Assembly (NCBI GenBank): GCA_016215705.1
Contig: JACRIR010000202.1
Location: 1 to 52,485 of the forward strand
Length of the DNA stretch: 52,485 nucleotides
Direction: 5' to 3'
Source of the DNA: Candidatus Poribacteria bacterium
GTDB taxonomy: Bacteria > Abyssobacteria > SURF-5
Part shown: positions 1-52,485 of the stretch, one piece after another
How the letters are laid out: every line of letters begins with the position of its first letter
Position numbering within the stretch: the stretch's first letter is position 1
The notes under the pieces: model-generated
Database searches by the model: none
What the model was told of the DNA's origin: nothing
The model's input: only the letters and a program-made list of their open reading frames with translations
Made by a program: the position numbers and the translations under genes

Positions 1-190
1 AATTTGTGTCGTGATTTTCTTTTCTTCTTCTTTCCCAAATCCGCGTTCATCGGCGTGCATCTGCGGTTAAGAATACTTCCTTTGTTTCTTCTTCTTTTCC
101 CCAAATCCGTGTTACCTTGTTTCTTCTTTTCTTGGTGACTTAGTGGTGAATTCCTTTATTTTGGTTGCGGCTACGCCGCGCTGAGTCATC
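1..190. other. T-rich non-coding stretch with short repeats
   Basis: No gene is recognisable. The stretch is pyrimidine-rich and contains two similar segments with the core CCCAAATCCG at about 34 and 101. It ends in a short hairpin-forming repeat, GTTGCGGC/GCCGC, near 163-182. A close relative of that repeat occurs at 993-1012, on the other side of the terminase remnant. Confidence 0.5.
163..182. repeat. Short GC hairpin repeat, copy 1
   Basis: The sequence contains GCGGC-TAC-GCCGC, a small stem-loop, followed by GCT. Copy 2 at 993-1012 differs at a few positions. The two copies are in the same orientation on either side of the phage terminase remnant. Confidence 0.5.
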
Positions 191-917
191 GGCACACGAT
201 ATCATTACCGCTACGGCTACCTGATAGAAACCGACTTCGCGCCGGTCACACTCATCCCTGCCGTCGGTCCTGACAGATCAAGCGCATGGCCCGAAAAATT
301 CTCCGCCGAAAAACTCGAACAAATCCGGCGGCAGGCCGGCACTGTCATTTTCAACGCGCAGTACCAGAACGATACCGAGTCGATGAAAGGCGCGGTCTTC
401 AAAGAGGAGTGGCTGCAATTCTTATGATACTATCGACGCCCCCATGCGAATTTACCAGGGCGTTGATCTCGCAATAGCGCGAGAGGCGGGCTCGGACTAC
501 TTCGCGATAGTCACAATAGGCATCGATGGCCGGAACAATATCTACGTGCTCAATTGCTGTCAGGCGCGGCTGAGTTTCAGGCAACAAACGGCGGCCATCC
601 TGGAAAAATACAACCGTTTCGATCCCGTGAAGGTAGCCATCGAAGCGAATGCATATCAGGTCGTGCAAGTGGAACGTGTGAAGGAGCTTGGGGCCGTCCG
701 TGCCACGAAGGTGTATACGACCCGCGACAAGCTCTCGCGCGCTTGGAAGCTTTCAGCCCTATTCGAGGACGGCCGCATCCGCCTCAAACGCAACATGCGC
801 GAGTTGGTGGATCAATTGCTCGCCTTCCCGCAAGGCGAACACGACGACCTCATCGACGCGCTCGATCTCGCGATAGGAGTCGCCTCGTCGCGCGGTCCAA
901 GAATCCGGTTCCTTTAG
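191..917 (+). pseudogene. Phage terminase large subunit (TerL) remnant, frameshifted
   Basis: Terminase large subunits cut and package phage DNA using an N-terminal ATPase and a C-terminal RNase H-like nuclease. Only the end of the ATPase-to-nuclease linker and the nuclease survive. The frame starting at 191 reads a TerL-like segment (FNAQYQNDT, then VFKEEWLQF) and stops at about 427. The next frame continues at once with DTIDAPM and runs to 917. One surplus T around 421-425 explains the break. The second part keeps the acidic nuclease residues: Asp in YQGVDLA, Glu in AIEANAYQ and Asp in HDDLIDALD. No other phage gene is visible and the 5' part of the gene is missing, so this is a decayed prophage fragment. 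A sequencing error could explain the frameshift but not the missing N-terminus. The intact-looking 157-residue part spans 444-917. Confidence 0.85.
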
Positions 918-992
918 TCTTGACTTTTGCTTCTATAGATGACATTCGTGGTCATAATGTTTCTTCTTTCTTTGGTTTCCTCTTTTTCTCTT

Positions 993-1012
993 TGTTGCGG
1001 CCTCGCCGCGCT
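993..1012. repeat. Short GC hairpin repeat, copy 2
   Basis: Near-identical to 163-182, with a GCGGCCTCGCCGC core. It lies just downstream of the terminase remnant and upstream of the ftsH promoter region. Confidence 0.5.
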
Positions 1013-1047
1013 CTGTAATTCGTGAGCTGTCAAGCTCCTTGGGTTTG

Positions 1048-1119
1048 TTGTTATTTTAGGCGCTTTGTGTTAATATTGTGTGTGAAAAAGTGTCGAATTT
1101 CTCGCTGGCGCGTTATAAT
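1048..1119 (+). promoter_or_regulatory. Candidate sigma-70-type promoters for ftsH
   Basis: Two candidates can be read. TTGTTA (1048-1053) and TAATAT (1071-1076) are 17 bases apart. A perfect TATAAT (1114-1119) has only a weak TGTCGA at -35 (1091-1096), also 17 bases apart. Either would give a leader of roughly 55 to 100 bases before the ftsH start at 1180. This is motif matching only. Confidence 0.4.
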
Positions 1120-1179
1120 GGGCCGGTGAAGAGGTTTTTTGTTCAATGATTCCGTCCATGAAATGAGGTCGTTTTGTAA

Positions 1180-3006
1180 ATGAATAGTAACCGGTACAAG
1201 ACCATCGCATTCTGGCTTGTCATGGGGGTGTTGCTGGTCACAATACTTTTGTTCCGCGAAAATAAACAGGTGCAGCCGGAAAAGCTTACTTACGCGGAGT
1301 TTCTGGATTACGTCAAGAACGGGCAGGTCACGAAAGTGACGCTGCAGGCGAATGAGTCAGGCGGGATTAACTCAGGGGTGATTCTGAGGGGCGAACTCAC
1401 CGGCAATCGCTCGTTCGAGAGTTTCACCACTGACGCAGACATTCACAAGATTCTTAAAGACAGCAACGTGCAGTATTCGGAAAAACCGTTCTCGCCGAAG
1501 TTCGTGCAGACAATCCTGATACAAGTGCTCCCCTTCGGGCTGATAATTCTCCTCATCTGGTATTTCGCTTACCGCCAGATGCAGGCGGGCGGCAACAAAG
1601 CGCTCTCGTTCGGCAAGAGCCGCGCCCGCATGCACTCGCAGTCGCAAACCAAGGTAACATTCGAAGACGTGGCGGGCGTCGAGGAGGCCAAAGAGGAGCT
1701 TGAGGAGATAATCGAGTTCTTGAAGGACCCGAAGAGATTCACCCGCCTCGGAGGGAAGATACCCAAAGGCGTGCTTCTCATGGGACCGCCAGGGTCGGGC
1801 AAGACGTTGCTCGCGCGGGCCGTAGCAGGAGAGGCGAAAGTGCCTTTCTTCAGCATAAGCGGTTCTGATTTCGTCGAAATGTTCGTCGGCGTCGGCGCCG
1901 CGCGCGTGCGCGATCTTTTCGCAACCGGCATGAAACATGCCCCCTGCATCATATTCATCGACGAACTGGACGCCGTCGGCCGGCAGCGGGGAGCGGGTCT
2001 CGGCGGCGGCCACGACGAGCGCGAGCAAACGCTAAACCAACTGCTCGTCGAGATGGACGGCTTCAACAGCAATGAGGGCGTCATCTTGATGGCCGCAACC
2101 AACCGACCCGACGTGCTCGATAAGGCATTGCTCAGGCCGGGCCGTTTCGACCGCTCGATCATTGTCGACAACCCCGACATATTCGGACGCGAAGGAATCT
2201 TGCGAGTTCACACCCGCAAGATTCCGCTCGACCCGACCGTCGATTTGAAAGTCCTCGCTCGAGGCACACCCGGTTTCTCCGGCGCTGACCTCGCCAACAT
2301 GGTCAACGAAGCCGCTCTGCTTGCTGCGCGCAGGGGCAAAGACCGCGTTGATATGCAGGATTTCGAGGAAGCCAAAGACAGGGTGCTCATGGGGCCCGAG
2401 CGCAAAAGCATGTTCATAAGTGAAGATGAGAAAAAGAACACCGCCTACCACGAGGCCGGTCACGCGCTGGTGGGCTACTTGCTCCCGGGCACAGACCCGC
2501 TGCACAAGGTGACCATAATCCCGCGCGGGCAGGCGCTCGGACTCACCCAACATCTCCCGATCGAGGACAGGCACACTTATTCGCGCACGTACCTCCTCAA
2601 CCTGGTTACCATGATGCTTGGCGGGCGCGCCGCCGAGGAACTCATCTTGAAGGATGTCACCAACGGCGCGGGGAACGACATCAAGAATGCCACCCAGTTG
2701 GCGCGCAGAATGGTGTGCGAATGGGGAATGAGTGAGAAGCTGGGCCCCATCTCGTTCGGTGAAAACGACGAAGTCTTCCTCGGGCGCGATTTTCTGAAGG
2801 AGCGCAACTTCAGCGAGGAAATCGCCGCCGAGATCGATAAGGAAGTCCGGGGCATAGTCGAAGACTGCCACGCAAAGGCGAGGAGACTGCTTGTCGAGAA
2901 CAGGGAAAAACTGGAAAAGCTGGCACGGCGACTCGTGGAGCTAGAGGTAATCGAGGGAAATCAACTAGAGAACATCCTCAATGAGCAGGACGTACCCGCC
3001 GCATAG
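1180..3006 (+). CDS. ftsH: ATP-dependent zinc metalloprotease FtsH
   Basis: FtsH is the membrane-anchored AAA+ protease that degrades misassembled membrane proteins and short-lived regulators. The 608 residues match the usual length. There is an N-terminal membrane segment (about 8-25), a periplasmic domain, a second membrane segment (about 108-128) and then the AAA module. That module has Walker A GPPGSGKT near 202-209, Walker [10 protein letters not shown] and the second region of homology [19 protein letters not shown]. The zinc site is HEAGH at 424-428, with the LGGRAAEE helix downstream. The ATG has a GAGG-type ribosome site about 12 bases upstream. folP overlaps its 3' end by 26 bases, suggesting coupled expression. 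Confidence 0.98.
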
Positions 3007-4171
3007 ACGCCGCGTACTCTACCTCGGCGAAATCTCGGAGCCGCTGCCGTGGCTCCCGCCAAATACCCACTCGACAATCGTGCCGATCCTTGACGGCGCA
3101 CGCGTGGGCGCGTTTATCATCGAAAACCCTTTGACCGAGGAAATCCGCTCCCTCGAGCGAGCGGCCCAACAGTCCAACGGAATTGTTTCCATCTTCAAGG
3201 CAGGCGGGGCGGAGTTTTGCGTTTACATCGGCTCACGCGAACAGATTTGCGAAAAAGCGGCCGGCGGCCCCGAAAGCGAATTGGGCTGCGAGGATTTTGT
3301 CGGGGCCGTGAATCGCCACAAAGAGAGTCAATTCACTCTGGCGCTTCGGAACGGGCCCATGACGTTGGGCGAACGCACTAAAGTCATGGGTATCCTCAAT
3401 GTCACCCCTGATTCTTTTTCAGACGGCGGCCGGTTCCTTAATATGGATGCCGCCATTGCGCACGGCGAGAAAATGGCGGAGGACGGCGCCGACATCATCG
3501 ACGTCGGCGGGGAATCCACTCGTCCCGGTTCCGATGCAGTGCCTCTTGAAGAAGAGGCAAAACGCGTGCTGCCGGTTGTGAAGCATCTTTCAAAGACGCT
3601 TCGCGTACCGGTTTCGATAGACACGTGCAAGGCGGAAATCGCGCGGCGCGCTCTCGAAGCGGGCGCACAACTCGTCAACGACATCAGCGCATTGCGCTTT
3701 GATGAAGAAATGATAAAGGTTGTCAGGGATACCGGATGCCCGCTGATCCTAATGCACATGATGGGCACGCCGAAGGTTATGCAGCAGGACCCGCGCTACG
3801 ACGCCTTGATACCCGAGATCATTCACTTTTTGCAAGAAAGGATTGATTTTACTCTTCAGGCGGGAGTGAAGCTCGAGCAGATAATTGTCGATCCCGGAAT
3901 CGGCTTTGGCAAAACCGTGGAGCACAATCTCGGCATACTTCGCTGGTTGGGCCAATTGCGGTCGCTGGGCCGGCCCATTCTTATCGGCACCTCCCGCAAG
4001 GCGTCTATCGGGAAGGTCCTCGACTCGGAAGTATGGGACAGGATGGAAGGGACCGCGGCCACGGTCGCGATTGCCATCGCAAACGGCGCCCACATAGTGC
4101 GCGTGCACGATGTGAAGCAGATGGCGCGTGTCGCGAAGATGACCGACGCGATCATGGGTAAGGAATGGTAA
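2981..4171 (+). CDS. folP: Dihydropteroate synthase with N-terminal extension
   Basis: Condenses 6-hydroxymethyl-dihydropterin pyrophosphate with p-aminobenzoate in folate synthesis, in the cytoplasm. The TIM-barrel domain starts near residue 125 and shows ILNVTPDSFSDGG, DVGGESTRPGSD, DPGIGFGK and GTSRKASIG, the substrate and phosphate loops of the family. At 396 residues it is more than 100 longer than a typical FolP. The extra N-terminal part is not a domain I can name. The ATG lies inside the last 26 bases of ftsH, and I see no better downstream start before the extension ends. An ftsH-folP-glmM order is familiar in several Gram-negative lineages. Confidence 0.95.
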   Translation: MSRTYPPHRRRVLYLGEISEPLPWLPPNTHSTIVPILDGARVGAFIIENPLTEEIRSLERAAQQSNGIVSIFKAGGAEFCVYIGSREQICEKAAGGPESELGCEDFVGAVNRHKESQFTLALRNGPMTLGERTKVMGILNVTPDSFSDGGRFLNMDAAIAHGEKMAEDGADIIDVGGESTRPGSDAVPLEEEAKRVLPVVKHLSKTLRVPVSIDTCKAEIARRALEAGAQLVNDISALRFDEEMIKVVRDTGCPLILMHMMGTPKVMQQDPRYDALIPEIIHFLQERIDFTLQAGVKLEQIIVDPGIGFGKTVEHNLGILRWLGQLRSLGRPILIGTSRKASIGKVLDSEVWDRMEGTAATVAIAIANGAHIVRVHDVKQMARVAKMTDAIMGKEW

Positions 4172-4210
4172 ATCCCCTCTTCCCCCTTTGCAAAGGGGGA
4201 GGGGGGATTC
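4171..4210. repeat. CCCCTTTGCAAAGGGG-type palindrome
   Basis: The centre CCCCCTTTGCAAAGGGGG (4182-4199) is a perfect palindrome with further C-rich and G-rich arms outside it. It lies directly after the folP stop. Related copies are at 6690-6724, 21801-21833 and 43961-43983. Confidence 0.75.
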
Positions 4211-4260
4211 ATACATGGCGCCAAAAGTTCCTGCGCATGGAGGAGAGCCCTCTCCAGCCG

Positions 4261-4284
4261 TCATTCCCGCGAAAGCGGGAATCC
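4261..4284. repeat. GGATTCCCG/CGGGAATGA palindromic repeat
   Basis: Stem ATTCCCGC-GAAA-GCGGGAAT with a four-base loop, in the folP-glmM gap. Other copies are at 10949-10973, 23193-23217, 24271-24295 and, degenerate, 48804-48828. Confidence 0.75.
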
Positions 4285-4400
4285 ATAATAATTGCGGCGA
4301 AGGACATGTGTAATTACTTATGACATTCTGTATAGTTGGCAACTGACATGTTTCTTGCATATGCACCCAGGAAATCACCGATGTTAGTCGAGGTAATGTA

Positions 4401-5750
4401 ATGCGTAAGCTCTTCGGAACGGACGGAATACGCGGTGTCGCAAATGTTGAGCCGATGACGTGCGAAACGGCTCTCAAGGTCGGGCGCGCCGCCGGACATG
4501 TTTTCCAGCAGGACGACAGGCGTCACCGGATAATTATCGGGAAGGATACGCGGCTTTCCGGTTACATGATAGAGAGCGCGCTGGTCGCCGGCCTGTGCTC
4601 GATGGGCGTGGACGCGCTCCTCGTTGGGCCGATGCCGACTCCGGCGGTCGCGCTGATCACTCGCAGCCTGAGAGCGGACGCGGGCATTGTCATATCGGCT
4701 TCGCACAATCCGTACGAGGATAACGGCATAAAGTTCTTTTCGCGTGACGGTTTCAAACTCCCCGACGAAATCGAAGAGCGCATGGAATATCTTATTTCTT
4801 CCGGCGAGATAGACCATATTCGGCCGACCGCTCACAAGGTAGGCAAAGCGTTCCGTATAGACGACGCAGTCGGCCGTTACATCGAGTTTGTGAAGACCTC
4901 GATCCCGAAAGGCATGACGTTCGAGGGGTTGCGCATCGTGGTCGATTGCGCGAACGGGGCAATTTACAAGACTGCTCCCAGCGTTCTCACGGAGCTTGGC
5001 GCCGAAGTCATCGCCTTGAATGCGAACCCGGACGGAACGAACATCAACAAGGGTTGCGGCGCGGTGCACCCCGAAGAGATGTGCGCCGAGACGAAAAAGA
5101 GGAAGGCGCACGTGGGAATGGCATTCGACGGCGACGCCGACAGGGTCATCATGGCGGACGAGGACGGCACATGCGTCGACGGCGACCAGATGATGGTCAT
5201 GTGCGCCATCGATATGATGAAACAGGGACGGCTCCCCCAGAACACGCTCGTGACGACGGTAATGAGCAATCTCGGACTCGACCAGGCGATAAAGCGCGCG
5301 GGAGGACAAGTCGTCAAGACCAAGGTCGGCGACCGCTACGTCGTCGAGGAAATGCTTCGCGGAAAGTATTCCGTCGGCGGCGAGCAATCGGGCCACATCG
5401 TTTTTCTCGATTACAACACCACGGGTGACGGAATGATCACGGCTCTTCAGGTTCTCGCGATCATGCAGAAGACGGGAAAATCCATGAAAGAGCTCGCGGC
5501 CTGTATGACGCGCTTCCCGCAGTCGCTCATCAATGTGACCGTCAAGCGAAAGGAGCCCTTTGGCAAGCTTCCTCGAGTACAAGAGCAAATAAAGTCGGCT
5601 GAAAACAAACTTGGCGACGCCGGCAGAATTCTTGTCAGATACTCCGGCACTGAACCGCTTGCACGAGTGATGATTGAAGGACAGGACGCTGCCGAGATAC
5701 GAGAGCTTGCGGAGAGTATTGCCGCGGTTATCCGAGAAGAATTGGGGTGA
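4401..5750 (+). CDS. glmM: Phosphoglucosamine mutase GlmM
   Basis: Interconverts glucosamine-6-phosphate and glucosamine-1-phosphate, leading to UDP-GlcNAc for peptidoglycan and lipid A. The 449 residues match the family. Visible motifs are the phosphoserine loop [15 protein letters not shown] near residue 100, the Mg-binding DGDADR near 243, the sugar-binding GEQSGH near 327 and the C-terminal phosphate site RYSGTEP. The ATG is preceded by GAGGT. Its stop overlaps the open frame entering pdxJ, so the two are probably co-transcribed. Confidence 0.98.
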
Positions 5751-5764
5751 CGCGAAGATCAAAT

Positions 5765-5790
5765 GTCATTCTGAGTGAAGCGAAGAATCT
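5765..5790. repeat. GAGCGAAGCGA-core repeat (ATTCT/AGAAT arms)
   Basis: It reads ATTCT, then a GAGTGAAGCGA core, then AGAAT. A reverse-complement copy with 25 of 26 identical bases lies at 9580-9605. It sits exactly at the glmM-pdxJ junction. Confidence 0.7.
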
Positions 5791-5806
5791 AGGAAAGACC
5801 ATCCCC

Positions 5807-6520
5807 ATGATACATCTTGGCGTGAACATCGACCATGTTGCAACCGTGCGGCAGGCCCGCCGCGACATCGAGCCTGACCCAGTCGCCGCTGCTGTTATGT
5901 GCGAGCTTGCGGGCGCGCATGGAATAACGATTCATCTTCGCAGCGACCGGCGCCATATCCAGGACCGCGACCTTCATTTGCTCAGAAAGGTCGTCAAGAC
6001 CAAGCTCAACCTGGAGATGGCGGCCACGGACGAAATGGTGGAAATCGCCCTCGAGGTGAAGCCCGATCAGGTCACGCTCGTTCCCGAGAAGCGCGAGGAG
6101 CTTACCACCGAGGGCGGCCTCGACGTCGTCTCACATGAAAAGCAGGTGGCTGCAGCAGTCTCACGGCTCAAGGAAGGTGGAATCCCGGTGAGCTTGTTCG
6201 TCGAGGCGGACCACGAACAAATCGAGATGTCAAAGCGCGTCGGCGGCGACGCCGTCGAGTTGCATACCGGCTCGTACGCTAACGCCAAGACGGACGCCGC
6301 TCAGAGCGGCGAACTCCAGCGGCTCATCGGCAGCGGGCGACAGGCAGTGGCAGCGGGCTTGCGTGTGCACGCGGGCCACGGCCTGACCTACCGCAACATC
6401 ATTCCTATAAAGCAAATCCCGAAGCTCCACGAGGTCAACATCGGCCACAATATCGTTGCGCGAGCGGTTCTCGTCGGACTCGACCGCGCCGTTCGCGAAA
6501 TGCTTGAACTGCTGAAGTGA
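5807..6520 (+). CDS. pdxJ: Pyridoxine 5'-phosphate synthase PdxJ
   Basis: Catalyses ring closure of 3-amino-acetone phosphate with deoxyxylulose 5-phosphate in the DXP-dependent vitamin B6 pathway. The 237 residues match the family from [18 protein letters not shown] onward, with [13 protein letters not shown] and the C-terminal [14 protein letters not shown]. The frame is open from 5747, but the added 20 residues are only the translation of a dispersed DNA repeat. The ATG at 5807, behind AGGAAAG, is therefore the likely start. PdxJ products would serve the PLP-dependent HemL and DegT enzymes of this window. Confidence 0.96.
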
Positions 6521-6578
6521 GAAGATTATAACTGTGAGACAACTATGACCGAAGGAAGCTGGCCTGGAATCCTCCGGA

Positions 6579-6599
6579 GGGCGACCCACCGGGTCGCCC
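6579..6599. repeat. GGGCGACCC/GGGTCGCCC hairpin
   Basis: Perfect nine-base arms around ACC in the pdxJ-nnrD gap. It is followed by a CCCTGCGAAAACAAGG segment that recurs slightly changed at about 6649. It belongs to the GGGGC...GCCCC palindrome group. Confidence 0.7.
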
Positions 6600-6689
6600 C
6601 TGCGAAAACAAGGTCCAGGCGGGTCGCCAACGAGGACCAAGCAGATCGGCCCTGTGAAAACGAGGACTCGCTGGTTGCGAGACAGGCTT

Positions 6690-6724
6690 GAATCCCCCCT
6701 TTTGCAAAGGGGGGTAGGGGGGAT
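6690..6724. repeat. CCCCTTTTGCAAAGGGG palindrome
   Basis: C-rich arm, TTTTGCAAA centre and G-rich arm, 24 bases before the nnrD start. Same family as 4171-4210. Confidence 0.7.
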
Positions 6725-6747
6725 TTAGGGGCTTTAGGATTCCCAAA

Positions 6748-7761
6748 ATGCCGGAACCCATTACATTCAATCTTGCTCGCTCTCTCGTCCCCGCCCGCCC
6801 GAAAGACTCGCACAAGGGCACATATGGTTACTTGTTTGTGGTCGCCGGCTCAGTCGGACTCAGCGGCGCCGCCTGTCTCACGTGCGAGGCGGCCTTGCGC
6901 GCCGGCGTAGGGATGGTCACGCTCGGACTGCCGCAATCCCTCAATCTCGCGATGGAAGCCCGCCTCACCGAGACTATGACGTACCCTCTTCCCGAAACAT
7001 CCGCTCAGAGCCTGGGTCTCGCTGCTTTCGACGCAATCAAAGAAATGTCGAAGACAATGCACGCGATCGCTGTCGGGCCCGGCCTCTCGAGCAACCCTGA
7101 GACCCAGCGGCTAGCGCGCAAGATCGTGAGCGAGATCGATCTGCCAATGGTAATTGACGCAGACGGCCTCAATGCGCTCGCAGGCCACGCAGGAATACTT
7201 GCTGATCGTTTTCAAAGATACCTTGACGCTTCCTCCGGGCAGGCGCGTAGAGGCGACACGGTGAGTCGCCTCCACAGTACGCGGGCGAACACGACAGAGA
7301 ACTCACGAAACAAGGGATACAGCGGCAGAGCCGAGGTTCAAGCCGTTCCCCAAACCATAATCTCCCCGCACCCCGGCGAAATGTCTCGCCTTACCGGTCT
7401 GCCAATATCCGATATCCAGAAAGACCGCGAAACAGTCTCGCTCACACACGCGAAGAAGTGGCGCGTCGAACTGATCCTCAAGGGGGCGCCTTCCCTCGTC
7501 GCAACATCCGACGGGCGCTTGTTCGTCGCCACCACTGGCAATCCCGGCATGGCGACCGCCGGAAGCGGCGACGTGCTGACCGGCATCCTTGCCGCGCTCC
7601 TGTGTCAGGGACTCGAGGTTTCCGACGCCGCCCTCCTCGGGACGTATCTGCATGGCCTCGCCGGCGACATCGCCGCTGAACGTTTCACCCCCTGGGGAAT
7701 GATCGCAAGCGACCTGATCTCCTGTCTGCCCGACGCCTGGCGTCGCCTAACCCATCCATAG
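6748..7761 (+). CDS. nnrD: ADP-dependent NAD(P)H-hydrate dehydratase with in-frame repeat insertion
   Basis: Dehydrates damaged NADHX/NADPHX back to NAD(P)H. It is a ribokinase-like fold related to the C-terminal half of YjeF. Family features are the N-terminal KDSHKGTYGYLFVVAGS, IDADGLNAL near 133, ISPHPGEMSRLTG near 205 and GNPGMATAGSGDVLTG near 268. There is no N-terminal epimerase domain. Between about residues 155 and 195 lies a polar stretch (SSGQARRGDTVSRLHSTRA and onward) absent from the family core. It is encoded around a palindromic repeat (7247-7275), so a repeat appears to have inserted in frame. The ATG has AGGA eight bases upstream. Activity with the insertion is plausible but unproven. 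Confidence 0.92.
   Translation: MPEPITFNLARSLVPARPKDSHKGTYGYLFVVAGSVGLSGAACLTCEAALRAGVGMVTLGLPQSLNLAMEARLTETMTYPLPETSAQSLGLAAFDAIKEMSKTMHAIAVGPGLSSNPETQRLARKIVSEIDLPMVIDADGLNALAGHAGILADRFQRYLDASSGQARRGDTVSRLHSTRANTTENSRNKGYSGRAEVQAVPQTIISPHPGEMSRLTGLPISDIQKDRETVSLTHAKKWRVELILKGAPSLVATSDGRLFVATTGNPGMATAGSGDVLTGILAALLCQGLEVSDAALLGTYLHGLAGDIAAERFTPWGMIASDLISCLPDAWRRLTHP
7247..7275. repeat. GAGGCGAC/GTCGCCTC hairpin inside nnrD
   Basis: Left arm GTAGAGGCGAC and right arm GTCGCCTCCAC pair at 10 of 11 positions around ACGGTGA. The intergenic hairpin at 30622-30649 has the same build (GTAAGAGCGACT...AGTCGCCGCTAC). Confidence 0.75.
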
Positions 7762-7862
7762 CCGCAACTGTTGAGATTTGACTTGAGTCAGGGCCGGGGA
7801 GTAGCATGGGCTCGCGGTTCAGTACCTGAACATCGATTTTCCGGGAGTGAAACAGGACATTT

Positions 7863-9476
7863 ATGAGAATTGAATCTGATTTTCTTGTGCTGGGCAGCGG
7901 GATTGCCGGGCTGTCGTATGCGCTTAAGGCGAGCGAATACGGCACGGTCGCGCTCGTGACCAAGAAGGATCGCGCCGAGTCGAGCACGAACTATGCGCAA
8001 GGCGGCATCGCAGCGGTCGTGAGCTCGACCGACAGCTTCGAGGCGCACGTGGCCGACACGCTCACGGCGGGCGACGGGCTGTGCCACAACGATGTCGTCG
8101 AAATGGTGGTCGAGAGCGGCCCGCGCCTCATCGAGGAACTGGTTGACATCGGTGTGCGCTTCACGGAATCGAAGCGGAACGATGGCGAGCGATTCGATCT
8201 CGGGCGCGAGGGCGGCCATTCTGCAAACCGTGTGGTGCACGCCCAGGATTTGACGGGCCGCGAGATCGAGCGCGCCCTGCTTGCCGCCGCCTCGCAGAAC
8301 CCGAAGATAAGGATGTATGAGAACCACGTCGCCATCGACCTCCTTACCCTCGGCAAGCTCGAGCGCCGTCCGGCGCGGCCCGACGCCTGTTTCGGCGCGT
8401 ACGTGTACGACCGGCTGACCGGGGAGGTGAAGATATTCTCCGCAAAGGTTACCATGCTGACGACGGGCGGGCTCGGCAAGGTGTATCTGTACACCTCGAA
8501 TCCGGACATTGCGACCGGTGACGGCGTCGCGATGGCGTGGCGCGCCGGCGCCTCAATCGCCAATATGGAATTCATCCAATTTCATCCGACGTGCTTGTAT
8601 CACCCCGAGGCGAAGAACTTCCTCATATCGGAGGCGGTCCGTGGCGAAGGCGCGGAATTGCTGGGCTGCGACAAGAAGCCGTTCATGAGCAAGTACGACG
8701 CGCGCGGCTCGCTCGCAACACGCGACGTCGTCGCGCGCGCAATTGACAGCGAGATGAAGAAGACGGGCGCGCGTTGCATGTTTCTCGATATTACCCAAAA
8801 GCCGGCCAGGAGAATAATAGACCGCTTTCCTAACATATACCAGAGATGTCTCGAGTTCGGGATCGATATCACAAAGGAACCGATTCCCGTCGTTCCGGCG
8901 GCCCACTATTCATGCGGGGGCGTGCGAGCGAACAAAGACGCCGAGACCGACATTCGTATGCTGCTTGCATGCGGCGAGGTCTCATGCACCGGGCTGCACG
9001 GCGCAAACCGGCTCGCGTCGAATTCACTGCTTGAGGCGCTGGTTTTCGCCGACCGTGCAGCCAGGCGCTCAAGCGGTCTGCTCGAGGAGAGCCGCATGTT
9101 AAAGAGGCCGGAGTTGCCGCCGTGGGAATCGGGCAACGCCGTCAACGCGGATGAGACAGTCGTCATTTCTCATAACTGGGACGAGGTGCGTCGCTGCATG
9201 TGGGACTATGTCGGGATCGTCCGGAGCGACAAGAGGCTTTCGCGCGGACTCCGCCGCATCCAGAACCTGCAGGAAGAGATAAACGAGTACTATTGGGATT
9301 TTCTTGTCACGGCTGACCTGATCGAGCTTCGCAACATTGCGCTCGTCGCCGAGCTTGTCATTCGTTCCGCGCTCAGCCGCAAGGAGAGCCGCGGCCTGCA
9401 TTACACGCTCGATTATCCGGAGCGTGATGACAAGAGTTGGTTGAAGGATACGGTGTTGGAGAGGTCGGTTGAATAG
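7863..9476 (+). CDS. nadB: L-aspartate oxidase NadB
   Basis: Flavoprotein that oxidises L-aspartate to iminoaspartate, the first step of de novo NAD synthesis; under anaerobiosis it uses fumarate as acceptor. The 537 residues match the family. It has the FAD Rossmann motif [13 protein letters not shown] at the N-terminus, [36 protein letters not shown] and [19 protein letters not shown], then the helical C-terminal domain of the fumarate reductase/NadB family. nadA and nadC are not in the window. The neighbouring nnrD also serves NAD(H) maintenance. The ATG follows ACAGGAC. Confidence 0.97.
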
Positions 9477-9756
9477 GAGGCGAAAGGGGAACCGATTGCG
9501 GATTTCGGATTGTGGATTGCGGATTGAACAAAGAAGAAGCAAGGAAGACTCCGAGAAAGAATGATGAGCGGTGAATTATGAGATTCTTCGCTTCGCTCAG
9601 AATGACGTTCAGGTTTATTCGTGTCGTTCGTCGGTCATTCGTACGATCCGTGATCCGAATCTCTTTTTTCCCATCAGTTAGTGCAAATCTGCAGAATCTG
9701 TTGATTATCCCTTCCCGGCTTCATAGTGGATTATCCCTTTCTAGCTTCACAATGGC
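9477..9756. other. Non-coding gap between convergent nadB and Fe-S operon
   Basis: No gene is seen. It holds a run of GGATT-type direct repeats near 9500-9525, the repeat at 9580-9605 and two of the three 26-base tandem units described separately. No clear hairpin with a U-tract is visible. Confidence 0.5.
9580..9605. repeat. GAGCGAAGCGA-core repeat, inverse orientation
   Basis: Reverse complement of the 5765-5790 repeat with one mismatch. The arms AGATTCT and AGAAT flank the core TCGCTTCGCTC. Confidence 0.7.
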
Positions 9757-9782
9757 TTATCCCTTCCCGGCTTCGCAGACAA
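9705..9782. repeat. Three tandem 26-base units at a gene 3' end
   Basis: Units beginning TTATCCCTT start at 9705, 9731 and 9757. The last is the 3' end of the downstream Fe-S gene, where TTA is its stop on the minus strand. The other two are degenerate copies beyond the stop. Confidence 0.75.
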
Positions 9783-10917
9783 TCTCTGCTATGTCTTTAA
9801 CTTTGATGGTTCCTTCGAGCGCTTCGGCCTTGATGGCGTCCTCGAACATTTTTGCGCATTTCGGGCATGCGACAGCAAGCGTGTCAGCGCCGGTTTCCGC
9901 GGCTTCGCGTATGCGCACTCGCGCGGGGGCGCCTTCGCCGCCACCAATGATATCCGTAAAGAAGTTGCCGCCTCCTCCTCCGCAGCAGAGAGCGTTCTTC
10001 TTGATCTTGTCCATCTCGGTTAAGCGGACACCCGGGATGGCTCGAAGTATGTTTCGGGGGGCATCGAACTCGCCGTTGTGCCGCCCGAGATAGCAGGGGT
10101 CGTGGTAAGTCACGCGGGCGTCTTTTCCGGACGAGAACGTGAGTTTTCCGTTTTCGATCATTTGATCGAGCGCTTGCGTGTAATGCAGCACTTCGCATTT
10201 CCCCCCGAGCGGCGGATAGTCGTTCCTGAAAGCATTGTAAGCGTGCGGAGAGATTGCAATTATCTTCTTAACTCCGAGCCCTTTGAACTTTCGAATGTTA
10301 TCTTCCGCCAGCATCTGAAAGAGGTCCCATTCGCCGAGCACTCTGACTTCATTCCCGTCACTCGCTTCATCGCCGCCGAGAATTCCAAACGAGAGACCCG
10401 CCTCTTTCAAAACGCTCGCGACGGCTCGCGCGATTTTCTTTCCCCTATCGTCGTATGAAGCGACGCAGCCCGCATACAGCAGATAATCCTGCCCGGAATA
10501 AGAGGGAATTCCAAGTCCTTCGGCCCATTTGTCTCTGTCTTGCCGTGGCTCCTTGAACGGGTTCCCGTGTGTCTGAATTCCCTTGAGATAATCCCTTACC
10601 GCCGGCGGGACGAGCCCCTTTTCGACCATTTCTTTCCGCGCCGCAACGAAGATATTGACGAGGTTCTCGCGGAACTCGAGGGCGCAGTGCTCGACGCAGT
10701 TGCCGCACGTGACGCACGAGTAGAAGATTTCGGCCAGTCGTTGGCTCGACGGAATCTCGCCATTCAGCCAAGCTCTCAAGAGCCACATTCTGCCGCCGGG
10801 CGAGTAGCTTTCAAACCAGAATTTTCTGTAGGTCGGGCAGTTGAAGTCGCGGTAGTCGCGCGTGAACTTGCAGTAGCCGCAGCGGAAACACCTATGAATA
10901 ATATCGGCGTATTCCAT
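9757..10917 (-). CDS. HdrD/DsrK-like Fe-S (CCG domain) protein
   Basis: Probable electron-transfer subunit. The N-terminal half holds cysteine clusters: CFRCGYCK with a further Cys about 10 residues on, which is atypical, and CVTCGNCVEHC, a standard 4Fe-4S motif. The C-terminal half is a CCG module with YHDPCYLGRHNG, then ALCCGGGGGNFF, then CPKC, the pattern that binds a non-cubane 4Fe-4S cluster in HdrB/HdrD, DsrK and GlcF relatives. The start chosen is the ATG at 10917, behind GAGAGGTGAG, giving 386 residues; a GTG three codons earlier is less likely. It is the last gene of a three-gene operon with a flavoprotein and another Fe-S protein. The substrate cannot be told from sequence. Confidence 0.85.
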   Translation of the reverse strand: MEYADIIHRCFRCGYCKFTRDYRDFNCPTYRKFWFESYSPGGRMWLLRAWLNGEIPSSQRLAEIFYSCVTCGNCVEHCALEFRENLVNIFVAARKEMVEKGLVPPAVRDYLKGIQTHGNPFKEPRQDRDKWAEGLGIPSYSGQDYLLYAGCVASYDDRGKKIARAVASVLKEAGLSFGILGGDEASDGNEVRVLGEWDLFQMLAEDNIRKFKGLGVKKIIAISPHAYNAFRNDYPPLGGKCEVLHYTQALDQMIENGKLTFSSGKDARVTYHDPCYLGRHNGEFDAPRNILRAIPGVRLTEMDKIKKNALCCGGGGGNFFTDIIGGGEGAPARVRIREAAETGADTLAVACPKCAKMFEDAIKAEALEGTIKVKDIAEIVCEAGKG

Positions 10918-10948
10918 CTGTCTCACCTCTCAGTTTTTGGTAGAGCGT

Positions 10949-10973
10949 GGATTCCCGCTTCCGCGGGAATGAC
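10949..10973. repeat. GGATTCCCG/CGGGAATGAC palindromic repeat
   Basis: Arms ATTCCCGC and GCGGGAAT around TTCC, between the flavoprotein and the distal Fe-S gene of the same operon. Confidence 0.75.
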
Positions 10974-10997
10974 GATGAGGGAGTCGGCATATTCCAT

Positions 10998-12380
10998 TTA
11001 TTTTACCTCCCAGTTCCCGGGATTCATGATACCGTTGGGGTCGAGCGCCGCGCGGATTCTGTTCATGAGACGAGAAGTTTCGGGGTCCATTCTTTCGAGA
11101 ATGAGCTTTTGGGCCGGTTCTTCGGCCTTCCAGGGTATGCCTCCCAACTCGAGGGCGGCGATATTGCTTTCGTGCAGCGCGCGCTGCGCCTTCTTGCGGT
11201 CGTTGTCATCTGCCCTGTTGAACGCATACGCATATGCAAACATCATGCAATGCGCTCGCCCGATAATTCGGACAGCCATTGAATAAGGGGTTTCATATTT
11301 CGCGGCGATTTCTAATCCTTTGCGGTAAGCTTCAGGGAACAACTCGATTGGCATGATCGCGCCGACGTACTCGAACCCGCCGCCTTTCTTCGAATCGGCA
11401 AACTTCGTCATCTCGCGCAGAGGGGTCTCTATGAAGCGGCCTTTCGCTATCGTCGGCACAAACATAAACCCCCCTTCTTTTTGATTGATATAGCTTCGGA
11501 GCGTCTCGCGTATTGTGCGTTTCTTGAAGTCGATCTCTTCAATGGTGTTCGCCGTCACATATATGAGCGAGAGCTGGAGTCCCTCCATATAGTCCGGAAG
11601 TTGGGAAGCTGAAACATTCAGGTCTTCAGCCATCTCCGTGCCGGTGACTTTTGAAATGATATCCGGCATATAGTCGGGGTTTTCCGTGAGGAACATCATG
11701 ACGTCCTTTTTGGCCGGATTCGGATACAGTTTGATCGCGAGCTTGGTCACCACGCCCGTCGTGCCGTGCCATCCGAGAAAGAGGCCTGCCAGGTCGGGAA
11801 GCGGAGCGCGAGAGAACCAGTAGGGTGTAGTCGAACACGAGCCGATCTTGCAGACCTCGCCGGTCGGCAGAACCACCTCGAGACCATTGAGCATCTCGGA
11901 ATGGAAACCTGTCGCCTGCGACATATGGCCGGAACCGTGAATCAGGATATTGCCTGCGATGGTGGCAGAGGGCGGCGAGTCCGGTATTGAATGCTTGAGA
12001 TGCGGGTAATTTCGGTTGAGATATGCCTGCAGCATCCCTTGAGAGCAGCCTGCCTCAACGACAACGTACCTGCTTTTCTCATTCACATCGAGAATCCGGT
12101 TCATCCGTTTCATGTCGAGCACAATGCCGCCCTTAAGCGGGCGAGAGAGGCCGGAGAGAACGAGTCCGCCTCCGAGTGGGACGACCGGGATTCTCTCTCG
12201 ATTGGCAAGGTGTAGTATGGCCTGCACTTCCTCGACCGACTTGGGGAGAACCACGTAGTCAGGCTTCTTCGGGTCCATCGTACCCGGGTCTCGAGAATAG
12301 AGAAAGAGCTCTTCGGCCCGGTCGGATACATATTCTTTTCCGACGATCTCGGCGAGCGCATCATATATTATTCGTGCCAT
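10998..12380 (-). CDS. FAD-linked oxidase (VAO/GlcD-type)
   Basis: Flavoprotein of the vanillyl-alcohol oxidase/glycolate oxidase GlcD superfamily. The FAD-binding N-terminal half includes YVVLPKSVEEVQAIL, the pyrophosphate-binding VPLGGGLVLSGLS and GCSQGMLQAYL, followed by an IAGNILIHGSGHMS segment and GWHGTTGVVTKLAIKLYP. The C-terminal cap ends RAALDPNGIMNPG, typical of the family. The start is taken as the ATG at 12380, four bases after the upstream stop and behind GGGGGAA, giving 460 residues. It lies between two CCG-type Fe-S genes, like the catalytic subunit of glycolate or D-lactate dehydrogenase complexes. A 2-hydroxyacid or related alcohol substrate is inferred, not shown. Confidence 0.88.
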   Translation of the reverse strand: MARIIYDALAEIVGKEYVSDRAEELFLYSRDPGTMDPKKPDYVVLPKSVEEVQAILHLANRERIPVVPLGGGLVLSGLSRPLKGGIVLDMKRMNRILDVNEKSRYVVVEAGCSQGMLQAYLNRNYPHLKHSIPDSPPSATIAGNILIHGSGHMSQATGFHSEMLNGLEVVLPTGEVCKIGSCSTTPYWFSRAPLPDLAGLFLGWHGTTGVVTKLAIKLYPNPAKKDVMMFLTENPDYMPDIISKVTGTEMAEDLNVSASQLPDYMEGLQLSLIYVTANTIEEIDFKKRTIRETLRSYINQKEGGFMFVPTIAKGRFIETPLREMTKFADSKKGGGFEYVGAIMPIELFPEAYRKGLEIAAKYETPYSMAVRIIGRAHCMMFAYAYAFNRADDNDRKKAQRALHESNIAALELGGIPWKAEEPAQKLILERMDPETSRLMNRIRAALDPNGIMNPGNWEVK

Positions 12381-12384
12381 CGGG

Positions 12385-13428
12385 TCATTCCCCCCATCCT
12401 TTGAGCTGTTCGCCGAGCGCAAGGCGGCACAGGTCGCTCATCAAGAGCGGCATCATGCCTTCCTGCGCCACTGCTTCTCCAAGCGCGACGAGGCAGTAGG
12501 GGCAATTGAACACGCAGGCGGTGGCCCCTGCTTCTTTCATGTCGTCGATATTCCTTTTTCGAATGTCCTCGGCGAGGTCGTCCCTTCCGTGCGTCATGAT
12601 GACCGCTCCACAGCAAAGCGCATTCTCGCGGTCGTACTTCCTCTGCACTCGCTCGGCGCCGACAAGCTCGAATAGCTCGTCGACCAGGGGCTGCGTTTCG
12701 GGAATCAGACGGTTCGAGCAAGGCCGCTGGTAGGCGACCCTCATCGGGAGTTGGCGTATCTCGCCTTTTCTCTCGCGCATCTCACGCAGGAGAAACTCGA
12801 AGAAATGGACCGGTTTGAATGGCACTTCGACTCCGAACGCAGGCGCCCACGATTTGAATGTCGCGTAGCACTCGTCATGAAAGCAGACGACTTCAGCCAA
12901 TTTATTCTTCTCGACATAGTATTTACGGATGTTGTCAACGGCTTTCGGAAGCCTCTCTTTGATGACCGAGTTTTTGGCGAAATGCAGGTACATAAGGTTG
13001 CAGAAGATGTCGTTGCCGGAAATGGTCGAGACGCCGTCGAAGAGCTTTCCCTGGATTGAGAACTTCTCGAACATTCCGAACGCGCACATGTCTATCACCG
13101 GGGCGGACAACTCGCGATAATCCATTTTCCCTTCGGGCGCCAGCATTCGAACCTGCTGTTTCTCGATTGGTTTCGGCGCCGGATGAATACCCCTGGCCTC
13201 CTGGAGCTCGACGATTTGATAGAAGGGATGATTCCCATATGGGCAATACTCCTCACAGGCATAGCAGGTGGCGCACTCGCTTAGAACACGCGAGTCCTCG
13301 CCGAGAAGAATCTTGCGCCGTTCCTCTTTGGCCTGTTCGATGTCGAGCTTGATGTATTGACACCTTGTCAGACAGTCATGCGTCGCGCACGACGCGCAGA
13401 CATTCTCATCGAATTTCAGTTGATACAT
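12385..13428 (-). CDS. Fe-S protein with ferredoxin-like and CCG-like motifs
   Basis: First gene of the three-gene redox operon. Starting at the ATG at 13428 (AAGGAGGCG six bases upstream) it has 347 residues. N-terminal cysteines form CASCATHDCLTRC and CATCYACEEYCPYG, two probable 4Fe-4S sites of which the first is irregular. The C-terminal half has HDECYATF, YQRPCSNR, ALCCGAVI and CVFNCPYC, which look like the two cysteine pairs of HdrB/HdrD-type CCG modules. It probably passes electrons between the flavoprotein encoded next and the other CCG protein. The frame is open 47 codons further upstream, but that part lacks a ribosome site and family character. Confidence 0.82.
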   Translation of the reverse strand: MYQLKFDENVCASCATHDCLTRCQYIKLDIEQAKEERRKILLGEDSRVLSECATCYACEEYCPYGNHPFYQIVELQEARGIHPAPKPIEKQQVRMLAPEGKMDYRELSAPVIDMCAFGMFEKFSIQGKLFDGVSTISGNDIFCNLMYLHFAKNSVIKERLPKAVDNIRKYYVEKNKLAEVVCFHDECYATFKSWAPAFGVEVPFKPVHFFEFLLREMRERKGEIRQLPMRVAYQRPCSNRLIPETQPLVDELFELVGAERVQRKYDRENALCCGAVIMTHGRDDLAEDIRKRNIDDMKEAGATACVFNCPYCLVALGEAVAQEGMMPLLMSDLCRLALGEQLKGWGE

Positions 13429-13612
13429 CCGAACGCCTCCTTCTCTGTGAAAGCCAGAGACAGAGCCATGCCTCGGGTCTGTCCCTATGCCCATGCCGGA
13501 TTCTATCACATTGCAGGGTTTCAGTCCAAAAAGGAACCCCTCGCCGGGAGTTTGGCACAATCGGCGCACTTGACGCGCCCAAATCCTCCTGTCAAGAATC
13601 CCGTGTTTGTAA

Positions 13613-13633
13613 GGGCGAACCTTGTGTTCGCAC
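13613..13633. repeat. GGGCGAAC/GTTCGCAC hairpin
   Basis: GCGAAC and GTTCGC arms around CTTGT, preceded by GTAAG. A member of the GTAGGGGC...GCCCCTAC palindrome group with its own inner stem. Confidence 0.65.
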
Positions 13634-13657
13634 GATATGCGATATATTATGAAGCTT

Positions 13658-13679
13658 GGGCAAACACGAGGTTTGTTCC
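13658..13679. repeat. GGGCAAAC/GTTTGTTCC hairpin
   Basis: CAAAC and GTTTG arms around ACGAG, followed by TGTAG. Same plan as 13613-13633 with a different, still paired inner stem. Confidence 0.6.
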
Positions 13680-13847
13680 TGTAGACGCATTTATTCGTGT
13701 TTTTCAGACTATTTCACAAATGACCGCGCCTGAACGGTGGCGCCTGCCCCTAATGATACCGGAGAGGATTTGCTAAAACACCTTTCCAGTGGCCATATTA
13801 GTTTAGCGAAATGACATAAGTGTCTTCGAGATGGAGGACCCCGGGCG

Positions 13848-14504
13848 ATGAAACCCTATCGTATCGTTTTGGCTGATGACCATGCGCTTCTTAGGCAAGG
13901 GATAATCAGAATCGTCAGAGAATTGGAAGACGTCGTCATAGTCGGCGAGACCGGCGATGGTGTTACGCTCCTCGAGCTTGTGAAAAAAACCGTCCCCGAC
14001 ATGGCAATCCTTGACATCTCGATGCCACGCCTCGGCGGCATCGAGGCAGCCCGTGAGATTAGGAACACTTTTCCCGAAATCAAGACCCTAATCCTCACAA
14101 TGCACAAAGAAAAGGAGTACCTTTACCATGCGCTTGCCGCCGGGGTCGCCGGATACCTCCTCAAGGAAGACACTCATACGGAGCTATTTACTGCCATCGA
14201 GCAAATTCGCCGGGGCACAATGTACCTATCACCCTGCTTCCTGAATGAGTTGACCGACGACGTAATAAATACGTGCGGTTCGGACAACGAATCTTGCTCG
14301 GACTGCCTCACCCCGCGCGAACGAGAAGTGCTGAAACACGTGGCCGAAGGCAAATCGAGCAAAGAGATTGCCGACGTTTTATTCATCAGTTCCCGTACAG
14401 TAGAGCATCACCGCGCAAGCATTGCCCGAAGGCTTGGCATAACAAGTCTTGCCGACCTCGTAAAGTATGCAATCCGCAAAGGATACATTGCTGCTCCGGA
14501 CTGA
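13848..14504 (+). CDS. NarL/LuxR-family response regulator (orphan)
   Basis: Two-component transcription regulator of 218 residues. The receiver domain has the acidic pair in VLADDHALLRQ, the phosphoacceptor Asp in AILDISMPRLGG near residue 55, Thr in TLILTMH and Lys in YLLKED. The C-terminal HTH is LTPREREVLKHVAEGKS with SSRTVEHHRASIARRLG, the LuxR DNA-recognition helix. No histidine kinase is adjacent, so its partner is elsewhere. It is divergent from the redox operon and could control it, which is inference from position only. Confidence 0.93.
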   Translation: MKPYRIVLADDHALLRQGIIRIVRELEDVVIVGETGDGVTLLELVKKTVPDMAILDISMPRLGGIEAAREIRNTFPEIKTLILTMHKEKEYLYHALAAGVAGYLLKEDTHTELFTAIEQIRRGTMYLSPCFLNELTDDVINTCGSDNESCSDCLTPREREVLKHVAEGKSSKEIADVLFISSRTVEHHRASIARRLGITSLADLVKYAIRKGYIAAPD

Positions 14505-14529
14505 GAGGCGAAACCGTGTTTTCGCTCTC
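14503..14529 (+). terminator. Possible stem-loop after the response regulator
   Basis: GAGAGGCGAAA and TTTTCGCTCTC pair with one bulge around CCGTG, starting within the stop codon. No clear U-tract follows. Confidence 0.3.
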
Positions 14530-14607
14530 GCAACGGGTACTTCCACCCATAGCGCGCATACTTCCTTTTGAGACTTGCGACTCGCGTTGCTTCTCCGGGT
14601 TCTCACT

Positions 14608-15267
14608 CTAGACGCTTCGGTAGAACTTGCAGAACACCATTCCGTAGGCGGAAGGGACATTATCATCGTACTTGACGCCAGGCTGTGACTCGCCGAAATA
14701 GAAGAGTTCGTCGGGAACCTTTGCTAGTTTCATCTCTCGCTTCAGGCTCGGGGCAACGGAGAGCAAATATGCTTTGCGGATGAACAGATTATTCGGCCCC
14801 GCATGGATAATGAAAAGCGCCGAGGGGTCGACGGCAAGCTGAAAGAGCGCCTCGAGAGCCGACAGTGTGTCGGCCGGCCAGCGTTTCAGATACCTTAGGA
14901 ATATCACGTCGGCCTTCGCATTTTGCGCAACGTCGACGACCTGAGCGAGCGTGTCAGCTTCGTGGTCTGTTATCACCGTAACGGAAGGCAACTCCCTGAA
15001 GGTGCGCTCAACAGCAGACTCGCCGGAAGGGCCCTTTGCGAGAAACGCCGCCCTAAGCGCAGTATTTGCAAACCGCTCATGAAAGCGCGCCCCGAAATCT
15101 ATCACAGGCTCGATTTCATTCTGTCGCTTCAATATCAGCTTCATCGCTGATTTCGGATTTGTCTGAATAAGTTGCTCAACTTCATGAAAGAAGCCCTCGG
15201 CCTTACTCGTGAGTTCCGCTTCCGTGAGAACGTCCTTTTTGCCAGTCAGCTTGTCCCATATTCCCAT
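14608..15267 (-). CDS. Hypothetical protein, 219 residues
   Basis: I do not recognise a family. The protein is soluble, with no signal peptide or membrane segment. It starts MGIWDKLTGKKD, reminiscent of the short amphipathic starts of some bacterial cytosolic proteins. The middle part alternates predicted strand and helix (VTVITDHEADTLAQVV, ADVIFLRYLKRW, ALFIIHAGPNN), which suggests an alpha/beta fold. The start has GGAGG upstream (GAAAGGAGGCTCCACC before the ATG). It is convergent with the response regulator and stands alone. Confidence 0.75.
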   Translation of the reverse strand: MGIWDKLTGKKDVLTEAELTSKAEGFFHEVEQLIQTNPKSAMKLILKRQNEIEPVIDFGARFHERFANTALRAAFLAKGPSGESAVERTFRELPSVTVITDHEADTLAQVVDVAQNAKADVIFLRYLKRWPADTLSALEALFQLAVDPSALFIIHAGPNNLFIRKAYLLSVAPSLKREMKLAKVPDELFYFGESQPGVKYDDNVPSAYGMVFCKFYRSV

Positions 15268-15427
15268 GGTGGAGCCTCCTTTCGAGTAAGAGCTTTGTCA
15301 AACCGCAAATGCGCACAGAACGGAAAGAAAAGAGGGAATGCAAGAAAACCAAGGCATCACAAGGCAGATCATAGAATCGTCGACTATTGAGGATCCCTTG
15401 GCGTTCATTGAGCCGTTGCCGGTTAGT

Positions 15428-16252
15428 CTATTTGACCACCGATAGTAGTTGCTTATAAGAGAACACGGCAAAGAAGACTGCGGTTCCCACCAGAACGATC
15501 ATTGGGCCAGTGGGCGAATCGAGGTAGTAGGAAAGTGCGATGCCGACCAGCACGACTATTTCCGAGATGATGATGCTCTTAAGAATCAGTCCTTTGAATG
15601 ATCGCGACACGAGCTTTGCGGTCGAGGCCGGGATAATCAGGAGCGCGCTCACGAGCACGATGCCGAGGATTTTCAGGCCGAGTACGACCGACACGGCTAA
15701 TATTATGTAGAAAGTGATCTGCAGCGGGTTAACCCTCACTCCGTCGAGATATGCCGTGTCGGCGTCGAGCGCCATCAAGGTTATGTTTTTGTGGTTGTAA
15801 AACAGGAAAACCACGATTAGCGCCGACAGCACTGTAATGACGACGAGGTCGAGCGGCTTGATCGCCAGGATGTTGCCGAATAGAAAACTCACAAGGTCGG
15901 GCTGATAGCCGCTCTTGAAACTGATGAGGACGACCCCGAGCGCCATTCCCGACGTGAAGAGCATGCCGATTATCGCGTCTGAGGATAGGTTCGTCTTCTT
16001 CTCGAGGAAATAGATCGCGAGTGAGAAGACGATGCTGAAAAGAACGGCAGTCGTAAGCGGATGAAAACTGGCGAGAACACCGACCGCGATGCCGGCAAGT
16101 GAGGCGTGCGCGATGCCGTCGGAAAAGAACGACATCTTTCTCATAATGACAAACACGCCCAGCCATGCGAGCAGCCCCGCAAGGACAACTCCCGCGATTA
16201 TCGCTCTCTGCATGAATGGATACTGAAGAATATCGAGCATATCAGTGCTCAT
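15428..16252 (-). CDS. znuB: Zinc/manganese ABC transporter permease (ZnuB family)
   Basis: Inner-membrane permease of a metal-uptake ABC transporter, 274 residues. It has about eight hydrophobic segments and the family signatures KMSFFSDGIAHASLAGIAVG near the N-terminus and ALLIIPASTAKLV in the middle. Last gene of a znuA-znuC-znuB operon. Its start overlaps the end of the ATPase gene by 11 bases. Zinc versus manganese cannot be decided from the permease alone; the His-rich loop of the binding protein favours zinc. Confidence 0.94.
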   Translation of the reverse strand: MSTDMLDILQYPFMQRAIIAGVVLAGLLAWLGVFVIMRKMSFFSDGIAHASLAGIAVGVLASFHPLTTAVLFSIVFSLAIYFLEKKTNLSSDAIIGMLFTSGMALGVVLISFKSGYQPDLVSFLFGNILAIKPLDLVVITVLSALIVVFLFYNHKNITLMALDADTAYLDGVRVNPLQITFYIILAVSVVLGLKILGIVLVSALLIIPASTAKLVSRSFKGLILKSIIISEIVVLVGIALSYYLDSPTGPMIVLVGTAVFFAVFSYKQLLSVVK

Positions 16253-16949
16253 GAGGCTGGAAGAGAATACTTTTGCCGTAGAGTCTTTCCAACACCTCTT
16301 GTGTTATCGCCTCCCTGGGTCTTCCATTGCAAACCAGGTCCTTATTCAGGCACAATATCTGCGTCGCGAACTTATACACCATATTGACCTCGTGAGAGAT
16401 GAGCATGATCGTGAGGTTGTGGGTCTCGTTCAGGTGCTGTATCAATTCGTAGAACGTCATTTCCGCGGCCATGTCGACGCCGCTCGTGGCTTCATCGAGC
16501 AGGAGCAACTTGGGTTCCTTGAGCAGCGCCTTCGCTATGAGCAGCCGCTGCAACTGTCCGCCGGAAAGCTCGCCTATCCTCTTATCCAGGAACGCATTTA
16601 TTCCGACCTCTCGGAGGACTTCCTCGCGCCACTGCCGGTTCGCGACCTTGATGAAACTGAGGAACTCCTTGACCATCAGAGGGAAGGTCTTGTCGAAATC
16701 GAACCTTTGTGGAACGTAGCCGATGTATTTGAGAGCACTCTTCAAGGGGCCGCCGAGAATCTTCACGCACCCTTGATGGGGAATCAGACCGAGTATTGCT
16801 TTGAGAAGCGTCGTCTTGCCGGAGCCGTTCGGCCCGATGATTGCCACAATCTCGCCCGATTTCACGTAGAAATTCAAGCTGTTGAGGATTACGTGGTCAT
16901 TGTATTTGACCGTCAGGTTCTCGATTTCAAGAATCTTGTCATTTCCCAT
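16242..16949 (-). CDS. znuC: Zinc/manganese ABC transporter ATP-binding protein (ZnuC family)
   Basis: ATPase of the metal importer. Walker A is GPNGSGKT, the ABC signature LSGGQLQR, Walker B LLLLDEATSGVD and the switch His in LISHEVN. The frame is open to 17069, but conserved sequence begins at MGNDKILEIENL. The ATG at 16949 overlaps the binding-protein stop (GATGGGAAATGA), so 235 residues are expected and the genes are translationally coupled. Confidence 0.95.
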   Translation of the reverse strand: MGNDKILEIENLTVKYNDHVILNSLNFYVKSGEIVAIIGPNGSGKTTLLKAILGLIPHQGCVKILGGPLKSALKYIGYVPQRFDFDKTFPLMVKEFLSFIKVANRQWREEVLREVGINAFLDKRIGELSGGQLQRLLIAKALLKEPKLLLLDEATSGVDMAAEMTFYELIQHLNETHNLTIMLISHEVNMVYKFATQILCLNKDLVCNGRPREAITQEVLERLYGKSILFQPHEH

Positions 16950-17907
16950 CCGACAGAGCCTCTGCGATGATTTCGGCGTTGTGTTTAAGAAGCTCGATAT
17001 AGCTTTCCCGCCCTTCGGAGCCGCCCTCCGGGTCCAGGACATAGAGTTTGAGTCCCATGTCATTCGCAAGGGCGACTATGGTCTCGGAGGAAAGTTGGGG
17101 TTCGGAAAAAAGCGCCTTTACATTGTTTTCTTGTATTTTCTTCTGCAACTCGGCGAGATAGCGAGGCGTGGGCTGTTTGCCGGGGAACGGCTCGAACGAG
17201 CCCACGATTTCGAGGCCGAACTCCTCAGCATAATAAGGCCATGCATCGTGAAACGTGATTATCTTTTTGTTTGGGAGATTCCGCAAGAGACCATCGATTT
17301 CCTGTTTGGCGGCATCCAACTTCGACTCGTAAGCCTTCATGTTAGCTCGGTAATAGCTTTCATTAGACGGGTCAAGCCGGATTATTTCTTCCGCGACGTT
17401 TCGGGCGACAATTTTCCCGTTGCTGATCGAGAGCCAGTAGTGCGGGTTCACGCCGGCGTGCCTATGAGCCTCGTGCCCGTGGCCCTCTTCCTCAGACACG
17501 CCATGTTCCTCCGCTCCCGCCTCGATCAGACGCACTCCTTTGTCCACGACGACCCTCTTCACGTCCGGCAGAACCTCAACGATGGCATCCGTCCAATCGT
17601 CGAGGCCGTGGCCGATCCTGAACACGATTCTTGCTCCTCGCAGTTGCAGCACCTGCTGGGGTCTCAGGTCGAAGGTATGGGGACTCGCCCCGGGGGGCAG
17701 AATCTCGATCACTTCAATCTTATCGCCGACCACGTTCCTAATAATATCATATAGTGGAAAGATTGTGGCCGCTACCTTCAGCCTGGCCGACGCGGAGGAT
17801 TGCGGCTTTGAGCAGTCCAGACACAAAAACAGCGCAACGACCATTGAAAATATGAGGCAACGCTTTGTTTTGGTTGCCCTTTCGCTTTGCTCCTTTTTAT
17901 TCATCAT
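16939..17907 (-). CDS. znuA: Zinc/manganese-binding periplasmic protein (ZnuA family)
   Basis: Substrate-binding component of the importer, 322 residues. The N-terminus has a positively charged stretch and a hydrophobic core ending LCLDC, so it may be a lipoprotein, although the lipobox is not ideal. Metal ligands expected for the cluster A-I family are present: His in GASPHTFDLRP, His in NPHYWLS, His in ITFHDAWPYY and the acidic residue near LDPEGG. A His/Glu-rich loop (EEHGVSEEEGHGHEAHRH) near residues 130-150 is typical of zinc-specific members. It follows pgi on the same strand after 53 bases. Confidence 0.93.
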   Translation of the reverse strand: MMNKKEQSERATKTKRCLIFSMVVALFLCLDCSKPQSSASARLKVAATIFPLYDIIRNVVGDKIEVIEILPPGASPHTFDLRPQQVLQLRGARIVFRIGHGLDDWTDAIVEVLPDVKRVVVDKGVRLIEAGAEEHGVSEEEGHGHEAHRHAGVNPHYWLSISNGKIVARNVAEEIIRLDPSNESYYRANMKAYESKLDAAKQEIDGLLRNLPNKKIITFHDAWPYYAEEFGLEIVGSFEPFPGKQPTPRYLAELQKKIQENNVKALFSEPQLSSETIVALANDMGLKLYVLDPEGGSEGRESYIELLKHNAEIIAEALSDGK

Positions 17908-17960
17908 TCATCGCTCTTCACTTATGCTTTTGCCCGCCTGCCCTTTTGCGTTTCGTTTCT

Positions 17961-19388
17961 TCAAGGGACCGTCCGTCTTGTTCGTGCACTGCTCTGTTCG
18001 ACATCATCCTTATACTTCTCGTATCCCTTTCGCCCCATCATGCCGCATGCATACTTCTTCCCCTGTTCGACGCCCGGTTGATCGAATGGGTTTATGTTGT
18101 AAAGGGCGCCTGCAAAAGCGGTCTGGACTTCATACATATAGATCAATTGACCTAGAGTGTGCGGGTTAAGCGCCGGCAGGACTATGGCGCAATTGGGCCG
18201 TTCGTTCTTTGCAAGCGCCAGAGCGCTCGATTGCTGTTCTGCCTTTATGAGTTCGCTGAGGCTGCGACCACCGAGATAAGCTATCCCTTCCATATCCGGA
18301 AACGCACGAGGGATTCTGGTTTCTTTCGGATACTTGTCAAGCCCGATGAACGTTAGGACTTTATCGAACGGTCCTTCCATATATAGTTGGAGCTGCGAAT
18401 GTTGATCCGTGGCGCCAAGCGCTTTCACGGGCGTCTGGCCCGTGTTGACGCGCCTGCCGTCGAGAGCCGTTTCTTTCCCGAGACTCTCGGCCCACAACTG
18501 GCGATACCAGTCGGCGAAATCACGCAGCCGATGGACATAGGGCATCATGACCGAAATCTTCTTGTCCTTGAGCGTGTCGAGGAGATAGTGGAGCAGAGCA
18601 TTGAGCGCAGCCGGATTCTTCCTCGGGTCATCCGCCTGGCAGCACATGTCCATATCGGCGGCCCCCTGCAGCAAACGCCTTATGTTTATGCCCGAGACCG
18701 CTGCCGACAAGAGGCCCACAGGCGTAAGAACCGAGAAGCGGCCGCCGACGCCGTCCGGCACAATGAATGAGGGATAATTTTCAGCCTCGACGATCTTTCT
18801 TAAATGGCCTTTCGACTTGTCAGTTGTGGCGACAATATGGCGGCAAAGCGCATTCTTTCCGACGGCGCGCATGAGCCACGCGCGCGCAATAAGGAAATTG
18901 GCCATTGTCTCCGCCGTATCGCCCGACTTCGTTATGACGTTGAAGACTGTCCTGCGCGGGTTGAGCGCTTCCAGGAGCGACGTCGTCCAGTCCGGGTCCA
19001 CATTGTCGAGAAAAAACATGCGGGGACGCCCGCCCCGCGCCTCCTGAGAGAGGAGATTATATTCCGGATGGTTGAGCGCCGAGTGGAGCATGATGTTTCC
19101 GAGAGCAGACCCCCCGATTCCGATGACGACAAAGTTCTCAATGTTACCGGGCAGGCTCCGCGCATATTTCTCGATCTCGCGCACCCACTCCTTCTGATAC
19201 GGCAAGTTCATGAACGCGAGCCCACCTTCCGCCCGCTCTTTCTTGAGACGCCACGATATTCCCTGCATCCTCGGAATCTCAGCATCTAACTCGGCCTGAG
19301 AAATCCCATGAGCCGGACCAACTGCATCCGCCATCAGGTCCGTATAATCCAACCATATCCTGTTCTTGGTATCATTTGCCTTAGCCAT
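17961..19388 (-). CDS. pgi: Glucose-6-phosphate isomerase
   Basis: Interconverts glucose-6-phosphate and fructose-6-phosphate. Family segments are VVIGIGGSALGNIMLHSAL, FNVITKSGDTAETMANF for the sugar phosphate, GGRFSVLTPVGL and GALYNINPFDQPGVEQGK. The start is the ATG at 19388 behind CAGGAGAGGG, giving 475 residues; the frame is open further upstream but without family similarity. The length suits the shorter bacterial forms. It provides the hexose phosphate that GlmM-linked amino-sugar synthesis starts from. Confidence 0.96.
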   Translation of the reverse strand: MAKANDTKNRIWLDYTDLMADAVGPAHGISQAELDAEIPRMQGISWRLKKERAEGGLAFMNLPYQKEWVREIEKYARSLPGNIENFVVIGIGGSALGNIMLHSALNHPEYNLLSQEARGGRPRMFFLDNVDPDWTTSLLEALNPRRTVFNVITKSGDTAETMANFLIARAWLMRAVGKNALCRHIVATTDKSKGHLRKIVEAENYPSFIVPDGVGGRFSVLTPVGLLSAAVSGINIRRLLQGAADMDMCCQADDPRKNPAALNALLHYLLDTLKDKKISVMMPYVHRLRDFADWYRQLWAESLGKETALDGRRVNTGQTPVKALGATDQHSQLQLYMEGPFDKVLTFIGLDKYPKETRIPRAFPDMEGIAYLGGRSLSELIKAEQQSSALALAKNERPNCAIVLPALNPHTLGQLIYMYEVQTAFAGALYNINPFDQPGVEQGKKYACGMMGRKGYEKYKDDVEQSSARTRRTVP

Positions 19389-19641
19389 AAGAGCCCTCTC
19401 CTGAAGGATTGTGCAAATCAACCACGAATTCTGCCGGATAATTATGTCACTTCCAACGACCTCTCGCGATTCATGAACCAACCGGGTAATATCGCCTTGC
19501 GGAGACGCGGAGCGCCGCGCCCGCACAGCCAGTAATGTGACAGCGTTGTATCGGATAATACCATTTTGAAAAAAAGAAAGTCAAAGGGTGTGAGACCTGG
19601 TGAGCGCAGAGGCCAGCGCCGCAAACCCGGAAACCACAGAC

Positions 19642-19752
19642 CTAGTGTGCCGTCAATACAAAATTTGCGGGTATTGGCGCTTGGTTCTTCGTAGGGGCAC
19701 GGCGCGCCGTGCCCCTACAGATACCAACAAAATTAACTTGACTTGATACTAG
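19642..19752. mobile_element. MITE-like element, type A, copy 1
   Basis: 111 bases bounded by CTAG. Left end CTAGTGTGCCGTCAA, right end TTGACTTGATACTAG, partly complementary. The centre is a perfect 28-base palindrome (19691-19718) with arms GTAGGGGCACGGCG and its complement. Copy 2 is 42580-42688. It shares its right CTAG with the next element. No coding capacity. Confidence 0.75.
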
Positions 19753-19880
19753 TGTAGTGTCTCTAACGCTTCTCTACATTGATCTTCGGGGACAGTCCCG
19801 ATTCTACGGCGCAAAGCACCCGTAAATCTGGGACGGTCCCCTTCGCAGCGCTTCAAGTTATTTCTGAGACACTACACTAG
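19749..19880. mobile_element. MITE-like element, type B, copy 1
   Basis: 132 bases with perfect 15-base terminal inverted repeats, CTAGTGTAGTGTCTC and GAGACACTACACTAG. The interior is itself a long imperfect hairpin around GGGGACAGTCCC and GGGACGGTCCCC. Copy 2 at 30654-30786 is highly similar along its whole length. CTAG ends fit IS630-type transposition, which targets TA within CTAG; that link is inference. Confidence 0.85.
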
Positions 19881-19987
19881 GGACTGCAAGCAATTAGACA
19901 CGTGCGGCGGATTCTTGGTATAATTCATCTTCAAATGCAATCACCGCATTGAGTGGCGCGAGAGCAATTGCCGGGGAACAACCGAGA

Positions 19988-20773
19988 ATGGAAAGCCTCC
20001 CACAGATTGTAGGCCGCCGGATCATAGATTACGCAAATTTCGCCGGCCGGCTGTTCCTGTTCTGGCTCGACGCAATGTCAAAATGTGTGACGCCACCCTT
20101 CTATTTCAGAGAAACCATCCGGCAGATGCATACCATCGGCGTGATGTCGCTGTTTCTGACCAGCACGGTCGCAGTCTCAGTCGGGATGGTGCTCGCGATG
20201 CAGACTATAGGTGAACTCCGCATTTTCGGCGCCGTAAACTACGTCGCCGTCATCGTCGGCCTGGCGGTTGTAAAGGAGCTAGGCCCCGTGCTTACCGCCC
20301 TCATGGTCGCCGGAAGGGCCGGCTCGGGCATCAGCGCCGAAATAGGTTCGATGAAAGTTACCCGCCAGATTGACGCGCTTACCGTCTCGGCGGTAAATCC
20401 TATTCGCTACCTGGTCGTCACGCGGATTGTCGCTTGCATGCTCGTAGTGCCGCTGCTCGCGAGCTTCGCCGACGCTGAAGGCATGCTCGGCGGGCTGTTG
20501 GTCGGAGTGACGCAGGGCGGCATAAGCTCTCATCTCTATCTGGCGTACACCTTCAAATACATCAAGCTGCGACACGTGATTCCCGGGCTGCTCAAGACGA
20601 TCATCTTTGGCATGCTCGTCGGGACCGTCGCGTGCCATTACGGCTTTGAGACGAAGGGTGGCACCGAGGGAGTGGGCAACGCAACCAAGGCGAGCGTGGT
20701 CACGTCCTCGCTGCTCATAGTAATTTCGGATGTGATTCTTACACGAATTTTGCTCTATATATTCGGGGACTGA
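19988..20773 (+). CDS. mlaE: MlaE-family lipid ABC transporter permease
   Basis: Inner-membrane permease of the Mla/MCE system, which moves phospholipid between inner and outer membranes. It has 261 residues from the ATG at 19988; an earlier TTG at 19949 is possible. It has four to five hydrophobic segments and the family region VKELGPVLTALMVAGRAGSGISAEIGSM near the middle, then a C-terminal GFETKGGTEGVGNAT loop. First of four same-strand genes with mlaF, an MCE protein and a TPR lipoprotein. Confidence 0.95.
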   Translation: MESLPQIVGRRIIDYANFAGRLFLFWLDAMSKCVTPPFYFRETIRQMHTIGVMSLFLTSTVAVSVGMVLAMQTIGELRIFGAVNYVAVIVGLAVVKELGPVLTALMVAGRAGSGISAEIGSMKVTRQIDALTVSAVNPIRYLVVTRIVACMLVVPLLASFADAEGMLGGLLVGVTQGGISSHLYLAYTFKYIKLRHVIPGLLKTIIFGMLVGTVACHYGFETKGGTEGVGNATKASVVTSSLLIVISDVILTRILLYIFGD

Positions 20774-20823
20774 TATCTCCAGCGCGGCATAGCTGCGTCC
20801 GAGTAGCTGTCATTGTAAGGTCG

Positions 20824-20868
20824 CGCTTATTCGGGGACACCATGCGGCATGGTGTCCCCGAATAAGCG
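20824..20868. repeat. GGGGACACCATG hairpin with 22-base arms
   Basis: Perfect 22-base arms (20824-20845 and 20847-20868) around a single G. The outer arm is CGCTTATTC and the inner arm GGGGACACCATGC. A relative of the GGGGACACGATG family with a compensated base change in the inner stem. It lies between mlaE and mlaF. Confidence 0.85.
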
Positions 20869-20933
20869 CCGGTCTGCGCCGAGATGAGCCGAAGCAGAGT
20901 TATGTGCGCGCGATCATATCTCGGCAGGTATTC

Positions 20934-20957
20934 GTAGGGGCGCAATTCATTGCGCCC
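20934..20957. repeat. GTAGGGGC palindrome (GGGCGCAAT/ATTGCGCCC)
   Basis: Nine-base arms around TC, preceded by GTAG. A GTAGGGGC-group member with a GCAAT inner stem. Confidence 0.7.
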
Positions 20958-21001
20958 GAATGAGATGAGTTGAACCTTTGGTCTCTTCGTGGTGACTATC
21001 C

Positions 21002-21775
21002 GTGAATGAAAACGACAAGATGGGCGCGAGAGAGCCCATAATAAAGATCGAGGGGCTGAGCAAGAGCTTTAACGGGCAGGTAGTGCTCGACAACATAGAC
21101 CTCGATATCTTCGAGGGCGAGACCATTGTCATACTCGGAGCAAGCGGGAGCGGGAAGACCGTGATGCTCAACTTGCTCGCGGGTCTGCTTGAACCGGACT
21201 CGGGGCATATCTTCGTTGATAACGAAGAGGTAACGGCCTTTACGAGTGACCGCCAGTGGGACAAACTGAGATTGAAGCTCGGATTCCTGTTCCAGGGCGC
21301 AGCTCTTTACGATTCGATGACAATTGCGGAAAACATTTCTTTTGCAATGGAGCAGCACTTGACGCAGACCGACGAGCGTATACGCGAGGTTGTTGAACAG
21401 AAACTGCGGGCGGTCGAACTCGAAGGGACGGAGGGCAAGATGCCGGCGGAACTGAGCGGCGGCATGCAGAAGCGTGCAGCGCTCGCGCGCGCCATCGCGC
21501 TGGACCCGCGCATAATCATTTACGATGAGCCGACCACGGGCCTCGACCCGATTCTGGCCAAGAATATCTCGGAGTTGATTGTCAGGCTTCAGCGCGAGCT
21601 TCGTGTGACCTCTATTGTTGTCACGCATGACCTGATATGCGCAAGCATCATTGCTGACCGGCTCGCTCTCCTGTACAAGGGGAAATTCCTTTTTGTCGGC
21701 ACAATGGAGGAGTTGCGCAGCAGCGAGAACGAATACGTTCGCGAATTCCTTGAATCGAGTTCGCTGAGAAGATAG
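21002..21775 (+). CDS. mlaF: MlaF-family ABC transporter ATP-binding protein
   Basis: ATPase partner of MlaE. Walker A GASGSGKT, ABC signature LSGGMQKR, Walker B IIIYDEPTTGLDP and the switch His in VVTHDL. The LSGGMQKR and DEPTTGLDPI forms are typical of the Mla/Ttg2A group. The start is ambiguous: GTG at 21002 (257 residues) or ATG at 21020 (251 residues), with no strong ribosome site for either. Both repeat hairpins in the 228-base gap separate it from mlaE, yet strand and function say one operon. Confidence 0.95.
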   Translation: MNENDKMGAREPIIKIEGLSKSFNGQVVLDNIDLDIFEGETIVILGASGSGKTVMLNLLAGLLEPDSGHIFVDNEEVTAFTSDRQWDKLRLKLGFLFQGAALYDSMTIAENISFAMEQHLTQTDERIREVVEQKLRAVELEGTEGKMPAELSGGMQKRAALARAIALDPRIIIYDEPTTGLDPILAKNISELIVRLQRELRVTSIVVTHDLICASIIADRLALLYKGKFLFVGTMEELRSSENEYVREFLESSSLRR

Positions 21776-21800
21776 GCGAAAGGAACAAGGCGAAAGGGGA

Positions 21801-21833
21801 AATCCCCTTCTTTCCCCCTTTGCAAAGGGGGAT
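21801..21833. repeat. CCCCCTTTGCAAAGGGGG palindrome
   Basis: Palindromic core with a CCCC/GGGG outer arm between mlaF and mlaD. It is flanked by short GGCGAAAGG-type direct repeats on both sides (about 21773-21800 and, on the opposite strand, 21975-22015). Confidence 0.7.
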
Positions 21834-22027
21834 AAAATAGACGAGGTTGCGAAGAAAAGCAAGTGAAAAGAATCGCGCAAAGCGCGGAAGAAAAGGGCTC
21901 AACAGGGGCTATGATCGGAGAGGCAAAACCAATGGGTTGGTTTATGGGAAAGGCCGTACAAGAATGATTTTTGTCTTTCCCTTTCGCCTTTTCCCTTTCG
22001 CCTTTTGCCTTCTCTTAGGAGGTTAAC

Positions 22028-23161
22028 ATGCCCAGGCGCAAAGGAACGACTGAAACTATCGTTGGCTTGTTCGTGCTGGCGTCGATAATTGTGCTTTTCA
22101 TTCTCGTTGTGCTCATAGGCCGCCGCCAGAACATATTTGAAAGACGCTATGAGATAACCGGTGTGTTCGACGCTGTGGGTGGATTGCTGCCCGGCGCCGA
22201 AGTGCACCTCGCGGGCATCAACGTCGGCTTCGTGAAAGATATCAGATTCAGCTCGAAGAACAGGGTCGAGGTCGTGATGAGTATCAGCCGGTCGCAAATG
22301 GGCAGGATACGCGCCGATTCCATCGCCACCATCAGGACTATGGGGGTGATGGGTGACCGCTACGTCGAGATTACCGTCGGCTCAGAGGCGGAGCCGGTCA
22401 TTGCCGCCGGAGGCACAATCAAGACGGCCGCGCTTATCGAGATCGGCGAATTTCTCGAGAGCACCCGGCCGGCGCTGCGCAATCTTGAGAACACAATCAA
22501 GAACATATCGTCGTTGAGCGACCGGCTAGCTGACCCGCACGGAAACGTGGCAACGATACTGGATAACGTCAAGGTGGTCACGACGGAAATCCGGCAAGGG
22601 CAGGGAACGGTGGGGGCTCTTCTCACGCGGGACGATCTCTACCAGAAAGCGGTCGATGTTCTCGAAACCACGCAGAAGACTGTGGACAACTTCGAGACTG
22701 TTTCCAGCAACACAAAAGAGGCATCGGAGAGCCTGAAAGGCGTGATGGTCGAGGCCAAGACCTCTATCGAGGAGTTCGGCGAGTTCTCGACTAAGGCCGC
22801 CGAGGCTACGGCAGGAATCTCGGAGATCGCCGATTCCGGTCGCGAAGTCATGAAAGATGCCAGGGTAGTCGCGGCAAATTTAAAGGATGCTTCGGAGGAC
22901 ATAAAGAACGCGAGCGCAAAGGTGGGGCCTGTCATCGATTCCGCCGACGAGGGAGTCAACGAGGCGAAAAAAGTAATCGAGGCCGCCAAGCGGAGCTGGC
23001 TGATAAGGGGCTACTTCGAGCCTGCCACTCCCGGCCAGCCGATTGCAATCAGTGGCCGCGAGTTGGCAGCGCCGGTCACAGGTTCTCCCCCGGGGCCGAC
23101 GACGGGCTCGGTGACACATCCCCCTGCGGAACCGCCAACAAAGCCGGAGGTGGCACGATGA
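22028..23161 (+). CDS. mlaD: MlaD-like MCE-domain protein
   Basis: Periplasmic, membrane-anchored substrate-binding component of the lipid transporter. It has 377 residues with one N-terminal membrane segment (about 12-35, IVGLFVLASIIVLFILVVLIG) and then the MCE domain (YEITGVFDAVGGLLPGAEVHLAGINVG, about 40-120). A long predicted helical or coiled-coil region follows to about 320, then a proline-rich tail. This is longer than E. coli MlaD and more like the extended MCE proteins. The ribosome site is AGGAGGT directly before the ATG. Its TGA overlaps the next ATG by four bases. Confidence 0.95.
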   Translation: MPRRKGTTETIVGLFVLASIIVLFILVVLIGRRQNIFERRYEITGVFDAVGGLLPGAEVHLAGINVGFVKDIRFSSKNRVEVVMSISRSQMGRIRADSIATIRTMGVMGDRYVEITVGSEAEPVIAAGGTIKTAALIEIGEFLESTRPALRNLENTIKNISSLSDRLADPHGNVATILDNVKVVTTEIRQGQGTVGALLTRDDLYQKAVDVLETTQKTVDNFETVSSNTKEASESLKGVMVEAKTSIEEFGEFSTKAAEATAGISEIADSGREVMKDARVVAANLKDASEDIKNASAKVGPVIDSADEGVNEAKKVIEAAKRSWLIRGYFEPATPGQPIAISGRELAAPVTGSPPGPTTGSVTHPPAEPPTKPEVAR

Positions 23162-24234
23162 AGGGGGAATCCATAATTCCATATCGAAGCCTGGATTCCC
23201 GTTTTCGCGGGAATGACAAAGAAAAGCGCCGGAATGACTTCTCTTGGATGCTTGCATTCGCCTTTACTGCGACCATCGTCTTCACCTCATGCGCCACTAC
23301 CGCCTCCCGGCCACCGACCCGCGCGGAGCGAGTCGATGAGCTTCTGGCGCTTGGGACAAACGATTATCGCAAGGGCGATTACAGGGCGGCGCTCGTCAGA
23401 TTCGACGAGGCGTTCGAGACAAGCGTGTCAGTAGACTATCGAAAAGGCGCGGCCGACGCGCTCAACAACATCGCGACGATTCGATTGAGGCAAGGGAACC
23501 AAGACGAGGCGTTCAGAAACTATGAGGCGGCCCTGGATATCTATCGCAAAATCGACAACGGCGACGGCGTTGCGACTACGTTACTGAACATTGGAGCGGT
23601 GTATTCGGCGAGGTCTGACGCTGAAAAAGCGAACCACTATTATCAAATGGCGCTGGATACCGCAAAGGCGAAAAAACTGAAGACGCTCGAGGCCAAAGCC
23701 CTCAACAACATGGGGCTTCTTATGAAAGAGCAAGGCGAGTTGCAAAAAGCTCTCGAACTTTACGGACAGTCGCTCGCAATCAACGAACGCGAAGGCAACA
23801 TGGCCGCAACCGCTGACAACCTCAACAATCTCGGGACGCTGGCGCTCACGACCGGTGACGCCGACGCGGCCATAGAATACTTCAATCGCGCTCTCGAGAT
23901 AGACAGAAAGCTTGAAATCCCGGAAGCGATAGCCATCGATCTGTTCAATATCGCCTCAGCGTCTCATACAAAAGGCGATTATCAATCCGCGCTCGATCAT
24001 TACGGCCGCGCGCTCGCGATCTTCGATGTCGCGTCCAATAAGCCGCGTGTCGCCGAAACTTTATACCGAATAGGCATTGTCAGCGAAAACGCGGGCGACC
24101 GGGAGAAAGCTTTCGAAAGCTTCAAGGCAGCGTTCGAGGCGGCCAGCGCCGCCGGGCTCGATTCGCTCGCGCGCCAGGCTCAATCGAAACTCAGCGAACT
24201 TTCTTCCATCGGGGAAATGGGGACAAATCCCTAG
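23158..24234 (+). CDS. TPR-repeat lipoprotein of the Mla operon
   Basis: Envelope protein of 358 residues, coupled to mlaD by an ATGA overlap. The first 30 residues include SLDSRFRGNDK, which is the translation of a dispersed palindromic repeat (23193-23217). A hydrophobic segment follows, ending VFTSC, a plausible lipidation Cys, so the repeat has become part of the charged n-region. An internal ATG at 23248 is an alternative start but would leave no positive charge before the hydrophobic core. The rest is about seven tetratricopeptide repeats, with recurring patterns such as ADALNNIATIRLRQGN and LNNLGTLALTTGDAD. The stop TAG lies in the CTAG that begins the next inverted-repeat element. It probably scaffolds the lipid transporter. 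Confidence 0.88.
   Translation: MKGESIIPYRSLDSRFRGNDKEKRRNDFSWMLAFAFTATIVFTSCATTASRPPTRAERVDELLALGTNDYRKGDYRAALVRFDEAFETSVSVDYRKGAADALNNIATIRLRQGNQDEAFRNYEAALDIYRKIDNGDGVATTLLNIGAVYSARSDAEKANHYYQMALDTAKAKKLKTLEAKALNNMGLLMKEQGELQKALELYGQSLAINEREGNMAATADNLNNLGTLALTTGDADAAIEYFNRALEIDRKLEIPEAIAIDLFNIASASHTKGDYQSALDHYGRALAIFDVASNKPRVAETLYRIGIVSENAGDREKAFESFKAAFEAASAAGLDSLARQAQSKLSELSSIGEMGTNP
23193..23217. repeat. GGATTCCCG/CGGGAATGAC repeat inside a coding region
   Basis: Member of the 4261-4284 family; here it is read in frame as LDSRFRGND near the start of the TPR lipoprotein. Confidence 0.75.
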
Positions 24235-24381
24235 GGCGTGTTGCCCAAATGTCACGGCAGCGAGAAAAATGGATTCCCGCCTTCGCGGGAATGACAAAAA
24301 CCCAAAGAATTCCTCAAATATCGGGACCTGCTGGGTTGGGTGGGAATCTATGGGAATTCATTTGGGCAACAGGCCGCTTAG
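24231..24381. mobile_element. MITE-like element, type C
   Basis: About 151 bases starting CTAGGGCGTG and ending CAGGCCGCTTAG, with perfect 12-base inverted repeats GTTGCCCAAATG (24240-24251) and CATTTGGGCAAC (24359-24370). It contains a GGATTCCCG/CGGGAATGAC palindrome at 24271-24295. The left CTAG provides the stop of the TPR lipoprotein. No second copy is in this window. Confidence 0.65.
24271..24295. repeat. GGATTCCCG/CGGGAATGAC palindromic repeat
   Basis: Copy of the 4261-4284 family inside the type C element, with TT in the loop region. Confidence 0.7.
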
Positions 24382-24420
24382 AGAGTTGCACAAGAGGGGA
24401 TTGGAATGGAAGAACATGTG

Positions 24421-24461
24421 GAAAATAGGGGACACGATGTCGCATCGTGTCCCCTATTTTC
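24421..24461. repeat. GGGGACACGATG hairpin (AAAATA outer arm)
   Basis: Nineteen-base perfect arms (24421-24439 and 24443-24461) around TCG. The outer arm is GAAAATA. It lies downstream of the convergent aminotransferase gene. Confidence 0.85.
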
Positions 24462-24518
24462 CCAACGATCTCTCTGCAGATGGGAAAAGAGGGCCAGGCC
24501 CTAAGAACCTATTTTCCG

Positions 24519-25751
24519 TCATAAGCATTGAGCGACAACCTGCCTGAAAGTCTCCGCCTTGCGATCTACCTCCTCAGAAGAAGAGTTCAGGTTGACTCCG
24601 AACGAAGAACCCAATCCTTTATCCACAACGCCGACGGAAATATTTATGGCTCGCTCCAGGAGACGATCTGTCTTCGGAAGCATTCCTTTCTTGTACTCCG
24701 CTTTGCCCCGGTAATGCTCGCTCTTGAGAGGATTTGACTTCGGATTGATTGTCCTCATTTCCAGAATCTGTTCCATGTTGTTATAGACGTGCCAGCCGGA
24801 ACGAGCCAGCGTGGTAGCGCCGAGCTTTTCCGCCACTTTGTCCGCTGTGTTTCTATTCGGCAGGAATACCGTCAAGACGTTGCAGCAGTCCCCTTCCGGA
24901 TCATTCAGTCTTCTGAATTCCAGCCCCTTAGTATCGCGAATTTGTTCTTTGAATCCGGACTTCAGGCTGCGCAAATGCTCGAGCATTCTGTCCAGTTTGC
25001 GGAACTGTGCCAGGAGAACGGCGGCAGTGAGTTCGTTCATGCGAAAGTTCTGCCCGATCACGGAGCGATTGCCGATCTCGACCCCCGTTCTCAGGGGGAA
25101 ATGGCCCTGGTCATGAAACGCAAAGGCTCGCTTGTACAATTCTGCGTCATCCGAGAGAAGGAGTCCTCCATCGCCGGCGTTGATCGTTTTGAAAATATTG
25201 AATGAGTAAGCGCCGACCTTTCCAAATGTGCCCAACGATCTGCCCCGATAGGCGCCGCCAAACGCCTGGCAAGTATCCTCGATAAGCAGTAGCTTGTGGG
25301 CGTCGGCAATGCGCTTGAGTTTTTTGACGTCGCAAGAGTTCCCGAGCATGTGCACGGCCATGATGGCGCGGGTATGGGGAGTTATTTTCTTCTCAACGTC
25401 TTCGGGGTCCAAGGTCAGGCTTTCGTCCACCTCCGCCAGAACTGGTACGGCAGAGCAGAAGATGACCGCCGACATAGACGCGATAAACGTGTATCCGGGC
25501 ACGATCACCTCGTCGCCCGGCCCAATGCCGGCAGCGGACATCGCCGTTATCAAGGCGGCAGTTCCAGAGGTGACTGCCAAAGCATGTCGGCTCCCGAATT
25601 TCTTTCCTATTTCCGACTCCAGGTCCTTGACCTTATGCAGGAATTTCGGATTGCTCTCTTCTCCATAGCGAGATAGATACCCTGCTCGAATTACTTGCAA
25701 GACTTCTTGTTCTTCCTCTTGACCGATCCAAAAGTAACCTGGCCCCGGCAT
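24519..25751 (-). CDS. DegT/DnrJ/EryC1-family PLP aminotransferase
   Basis: PLP-dependent aminotransferase of the family that aminates keto-sugars bound to nucleotides. It has 410 residues from the ATG at 25751, which has AAGGAGA upstream. Markers are HALAVTSGTAALITAM for phosphate binding, DEVIVPGYTFIASMSAV, LIEDTCQAFGG and the catalytic Lys in SFNIFKTINAGDGG. It is the first gene of the surface-glycan region, divergent from the YfhO gene after 67 bases. The exact sugar is not predictable. A role in making an amino-sugar for surface polysaccharide is inferred from neighbours. Confidence 0.92.
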   Translation of the reverse strand: MPGPGYFWIGQEEEQEVLQVIRAGYLSRYGEESNPKFLHKVKDLESEIGKKFGSRHALAVTSGTAALITAMSAAGIGPGDEVIVPGYTFIASMSAVIFCSAVPVLAEVDESLTLDPEDVEKKITPHTRAIMAVHMLGNSCDVKKLKRIADAHKLLLIEDTCQAFGGAYRGRSLGTFGKVGAYSFNIFKTINAGDGGLLLSDDAELYKRAFAFHDQGHFPLRTGVEIGNRSVIGQNFRMNELTAAVLLAQFRKLDRMLEHLRSLKSGFKEQIRDTKGLEFRRLNDPEGDCCNVLTVFLPNRNTADKVAEKLGATTLARSGWHVYNNMEQILEMRTINPKSNPLKSEHYRGKAEYKKGMLPKTDRLLERAINISVGVVDKGLGSSFGVNLNSSSEEVDRKAETFRQVVAQCL

Positions 25752-25818
25752 CTTCTTTCTCCTTTGCATTTATCGAAGGTTGTAACAATTTCGGCTGATA
25801 TTATATACTATTTCAGTC

Positions 25819-28116
25819 ATGCAAAGCTCAGCAATGCGTCAGAGGCTCACTCCGATACTAATGGTAGTTCTTCTCTGTGTCTCCGCTCTTGTCTTCTTTT
25901 ATAGAGTAGTCTTCTTCCACAGGTCTTTTCTGCCCGGCCTTGTTGTTGCCCAAGGCGTGACAGGCTCGCCACCTATGGCAAAGAATCCGATTGTCATTAA
26001 GGACTACCCGTATTTGGATGCGGAAGGAGCCGCCTACGTTGACGCGCCTTCAACCATGTTTGCAAGCTCGTTGTATCACCAATGGAGACTTCCCTTATGG
26101 AATCCTCATGTCGCCATGGGCGCCCCGTTCCTCGCAGATTTACAGTCGGCTCATTTCTATCCGTTGAAGATTCCTCTTTTCATTCATCCGACGCCATTCA
26201 TGTGGGACCTTTTCTTCGTCATTCGCATCGTGTTTGGCGGGATTTTCACGTACTGCTTCTGCCGCATGTGGAACATCAGCAGAGCCGGCTCTCTGGCCGC
26301 TTCCTTCATCTTCATGTATTGCGGCAACGCCGTGTTGTACATTCATATGAATCGCTTGAGCGCCGAGGTCATGCTTCCATTCGTTCTTGTGTTCACAGAA
26401 CGCCTGGCTCGTAGTGTCACTCTCCGAAACGCCGTGCTTCTCGCATTAGTTTTTGGAGTCATGCAGCTTGGGGGCGCCGGCCCCCAGTCGGCGTTTGCTC
26501 TGACCCTTTTCGCAACCGCTTATTTTTTGTTTCGCGCCACCACAGCAGCGAGTTCGCGCAAGGGCGTGGGCGCCGCTTTAGGGTATTACGCGCTTGCGGG
26601 GCTGGTCGGGCTGCTGATCTCGCTGCCAACCATTGTGCCGTTTATCGAATTCGTCCGCCTTTCTTTTCACACCCATCATGATACGGGCCTTGTGTCAGTG
26701 CCGCCGACCGAATCGATTTTGTTTTTCGTCCCGTTCTTTCTCGGCGAACACAGTTTTGTCATTACCTACATAGGTGTGATTGCGCCTACGTTGGCCCTAA
26801 CCGCCTTGATGGCCGGTCGCGACAGGAAACTGATTTATTTTCTCTGGGGGTTCATTGTCTTTTATCTTGCCCGGACATTCGGAGTTCCCGGAACAAACTG
26901 GATCGAGTCGCTGCCCCTATTCAAGCAAACATTCTTTCCCAAGTATTTTCATCCGCCTTTCATATTCAGCCTGGCTGTTTGCGCGGCAGTCGGTTTTGAT
27001 TTTGCCCTCATGGGACAAGAGAGGCGGTGGTCTCGCTTGTGGGCTCTGGCGCCTGTGTCGATATTCCTCGTTGCCTTCTACCGGACTTACAGAGGACCAA
27101 TCGGTCAGATGGGAAAGACCAGCCAGGTGGCTACGCAACTGGGTCTCTCTTTCCTCATTATCTTTGTCCTCGCATTGATCCTGGCACTCTGTCGAAGCGA
27201 AAGAATACAATACAGGATAAGGGCGAGTCTCCTTTGCTTGGCCGTGTTCGGGGAGATGTTTTTCTATACGCTGCCCCTCGACTATCCCCGTCGCGCTAAC
27301 CCCTTCGACCAAGCCCCCTACATCCGCTTCCTGGGGCAAGATCATGCGTCTTTCCGTGTCTTCAGCCTGCAAGGGGTGTTGCCGCCGAACTATTCAATGG
27401 CATTCGGCCTCTCCGACATTGGGGCCAACAACGGGATTTTCATCTCCCAGTACATTGAGCTGATGCGCGCGGCAATCAACCCCGTGAGCGGCTATGGGAT
27501 ACCGGCAAATGCCGGAACGCCGAACATCATCAGTCCGCTGCTCAATCTCTTCAATGTGAAGTATCTGATATCAAGGTCCTACCTTAGCCTGCCGCCTTCA
27601 CGGTTCCGCCTCGTTTACGACAATGAGGTGAAGATTTACGAGAATGCTGAGTGCATGCCGAGAGCCTTCGTCATATATCAATGGGAAGAGATCAAGGACG
27701 GCGCGGAGACTCTTCGTCGAATGATTTCCGGCGCATTTGACATGAGAGAATCCGTGTTTGTCGAGGAACAGCCTCTCGATGGGGGAAAGCCGAATGGAAA
27801 GACGGCGACCACTTCGACTCCGGCGCCGGAAATTGTGCGCTACGCGGCCAATGAAGTGGTGATAAAGGCCTCTGTCACACGAAACTCTCTACTCGTGCTG
27901 ACCGATAGTTTTTATCCGGGTTGGAAAGCGACTGTAGACGGTCAGAGGACAAGAATCATACGGGCGGATTATCTCTTCCGGGCCGTGTATCTGACTCCCG
28001 GGGAGCACACGGTCCGGTTTGTTTACCGGCCGATGAGCTTTTGGCTGTCTCTCATAATCAGCGCGGTCACAGCCATCGGCATTGTTGGCCTTCTTCTAAA
28101 GCGGAAATCCAGTTGA
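25819..28116 (+). CDS. YfhO-family multi-pass membrane protein
   Basis: Large integral membrane protein of 765 residues with a GT-C-like layout: many hydrophobic helices to about residue 500, then a soluble C-terminal part and a final membrane helix. The C-terminal block VLTDSFYPGWKATVDG followed by YLFRAVYLTPGEHTVRFVYRP is the hallmark of the YfhO family, some of which act in glycosylation of cell-wall polymers. The donor is presumably a polyprenyl-linked sugar. No strong ribosome site precedes the ATG; a second Met four codons later is possible. Confidence 0.9.
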   Translation: MQSSAMRQRLTPILMVVLLCVSALVFFYRVVFFHRSFLPGLVVAQGVTGSPPMAKNPIVIKDYPYLDAEGAAYVDAPSTMFASSLYHQWRLPLWNPHVAMGAPFLADLQSAHFYPLKIPLFIHPTPFMWDLFFVIRIVFGGIFTYCFCRMWNISRAGSLAASFIFMYCGNAVLYIHMNRLSAEVMLPFVLVFTERLARSVTLRNAVLLALVFGVMQLGGAGPQSAFALTLFATAYFLFRATTAASSRKGVGAALGYYALAGLVGLLISLPTIVPFIEFVRLSFHTHHDTGLVSVPPTESILFFVPFFLGEHSFVITYIGVIAPTLALTALMAGRDRKLIYFLWGFIVFYLARTFGVPGTNWIESLPLFKQTFFPKYFHPPFIFSLAVCAAVGFDFALMGQERRWSRLWALAPVSIFLVAFYRTYRGPIGQMGKTSQVATQLGLSFLIIFVLALILALCRSERIQYRIRASLLCLAVFGEMFFYTLPLDYPRRANPFDQAPYIRFLGQDHASFRVFSLQGVLPPNYSMAFGLSDIGANNGIFISQYIELMRAAINPVSGYGIPANAGTPNIISPLLNLFNVKYLISRSYLSLPPSRFRLVYDNEVKIYENAECMPRAFVIYQWEEIKDGAETLRRMISGAFDMRESVFVEEQPLDGGKPNGKTATTSTPAPEIVRYAANEVVIKASVTRNSLLVLTDSFYPGWKATVDGQRTRIIRADYLFRAVYLTPGEHTVRFVYRPMSFWLSLIISAVTAIGIVGLLLKRKSS

Positions 28117-28163
28117 CAAGAAAATAGGGGACACGATGTCGCATCGTGTCCCCTATTTTCTTG
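28117..28163. repeat. GGGGACACGATG hairpin (CAAGAAAATA outer arm)
   Basis: Twenty-two-base perfect arms (28117-28138 and 28142-28163) around TCG, starting at the YfhO stop. It is followed by a partial second right arm, GCGTGTCCCCTATTCTTG. It could also serve as a bidirectional terminator. Confidence 0.85.
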
Positions 28164-28239
28164 TGCGTGTCCCCTATTCTTGCTGAAATGCCAACATCGA
28201 GGAATCTTGCGTTGGTGAATAAACTCCTGAAATGCGGCT

Positions 28240-28869
28240 CTACAAAGGATAGAATGTGAACTCGCAGTAACCTGCCTCAGACAGTTTGGCCGTGTGGGCA
28301 ATCCGCATCTTGACGGATGACGCACGCGCGGCCTCGATGAACCCGCCGATGCAGCTTGCGCAGCAAGGCAACCCGTCCAGGTTTATTCCTGCTGCGGCAA
28401 GCGCCGCATTAATCGCGCAGGAATACTCCTGAATACACAGTTCCTTCGTCGTCGAGAGCATTATGTTCCACTTATCCTGCGGCCGAAGCGACAACACCGA
28501 AAGCTCGACGTAACGTTGTATCAAATGGGGGAAGCAGATGCCGGTCTGATTTGCGACGAGTTCCATCATCTCCGCCGTTCGGTCGCGCCATTTCTCGTCC
28601 GCCAGATCAATGACCTTATTCATGACGGCTCTGCCGAATTCATCATACACTTTTCGCGCTACGTCTGCCGGCTTGTCACGCAGATTCTCGGCCAGTTGCC
28701 CGAAACTGAACGATGAAGAGACCTCTTCCGCCATCTGACGCGGCATATCGAATTCGCGCGTGACTCCCGCTTCGAGTTTCATGCGCCGGCCGGGTGCTAT
28801 CTCATCGCTGGGCCCCATCTTCTTGCGCGAGGCCTCAACGCTCTTTGTCTTTTTCTTCTTTTCCGTCAT
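28240..28869 (-). CDS. Uncharacterised cysteine-containing protein
   Basis: 209 residues, cytosolic, with a Lys-rich N-terminus (MTEKKKKTKS). I do not recognise the family with confidence. The C-terminal half carries Cys in NQTGICFPHL, ELCIQEYSC, LPCCASCIGG and EAGYCEF. This is enough for a metal or Fe-S site but does not form a standard ferredoxin motif. A distant relation to amino-thiazoline-carboxylate hydrolase-like proteins is conceivable but unproven. It is the last gene of a three-gene operon with two ferredoxin-type proteins, so a redox or cofactor role is likely. Confidence 0.75.
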   Translation of the reverse strand: MTEKKKKTKSVEASRKKMGPSDEIAPGRRMKLEAGVTREFDMPRQMAEEVSSSFSFGQLAENLRDKPADVARKVYDEFGRAVMNKVIDLADEKWRDRTAEMMELVANQTGICFPHLIQRYVELSVLSLRPQDKWNIMLSTTKELCIQEYSCAINAALAAAGINLDGLPCCASCIGGFIEAARASSVKMRIAHTAKLSEAGYCEFTFYPL

Positions 28870-28974
28870 GTCATTGTTCCTCCCTCACTATCATTACAAT
28901 TGCGCGAATCTCCGCGCAATTCAAGAATCACTCTGCCCCAAGAAGACCCTTTCGACACATGGGGGATTTCTCCT

Positions 28975-29262
28975 CTACGAAGCCACTTCTTCAGCTATCT
29001 CTTCAGCAAGAGCAGCTTCTGTCTTTTCATTTGTTGCGATGGTTATCGCCGAGACGGGGCAAGTTTCGACACACTTATTGCACGTCACGCACTGATCATA
29101 GTAGCGGGCGTATACGCGAAAATCCTTCGGGTCGGTCTCGCGGAATTTCCACACCTTTGTAGGTCCTGCGATGAAGACCGTCATCGGACATATCTTCATG
29201 CACTGGCCGCAACTGATTGGGCCGAGACACGTCGAATTGTCAACCGTTATTTTCGGGAGCAT
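28975..29262 (-). CDS. Ferredoxin-like 2[4Fe-4S] protein
   Basis: 95 residues from the ATG at 29262, which has GGAGGAAC upstream. The C-terminal cluster motif is CVTCNKCVETCP. The N-terminal one is CLGPISCGQCMKICP, with a longer first spacing (CX5CX2CX3C). The protein ends in an acidic Ala/Glu-rich tail. It starts 20 bases after the stop of the larger Fe-S protein, so the two are surely co-expressed and probably interact. Confidence 0.88.
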   Translation of the reverse strand: MLPKITVDNSTCLGPISCGQCMKICPMTVFIAGPTKVWKFRETDPKDFRVYARYYDQCVTCNKCVETCPVSAITIATNEKTEAALAEEIAEEVAS

Positions 29263-29281
29263 CCGAGTTCCTCCATCTCTA

Positions 29282-30115
29282 CTACCATTTGTCGGCCAGA
29301 GCCGGGAACGAATGTCTATCGACGAGCGTGATCGCATCCGTCGGACATACGCTTCTGCACAGGCCGCAGCCGAAGCATTTCATCATGTCGATGCCCGCTT
29401 TTTCGGCGAACACTTTGAAGTACATGGCCCGGAAGTGACACCGCGGAATGCATTTCTTGCAGCCGATGCACTTGTCGACGTCGATTTCAGCGACGTATTC
29501 GCCCTTGAGCATAAACTTGAAATCGTAGTCAAGCCGGTTGCGGATCGCGACGCAGCCGGGATACTCGCACTGGCACATTCCGCCAATATAAGGCAACCCG
29601 AACACGTCGACACTATGCACGAGCCCTGCCTCGTCAGCGATGTCCGCCCAGCGCTTCGCCTCGAATGGGGTCATGAATTCGACCCCGCCCCGATATGTTT
29701 CGGGCCAGCGCTCCCACTTGTACATTCCAGGTCCGATGCCGATGCAAGTGAAGTTCTGGTCATCCGGAAGCGCCACCGAAGCGCGCCTACACGCGCACGT
29801 CATCCGGGCAATCGGATAAGCTATATCGAATATCTGCTTGGTTTCTTCGAGTGTAACGACTTGCGCGAAGTGAATCTGATAGGCGGCGTCAAGAGCATTC
29901 TTCTTTATGATCTCTTCTTCCTCTTGTTTGCCGGCGGCGCGGGCGCGGATTATCTCATTGATGATTGCGCCGCCCATGCCCGCCGCCTGTGGGTCGGCAT
30001 CGGCCCCGAGGGAATCTTCTCCCTCTTTTCGTGTCTTATACAACCTGCGCGCATAATTGGCAGGATTGAGATACCATTTCCCTCCGTTGCCGTACTCTTC
30101 ACAAAAACGACACAT
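29282..30115 (-). CDS. 4Fe-4S dicluster protein with extra N-terminal Cys motifs
   Basis: 277 residues. The C-terminal third has two ferredoxin clusters, CIGCKKCIPRC and CFGCGLCRSVCP. The N-terminal two thirds carry unusual cysteines: CRFC at residue 2, MTCACRRAS near 106 and GMCQCEYPGC near 180, which could hold another cluster or metal. There is no membrane segment. First gene of the operon with the small ferredoxin and the 209-residue Cys protein. I know no assigned function for this combination; an electron-transfer role is inferred. Confidence 0.85.
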   Translation of the reverse strand: MCRFCEEYGNGGKWYLNPANYARRLYKTRKEGEDSLGADADPQAAGMGGAIINEIIRARAAGKQEEEEIIKKNALDAAYQIHFAQVVTLEETKQIFDIAYPIARMTCACRRASVALPDDQNFTCIGIGPGMYKWERWPETYRGGVEFMTPFEAKRWADIADEAGLVHSVDVFGLPYIGGMCQCEYPGCVAIRNRLDYDFKFMLKGEYVAEIDVDKCIGCKKCIPRCHFRAMYFKVFAEKAGIDMMKCFGCGLCRSVCPTDAITLVDRHSFPALADKW

Positions 30116-30274
30116 TGTCTTCCTCCCATAAATTCGGTTTCTGGTTTCTTGTTTGTGGTTCCCTGTAAAACCAGTAACCTCGAAACCGAGAACTCAAGAC
30201 TGCATTGATTCCAACACAGACAAGCCGGCTCAGAGCGCTCTTAGCTGCAAACTGTGAACCGTAAGAAGCACACC

Positions 30275-30469
30275 CTAAACCTCCTGTCCCATCTCCGCCA
30301 GCTTTGCGCGGGCTTCAGAAAAATCAGGGTCATAGTGGAGCGTCCGCCTCAGTTCCTCGATGGCCCTCGATTTGTCTCCCGTTCGCAAGAATTCTATAGC
30401 TCGCCCGTAATGTTTAAGGGCGAGCTCGGGGTTCTCTTCTGTCGGCTCGTGAATGTGTCCTAAATGCAT
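30275..30469 (-). CDS. Small TPR-like protein
   Basis: 64 residues from the ATG at 30469. It matches one and a half tetratricopeptide repeats: ALKHYGRAIEFLRTGDKSRAIEELRRTLHYDP, with the typical small-residue positions. The N-terminus has HLGHIHEP. It may be a real small adaptor or the remnant of a longer TPR protein. The ribosome site is weak. It follows the Fe-S operon promoter side on the same strand. Confidence 0.6.
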   Translation of the reverse strand: MHLGHIHEPTEENPELALKHYGRAIEFLRTGDKSRAIEELRRTLHYDPDFSEARAKLAEMGQEV

Positions 30470-30621
30470 TGTCAAGAAATCTTGCTCGCGGCGAGCATCA
30501 CGTCGGGCGCCCGCGATTGCGTCAATAAAAATTCTATCATAATCCCGTCCGCTAATGCAAGAATTTCTTGGACTTAGGGCTTTTTCACAAATACTGTCGT
30601 GTTTCTCTCCGAAGCGTCGAT

Positions 30622-30649
30622 GTAAGAGCGACTCGCGAGTCGCCGCTAC
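30622..30649. repeat. GCGACTCGCGAGTCGC hairpin
   Basis: GTAAGAGCGACT pairs with AGTCGCCGCTAC around CGCG, with two mismatches. Same plan as the repeat inside nnrD (7247-7275). Confidence 0.7.
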
Positions 30650-30653
30650 ATTA

Positions 30654-30786
30654 CTAGTGTAGTGTCTCTAACGCTTCTTTACATTTGAGCTTCGGGGACA
30701 GTCCCGATTCTACGGCGCAAAGCGCCCGTAAATCTGGGACAGTCCCCTTCGCAACGCTTAAAGTTATTTCTGAGACAGCACACTAG
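30654..30786. mobile_element. MITE-like element, type B, copy 2
   Basis: 133 bases closely matching 19749-19880 throughout. Left end CTAGTGTAGTGTCTC, right end GAGACAGCACACTAG (two mismatches to a perfect inverse). The internal hairpin GGGGACAGTCCC...GGGACAGTCCCC is better paired than in copy 1. Confidence 0.85.
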
Positions 30787-30843
30787 CGCGGACATATCAT
30801 CGTGCTTGCGTGAACATGTGTCCGACGCCTGCGACTCAGCGGG

Positions 30844-32523
30844 CTAGGACGATAAGCGGGTGAACTTTTCAAACACCATTTGGGAACGCTCCCAACTCCC
30901 CGTAAAATAGGCTTCATAAAGATAAAAAATCCTTCCCCGGAATTGTCGCATGATCAAGGGATTCTGGTCGCCTTGGTCCCGCGCGAAAACCACGTCATTG
31001 TCCAACAATGGCGAATCGTGGAACAGAATCATATTGCTTGCGAATCTGACATGATTCGAGCGGATAAGTATGACGGCATTGTGAATGTCTTTTCCCCGTA
31101 TGACTCTGCAGACGCCGCATTTCGCGCCGATGTAGTTGTGCGAATACTTGTCATACAAGGCCGGAAACGTCTTTGTGAGACTGAAGACAGCGAAGCAGAG
31201 GACAAGAACAGCCAGCATTGCAAAAGGGGCTATGGAGGCTGTCCCGCGTCCCTGATTTTCCATAAACGAATTGTTTTCTTGCGGGGGCGCATCGTGCTGC
31301 GCCCTCGCTCTTTCGAGTTGTGGGACTGTCTCTGTGGCCTTTTTGAAACGCAAAAGCCACTTTCCGTTCAGGATCGCATATGTCTCCATCAGCCCTCGCA
31401 CAGTGAGCACGATGAGCATCGGCGTAGTTTCGTAAACGAGCCTTGGTCCAAAGACATCATCTATATACCAGTAAAAGACGTGTGCGCCGAGAACCGAGAG
31501 AAAAACGCCGAGTTGAAAGAAGTCTTCTTTCGCAGTCCTCCGAAACATAAGGAGGAATAACAGAGCCGCAAACGCGAGGTCCGGAATGGGCCATCCGAAT
31601 AATTGTCTGTTAAAGGATCCGACGAATTGCAGCACGTGGTTCAAACCGTCTCGAGGAGTAAATTCGAATTTGTTGCCGTAGGAAACGCCTGTGATTCGCT
31701 CTCCAAAGCCGAGCTTTGACACTGTTGCCCACTCGGCCGTCGTATAGCCTAATTTGAGAGGGTTCCCATTTGTTGCAGTGTTGTATGCCATCAGAATCAA
31801 TCCCGCGGCCGTCAGAGCCGCCAGGAAAGCGGCGGCCCCACTCAATGGGGAGCGGGGTGGGGCCGTTTGCGGAAGCTCTCGTCTCGCAGTCACAAAAAAG
31901 AGCCGCGCCACAAACGGTATTGAAAGGGCAAAGCCGGTATAGGGCCTCGTGAGAATAACGAATCCCAAAGCAAATCCGCTCATGGCATACATGAGTGTAT
32001 TGCCGGACGAAAGCGCCTTTTTGAAAAGTATCGCAAATATGAGCACATAGAACATGCAAGTGGCATGTGACATATACTCTGAGGACATAAAGATGATCAG
32101 GGGAGAGAAAGCGGCTAATATCATTGAGAGTATGCCTATGTTCTTGCCATAGTAGCTCTTCCCGTAGAAGTACATAAGGGTTGCGGAGAGGGCGCCGAGC
32201 AGAGGGTTCAGTACCCAGGGGATTCCCGCCGCCGCCCACGGCGCAAGCATCAAGGCGTGGCCGGGCGGGTAAATGGAGTACCATTTGTCATTTGTCATGA
32301 TGGTCTGTCCACCCTTGAAGAATATCGATGGGTGGGGGGCGGGGGCGTAGAGGAGGCCCCTTGAAAAGGTTCTGGCCTGGAAAACATACGAAGCGCTGTC
32401 CGATATGTGCGGAGTATGGCCAAAGGCAAAGTATGATACGAAGTTGGCCGCGCCAAAAACAACAAGAAAACACAAGGGGAACAACAGCCATTGGCCGGCG
32501 AATCTTTGATTTCTTTGACCCAT
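30844..32523 (-). CDS. GT-C/GT39-like integral membrane glycosyltransferase
   Basis: 559 residues from the ATG at 32523 (CAGGA eight bases upstream). About 11 hydrophobic segments. The first periplasmic loop has an acidic site (HISDSASYVFQA) and YSIYPPGHALMLAP, and later FVILTRPYTG. These resemble the dolichyl/polyprenyl-phosphate-mannose protein transferase (GT39/ArnT) superfamily. It probably moves a polyprenyl-linked sugar onto an acceptor at the outer face of the inner membrane. The frame is open to 32619, but that extra N-terminus (RLPRFARNE) is the translation of the repeat at 32591-32616 and is not believed to be protein. Confidence 0.85.
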   Translation of the reverse strand: MGQRNQRFAGQWLLFPLCFLVVFGAANFVSYFAFGHTPHISDSASYVFQARTFSRGLLYAPAPHPSIFFKGGQTIMTNDKWYSIYPPGHALMLAPWAAAGIPWVLNPLLGALSATLMYFYGKSYYGKNIGILSMILAAFSPLIIFMSSEYMSHATCMFYVLIFAILFKKALSSGNTLMYAMSGFALGFVILTRPYTGFALSIPFVARLFFVTARRELPQTAPPRSPLSGAAAFLAALTAAGLILMAYNTATNGNPLKLGYTTAEWATVSKLGFGERITGVSYGNKFEFTPRDGLNHVLQFVGSFNRQLFGWPIPDLAFAALLFLLMFRRTAKEDFFQLGVFLSVLGAHVFYWYIDDVFGPRLVYETTPMLIVLTVRGLMETYAILNGKWLLRFKKATETVPQLERARAQHDAPPQENNSFMENQGRGTASIAPFAMLAVLVLCFAVFSLTKTFPALYDKYSHNYIGAKCGVCRVIRGKDIHNAVILIRSNHVRFASNMILFHDSPLLDNDVVFARDQGDQNPLIMRQFRGRIFYLYEAYFTGSWERSQMVFEKFTRLSS

Positions 32524-32590
32524 GCCGTTCATCCTGCGGACTATTCTCGCTTGATTTCGCTGGATTATTGTCGTGTCCTTTGGGATGTAC

Positions 32591-32616
32591 TCATTGCGAG
32601 CGAAGCGAGGCAATCT
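32591..32616. repeat. GAGCGAAGCGA-core repeat (ATTGC/GCAAT arms)
   Basis: It reads TCATTGC, then GAGCGAAGCGAG, then GCAATCT. Same core as 5765-5790, but the paired arms are ATTGC/GCAAT instead of ATTCT/AGAAT. Further relatives lie at 48909-48934 and 49114-49139. Confidence 0.75.
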
Positions 32617-32649
32617 CAATTTGACACAAAGGCTGCTTTCCCGTCTCCT

Positions 32650-34365
32650 CTATTTGTCCAACTTATATACTCCCATCATTTCCACCCCGCCGACCTCTAT
32701 CGAGTAATACTTGTGTTTGAAGAACTCGCCTCGAGGGTATTCTCGCCATGGAAACCTGTAATTCGACCGATAATTCGTTAGCAGATAGTTCGCTTCATTT
32801 GGGTCATCCACAAATATCAACCTTCTGAATTCGTCATAAGGCAGGATGTACGCATTATTCTTACCTGGTGGATTGGCAACGGCAACCCGGACAACACCGC
32901 TCCTATCGGTCTCCAGAATATGCTCCAATGCTTGTCGGTATGACAACCCCCAATAGTCCAATGCGTTCTCGTATTTGGCGGCATCCTTGTTTCTGCCGGC
33001 AAGAATATTTGCATAAGCATATTGATGAGGGTGATACCTTATCATAAACCATATCGAGCCTATCAGCCCGATTCCCAGAACCAGAACGATAACCGCGTGC
33101 ACGATTCTCTCCACATTCTGTCCAAGCGCTGCTCCCGTCTTCCACAATGCGATCAGCCCGGACAAGCTGAAAAGAAGAAGGATGGGATACACGAAATAAT
33201 GATGCCGCCAACCGTCGAACAGCCTCGTCCTGAAGATCACCGGCAATATCAGAGGGACAAAGAACAGGAAGAAAGCGACTTGAATGTCTCGCTTGCGTGG
33301 GTAGTCCCCACCAAGGCGGTTTGGGTGTGAATTTATTCGCACACCGTTTCCGGCCTCCTCTTGCCATGCCTGCCCTTGCCCCGGGCGTGAGAATGAATTG
33401 GCGCCTACGCAAAAGCGGGACAGATTCTGATTACCCCTTCCAAATATGCCGGGCAAAGAACTCATCAACCCGACAAAGAAGAAGAGGGTGTACGGTAAGG
33501 GAGTAGTAACGATAATCCATTTCGGATTGTAATACCACGGAGTGGCCTTTTCGGGTTCGTATTGCGATGCAGAAAGCGAATGAAGGAATTTGATCACAGG
33601 GCTTTCCCATAATAGCGGCCAGAAAAGAATCAGCAGGAAAATAAATGACACTGCATATGCCGCAAGAGGCGCGAAGTCTATCTTGTTCTTCTTGATGCGC
33701 CCGAATCCCAACGGCATCGTGGCGACGAAAACACCCGTACACAGCGGCATTACAAGCCCTATTACGCGAATATCAATCAAAATGGCGCAGGACAGGGCAT
33801 GCAGCAATGCGTTCCTGTATGTCATCTTGTCCAGGAACCTCAGCAATGTCCATGCGCTGATTATATATGCGGATAAGAAGGGGATGTCCATCGTGTTGAA
33901 AAAAGCATCGGCAAATATTCTCGGATGCGCAACCAGCAGTAGGCTTCCAAGCAACCCGATTCTCCAATCAGCAAAATAATATCTACAAAGATGATAGAAG
34001 AAGAATGCACCCATCCAGAATACAAGAAAATTACAGAGGCGCCGAATGAGAATAACGTCCCTGGAGTCCGAGAGTCTCAGAATGCTCTTGATGGAATTGA
34101 GAAACAACGGATAAATGGAGCCATGAGTTAAGTCTTCAACCTCTTTCATCTCGTCCACGTTCTGAATAGCAAGCCTGCCGGACGAAATTACATCATTCAC
34201 ATACTTGGACCATCTCTCTCCAAACTCTTGAAGGTAGATCTCATCCCAATGAACACCGTAATCCCTATATATGCACAACCCCAGAAAGAGAAGGATTAAA
34301 AAGAAAGAGGAAACGGCCAAGACGACTTTGTTTTTCTCAGTGGATTTCAGATGCAAATACCTCAT
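32650..34365 (-). CDS. GT-C-like membrane glycosyltransferase with odd internal segment
   Basis: 571 residues from the ATG at 34365; a TTG three codons earlier is possible and neither has a good ribosome site. About ten membrane helices. The first loop has YRDYGVHWDEIYLQEFG, the Asp-Glu pair expected in GT39-like enzymes. Around residues 305-360 (about 33300-33450) a hydrophilic stretch including NLSRFCVGANSFSRPGQG interrupts two hydrophobic segments and does not look like the rest of the protein. It follows the two methyltransferase genes on the same strand. Likely role: transfer of a lipid-linked sugar in surface glycan assembly. Confidence 0.82.
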   Translation of the reverse strand: MRYLHLKSTEKNKVVLAVSSFFLILLFLGLCIYRDYGVHWDEIYLQEFGERWSKYVNDVISSGRLAIQNVDEMKEVEDLTHGSIYPLFLNSIKSILRLSDSRDVILIRRLCNFLVFWMGAFFFYHLCRYYFADWRIGLLGSLLLVAHPRIFADAFFNTMDIPFLSAYIISAWTLLRFLDKMTYRNALLHALSCAILIDIRVIGLVMPLCTGVFVATMPLGFGRIKKNKIDFAPLAAYAVSFIFLLILFWPLLWESPVIKFLHSLSASQYEPEKATPWYYNPKWIIVTTPLPYTLFFFVGLMSSLPGIFGRGNQNLSRFCVGANSFSRPGQGQAWQEEAGNGVRINSHPNRLGGDYPRKRDIQVAFFLFFVPLILPVIFRTRLFDGWRHHYFVYPILLLFSLSGLIALWKTGAALGQNVERIVHAVIVLVLGIGLIGSIWFMIRYHPHQYAYANILAGRNKDAAKYENALDYWGLSYRQALEHILETDRSGVVRVAVANPPGKNNAYILPYDEFRRLIFVDDPNEANYLLTNYRSNYRFPWREYPRGEFFKHKYYSIEVGGVEMMGVYKLDK

Positions 34366-34514
34366 ACCGAGCAACTGCGGGGCCTGATCCGGCGCCCCCG
34401 AAAGCTTTTTTCTCTCTTATCCCTTATTTCTCCTGGAGACCCCGCACCATGCGCGCTGAAACGGCTCTCTCAGCAGTATTCATGGGGGCTGCAATGTGAG
34501 AGTCGCGCCGGTCA

Positions 34515-35156
34515 TCAAACCCGAATGCCGCATTTTACGGTAACATACAAACTCCAGTCCACCGGCAGGACCGATGGCCAACTTTTGATTTCCTTCACGA
34601 CAAAATGCTGCCCCAGCTTGCTGAGTATTTCAGAATGAGTTGTCGGGTGTAATCTCCTGGGGTCATACCCAAGCAAACGAAAAAGTGTTCTGGTAATCGC
34701 GTTTTCCGTCGGAAACCCCACAATCAACTCTGAATCCTTATGCATCAAGTCCCGTATGTTCCGGAAAACAGTATCCAAATCGGTCAAGTGTTCGAGCACA
34801 CTCACCGCGACAACAATATCGAATCTTTCTCGTATCGTCATGTCTGCCGTTATGTCCTGCTTAATTAGCCGAGCCTTGACCCTTTCTTCGTTCAACATAT
34901 TGTTAACCTCAGCCGCTCGATCGTGTCTGTCAATGCCAGTGAGGTTGTCGCACCACTTTGAGAGCTCGGGCAAGAAAAGACCGCTCCCATAGCCGATTTC
35001 CAGGATGGAGTTGGCTTTTCTGCCGCCCAACAGTCTTATTACCATTCGGAGCCGCTGGACATAAAAGCCGCCAAGCAGGGGTAGGTAATAAAAGAATACA
35101 GGGTCCTGTCCACTCGTGCTTTTCAGGGCTGTCTTCTTCGGGAGTCTGATCTCCAA
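34515..35156 (-). CDS. Class I SAM-dependent methyltransferase
   Basis: 213 residues. SAM-binding motif I is SILEIGYGSGLFLPELS, with the acidic residue of motif II in NLTGIDRHDRA. IVVAVSVLEHLTDLDTVFRNI follows, typical of Methyltransf_11/25 enzymes. It starts two bases after the stop of the other methyltransferase, so the pair is co-translated. Substrate unknown; a sugar or glycan is likely from the surrounding genes. Confidence 0.9.
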   Translation of the reverse strand: MEIRLPKKTALKSTSGQDPVFFYYLPLLGGFYVQRLRMVIRLLGGRKANSILEIGYGSGLFLPELSKWCDNLTGIDRHDRAAEVNNMLNEERVKARLIKQDITADMTIRERFDIVVAVSVLEHLTDLDTVFRNIRDLMHKDSELIVGFPTENAITRTLFRLLGYDPRRLHPTTHSEILSKLGQHFVVKEIKSWPSVLPVDWSLYVTVKCGIRV

Positions 35157-35158
35157 GA

Positions 35159-35878
35159 TTACTTCTCCCCCGATATAATCAGGGAACCGCTGATTTCTTT
35201 TACTAGAGGAATCCTCTCAAGGAGAATGCAAATAGGTTCGAGCATATCGAGGAGCGACCTGGGAATGGAGGGATGCAGGAAATCGAAGTTTTCGACTCGT
35301 ATGTCGCGAAATCCGCAATCGTTCAGCAAGCGTCTCAGAGAGAGCTTGAAGAAGGCCGTTTCGTGGGATACCTCTCCGAAGTAGGGCTTCAGGAATCCCA
35401 CTTTTTTCATGACGAACACTTGCGGATTGAGTATGTTCGGTTCGGTGAGGAGGAGTTTCCCCCCTTTCCTAAGCACTCGATGCGCCTCGCGCAAAGCCGC
35501 CGCCGCATCCAAGTGATGCATCACCGAAATACCGAATATGAAGTCGAAAGAACTATCCAAGTAGGGAAGCTCTTCCACATTGGCTTGGACAAATCTTATT
35601 TCTTTAAATCTTTTCTTGGTTTGATGCAGATGCTCCAAACAAATATCGACTCCATGAAAAGATGATGTTTGACTGAATATTTGCTCTGCAAATACTCCAA
35701 CGCCAATCCCCAACTCTAACACTCTGGGAGTCGGTTGCGAACCCAATAGCTCGCGTATCATCCTGATACGTCGTTTCACCCGCCGTTGGCCGGACGGAGA
35801 ACCCCATCCCCAGATATCTTTGGCGCGGGCAGAAATTCGTTTTCCGTGCTCTATTTCGGTCCGCAGGCGACTTCGCAC
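35159..35878 (-). CDS. Class I SAM-dependent methyltransferase
   Basis: 239 residues. Motif I is RVLELGIGVGVFAEQIF, then HGVDICLEHL, then FDFIFGISVMHHLDAAAALREAHRVLRKGGKLLLTEPN, a full Methyltransf_11 pattern. A hydrophobic tail near LEPICILLERIPLV may associate with the membrane. First gene of the minus-strand glycan group 35878 to 30844. It differs clearly in sequence from its neighbour, so this is not a recent duplication. Confidence 0.9.
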   Translation of the reverse strand: MRSRLRTEIEHGKRISARAKDIWGWGSPSGQRRVKRRIRMIRELLGSQPTPRVLELGIGVGVFAEQIFSQTSSFHGVDICLEHLHQTKKRFKEIRFVQANVEELPYLDSSFDFIFGISVMHHLDAAAALREAHRVLRKGGKLLLTEPNILNPQVFVMKKVGFLKPYFGEVSHETAFFKLSLRRLLNDCGFRDIRVENFDFLHPSIPRSLLDMLEPICILLERIPLVKEISGSLIISGEK

Positions 35879-36448
35879 TAGCCTTCCTTTCTACCTTGGT
35901 CCGAGTGGTTACAGAACTGCGTATCAGTGCAACTATGCTGCAAAGATAGTCCTGGCATAATAGGACGAGAGAATCTCACATCGCCGAGAATCTGCAAGAT
36001 TATCCTTATGACCATGCCGGACGGAAAGTGTGAAAGCCAGGCAAACCCGCACGGAGGGAAGATATCACATGTCTGCAAGGCTGTCAAGGTCGACTTTGCC
36101 GCAACATATGACGAAAATGGAACCCGCCTCAGCCGGCGGTTTGCGTGTAGGCTTCATATGCGTAAGCGGACCTTCCTGTAAGAAGTCCATTCCGCAGGCG
36201 CAGACATTCTCAGTAAATACAAAACAATTCATAAATCCTACCACAGCCCAATGAACTCGCGCAAGAAACGGGCACTTGACACGCCCCGCCGCTTTTCGGT
36301 AAGCTTAGAGCAGTCGCACCAAATTCAGAGAATCACAGGCGATATGAGACTCGGAATCTCATCTGACCATTAAGATTCCACTGAAAAGGGCTATTCCCTT
36401 TAGAGAATTCTCATCAGCCCTCTTGAACAGCGAGTCGAGGTAAATCCC
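35879..36448. other. Divergent intergenic region, no gene seen
   Basis: About 570 bases between the methyltransferase pair (-) and the radical SAM gene (+). Short open frames occur but lack ribosome sites and family-like sequence. None of the palindrome families is obvious here, unlike most other gaps. It must contain promoters for both directions. Confidence 0.5.
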
Positions 36449-37873
36449 ATGGCGGCAGTCCACAGAATTCTTCTTGTCGTTCCACCGTTTCCGGCAGCGG
36501 AACGATATGGCAAGGGGATCAAAGACCTCGCTGTCACCATGCCTCCGATGGGACTGCTTTATGTTGCGGCGTATCTCGAAAAACATGGGTATGAAGTCTC
36601 GATTCTTGACTGTGAGCTGGAGGGCCTCAATCTCGCAAACGCAATTGGCAAAATCAAGGAGGCCCGCCCCGACCTCGTGGGAATGACGTGTCTGACCCCG
36701 AACTTCAGACGGTGCAATGCGCTCACGTCGTCCATCAAGAAAGAGATAGGCGTGCCAGTGGTCTACGGCGGCGCTCACCCGACACTTTTGCCCGAGGGAA
36801 CCCTTCGCAATTCGGAGGTCGATTATATTGTTATCGGTGAGGGTGAGGTCACTTTTCTCGAGCTCCTCAACGCTCTCAACCATGACGCATCTCCGGCGCG
36901 GCTGTCCGAGATAGACGGGCTTGCCTATCGCGAGAATGGCGACATCAAAGTCAATCCCGACCGGCAAGTTATCCAGGATATCAATGCCTTGCCGCTACCT
37001 GCGCGTCATCTCATCCGGCTTGAACGATATCGCCCCGGACCGCAGCATTATAAGGAACTTCCCTTTACCACGATGATTACCTCCAGGGGATGTCCGTACC
37101 GGTGCATATTTTGTTGCACAAACAAGATATGGAAACGCAGGTATCGCCAAAGAACCGTCCCGAATGTCATCGAAGAAATCAAGTTTCTTCAAAAGGAATA
37201 CGGAATCAGGGAGATTGGATTCTGGGATGACCTATGGGGACTTAAAGACAAGTGGATCATTGAGTTCTGCGACACTGTGGAAAGGGAACATCTGAAGTTT
37301 TCCTGGTCCTGTGAGTTGAGAGTCGACACTGCCGACTTTTCAATCCTCCAGAGAATGAAGAGGGCCGGATGCTGGTGCATTTTCTATGGAGCGGAATCGC
37401 TTCATCAGGAATTGCTCAACAACATTCAGAAGGACGTCAAGGTCGAAGACATTATCACGACCTTACAGAACACAAAGAAAGCAGGGATCGAGATTCGCGC
37501 GAATTTTATTCTGGGGCTTCCCGGGGAAACACCCGAAATGGCGCGCAACATGATCAAGATGGTGAATGAGATGGACCCCGACTACGTGAAATACAACATC
37601 TTTACGCCGCTGCCCGGCTCGAGAAGCTATGAAATGGCCACCTCGGGAGAATGGGGCGAGTTTACCGCAGATTACGACCGACTGACCGGCTATTTCCCCA
37701 CGTTCAGGCCATTTGGCTACGAGAGTCTGGATCAGTTGCACGAGATGCGACAGGCGGCCCATAAGTCGTTCTATTTCCGTCCCCGATACATACTTAGGAA
37801 GCTGAGGAGCATTGACAATTGGAGCAGGCTCAGGAGTTACACAAAGGCCGCGCTCGCAATTATGAAATCATGA
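36449..37873 (+). CDS. B12-binding domain radical SAM protein
   Basis: 474 residues. The N-terminal cobalamin-binding-like domain (about 1-140) has MPPMGLLYVAAYLEKHGYEV and VVYGGAHPTLLPE. The radical SAM core begins TTMITSRGCPYRCIFCC, giving the CX3CX2C cluster ligands near residues 216-223. The remainder has ILGLPGETPEMARNMI and FTPLPGS, usual for this group. Members include methyltransferases and ring-forming enzymes on lipids and pigments, so the substrate cannot be assigned. Placement beside GT2 and WecD-like genes suggests a lipid or glycan substrate. The ATG has GAGG upstream. Confidence 0.9.
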   Translation: MAAVHRILLVVPPFPAAERYGKGIKDLAVTMPPMGLLYVAAYLEKHGYEVSILDCELEGLNLANAIGKIKEARPDLVGMTCLTPNFRRCNALTSSIKKEIGVPVVYGGAHPTLLPEGTLRNSEVDYIVIGEGEVTFLELLNALNHDASPARLSEIDGLAYRENGDIKVNPDRQVIQDINALPLPARHLIRLERYRPGPQHYKELPFTTMITSRGCPYRCIFCCTNKIWKRRYRQRTVPNVIEEIKFLQKEYGIREIGFWDDLWGLKDKWIIEFCDTVEREHLKFSWSCELRVDTADFSILQRMKRAGCWCIFYGAESLHQELLNNIQKDVKVEDIITTLQNTKKAGIEIRANFILGLPGETPEMARNMIKMVNEMDPDYVKYNIFTPLPGSRSYEMATSGEWGEFTADYDRLTGYFPTFRPFGYESLDQLHEMRQAAHKSFYFRPRYILRKLRSIDNWSRLRSYTKAALAIMKS

Positions 37874-37910
37874 TAAGCCACGTGTCGGTTTCTCAGGATA
37901 CATCTTCGCC

Positions 37911-38870
37911 ATGAATTCGAGCAGAGAACACAGAATTTCGGTAATATGCCCTGCTCGCAATGAGGAGGGAAATCTTCCGGAGTTGATGGGAGAATTCCGG
38001 AAGCTGTTCAGTTCCCTCGGTTACGAATATGAAGTGGTTGTGGTGGACGATGCAAGCACGGATGGCACGCCTCAAGCGCTGGAGAAGCTCAAGAAGGAAT
38101 ACAAGTTTCTCAAGACCGGCCGAAACAGGGTGAGGGCGGGGAAGGCAGGAGGCATCGTGACGGGTTTAGGACTCGCGTCGGGCGATATCGTCGTCATCTT
38201 CGATGCCGATCTTCAGTATCTTCCTGAAGATATTCCGTCGCTTGTCCAGGCGGTTATTGAGGATGGAAAGGACATCGTTTCAGGCTGGCGACAAGGTCTC
38301 TATGAGAAGAGCGCCTTGGCAAAGGTCTACAACTGGCTGCTAAGAGCGCTCTTTGATTCTCCGCTCCATGACAGTGGAGCGACTCTCGCCCTTCGGCGCG
38401 AAGTGATAGATCGGATGGCGCTCCATGAAGAGTGGCATCGCTTCATTATTCCATTCGCGTTGGCTAACGGGTACACGGTGGGAGAGCGGAAGATACGCCT
38501 ATATCCAAGGCGACACGGCCAATCCAACTACAGGAGCAAACGAAGACTTCTGATCGGACTTCTCGATCTTATTTCGGTCAAGATGTTCCTGACATTTGGA
38601 AGGAAACCGATGCTCTATTTCGGCAACGTCGGTATCGTGCTTCTCGTCGCCGGAACGTTCTTCGCCGTCCTCTATGCAATAGATAAATTGACTCCGCAGA
38701 TATTCATACCCTGGCGACTGGGCATTACGCCCACCACATTCCTAATCATATCCGGCCTCTTTTTCATCTTTGGCGGATTTATGGGAGAAATGCTGCTCGA
38801 CCTGAAAATCCTGCTTGAAAGAATCTTGCGGGAGTCGGAAAAGAGGAAAAGCGATGCCGGCAAATCTTGA
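37911..38870 (+). CDS. GT2-family glycosyltransferase, DPM1/ArnC-like, with C-terminal TM segments
   Basis: 319 residues. The GT-A fold begins ISVICPARNEEGNLPELM, with VVVVDDAST and the metal-binding DXD motif as VIFDADLQYLP. Two C-terminal membrane segments (about 235-255 and 270-295) match polyprenyl-phosphate sugar synthases. It probably makes the lipid-linked sugar used by the GT-C-like proteins of this region. The downstream acetyltransferase start lies within its last 17 bases. Confidence 0.92.
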   Translation: MNSSREHRISVICPARNEEGNLPELMGEFRKLFSSLGYEYEVVVVDDASTDGTPQALEKLKKEYKFLKTGRNRVRAGKAGGIVTGLGLASGDIVVIFDADLQYLPEDIPSLVQAVIEDGKDIVSGWRQGLYEKSALAKVYNWLLRALFDSPLHDSGATLALRREVIDRMALHEEWHRFIIPFALANGYTVGERKIRLYPRRHGQSNYRSKRRLLIGLLDLISVKMFLTFGRKPMLYFGNVGIVLLVAGTFFAVLYAIDKLTPQIFIPWRLGITPTTFLIISGLFFIFGGFMGEMLLDLKILLERILRESEKRKSDAGKS

Positions 38871-39756
38871 AGAAATCGAATCACTCGTGGGTCAATCCTC
38901 CAGCGGCAGAGGAAGAGAAGCGCTTATGAAGAGGATAGCCCAGGACCCCTCCTCTCCTCTCCTCTACCGCGAAAACGATACCTTGGTCGGAATACTCGTT
39001 TTTGAAGAGGCCCCATGGGAAAGCCGGATACTCGAGAGGAAAGTGGCCAAGCTCTCGTTCATCAGAGGCGACAAACGGCTCTCGTATGACGCGCTAGTGA
39101 GTGCCGCAAGGAATCTCCTCGCTCAACTCGACGACAGAATGATGGAGGGCGGGTTCAAGATGATATCCGTCCGCGTTTCGGAGAGGAGCGCCGGCCTGAT
39201 TCATGCGCTCGAGCAAAACGGATTTCGTTTCATCGAGGTCCTCTTGACTTTCCGGCACGACCTCAAGGACCTGGATGACTTCGGGGACAGCCATTTTATT
39301 CGCGCTTCAAACAAAGGCGACATCGAGGAAGTCTGCGCCGTCGCTTTCAACAGTTTCTCTTTTAGCCGCTTCCATTCTGATCCGCTGATCGCACCCGCCC
39401 AGGCCAATCTCTCTCGCGCCGAATGGGTGAGAAAGGCCTGCGAGGGATCGGCAGATGAAGTATTCGTTGCCGTCGAGGATAACACGATAGCAGGTTTTAT
39501 CACTTGCCGGATTCTGTCCAATGGCGGGAATGACGCGCGAGGTATAATCGATCTTACTGCGGTGCTTCCGCAGTTTCGCGGGAGAGGAATCGGCAGCAGC
39601 CTCGTAAAGCGGGCTCAGCTCTATTTCAGGGGTAAGGCCGAGGCGGTCTCCGTCGGGACACAATCCAAGAATATCCCTTCCATCGGCCTTTACCAGAAAC
39701 TGGGTTTTCGTCCTGTTTCGTCCGAGGTCACATTGCACAAGCACTATTCTCAGTAG
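38854..39756 (+). CDS. GNAT N-acetyltransferase, WecD/RffC-like
   Basis: 300 residues from the ATG at 38854 (AGAGGA upstream), overlapping the GT2 gene by 17 bases. The N-terminal part (EEAPWESRILERKVAKLSF, then LEQNGFRFIEVLLTFRHDL) resembles the first domain of the TDP-fucosamine acetyltransferase WecD. The C-terminal GNAT domain has the acetyl-CoA loop LPQFRGRGIGSSLVKRA and SIGLYQKLGFRPV. Such enzymes acetylate amino-sugars made by DegT aminotransferases. One is encoded 190 bases downstream, which supports this reading. Confidence 0.87.
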   Translation: MPANLEEIESLVGQSSSGRGREALMKRIAQDPSSPLLYRENDTLVGILVFEEAPWESRILERKVAKLSFIRGDKRLSYDALVSAARNLLAQLDDRMMEGGFKMISVRVSERSAGLIHALEQNGFRFIEVLLTFRHDLKDLDDFGDSHFIRASNKGDIEEVCAVAFNSFSFSRFHSDPLIAPAQANLSRAEWVRKACEGSADEVFVAVEDNTIAGFITCRILSNGGNDARGIIDLTAVLPQFRGRGIGSSLVKRAQLYFRGKAEAVSVGTQSKNIPSIGLYQKLGFRPVSSEVTLHKHYSQ

Positions 39757-39834
39757 CGCCCGACCCCGGCACGCCGGCGTCATTCCAGGTTGCCGACCGC
39801 GCCCACGGCATGGTTGGCTGTGAAAGGAATCCCC

Positions 39835-39877
39835 CTTAATTCGGGGACACGATGTCGCATCGTGTCCCCGAATTAAG
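39835..39877. repeat. GGGGACACGATG hairpin (CTTAATTC outer arm)
   Basis: Twenty-base perfect arms (39835-39854 and 39858-39877) around TCG. The outer arm is CTTAATTC. Located between the acetyltransferase and the aminotransferase. Confidence 0.85.
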
Positions 39878-39943
39878 AGAAACGGTCGCCGGTTGCTTTG
39901 CGAAAATTGACCTTCAACCCGAAACTCTTTATTAGGAGGAAAG

Positions 39944-41068
39944 ATGAACATTCCGTTCAACAAGCCGGATATACGACAGGAGGAAATCGAGTCAGTGGTC
40001 GAGGTTCTCAAGAGCGGCTGGCTCATCCAGGGCAAATACTCGGCCCAATTCGAGGAGGAGTTCTGTAAGTTCGCCGCTTGTCGCCATGCCGCACTCGTCT
40101 CCACGTGTACGGCAGGGCTGCACCTCTCGCTCATGGCAATGGACGTGCGCGCGGGCGACGAGATTATTGTGCCGGCACAGACTCATGCGGCCACTGCTCA
40201 CGTAGTCGAGCTGATGGGCGCCACGCCGGTTTTTGTGGACGTGGACAAGCATACCGCTAATACCACCGCCGACCGCATCTCGGCGGCGATTACGAAGAAG
40301 ACCCGGGGTGTCATGGTTGTGCATATGTCGGGGATCGCGTGTGAGATGGACGACATCATGTCGGTGGCGGAATCGAAACGACTTTTCGTGATTGAGGACT
40401 GCGCCCATGCGTTGGGGACCTTCTATAAAGGCAAACATGCCGGAAACTTCGGCGTTTCTGGCTGCTTCTCTTTTTATCCAACCAAACATATTACGACGGG
40501 CGAAGGCGGCATGGCCATCACAAACGACGAGAAAGTATTCAGTGCGATAAAGATAACCAGGGCATTCGGCATAGATACACCGCCCGAACTGAGGGCCAAA
40601 CCGGGCGTATACGATGTCAGAAAGCTGGGCAACAACTACCGCCTGACCGATTTCCAGGCCGCTTTCGGTCTGCATCAGCTCCGAAGGTTCCAGACCGGCA
40701 ACCTTGCACACAGGAAAAGAATAGCAAGGAAGTATATCGGGCTGCTTGATGCCTGCCGCGACGAAGTGGCCTTCAATGAATTCATGGAAGATTGCTCTTA
40801 CTTCTTCTTTCCCATTTACATAAAGAACAAGGATAGAGATCAGATTATGCTGTTCTTGAAAGAAAAAGGCGTAGGGGTCACCGTTCACTATGCCACGCCT
40901 GTTCCTCTAATGTCCTACTACAGGAACAAGTACAACCTGAAGGAGGGAATGTTCCCCAACGCCGAGTACGTCGCGAGAAAGCAGATATCGCTTCCAATGC
41001 AGCCCACCCTGCAGGACAACGAAATCGAATACATCGTCGCAATGCTGAAGGAAAAAATCTATGGGTAA
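39944..41068 (+). CDS. DegT/DnrJ/EryC1-family sugar aminotransferase
   Basis: 374 residues with a strong AGGAGGAAAG ribosome site. Family markers: MNIPFNKPDIRQEEIESV, HAALVSTCTAGLHLSL, DEIIVPAQTHAATAHVVELMG, FVIEDCAHALGTFYKGKHAG and the catalytic Lys in SFYPTKHITTGEGGMAI. The acceptor is probably a nucleotide-linked 4-keto or 3-keto sugar. The downstream epimerase overlaps it by eight bases, and the WecD-like acetyltransferase lies upstream, giving a short amino-sugar cassette. Confidence 0.94.
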   Translation: MNIPFNKPDIRQEEIESVVEVLKSGWLIQGKYSAQFEEEFCKFAACRHAALVSTCTAGLHLSLMAMDVRAGDEIIVPAQTHAATAHVVELMGATPVFVDVDKHTANTTADRISAAITKKTRGVMVVHMSGIACEMDDIMSVAESKRLFVIEDCAHALGTFYKGKHAGNFGVSGCFSFYPTKHITTGEGGMAITNDEKVFSAIKITRAFGIDTPPELRAKPGVYDVRKLGNNYRLTDFQAAFGLHQLRRFQTGNLAHRKRIARKYIGLLDACRDEVAFNEFMEDCSYFFFPIYIKNKDRDQIMLFLKEKGVGVTVHYATPVPLMSYYRNKYNLKEGMFPNAEYVARKQISLPMQPTLQDNEIEYIVAMLKEKIYG

Positions 41069-42047
41069 GAAGTGCGTTTTCGTCAATGGCGGCTCAGGAT
41101 TTATCGGATGTTTCATCTCAATCGGATTGGCCGCGCGGGGATGCCGCGTCATCGTCATCGACAAGATGGAGCAACTCGCCCAGATGCGAGAAAGCCTCTA
41201 CGAGGAATTTATCAAGGCCCGGCTTGCCTTACTGAAGAAACACGATGTCAACATTGTAACTATGGACATAGAGAACTCCGACAAATACATCAAGCTCATC
41301 GAGGAGTATGATCCCTCTTGCATTTACTGCATGAACGCCGTCACAAACGTCAAATTCTGCAATGTCAACCCGAGTATCGCCATCACGGAGAACATCGCCC
41401 GCGTGGAGAACATTCTTGACTACATCAGGAAGACCAACCCGAACATACGTATTGTCTTCGCCTCCTCTTCTTCGGCATACGGCAACTTCACCAAAGACAA
41501 GATGGGTGAATCCGAGCCGCTTAAGCCGGTGAATATCTACGGCTTCTCCAAGAGAGCCAGTGAGGAGTTGATTCAGCTTTACAACAGGATTTATGGTATT
41601 CCCTACACGATCATTCGCCCGTCGGCGCCTTACGGCCCCCTTCGTGTAAATCAGACAATTACGCAAATCATCATCGAAAGAGCTCTGCGAAACGAGACAA
41701 TCCAGGTGAACGGAGACGGCGAGGCCCGTCTGGATTTCACCTGCGTTTCTGACACAGCCGAGGGATTTGTTCTCGCCGGCGTCGAGGAAACCGGTCGCAA
41801 CGAGATATTTAACATTGCATGTGGAGAAGCCCGCTCCATAAACGATCTCTTGAGAATCACCCGGAAATATTTTCCGACACTCAAGGTGGAATACAAGGAA
41901 CAGGACAAGACTGCCGCCGAACGAGGAACGCTCGATATCGCGAAGGCGAAACAACTACTCAAGTATGCCCCGCAGTTCCCGCTCGAGACAGGTTATCCCA
42001 AATACATCGAGTGGTACCTGAACAAGGATTACACAAAAATCGACTAG
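41061..42047 (+). CDS. NAD-dependent epimerase/dehydratase (extended SDR)
   Basis: 328 residues. Rossmann motif VNGGSGFIGCFIS at the N-terminus, VFASSSSAYGNF with the catalytic Ser region, and the YX3K pair as YGFSKRASEEL. ARLDFTCVSDTAEGF is typical of nucleotide-sugar epimerases. It likely makes or converts the sugar handled by the aminotransferase whose gene it overlaps. Precise product unknown. Confidence 0.93.
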   Translation: MGKKCVFVNGGSGFIGCFISIGLAARGCRVIVIDKMEQLAQMRESLYEEFIKARLALLKKHDVNIVTMDIENSDKYIKLIEEYDPSCIYCMNAVTNVKFCNVNPSIAITENIARVENILDYIRKTNPNIRIVFASSSSAYGNFTKDKMGESEPLKPVNIYGFSKRASEELIQLYNRIYGIPYTIIRPSAPYGPLRVNQTITQIIIERALRNETIQVNGDGEARLDFTCVSDTAEGFVLAGVEETGRNEIFNIACGEARSINDLLRITRKYFPTLKVEYKEQDKTAAERGTLDIAKAKQLLKYAPQFPLETGYPKYIEWYLNKDYTKID

Positions 42048-42139
42048 GGATAGAGCCGATCTTCCCTTCTCTAGGAGGAGGGGCGCTGATTTCCCCTTTT
42101 GACACAGCGCGGCACAACCGCAACCAAGCAGCACGAATC

Positions 42140-42163
42140 GGGCGCGATGAATCGCGCCCCTAC
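42140..42163. repeat. GGGCGCGAT/ATCGCGCCCCTAC palindrome
   Basis: Nine-base arms around GA, followed by CTAC. A GTAGGGGC-group member with inner stem GCGAT. Confidence 0.7.
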
Positions 42164-42187
42164 AGCGTTTCTTTGCTCGTGCTCCGG

Positions 42188-42227
42188 GAAAATCAGGGAC
42201 ACGACGGAGCATCATGTCCCCGATTTT
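42188..42227. repeat. Degenerate GGGGACACGATG hairpin
   Basis: GAAAATCAGGGACACGACG and CATCATGTCCCCGATTTTC pair with a few mismatches around GAG. The outer arm AAAATC is still paired. Confidence 0.7.
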
Positions 42228-42579
42228 CTTGATTCGTGCCTGCAGGGGCGCAATTCGTTAAGCCTTTGTAATCTACATGCGTGGGGCGTACGGAAATCAC
42301 GACAGAAATTCGTGATTTCGAGTGTGAGTAGTAAAAGAAGGAAGGCGGATTTTCCCATCATCTTCTCGACCATTTTCGTTGACATATCATGCCTTTTTGT
42401 GTTAAATTAAATATGATGACGCCGGTTGGCAAAAGCGGGAACATGTGCCATCCGGCTGTATTTGTGTCAGAAGGCAATGAGGGTCTAACATTGACATCCG
42501 ACCTGAAGCGGGTGGAGTCGCTCGCCTCCCACTTGAATCTCCATCATGTCAAACGTCAAGGTTTGGCCCCGATTAGAGA

Positions 42580-42688
42580 CTAGTGTCATGTCACACTTGA
42601 GCCTGCAAGTGTGAGCGTATGGTTTTGTAGGGGCACGGCGCGCCGTGCCCCTACGGGAACCGACAAAACAGAGTTGACAGAACACTAG
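42580..42688. mobile_element. MITE-like element, type A, copy 2
   Basis: 109 bases, ends CTAGTGTCATGTCAC and GTTGACAGAACACTAG, with the same perfect 28-base GC palindrome (42627-42654) as copy 1 at 19642-19752. It ends only 21 bases before the ahbC start, so it may carry or displace that gene's promoter. Confidence 0.75.
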
Positions 42689-42709
42689 AGGAAATGAGGA
42701 AATAGAAAG

Positions 42710-43894
42710 ATGATTGGCTTTACAAAACTGCTGTGCGGCGTCGCCACAATCGGCGAAGCGCTCAACTATAGTCGACAGGGAGAATCAGGCGTGCCGGCGC
42801 ATATGCTCCAGTTTACGACTTCCGAGAGGCCCCTTGTGGCATGGAATACGACCCGGCGCTGTAACCTGCGCTGCCTTCATTGTTATCTTGATTCCGAGGA
42901 CAAGGACTATGCAGGCGAGTTGACTACCGAGCAGGCGAAGGCAATGATAGACGACCTGGCCCAGATGGGCTCTCCCGTGCTCTTGTTTTCGGGCGGTGAG
43001 CCGCTCTTACGCAAGGACCTCTTCGAGCTCGGCGAATATACGATTTCCAAAGGCGTGCGCGCGGTTATATCATCGAATGGGACCATTATCGACGAAGCCA
43101 AGGCGAAGCGCATCGCCGAGGTCGGGTTCTCTTACGTCGGCATAAGCATCGACGGCGCCCCTGAGACGCATGACCAGTTCCGCCAAAAGAAAGGCGCGTT
43201 TGACGCCGCTATTCGCGGCATCGAAAACTGCGCGCGCGCCGGCGTTAAGGCAGGTGTCAGGCTGACCATCAACCAGCATAATTACAGGGACCTAGGGAAA
43301 GTCCTCGATATTGTCGAACACCACAAGATACCCCGCTTCTGCATGTATCATCTGGTGTACTCCGGGCGCGGCCGCGACCTCGCGAAGCAAGACCTCACAC
43401 CCGAACAGAGCCGCAGGGTGTTCGAGACGCTGATCGAGAAGACGTACGACTGGCACAAGCGCGGTATCGAGACTGAGATACTAACAACCGACAATCACGC
43501 CGACGGCGTAATGCTCGAAAAACACATCCGCAGCCTTAATCCCGAAAGGGCTCTCGAGATAACCGAGCTTCAGAAGCGCCACGGCGGGTGCTCTGCCGGC
43601 AGGAAATTCGCCAATGTGGACTGGAGAGGCGACGTGCACGCATGTCAGTTCTGGAACCACGTCACCCTCGGAAACGTGAAAGAACACCGGTTCTCGGAAA
43701 TCTGGACGGATGAAAACAATCCGTTTCTGCAAAAACTCAAGCACTTGCACGAACACATCCGCGGACAGCGCTGTGGCATATGCAAGTACAAGACCATATG
43801 CGGCGGCTGCCGCATTCGAGCCGAGGCGATTACCGGCGACATGTGGGGCGATGACCCTGCGTGCTTCCTCAGCGATAAAGAGATCAGGGAGTAA
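42710..43894 (+). CDS. ahbC: AhbC-like radical SAM/SPASM enzyme (siroheme route to haem)
   Basis: AhbC removes two acetate side chains from 12,18-didecarboxysiroheme to give Fe-coproporphyrin III. The 394 residues begin MIGFTKLLCG, a start shared by the NirJ1/AhbC group. The radical SAM cluster is TRRCNLRCLHCYLD (CX3CX2C near 52-59), with LLFSGGEPLLRKDL and the C-terminal SPASM-type cysteines CSAGRKFANVDWRGDVHACQ and CGICKYKTICGGCR. The ribosome site is GAGG. It heads the tetrapyrrole block and is followed by hemB after a repeat-filled gap. Confidence 0.92.
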   Translation: MIGFTKLLCGVATIGEALNYSRQGESGVPAHMLQFTTSERPLVAWNTTRRCNLRCLHCYLDSEDKDYAGELTTEQAKAMIDDLAQMGSPVLLFSGGEPLLRKDLFELGEYTISKGVRAVISSNGTIIDEAKAKRIAEVGFSYVGISIDGAPETHDQFRQKKGAFDAAIRGIENCARAGVKAGVRLTINQHNYRDLGKVLDIVEHHKIPRFCMYHLVYSGRGRDLAKQDLTPEQSRRVFETLIEKTYDWHKRGIETEILTTDNHADGVMLEKHIRSLNPERALEITELQKRHGGCSAGRKFANVDWRGDVHACQFWNHVTLGNVKEHRFSEIWTDENNPFLQKLKHLHEHIRGQRCGICKYKTICGGCRIRAEAITGDMWGDDPACFLSDKEIRE

Positions 43895-43960
43895 GTGGAG
43901 AAATCCTCCTTACAAAAGGGAGCGTCTCAGCCCTTCCATTGACAAAGGGCGGCCATTGTT

Positions 43961-43983
43961 GCTCCCCCTTTGAAGAAGGGGGC
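43961..43983. repeat. Degenerate CCCCCTTT/AAGGGGG repeat
   Basis: GCTCCCCCTTTGAAGAAGGG followed by GGC. The arms are intact but the TTTGCAAA centre has changed. Confidence 0.6.
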
Positions 43984-44073
43984 AGGAGACCGCCCCGTAA
44001 TTCCGGAGGCGCCGATTCGTCAATTGCGGGACAGTCTCGCAGTGAAGATTCAGGCGGCATTCATGCGCATATG

Positions 44074-44208
44074 CTAATGTAGCGCGTCCAACGCATCTTT
44101 ACTTGTGATTGGTTGCCATAAGCACTGTATTGTGTTTTGCTTATGTCAAAGAGGCCGTTGATTTCATGCCCAAAAATAAGTAGAGGAATCATAGACGCAG
44201 TGCACTAG
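44074..44208. mobile_element. Degenerate type B MITE-like element
   Basis: Ends CTAATGTAGCGCGTC and GACGCAGTGCACTAG pair at 11 of 15 positions. After the left end, CAACGCATCTTTACTTGTG parallels the TAACGCTTCTTTACATTTG of copy 2. At 135 bases it matches the 132 and 133 of the good copies. The interior has lost the GGGGACAGTCCC hairpin. Confidence 0.5.
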
Positions 44209-44262
44209 TCATCGGACAGAAAGACCAATGTCTTAGGGGCAACTGAAGGGCGAGGCCACAAT

Positions 44263-45252
44263 ATGCGATATCCTATTTACCGTCCACGCAGGCTCAGAAC
44301 AAACGAGAATCTGAGACGCCTCATCCGCGAAATAAATATCTCCGCTGACGACCTCATCATGCCTCTCTTTGTAAGACCCGGCAAAGGAGTGCGCAACAAG
44401 ATATCTTCGATGCCCGGAAACTTTCAACTTTCAGTCGATGAGCTCGTGAAAGAAGGCCAGAAAGCCGTTGACCTCGGCATACCCGCTGTCATTTTATTCG
44501 GTATCCCGGAGAGAAAAGATGCGGTCGGAAGTGAAGGCTACAAGAAGGGTAATATTGTCGCCAAGGCCGTAAGCGCGCTCAAGGACAAGGTTGAGGACCT
44601 TATTGTTATCACCGACGTGTGCCTGTGCGAGTACACCGACCACGGACACTGCGGGGTCGTGAAAAAGAAGAAGGGCGGGAAAGACTTCTCCATCGACAAC
44701 GATGCAACCCTCGAACTTCTTGCTAGAATGGCGCTTTCTCACGTTGAGGCCGGAGCGGATATGGTGGCTCCAAGCGACATGATGGATGGCCGTATCGGCG
44801 CCGTGAGGTCGGCGCTCGATGCCGGCGGTTTCCTCGACACCCCGATTATGGCCTATGCCGCCAAATACGCATCGGCTTTCTATGGGCCTTTCCGTGAGGC
44901 GGCCGAATCACCGCCCAAATTCGGCGACCGGCGCTCGTACCAGATGGACCCGCCGAACACGGACGAGGCAATCCGAGAGGTTGCGCTCGACATCGAGGAG
45001 GGCGCAGACATCGTGATGGTCAAACCGGCGCTTCCGTACCTCGACGTTATCTATCGGGTGAAACAGGAATTTGGATACCCCGTCGCCGCCTACAATGTCA
45101 GCGGGGAGTTCTCGCTTGTGAAAGCCGCCGCCGAGCGCAAGTGGGTGGACGAACAGAAACTGGTGATTGAAATACTTACGAGCATCAAGCGCGCCGGTGC
45201 AGACATGATTCTGACCTATCACGCGATGGAAGTCGCAAGCTGGCTGAAATGA
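44263..45252 (+). CDS. hemB: Delta-aminolevulinic acid dehydratase (porphobilinogen synthase)
   Basis: Condenses two aminolevulinates to porphobilinogen. The 329 residues match the family. The zinc-site cysteines are present (VCLCEYTDHGHCG), so it is the Zn-dependent type. Both active-site lysine regions are seen, VMVKPALPYLD and YNVSGEFSLVKAA. DMMDGRIGAVR is also diagnostic. The ATG follows GGGCGAGG. Its stop overlaps the ahbD start by four bases (ATGA). Confidence 0.98.
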   Translation: MRYPIYRPRRLRTNENLRRLIREINISADDLIMPLFVRPGKGVRNKISSMPGNFQLSVDELVKEGQKAVDLGIPAVILFGIPERKDAVGSEGYKKGNIVAKAVSALKDKVEDLIVITDVCLCEYTDHGHCGVVKKKKGGKDFSIDNDATLELLARMALSHVEAGADMVAPSDMMDGRIGAVRSALDAGGFLDTPIMAYAAKYASAFYGPFREAAESPPKFGDRRSYQMDPPNTDEAIREVALDIEEGADIVMVKPALPYLDVIYRVKQEFGYPVAAYNVSGEFSLVKAAAERKWVDEQKLVIEILTSIKRAGADMILTYHAMEVASWLK

Positions 45253-46340
45253 ACAGAGAGTCAAACCGCAAAGACGCAAAGAACGCGAAGACGGGCGGGA
45301 AGTCTGAACTCAGGCTGGTCGCGTGGGAGATCACGCGCTCATGCAACCTCGCTTGCATTCACTGCCGCGCCTCCGCCGAACGTGGGCCATACCCGAATGA
45401 ACTCACAGCAGAGGAGTGCAGGAAGGTCCTGGACGAAATAGCCTCGTTCAGCGACCCCATAATCATCTTCACCGGCGGTGAGCCGCTTCTCCGGCGCGAC
45501 ATTTTTGAGATTCTGCGCCACGGCCAGAACCTCGGCCTCAAAATGACGATGGCTGTAAATGGTGTGTTGCTGGACGAAACGACGGCCCGCAAGCTCGTCG
45601 AACATGGTATCCAGCGTATAAGCATCAGCATTGACGGCGCTTCAGCCAGGACTCATGACGCATTCCGAAACGTTCCCGGCGCTTTTGATGGCGCGATGAG
45701 GGGTATCGATGCTGCGAAGAAGACCGGCCTTCCGTTCCAGATAAACTCAACCATAACCAAGCTGAACCTCGCAGAGATACCTGATATCCTCAAGCTCGCC
45801 GTGGAGGCAGAGGCGGTTGCTCACCACATATTCCTGCTCGTCCCTACGGGTCGCGGTAAAGACCTGGAAGAACAGGAGATACCGCCTGAAGAATATGAGC
45901 GGACTCTCAACTGGTTCTACGAGCAGAGAGAAAAAGTCCCGATCCAACTCAAGGCCACGTGCGCGCCACATTACTACCGCATACTTCGCGAGCGGGCAGC
46001 CAGGGAAGGCAAACAGGTCAACTTCGAGACCTACGGAATGGACGCTGTCACACGCGGCTGCCTCGGCGGTGTCGCATTCTGTTTCATCTCGCATTTGGGT
46101 ACGCTTTCACCTTGCGGCTATCTCGAACTCGATTGCGGCAACGTTCGCAAAGAGGGTTTCCGCAAGGCGTGGGAGCAGTCACGGATATTCAACGAGCTTC
46201 GCGATTTCACGAAATACGAAGGCAAGTGCGGTGGATGCCGGTATCTGAAGGTATGCGGCGGCTGCCGCGCACGCGCATACGCCCGAACCGGAAACTATCT
46301 CGCTGAAGAACCCTACTGCGTTTATCCGGGGCACGAATGA
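45249..46340 (+). CDS. ahbD: AhbD-like radical SAM/SPASM haem synthase
   Basis: AhbD oxidatively decarboxylates two propionates of Fe-coproporphyrin III to give haem b. 363 residues with the radical SAM motif TRSCNLACIHCRAS (CX3CX2C), IIFTGGEPLLRRDI and C-terminal cluster cysteines CGGCRYLKVCGGCRARAY of the NirJ2/AhbD group. Coupled to hemB and to the following decarboxylase subunit by four-base overlaps. The first 15 residues (NRKDAKNAK) look like the translation of a low-complexity repeat. Confidence 0.92.
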   Translation: MNRESNRKDAKNAKTGGKSELRLVAWEITRSCNLACIHCRASAERGPYPNELTAEECRKVLDEIASFSDPIIIFTGGEPLLRRDIFEILRHGQNLGLKMTMAVNGVLLDETTARKLVEHGIQRISISIDGASARTHDAFRNVPGAFDGAMRGIDAAKKTGLPFQINSTITKLNLAEIPDILKLAVEAEAVAHHIFLLVPTGRGKDLEEQEIPPEEYERTLNWFYEQREKVPIQLKATCAPHYYRILRERAAREGKQVNFETYGMDAVTRGCLGGVAFCFISHLGTLSPCGYLELDCGNVRKEGFRKAWEQSRIFNELRDFTKYEGKCGGCRYLKVCGGCRARAYARTGNYLAEEPYCVYPGHE

Positions 46341-46804
46341 CCGCGCAGAAAAAACTCGAATCACGCGTGCTTGAAATCATCCAGCAAGATTTTCCTATCT
46401 CCTTGCGCCCGTACGAAGAACTTGCCCGTCAACTCGATTCAACCGAAGAAGAAGTATTCGATGCAGTGCAAGGTCTCCGCAGGAAAGGCGTCATCCGAAG
46501 GCTCGGGGGTAGCTTTGACTCTCGAAAGATCGGTTACAAGAGCACGCTGGTGGCCTTGAGTGTTCCAAGAAACCGCCTCGAGGAGGTCGTCGAGTTCGTC
46601 AATAGCTATCCGGGCGTCACGCACAACTATGAGAGGGAAGGCAAGTACAACGTATGGTTCACCCTCATTGCGGAATCGGAAAAGGCCATCGAGCAAATCA
46701 TCGAGGAAATCAGGGCACACACGGGTGTCCCCGTCCTCAATCTTCCCGCAAAACACATGTTCAAAATCAAGGTTGATTTTGACCTCGGGAACACCGACGA
46801 ATGA
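46337..46804 (+). CDS. ahbA/ahbB: Siroheme decarboxylase subunit (NirL/AhbA-AhbB family), first
   Basis: AhbA and AhbB together decarboxylate siroheme to 12,18-didecarboxysiroheme. 155 residues: an Lrp/AsnC-like winged helix at the N-terminus (YEELARQLDSTEEEVFDAV, GVIRRLGGSFDSRKIGY), then the ferredoxin-like domain with GVTHNYEREGKYNVWFTL, the family's conserved core. It overlaps ahbD and the second subunit by four bases each. I cannot say from sequence which of the two is AhbA. Confidence 0.9.
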   Translation: MTAQKKLESRVLEIIQQDFPISLRPYEELARQLDSTEEEVFDAVQGLRRKGVIRRLGGSFDSRKIGYKSTLVALSVPRNRLEEVVEFVNSYPGVTHNYEREGKYNVWFTLIAESEKAIEQIIEEIRAHTGVPVLNLPAKHMFKIKVDFDLGNTDE

Positions 46805-47274
46805 GACTGGACGCGCTGGACAAAGATATCATTAATGCCTTATCGGGCGATATTTCCGGCTCAAAGCAGCCATACAAGGATATTGCCGAACAACTAGGTG
46901 TCAGCGAAGAGGAGCTTCTCGCTCGAGTGCGCGGCTATCGGGACAAAGGCCTGTTGCGCAGAATGGGCGCGATGATCGCGCATCGTGTCGCCGGAGTGGA
47001 TGCTAACGGAATGATTGTCTGGGACGTGCCCGAGGGCAAAGTCGAGGAGATAGGCTCAAAACTCGCCTCCGCGCGTGAGGTTACTCACTGCTATGCGCGC
47101 ACGCGATCTCCGGAGTGGCCCTATAATCTCTATACAATGGTTCACGGACGCTCCCGCAAAATGTGTGAGCAGGTCGCCGAAAGGCTGTCGAACGAGGTGG
47201 GCATCAAGAGTTTCAAAGTGGTCTTCAGCACTCGAGAGTTCAAGAAAACCAGTCCACGTTATTTCGTGAAATGA
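46801..47274 (+). CDS. ahbA/ahbB: Siroheme decarboxylase subunit (NirL/AhbA-AhbB family), second
   Basis: 157 residues, paralogous to the preceding gene: winged helix (YKDIAEQLGVSEEELLARV, GLLRRMGAMIAHRVAG) and the core REVTHCYARTRSPEWPYNLYTMVHG. The inserted SPEWP and the paired HCY/HNY difference mark the two subunit types. ATGA overlap with its partner supports a 1:1 complex. It completes the AhbA-B-C-D set within 4.6 kb. Confidence 0.92.
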   Translation: MRLDALDKDIINALSGDISGSKQPYKDIAEQLGVSEEELLARVRGYRDKGLLRRMGAMIAHRVAGVDANGMIVWDVPEGKVEEIGSKLASAREVTHCYARTRSPEWPYNLYTMVHGRSRKMCEQVAERLSNEVGIKSFKVVFSTREFKKTSPRYFVK

Positions 47275-47327
47275 GAATGGTATGCAGAAAAATGGGGACA
47301 CGATGCGGCGAGTATATTTGTGGTGTG

Positions 47328-47372
47328 CAGAAGATCGGGGACACGATGCTGCATCGTGTCCCCGATCTTCTG
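47328..47372. repeat. GGGGACACGATGC hairpin (CAGAAGATC outer arm)
   Basis: Perfect 22-base arms (47328-47349 and 47351-47372) around T. A left half-copy lies at about 47285-47306 and a right half-copy at about 47379-47394. It lies between the decarboxylase genes and hemL. Confidence 0.85.
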
Positions 47373-47443
47373 TCTGTGCGTCCCCGATCTTCTACTTGCG
47401 ACATCTTGCTTTTCGTTGAACGTTAACATGGAGGAGTCCTGCA

Positions 47444-48757
47444 TTGGCAAACGAATCCCCCAGACGTACGCGAAGGACATCGAAATCGAATCTGTTGTGG
47501 AAGCAGGCCCAGCGGTATATGCCCGGCGGAGTGAACAGTCCCGTGCGCGCGTTCAAGGGCGTGGGCGGCGCTCCGATATTTGTTGAGCGGGGTAGAGGTT
47601 GCAAGATATGGGATGCCGACGGCAACGAATACATTGACTATGTTTGCTCGTGGGGGCCGCTGATACTCGGGCACGCCCACAAAGAAGTCGTCGCGCGTCT
47701 GAAGAAAGTCATTGAAAGCGGCACGAGTTTCGGGATACCCACGGAGCGAGAATCCGACCTGGCGCGAAAAATCATCCGCGCTGTCCCTTCAATAGAAAAG
47801 GTTCGGCTGGTAAACTCGGGCACCGAGGCGATGATGAGCGCAATAAGGCTCGCGCGAGGATATACGGGCCGTTCCGTTATCATCAAATTCGAGGGGTGCT
47901 ACCATGGACACGCCGACGGTCTCCTCGTGAAGGCCGGCTCGGGCGCGACCACGCTCGGCGTGCCCACGAGCCCGGGCGTTCCCCCCGAATACGCCAATTG
48001 CACAATGACGCTTCCCTATAACGACGCTGACGCGGTCGCTTCCGCCTGTGCGGAACACGGCGGGCGAATCGCCTGCGTCATTGTCGAGCCTGTTGCGGGC
48101 AACATGGGTGTTGTCCCACCCGCGCCCGGTTTTCTGGCTTCACTTCGCGAGATTACCGAAAAATACGGGATACTGCTCGTATTCGACGAGATCATCACCG
48201 GTTTCCGTGTCGCTTACGGGGGCGCTCAGGCTCTATACAAAATCAAGCCCGATCTCACCACTCTCGGCAAGATCATCGGTGGCGGTCTGCCTGTTGGCGC
48301 TTATGGTGGCAAGGCTGAGATAATGGAGAAGATGGCGCCCGCCGGGCCCGTCTATCAAGCGGGCACGCTCGCAGGCAATCCGCTCGCGGTCGAAGCCGGC
48401 CTCGCCACTCTCGACGTGCTCTCGCGCCCCGGCACGTACAAGACCCTTGAGAAGCTCGCATCCAGGCTGGGAGACGGCCTTGTTGACGCAGCGCGGGCGG
48501 CGGGTATTCCAACGTATCACACGCGTGTCGGCTCGATGCTCTGCATGTTCTTCGCGGAGAATCCCGTCAACGATTACGAAGATGCCCTCAGGTCCGATAC
48601 GCAGAGATATGCGAAATATTTCCATGAGATGCTCGGCCGTGGCGTCTATCTCGCACCGTCCCAATTCGAGGCCGCTTTTGTGTCACTGGCCCATACTGAA
48701 AGAGACATTGATAAGACAATCGAGGCAGCCGAGTTGTCTCTGGTCAATATTGTCTGA
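47444..48757 (+). CDS. hemL: Glutamate-1-semialdehyde 2,1-aminomutase
   Basis: Makes aminolevulinate from glutamate-1-semialdehyde in the C5 pathway, PLP-dependent. 437 residues from a TTG start with GGAGGA eight bases before it; no ATG fits. Markers are [68 protein letters not shown] and the Schiff-base Lys in [17 protein letters not shown]. Supplies the substrate of hemB upstream. hemA, hemC and the siroheme enzymes are not in the window. Confidence 0.97.
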
Positions 48758-48803
48758 CCGAGTGGCTAATATTGTTTAAGTGCGTACAAGAATGATCCTC
48801 TCT

Positions 48804-48828
48804 GTCATTCTCACGAAGGCGGGAATCC
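48804..48828. repeat. Degenerate CGGGAATGAC-type repeat
   Basis: GTCATTCTCACGAAGGCGGG followed by AATCC. One arm has diverged from the 4261-4284 family. Confidence 0.55.
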
Positions 48829-48908
48829 GGTTTTTCCACTGTCTTTCGTAGCATCCGACCACGCTTACGCGGGGCTACTTGTGGAAAAGGCGCGGTTCAC
48901 ACCGCTTA

Positions 48909-48934
48909 TCATCGCGAGCGAAGCGAAGCAATCC
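48909..48934. repeat. GAGCGAAGCGA-core repeat
   Basis: TCATCGCGAGCGAAGCGAAG followed by CAATCC. The core is intact and one arm position has changed. Confidence 0.65.
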
Positions 48935-49113
48935 ATTTCATTCTTTGGCTTCTTCCCCCTTTTGCCTTGTTCTTTTCGTCTTTCGCCTTTCTTCAACGTT
49001 CTGGCGTGGAAAATGCTTTATTTTTTGACGCTTTTAGGCTATACTCTGGCGGATATGGTGTTTCGATTGGGCATCTGATTGTTTTCTTGGAAGAAGCAGC
49101 ATACACGTTACGG

Positions 49114-49139
49114 TCATTGCGAACGGAACAAGGCAATCT
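49114..49139. repeat. GAGCGAAGCGA-related repeat with altered core
   Basis: TCATTGC and GCAATCT arms as in 32591-32616, but the core reads GAACGGAACAAG. The arms are kept while the core differs. Confidence 0.55.
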
Positions 49140-49217
49140 TTCCTTTTCTTTGGTTCTTCCGTTTCACCTTGTTCCTTTCGCCTTTCGCCTTTCTTCGGAG
49201 TGAGGCGGTGTTTTTCT

Positions 49218-49691
49218 ATGAAACTGTCTGAATTCCTCCAGCCGGAGCTCATAAAGGTCGGGTTGGAGGCCAGGGATAAGTGGGATGCCATCACCCAACT
49301 GGTCGACCTTATGGTGGCTGCCCGTAAGATAGCGCCCGAAAACCGGGGAAGAATCCTCGCCGTGGTTTTTGACAGGGAACGCTCGATGAGCACGGGAATG
49401 GAACGTGGCATCGCGATACCGCATGCGAACTCGTCGCTGATCGCAGAAGTCGTCGGAGCGCTCGGAATCTCCAGGACCGGCATCCAATTCGAGTCACTCG
49501 ACGGCCAACCCGCTCAAATCATAATCCTTCTTGTGATTCCAAAAGATAAATTTCAGCAGCACGTCAGGACTTTGGCCGGAATCGCCCGGCTTCTCAACCA
49601 TGAGCAAATGATCCGTGCCCTTCGAGGAGCCACGAGCGCAGCGGAAACAATGCAGATAATAAAAACCGAAGAAGAAAGAAGCCTGTCCTAA
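49218..49691 (+). CDS. PTS EIIA domain protein, PtsN/fructose type
   Basis: 157 residues from the ATG at 49218. A single EIIA type-2 domain: MKLSEFLQPELIKVGLEA at the start and the phosphorylatable His in MERGIAIPHANSS near residue 66, then KFQQHVRTLAGIARLL and LRGATSAAE. No EIIB or EIIC is adjacent, so it is likely a regulatory nitrogen-PTS (PtsN) protein. It is eight bases upstream of ccsA. Why it sits in a haem/cytochrome cluster is unknown. Confidence 0.9.
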   Translation: MKLSEFLQPELIKVGLEARDKWDAITQLVDLMVAARKIAPENRGRILAVVFDRERSMSTGMERGIAIPHANSSLIAEVVGALGISRTGIQFESLDGQPAQIIILLVIPKDKFQQHVRTLAGIARLLNHEQMIRALRGATSAAETMQIIKTEEERSLS

Positions 49692-49699
49692 CATCACAG

Positions 49700-50590
49700 A
49701 TGAACCCTGCAATCGAAGCCCTACTGCGACGCGATGCTCTCCTTCTCATGTGGGAGTTGCGAGCCGTTTGGCTCACTATTGCTCTCTATCTTGGCTCGTT
49801 GCTGCTTTATCTCGCCTGGTTCTTCACACCAAGTCATAAGATCGGTCGAGTGGCCTCGAAGCTGCTGCTTGCGGGCACATTGTTGCTTTCCGGAATAATC
49901 ATCCTTCGCACAATCGAAGGAAGACGGCCACCGTACCAGACCCTTTACGAAAGCCTATTATGGTTCGCATGGTCAGCGGCAATCACGTACCTTGTCGTCG
50001 AGAGACGATTTGACCGCATATTTTCCGCCGGATTCCCGGTAACGGCCATCGCCGTCGCGGCGTGCCTGTACGCGGTACTCGGCAGAGACCCGGCCATCGA
50101 GCCGCTCTTTCCCGCCCTTCAGAGCGACTGGTTCATATGGCACGTCGTGATAGCGTTCGCCTCGTACGCAGTATTTGTCGTGTCATTCTCGATAGAACTC
50201 AGCCACGTGGTTCTCACAGGAGTGCTTCCGCCAGGCGCCCTTGCCAAATATGGAATGGATGCCGAGGGGGCTGCGCGCTTCCACCGCGCGGCCCATCAGT
50301 TAGTCCTCTTCGGGTTTCCGCTCCTGACATTCGGAATAGTCTCGGGCGCCGCGTGGGCGGAACAAGCATGGGGACGCTATTGGTCTTGGGACCCGAAGGA
50401 AACATGGTCGCTGATTACGTGGACGGCCTATGTGCTGTATTTGCACGCGATGACAATGGCAAAATGGAGAGGAAGCCGGGCCTCCGCCCTCAACATACTA
50501 GGCTTCGTGTGTATGGTTATGACGTTTTTGGGAGTAAGCTGGATCGCAAAACTTCTCGGAATCCCAAGCCTGCACGCATACTCCATCTGA
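49700..50590 (+). CDS. ccsA: Cytochrome c assembly protein (CcsA/ResC/HemX family)
   Basis: 296 residues with about eight membrane helices. The haem-handling WWD motif is WGRYWSWDPKETWSLITW near residue 228, and conserved histidines lie in the helices around it (SDWFIWHVVIAFASY, FHRAAHQLVLFG). In system II cytochrome c maturation, CcsA with CcsB exports haem and attaches it to apocytochrome. No CcsB/ResB is in the window, so this may be the shorter HemX-like relative. The location downstream of haem synthesis fits either. Confidence 0.92.
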   Translation: MNPAIEALLRRDALLLMWELRAVWLTIALYLGSLLLYLAWFFTPSHKIGRVASKLLLAGTLLLSGIIILRTIEGRRPPYQTLYESLLWFAWSAAITYLVVERRFDRIFSAGFPVTAIAVAACLYAVLGRDPAIEPLFPALQSDWFIWHVVIAFASYAVFVVSFSIELSHVVLTGVLPPGALAKYGMDAEGAARFHRAAHQLVLFGFPLLTFGIVSGAAWAEQAWGRYWSWDPKETWSLITWTAYVLYLHAMTMAKWRGSRASALNILGFVCMVMTFLGVSWIAKLLGIPSLHAYSI

Positions 50591-50635
50591 AAACGCAAAG
50601 GCGAAGGGACTGCGGATTGTCTCTTTTACGCTTCC

Positions 50636-51622
50636 TCACAAACGCCCATTCTGTCTGAACCATTCGATGGCGCTCTTGATTGACTCGCGGATGGGTGTTT
50701 GCGGCATGCCGAGTTCCTTCACGGCCTTCGAGGAGTCCCAGAAGGAGTACTCGCTGCCCACGCGCACCCACGCGGCGGTGGTCACGGGCGGTTTGCGCGT
50801 GATTTCAGCGAGGAGTTGGTATAGATAACCGGACGCGACCGCGGCCAGTTTGGGGATTTTCATTGACGGCGATTTGCCACCACCTATTTGCGCAATCAAA
50901 TCGAAGTATTCTTTAACCGACACGTTCGTGTTTCCGAGGACGTATTTTTCGCCCGGCCGTCCCTTTTCCATCGCCAGCACATGGCCTTTTGCAGTGTCTC
51001 CGATGTCAGACACATTGATGCCACCATCAACGTAGGCCGGCAGCTTTCCCTTGATTATGTTGATAATAAGCTGACCGTTGGGCGTGGGCGCGACGTCGCG
51101 AGGGCCGCAGGGGTTCGTCGGATTCACGATCACGACGGGCAGTCCGCGTTTGAAGTAATCGAGCGCGACCTGTTCGGCATGGAATTTTGAGATGTAGTAG
51201 TTGTCTTTCGTACGCCAGAGATTGAACTGGGCCGACTCATCGGCGGGGCGCTCTTTTCCGTGGGCCCCAAGCGCAGCGACGGAACTTGTGTATACGACTT
51301 TCTTTATTTTTTTCTGGAGACATGCCTCGAATACGTTCTTACTGCCCTGGACATTCACCCAATGCATCATTCGCGGTTCCGGCAGCCAGATGGCATATAT
51401 GGCCGCGAGATGGAAAACGCGGTCGCATCCTTCGAGCGCATCCGTCACCGAATGGAAGTCTGTGATGTCTCCGTAAGCCAATTCGGCGTCAAGTCCCTCC
51501 AGGTTGCGAAGATCGTCCGTCTTCCTGGCGAGAACCTTGATCCGATTCGCCTTCCGTGTGAGAAGTTCTCTTATGACAGCAGAGCCGATGTATCCGGAGC
51601 CTCCGGTGACGAGGATTTTCAT
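50636..51622 (-). CDS. HpnA-like NAD-dependent epimerase/reductase (SDR)
   Basis: 328 residues from the ATG at 51622 (CGGGAG upstream). MKILVTGGSGYIGSAVIREL is the nucleotide-binding start. VVYTSSVAALGAHG and the YX3K pair in YYISKFHAEQ are the catalytic residues. The stretch LEGCDRVFHLAAIYAIW is close to hopanoid-associated HpnA and dihydroflavonol reductase-like proteins. No hopanoid gene is near, so the substrate is open. It converges on ccsA. Confidence 0.88.
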   Translation of the reverse strand: MKILVTGGSGYIGSAVIRELLTRKANRIKVLARKTDDLRNLEGLDAELAYGDITDFHSVTDALEGCDRVFHLAAIYAIWLPEPRMMHWVNVQGSKNVFEACLQKKIKKVVYTSSVAALGAHGKERPADESAQFNLWRTKDNYYISKFHAEQVALDYFKRGLPVVIVNPTNPCGPRDVAPTPNGQLIINIIKGKLPAYVDGGINVSDIGDTAKGHVLAMEKGRPGEKYVLGNTNVSVKEYFDLIAQIGGGKSPSMKIPKLAAVASGYLYQLLAEITRKPPVTTAAWVRVGSEYSFWDSSKAVKELGMPQTPIRESIKSAIEWFRQNGRL

Positions 51623-51819
51623 ACGCGATCTCCCGCTGTTAGCGATTAAGCTTGCTTCACCCACATGCCAAACGCTACAAACTTAACATGTGCCTTCGGA
51701 GAAGTCAATCTCTTTTCACATCGCCAACAGGGTTCAGGCCCCTCTTTGAGGTGATCCATCAGGCCGACTCCACCGGCTATTTATGCGCTTCTCTCCTCCT
51801 GAATTATTGTGAGTTTACC

Positions 51820-51840
51820 GATTGCCTGTTCCGGGCAATC
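51820..51840 (-). terminator. Possible stem-loop after hsp20
   Basis: GATTGCC and GGCAATC pair around TGTTCCG, ten bases beyond the hsp20 stop on the minus strand. No U-run follows, so this is weak. Confidence 0.3.
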
Positions 51841-51849
51841 GCGTATGTT

Positions 51850-52209
51850 CTATTCGACAGCAATCGAAATCTTCTTCGGCAGCACTTCCTTCTTCTTGTA
51901 TATCGTCAGCGTGAGGACTCCCCTATCCACTTTGGCGTCCACTTTCGAGGTGTCCAACTCGTGGCCGAGCGCGAATGTTCTCGCAAAGTCGGCCTGGTCA
52001 CTCTCGGCATAAACCAATCTCAACCGTGAATCTATGGTCTTGCGCTTTCCTCTGATCGTAAGCTCGTCGCCTTCGACATTAATTTCGAAGTCTTCTTTAG
52101 CGATTCCGGGCATCTCCGCCCGGAGCACTACAGCGTCGCCTTGCTCAAGTATCTCGACCCTCGGAGCCCTGTATCGCTCGTTGCCTCGTTCCTCCCCTCG
52201 TCCGAACAT
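51850..52209 (-). CDS. Small heat-shock protein (Hsp20/alpha-crystallin)
   Basis: ATP-independent holdase. 119 residues from the ATG at 52209, nine bases after GGAGG; an ATG two codons earlier at 52215 is possible but too close to that site. The alpha-crystallin domain is complete: VVLRAEMPGIAKEDFEINVEGDELTIRGKR, then FARTFALGHELDTSKVDAKVDRGVLTLTIYK. The C-terminal IXI-like tail is ISIAVE. A perfect inverted repeat lies just upstream. A second small heat-shock gene follows upstream on the same strand. Confidence 0.95.
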   Translation of the reverse strand: MFGRGEERGNERYRAPRVEILEQGDAVVLRAEMPGIAKEDFEINVEGDELTIRGKRKTIDSRLRLVYAESDQADFARTFALGHELDTSKVDAKVDRGVLTLTIYKKKEVLPKKISIAVE

Positions 52210-52240
52210 TGTCATGTGCCTCCTTTTTTAATGGGGGGGG

Positions 52241-52301
52241 CTTGAAATTTGAATTAACGGAAATAGATCGTGGCAAGCAGACCTTTAATTCAAATTTCAA
52301 G
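52241..52301. repeat. Perfect 16-base inverted repeat upstream of hsp20
   Basis: Left arm CTTGAAATTTGAATTA (52241-52256) and right arm TAATTCAAATTTCAAG (52286-52301), separated by 29 bases. In an hsp20 transcript starting upstream it would fold directly before the ribosome site. Confidence 0.8.
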
Positions 52302-52320
52302 AATCCACGCAAATTCCTTG

Positions 52321-52352
52321 AAGAAAGGGCGCAGCATGCTGCGACCTTTCTT
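52321..52352. repeat. GCAGCATGCTGC palindrome
   Basis: AAGAAAGG and CCTTTCTT outer arms, one mismatch, then the perfect inner palindrome CGCAGCATGCTGCG. It lies downstream of the partial heat-shock gene and could terminate it. Confidence 0.7.
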
Positions 52353-52414
52353 ACACTTGCTTGTGTACTTTTTCCTGGTTAAGGAATAGCCGCAAGAGGA
52401 GCCGGCTTCTTCCA

Positions 52415-52485
52415 TCAATCCACCTTCACTTTGATTTGTTTCGGCTTGGCCTCTTCCTTCTTGGGCAACTCAATTTCGAGAATGC
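52415..52485 (-). CDS. C-terminus of a second small heat-shock protein (partial)
   Basis: Only the last 23 codons are in the window; the gene enters from the right edge. The frame reads ILEIELPKKEEAKPKQIKVK and ends VD. The LEIELPKKEE.KPK.IKVK pattern is the usual C-terminal tail of Hsp20 proteins. Together with the next gene it forms a tandem small heat-shock pair. Confidence 0.8.
   Translation of the reverse strand, partial: ILEIELPKKEEAKPKQIKVKVD

Follow-up and report, generated by a model that had tools for sequence, protein, structure and literature searches.

The palindromes of the window, a stretch of 52,485 nucleotides of Candidatus Poribacteria bacterium DNA (contig JACRIR010000202.1), are very probably REPs of the GTAG superfamily (RAYT group 4, or TnpA_REP subclass 2.4), in which the inner stem goes with the RAYT lineage, the commonest family, family A, was multiplied by a MITE, and hairpin cores were exchanged. 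REP identity held on every feature that could be tested, save that the cognate RAYT gene was not found in the host assembly, and the window palindromes are new members of the RAYT group 4 class in a little-sampled lineage. The first-pass annotation had named REP-like elements spread by RAYT (Y1) transposases as the closest known analogue; this was the right lead, and the elements are REPs themselves.

All ten palindromes named in that annotation were located in the window sequence. A plain hairpin scan yielded 15 strong hairpins for the window and 0 for three Markov-shuffled windows, confirming that the palindrome group was real and far above chance. The common plan was a GTAG foot, a 9-bp stem made up of GGGC and five inner bases, a loop of 2-4 nucleotides and the complement of the stem, sometimes with a terminal CTAC (a "double foot"). 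When the window was searched with a covariance model of this plan, which was partly built from the window copies themselves, eight of the ten palindromes were recovered at E<0.01 (range 1e-5 to 0.009). Of the remaining two, the copy at 13658..13679 (minus strand) was recognised from its sequence as a decayed inverted partner of the adjacent REP and was missed by the model; the other, at 52321..52352 (no strand assigned), was a weak match (E 0.65) and is a doubtful member, with a family E-like stem (GCAGC-AT-GCTGC) and feet of AAGAAA/TTTCTT in place of GTAG/CTAC.

The inner 5-mers of the hairpins fell into discrete types, designated A (ACGGC), B1 (GCAAT), B2 (GCGAT), C (GACCC), D (GACTC), E (GCAGC) and F (GGTTC); further types were G (GAAC(C)) and J, which was longer and bulged. 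Family A was represented in the window by double-foot REPs at 19691..19718, a 28-bp perfect palindrome, and 42627..42654 (both E 1.5e-5, no strand assigned). Single copies of family B1 (20934..20957, plus strand, GCAAT-TC-ATTGC, E 1.2e-5), family B2 (42140..42163, minus strand, GCGAT-TC-ATCGC, E 1.7e-5) and family C (6579..6603, minus strand, GCAG foot, stem GGGCGACCC-GGT-GGGTCGCCC, E 7e-5) were present, together with two copies of family D, at 30622..30649 (minus strand, GACTC-GC-GAGTC, E 2e-4) and 7247..7275 (plus strand, one stem mismatch, E 2.9e-4). The family G copy (13609..13634, plus strand, GTAA foot, stem end GAAC-CTTGT-GTTC, E 0.009) had been placed at 13613; it was present, but its true start is 13609, and with the decayed copy at 13658 it forms a doublet in opposite orientation. 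The outer arms had been described as constant in most copies. They were perfect on both sides only at 19691 and 42627, and the palindromes at 20934 and 42140 carried the GTAG foot on one side only. In contrast to the statement that the inner stem differs each time, the sequences at 19691 and 42627 were identical.

Nine of the ten sites lay outside Pfam-supported genes, and one, the copy at 7247, lay in frame inside nnrD, which encodes NAD(P)H-hydrate dehydratase (6748..7761, plus strand). The Carb_kinase match (PF01256) of this translated reading frame was split into two stretches, and the alignment with Thermotoga TM0922 (2ax3) passed from residue 145 to 203 of the query while the target advanced only from 362 to 373. 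The gene therefore carries an in-frame insert of approximately 47 codons (about residues 146-202) that includes the REP.

Three genomes were covered at phylum rank, those of the host (G000) and of two sister genera (G001 and G002). With 150 candidates scored per genome, the covariance model found at least 138, 103 and 27 hairpins in these genomes, respectively, all of these totals being lower bounds. The family A 28-bp perfect palindrome alone occurred about 40 times in the host genome. Doublets in opposite orientation, similar to BIMEs, also were observed; B2 and B1 stood head-to-head with a spacer of approximately 21 nt at four loci (L022, L024, L034 and L035). No Rfam family matched these hairpins, and among the literature matches listed for the literal string GTAGGGGCG there were only unrelated papers.

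To either side of the loop the stems covaried. Across 390 kb of the host genome, the 5' 8-mer GTAGGGGC was the sole criterion for locating sites; at 56 of the 68 a stem with eight or more of nine pairs came next, compared to a mean expectation of 0.24 when the 3' side was shuffled. Exact GTAGGGGC-N4..34-GCCCCTAC sites numbered 53 in the host genome, versus 0 for the reversed pattern. Across the nine stem pairs of 27 distinct copies the covariation score was 0.571, as against 0.154 after shuffling and no more than 0.10 for slid structures, and 54 cells were changed on both sides of the stem, compared to 17 after shuffling. Since this set included copies that had been picked as hairpins, the test that used the 5' arm only is the unbiased one. 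The annotation had expected numerous copies elsewhere in the genome and covariation in excess of background, and both were found.

Y1/RAYT genes flanked by the same hairpins, which had been proposed as a further check, were found in G002 and in many phyla, and G001 had a gene with the hairpins inside it, but none was found in the host assembly. This assembly is 92% complete, and no group 4 RAYT was found in it, even by a profile search with 13 proteins. Of the three Y1_Tnp genes of the host genome, two were tandem copies with TTATTCCGGGGACATAATACC ends and one had CTTGAAATTTGAATTAAGG ends, and these hairpins accompanied none of them. Because they were flanked by GGGGACA or CTTGAAATTTGAATTAAGG repeats, these genes were rejected as the cognate RAYT. 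In the sister genus G002, GTAGGGGC hairpins were present in the flanks of two Y1 genes, one of which had an additional hairpin, GGGCACGGCATGCCGTGCCCCTAC, within its reading frame directly after MPNHIHG. The RAYT gene of G001 carried in its frame two REPs inverted relative to each other, GTAGGGGCGAACCTTGTGTTCGCCC and the inverse sequence, with an inner stem and loop identical to those of the window copy at 13609. A tblastn match split by stops had suggested that this gene was a pseudogene; profile search and translation overturned this reading and showed an intact frame of 268 codons.

With the G002 protein as the query, 195 relatives were obtained from named genomes, of which 80 were taken, from Chloroflexi, Cyanobacteria, Proteobacteria, Bacteroidetes, Brocadia, Nitrospirae, Atribacteria and others. 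In the transposase alignment N-H-x-H-G and W-Q-R were invariant and YI..NP was present in most rows. At 58 of 82 RAYT loci from many phyla, to which the in-frame REPs of G001 are added, a GTAG hairpin lay in frame behind the HUH motif, at a distance of no more than 80 codons. GTAG hairpins occurred at 3.97 per kb behind this motif, compared to 0.06 per kb in the N-terminal half of these genes and 0.13 per kb beyond 800 bases. The sense GTAG occupied codon phase 0 (n = 37) or phase 1 (n = 17) and never phase 2, which would make an in-frame TAG; the common element is thus the DNA hairpin and not one peptide. At 30 loci, in-gene and flanking hairpins had a mean best agreement of 11.5 of the 14 bases after GTAG, compared to 6.9 with shuffled partners (maximum 8.5 in 2000 shuffles), and RAYT core distance was correlated with REP distance (Mantel r 0.24, p 0.0015).

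Exact 20-bp cores of four of the window or host families were present at distant RAYT genes. In a soil Deltaproteobacterium the family A core lay both within a RAYT gene (L078) and upstream of it, and hairpins identical to the window copy of family B2 were found inside and beside one of a termite-gut proteobacterium (L117). The family C core, with the inner stem of the window copy at 6579, occurred as a REP within a Ca. Brocadia RAYT gene (L058), and that of family F lay beside the RAYT gene L080. From this linkage and these family-specific cores it follows that the different inner stems mostly represent distinct REP families, each from its own RAYT lineage. The inner stems, which had been noted to differ each time and yet stay paired, were correctly described as to the pairing, but their variety mostly reflects separate families and not one family that changes from copy to copy. 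On the simplest reading, recognition across the class would depend on the outer arm, and the inner stem would be what is particular to each lineage.

The anatomy of these elements agreed with that of the GTAG superfamily of REPs, as defined by Di Nocera et al. (2013; PMC3733652), who also reported REPs inside genes and considered that REPtrons may be lost. Like the window hairpins, members of that superfamily are GTAG-tagged palindromes of 20-40 bp, high in copy number, with doublets in opposite orientation and some copies in genes, and there are several families per genome, each with its own REPtrons, as was the case here. The comparison of the window families with the 24 families of that study was one of anatomy. 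Rickettsia palindromic elements, as described in the same paper, also are palindromic repeats in frame in protein genes, but unlike the present hairpins they are CGTC-tagged and have no RAYT association.

Quentin et al. (2018; PMC6006769) equate TnpA_REP subclass 2.4 with RAYT group 4 and describe long and "double foot" REPs, as well as REPs that lie in frame in the tnpA_REP gene, in the stretch from HuH to Y. The GTAG foot, the GC-rich basal stem, the REPs beside and inside the tnpA_REP gene, the motifs NH[IFV]H, WQ and YIxNNP and the scatter over many phyla, as given there, all were seen here. In-gene hairpins of RAYT had thus been reported before, and the present addition is their agreement with the hairpins that flank the RAYT gene concerned. 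Unlike subclass 2.4 as described there, the host assembly yielded no cognate gene, and a commonest family that is borne by MITEs and exchanged in place is not among what the consulted sections of that paper describe. Corneloup et al. (2021; PMC8266576) worked on E. coli, Stenotrophomonas and Marinomonas, and their abstract reports a conserved motif that precedes the hairpin, as it does here, and co-evolution of transposase and REP; however, those elements belong to other RAYT groups, and the biochemistry concerns them and not group 4.

New here is that most family A copies are the cores of MITEs of approximately 110 bp, two of which lie in the window, and that three different cores occupy the same site in homologous MITEs. 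The REPs themselves are more usual than hairpins that sit in the middle of a MITE and are swapped while the surrounding DNA is unchanged. MITE-type flanks were shared by 25 of the 38 family A copies collected, and both CTAG-bounded arms were recognisable in most of the 25; 11 of the other 13 copies were solitary in unrelated contexts. Alignment of the 25 copies defined an element of about 109-111 bp with CTAGTGTNNTGTCA terminal inverted repeats and no coding gene. MITE-2 (19642..19752, plus strand, approximately 111 bp) and MITE-1 (42580..42688, minus strand, 109 bp) are CTAG-bounded, with the family A REPs at 19691 and 42627, respectively, at their middle. Many copies of family A thus multiplied as MITE passengers. 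All 28 exact sites of the end motif CTAGTRTNNTGTCA listed in the host genome were MITE ends, leaving no autonomous element with such ends among these matches. The MITEs were absent from G001 and G002 and were found in the host genome only. No MITE copy without a hairpin was found, which disfavours independent insertions into empty MITEs.

The majority of the MITE copies carried core A, others carried core E (L208/L242, L209, L211/L267, L167 and L221) or core J (L206/L262, L264 and L263). On each side of the core, the flanks of MITE-1 of the window (core A) and of the core E copy L209 aligned in register, at about 87% identity. That homologous MITEs have core A, E or J at a single site indicates that the core was exchanged in place. 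Since no more than two base pairs and the loop separate core A from core E, compensatory mutation could account for some of the changes, but core J differs too much to have arisen in this way. The flank tree was small and weakly supported within its two main clades, but the split between these clades had a support of 1.000, and both included cores A and E; hence at least one core moved independently of its flanks, or arose twice with the same six changes. Parsimony on this weak tree required seven core changes, compared to a shuffled mean of 6.8, so that core type does not track flank phylogeny. One chimaera, L155, joined the left flank of another repeat (TGTCCCGTAATTGT) to the right half of MITE-1 with the junction exactly at the REP, which suggests that recombination took place at the hairpin. 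Among 18 copies with core A there were zero changes in the inner 20 nt, and 26 of 540 sites were changed in the adjacent 30 flanking nt (Fisher p 1.6e-6). These invariant cores beside diverging flanks are the best support for a fold that is maintained or regenerated, although recent expansion may contribute. Together with the strong covariation, they support the proposal that the fold is selected or regenerated and is not merely the product of inherited decay.

The clustering of family A by MITE-type flanks and the confinement of the listed CTAGTRTNNTGTCA sites to MITE ends are what would be expected if an ordinary DDE transposase had spread MITEs of which the palindromes were merely the central hairpins, with an incidental likeness to REPs. 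This explanation is very improbable, given the 13 family A copies outside the cluster, the other contexts of families B, C and D, the same 28-mer in the RAYT gene of a soil Deltaproteobacterium and the hairpins of G001 and G002, which have no MITEs. We regard it as even less probable that the palindromes are transcribed regulatory hairpins, such as RNA elements or terminators, kept by selection on the fold. The window copies are mostly intergenic, and the hairpins are strong and GC-rich, but there was no T-run after the window hairpins and no Rfam match, and near-identical copies were located in MITEs and even in coding frames.

Quasi-palindrome correction, that is, template switching at hairpins during replication, would keep the complementarity of any palindrome with no role for a transposase. 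It would account for perfect cores beside diverging flanks, for the in-place exchange of cores and for the chimaera joined at a REP; as the whole explanation it is nevertheless unlikely, since it leaves unexplained the constant GTAGGGGC arms, the linkage to RAYT genes across phyla and the in-frame copies in RAYT genes. Such correction may well operate jointly with the REP/RAYT explanation.

On the REP/RAYT explanation, the transposase would recognise the GTAG foot and the GGGC basal stem in single-stranded DNA and, by analogy with other REPs as treated in the abstract of PMC8266576 and in PMC6006769, would cleave at the foot and spread the element via single-stranded DNA. The inner stem would have to remain paired for the hairpin to form, with a sequence characteristic of the RAYT lineage, so that a genome visited by several RAYTs would hold several families that share their outer arms but not their inner stems. 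In the host, family A probably was multiplied further by transposition of the MITE, and at a fixed site in the MITEs one REP type would have replaced another as the core; recombination or template switching through the shared 8-nt outer arms is the most likely route. We tentatively suggest that REP hairpins are exchangeable cassettes, such that a hairpin at a fixed site, for example a MITE core or the loop in a RAYT gene, may be overwritten by another that shares only the GTAGGGGC/GCCCCTAC arms, in a conversion either guided by the transposase or coupled to replication.

If the suggestion of exchangeable cassettes is true, it would account for inner stems that differ from one lineage to another and yet stay paired, and for the match that is kept between the RAYT gene, its flanks and the dispersed REPs. 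The MITE copies also give reason for caution, as hitch-hiking on MITEs can inflate REP copy numbers. The findings bear on the joint change of specificity of REP hairpins and RAYT transposases: if cores are replaced as units, their co-evolution could run by hairpin conversion and not by slow compensatory mutation.

In addition to the REPs, the window contained a second palindrome family, GGGGACACGATG...CATCGTGTCCCC, copies of which were located at 20823-20869, 24411-24471, 28116-28164, 39835-39877, 42188-42228 and 47328-47372. The centre of these window copies was conserved, while the outer arms varied from copy to copy with their complementarity retained. The family fits the GGGGWSAS motif that has been reported at TIRYT ends (PMC3733652). 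Related ends, TTATTCCGGGGACATAATACC, were found on two tandem Y1 transposase genes of the host genome (L018, contig C28). The window also carried an inverted repeat at 52241-52301, CTTGAAATTTGAATTAACGG / CCTTTAATTCAAATTTCAAG, that matched the ends of the third host Y1 gene (L016, contig C225); because of this match, the repeat looks like a non-autonomous relic of that gene.

Other short repeats were also observed. The right sides of two window REPs, past 19752 and past 30649, had the repeat ACTAGTGTAGTGTCTCTAACGCTTCTYTACATT in common, which also adjoined L146 (contig C135). The CCCCCTTTGCAAAGGGGG palindromes at 4175-4206, 6695-6714 and 21808-21837 are one more short repeat type of the host genome. 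The nnrD gene (6748-7761) had an in-frame insert of approximately 47 codons, with a REP inside it, and its reading frame was unbroken.

At L155:981 (contig C193) a family A REP formed the junction of a chimaera, the left flank of which came from a different repeat (TGTCCCGTAATTGT) and the right half from MITE-1, a CTAG-bounded mobile repeat. In the RAYT genes L101, L105, L107, L123 and L129, which were spread over several phyla, the feet GTAGAGAC or GTAGGGAC replaced GTAGGGGC in the same in-frame hairpin. These substitutions indicate that the basal stem, too, differs among RAYT lineages, with its pairing retained.
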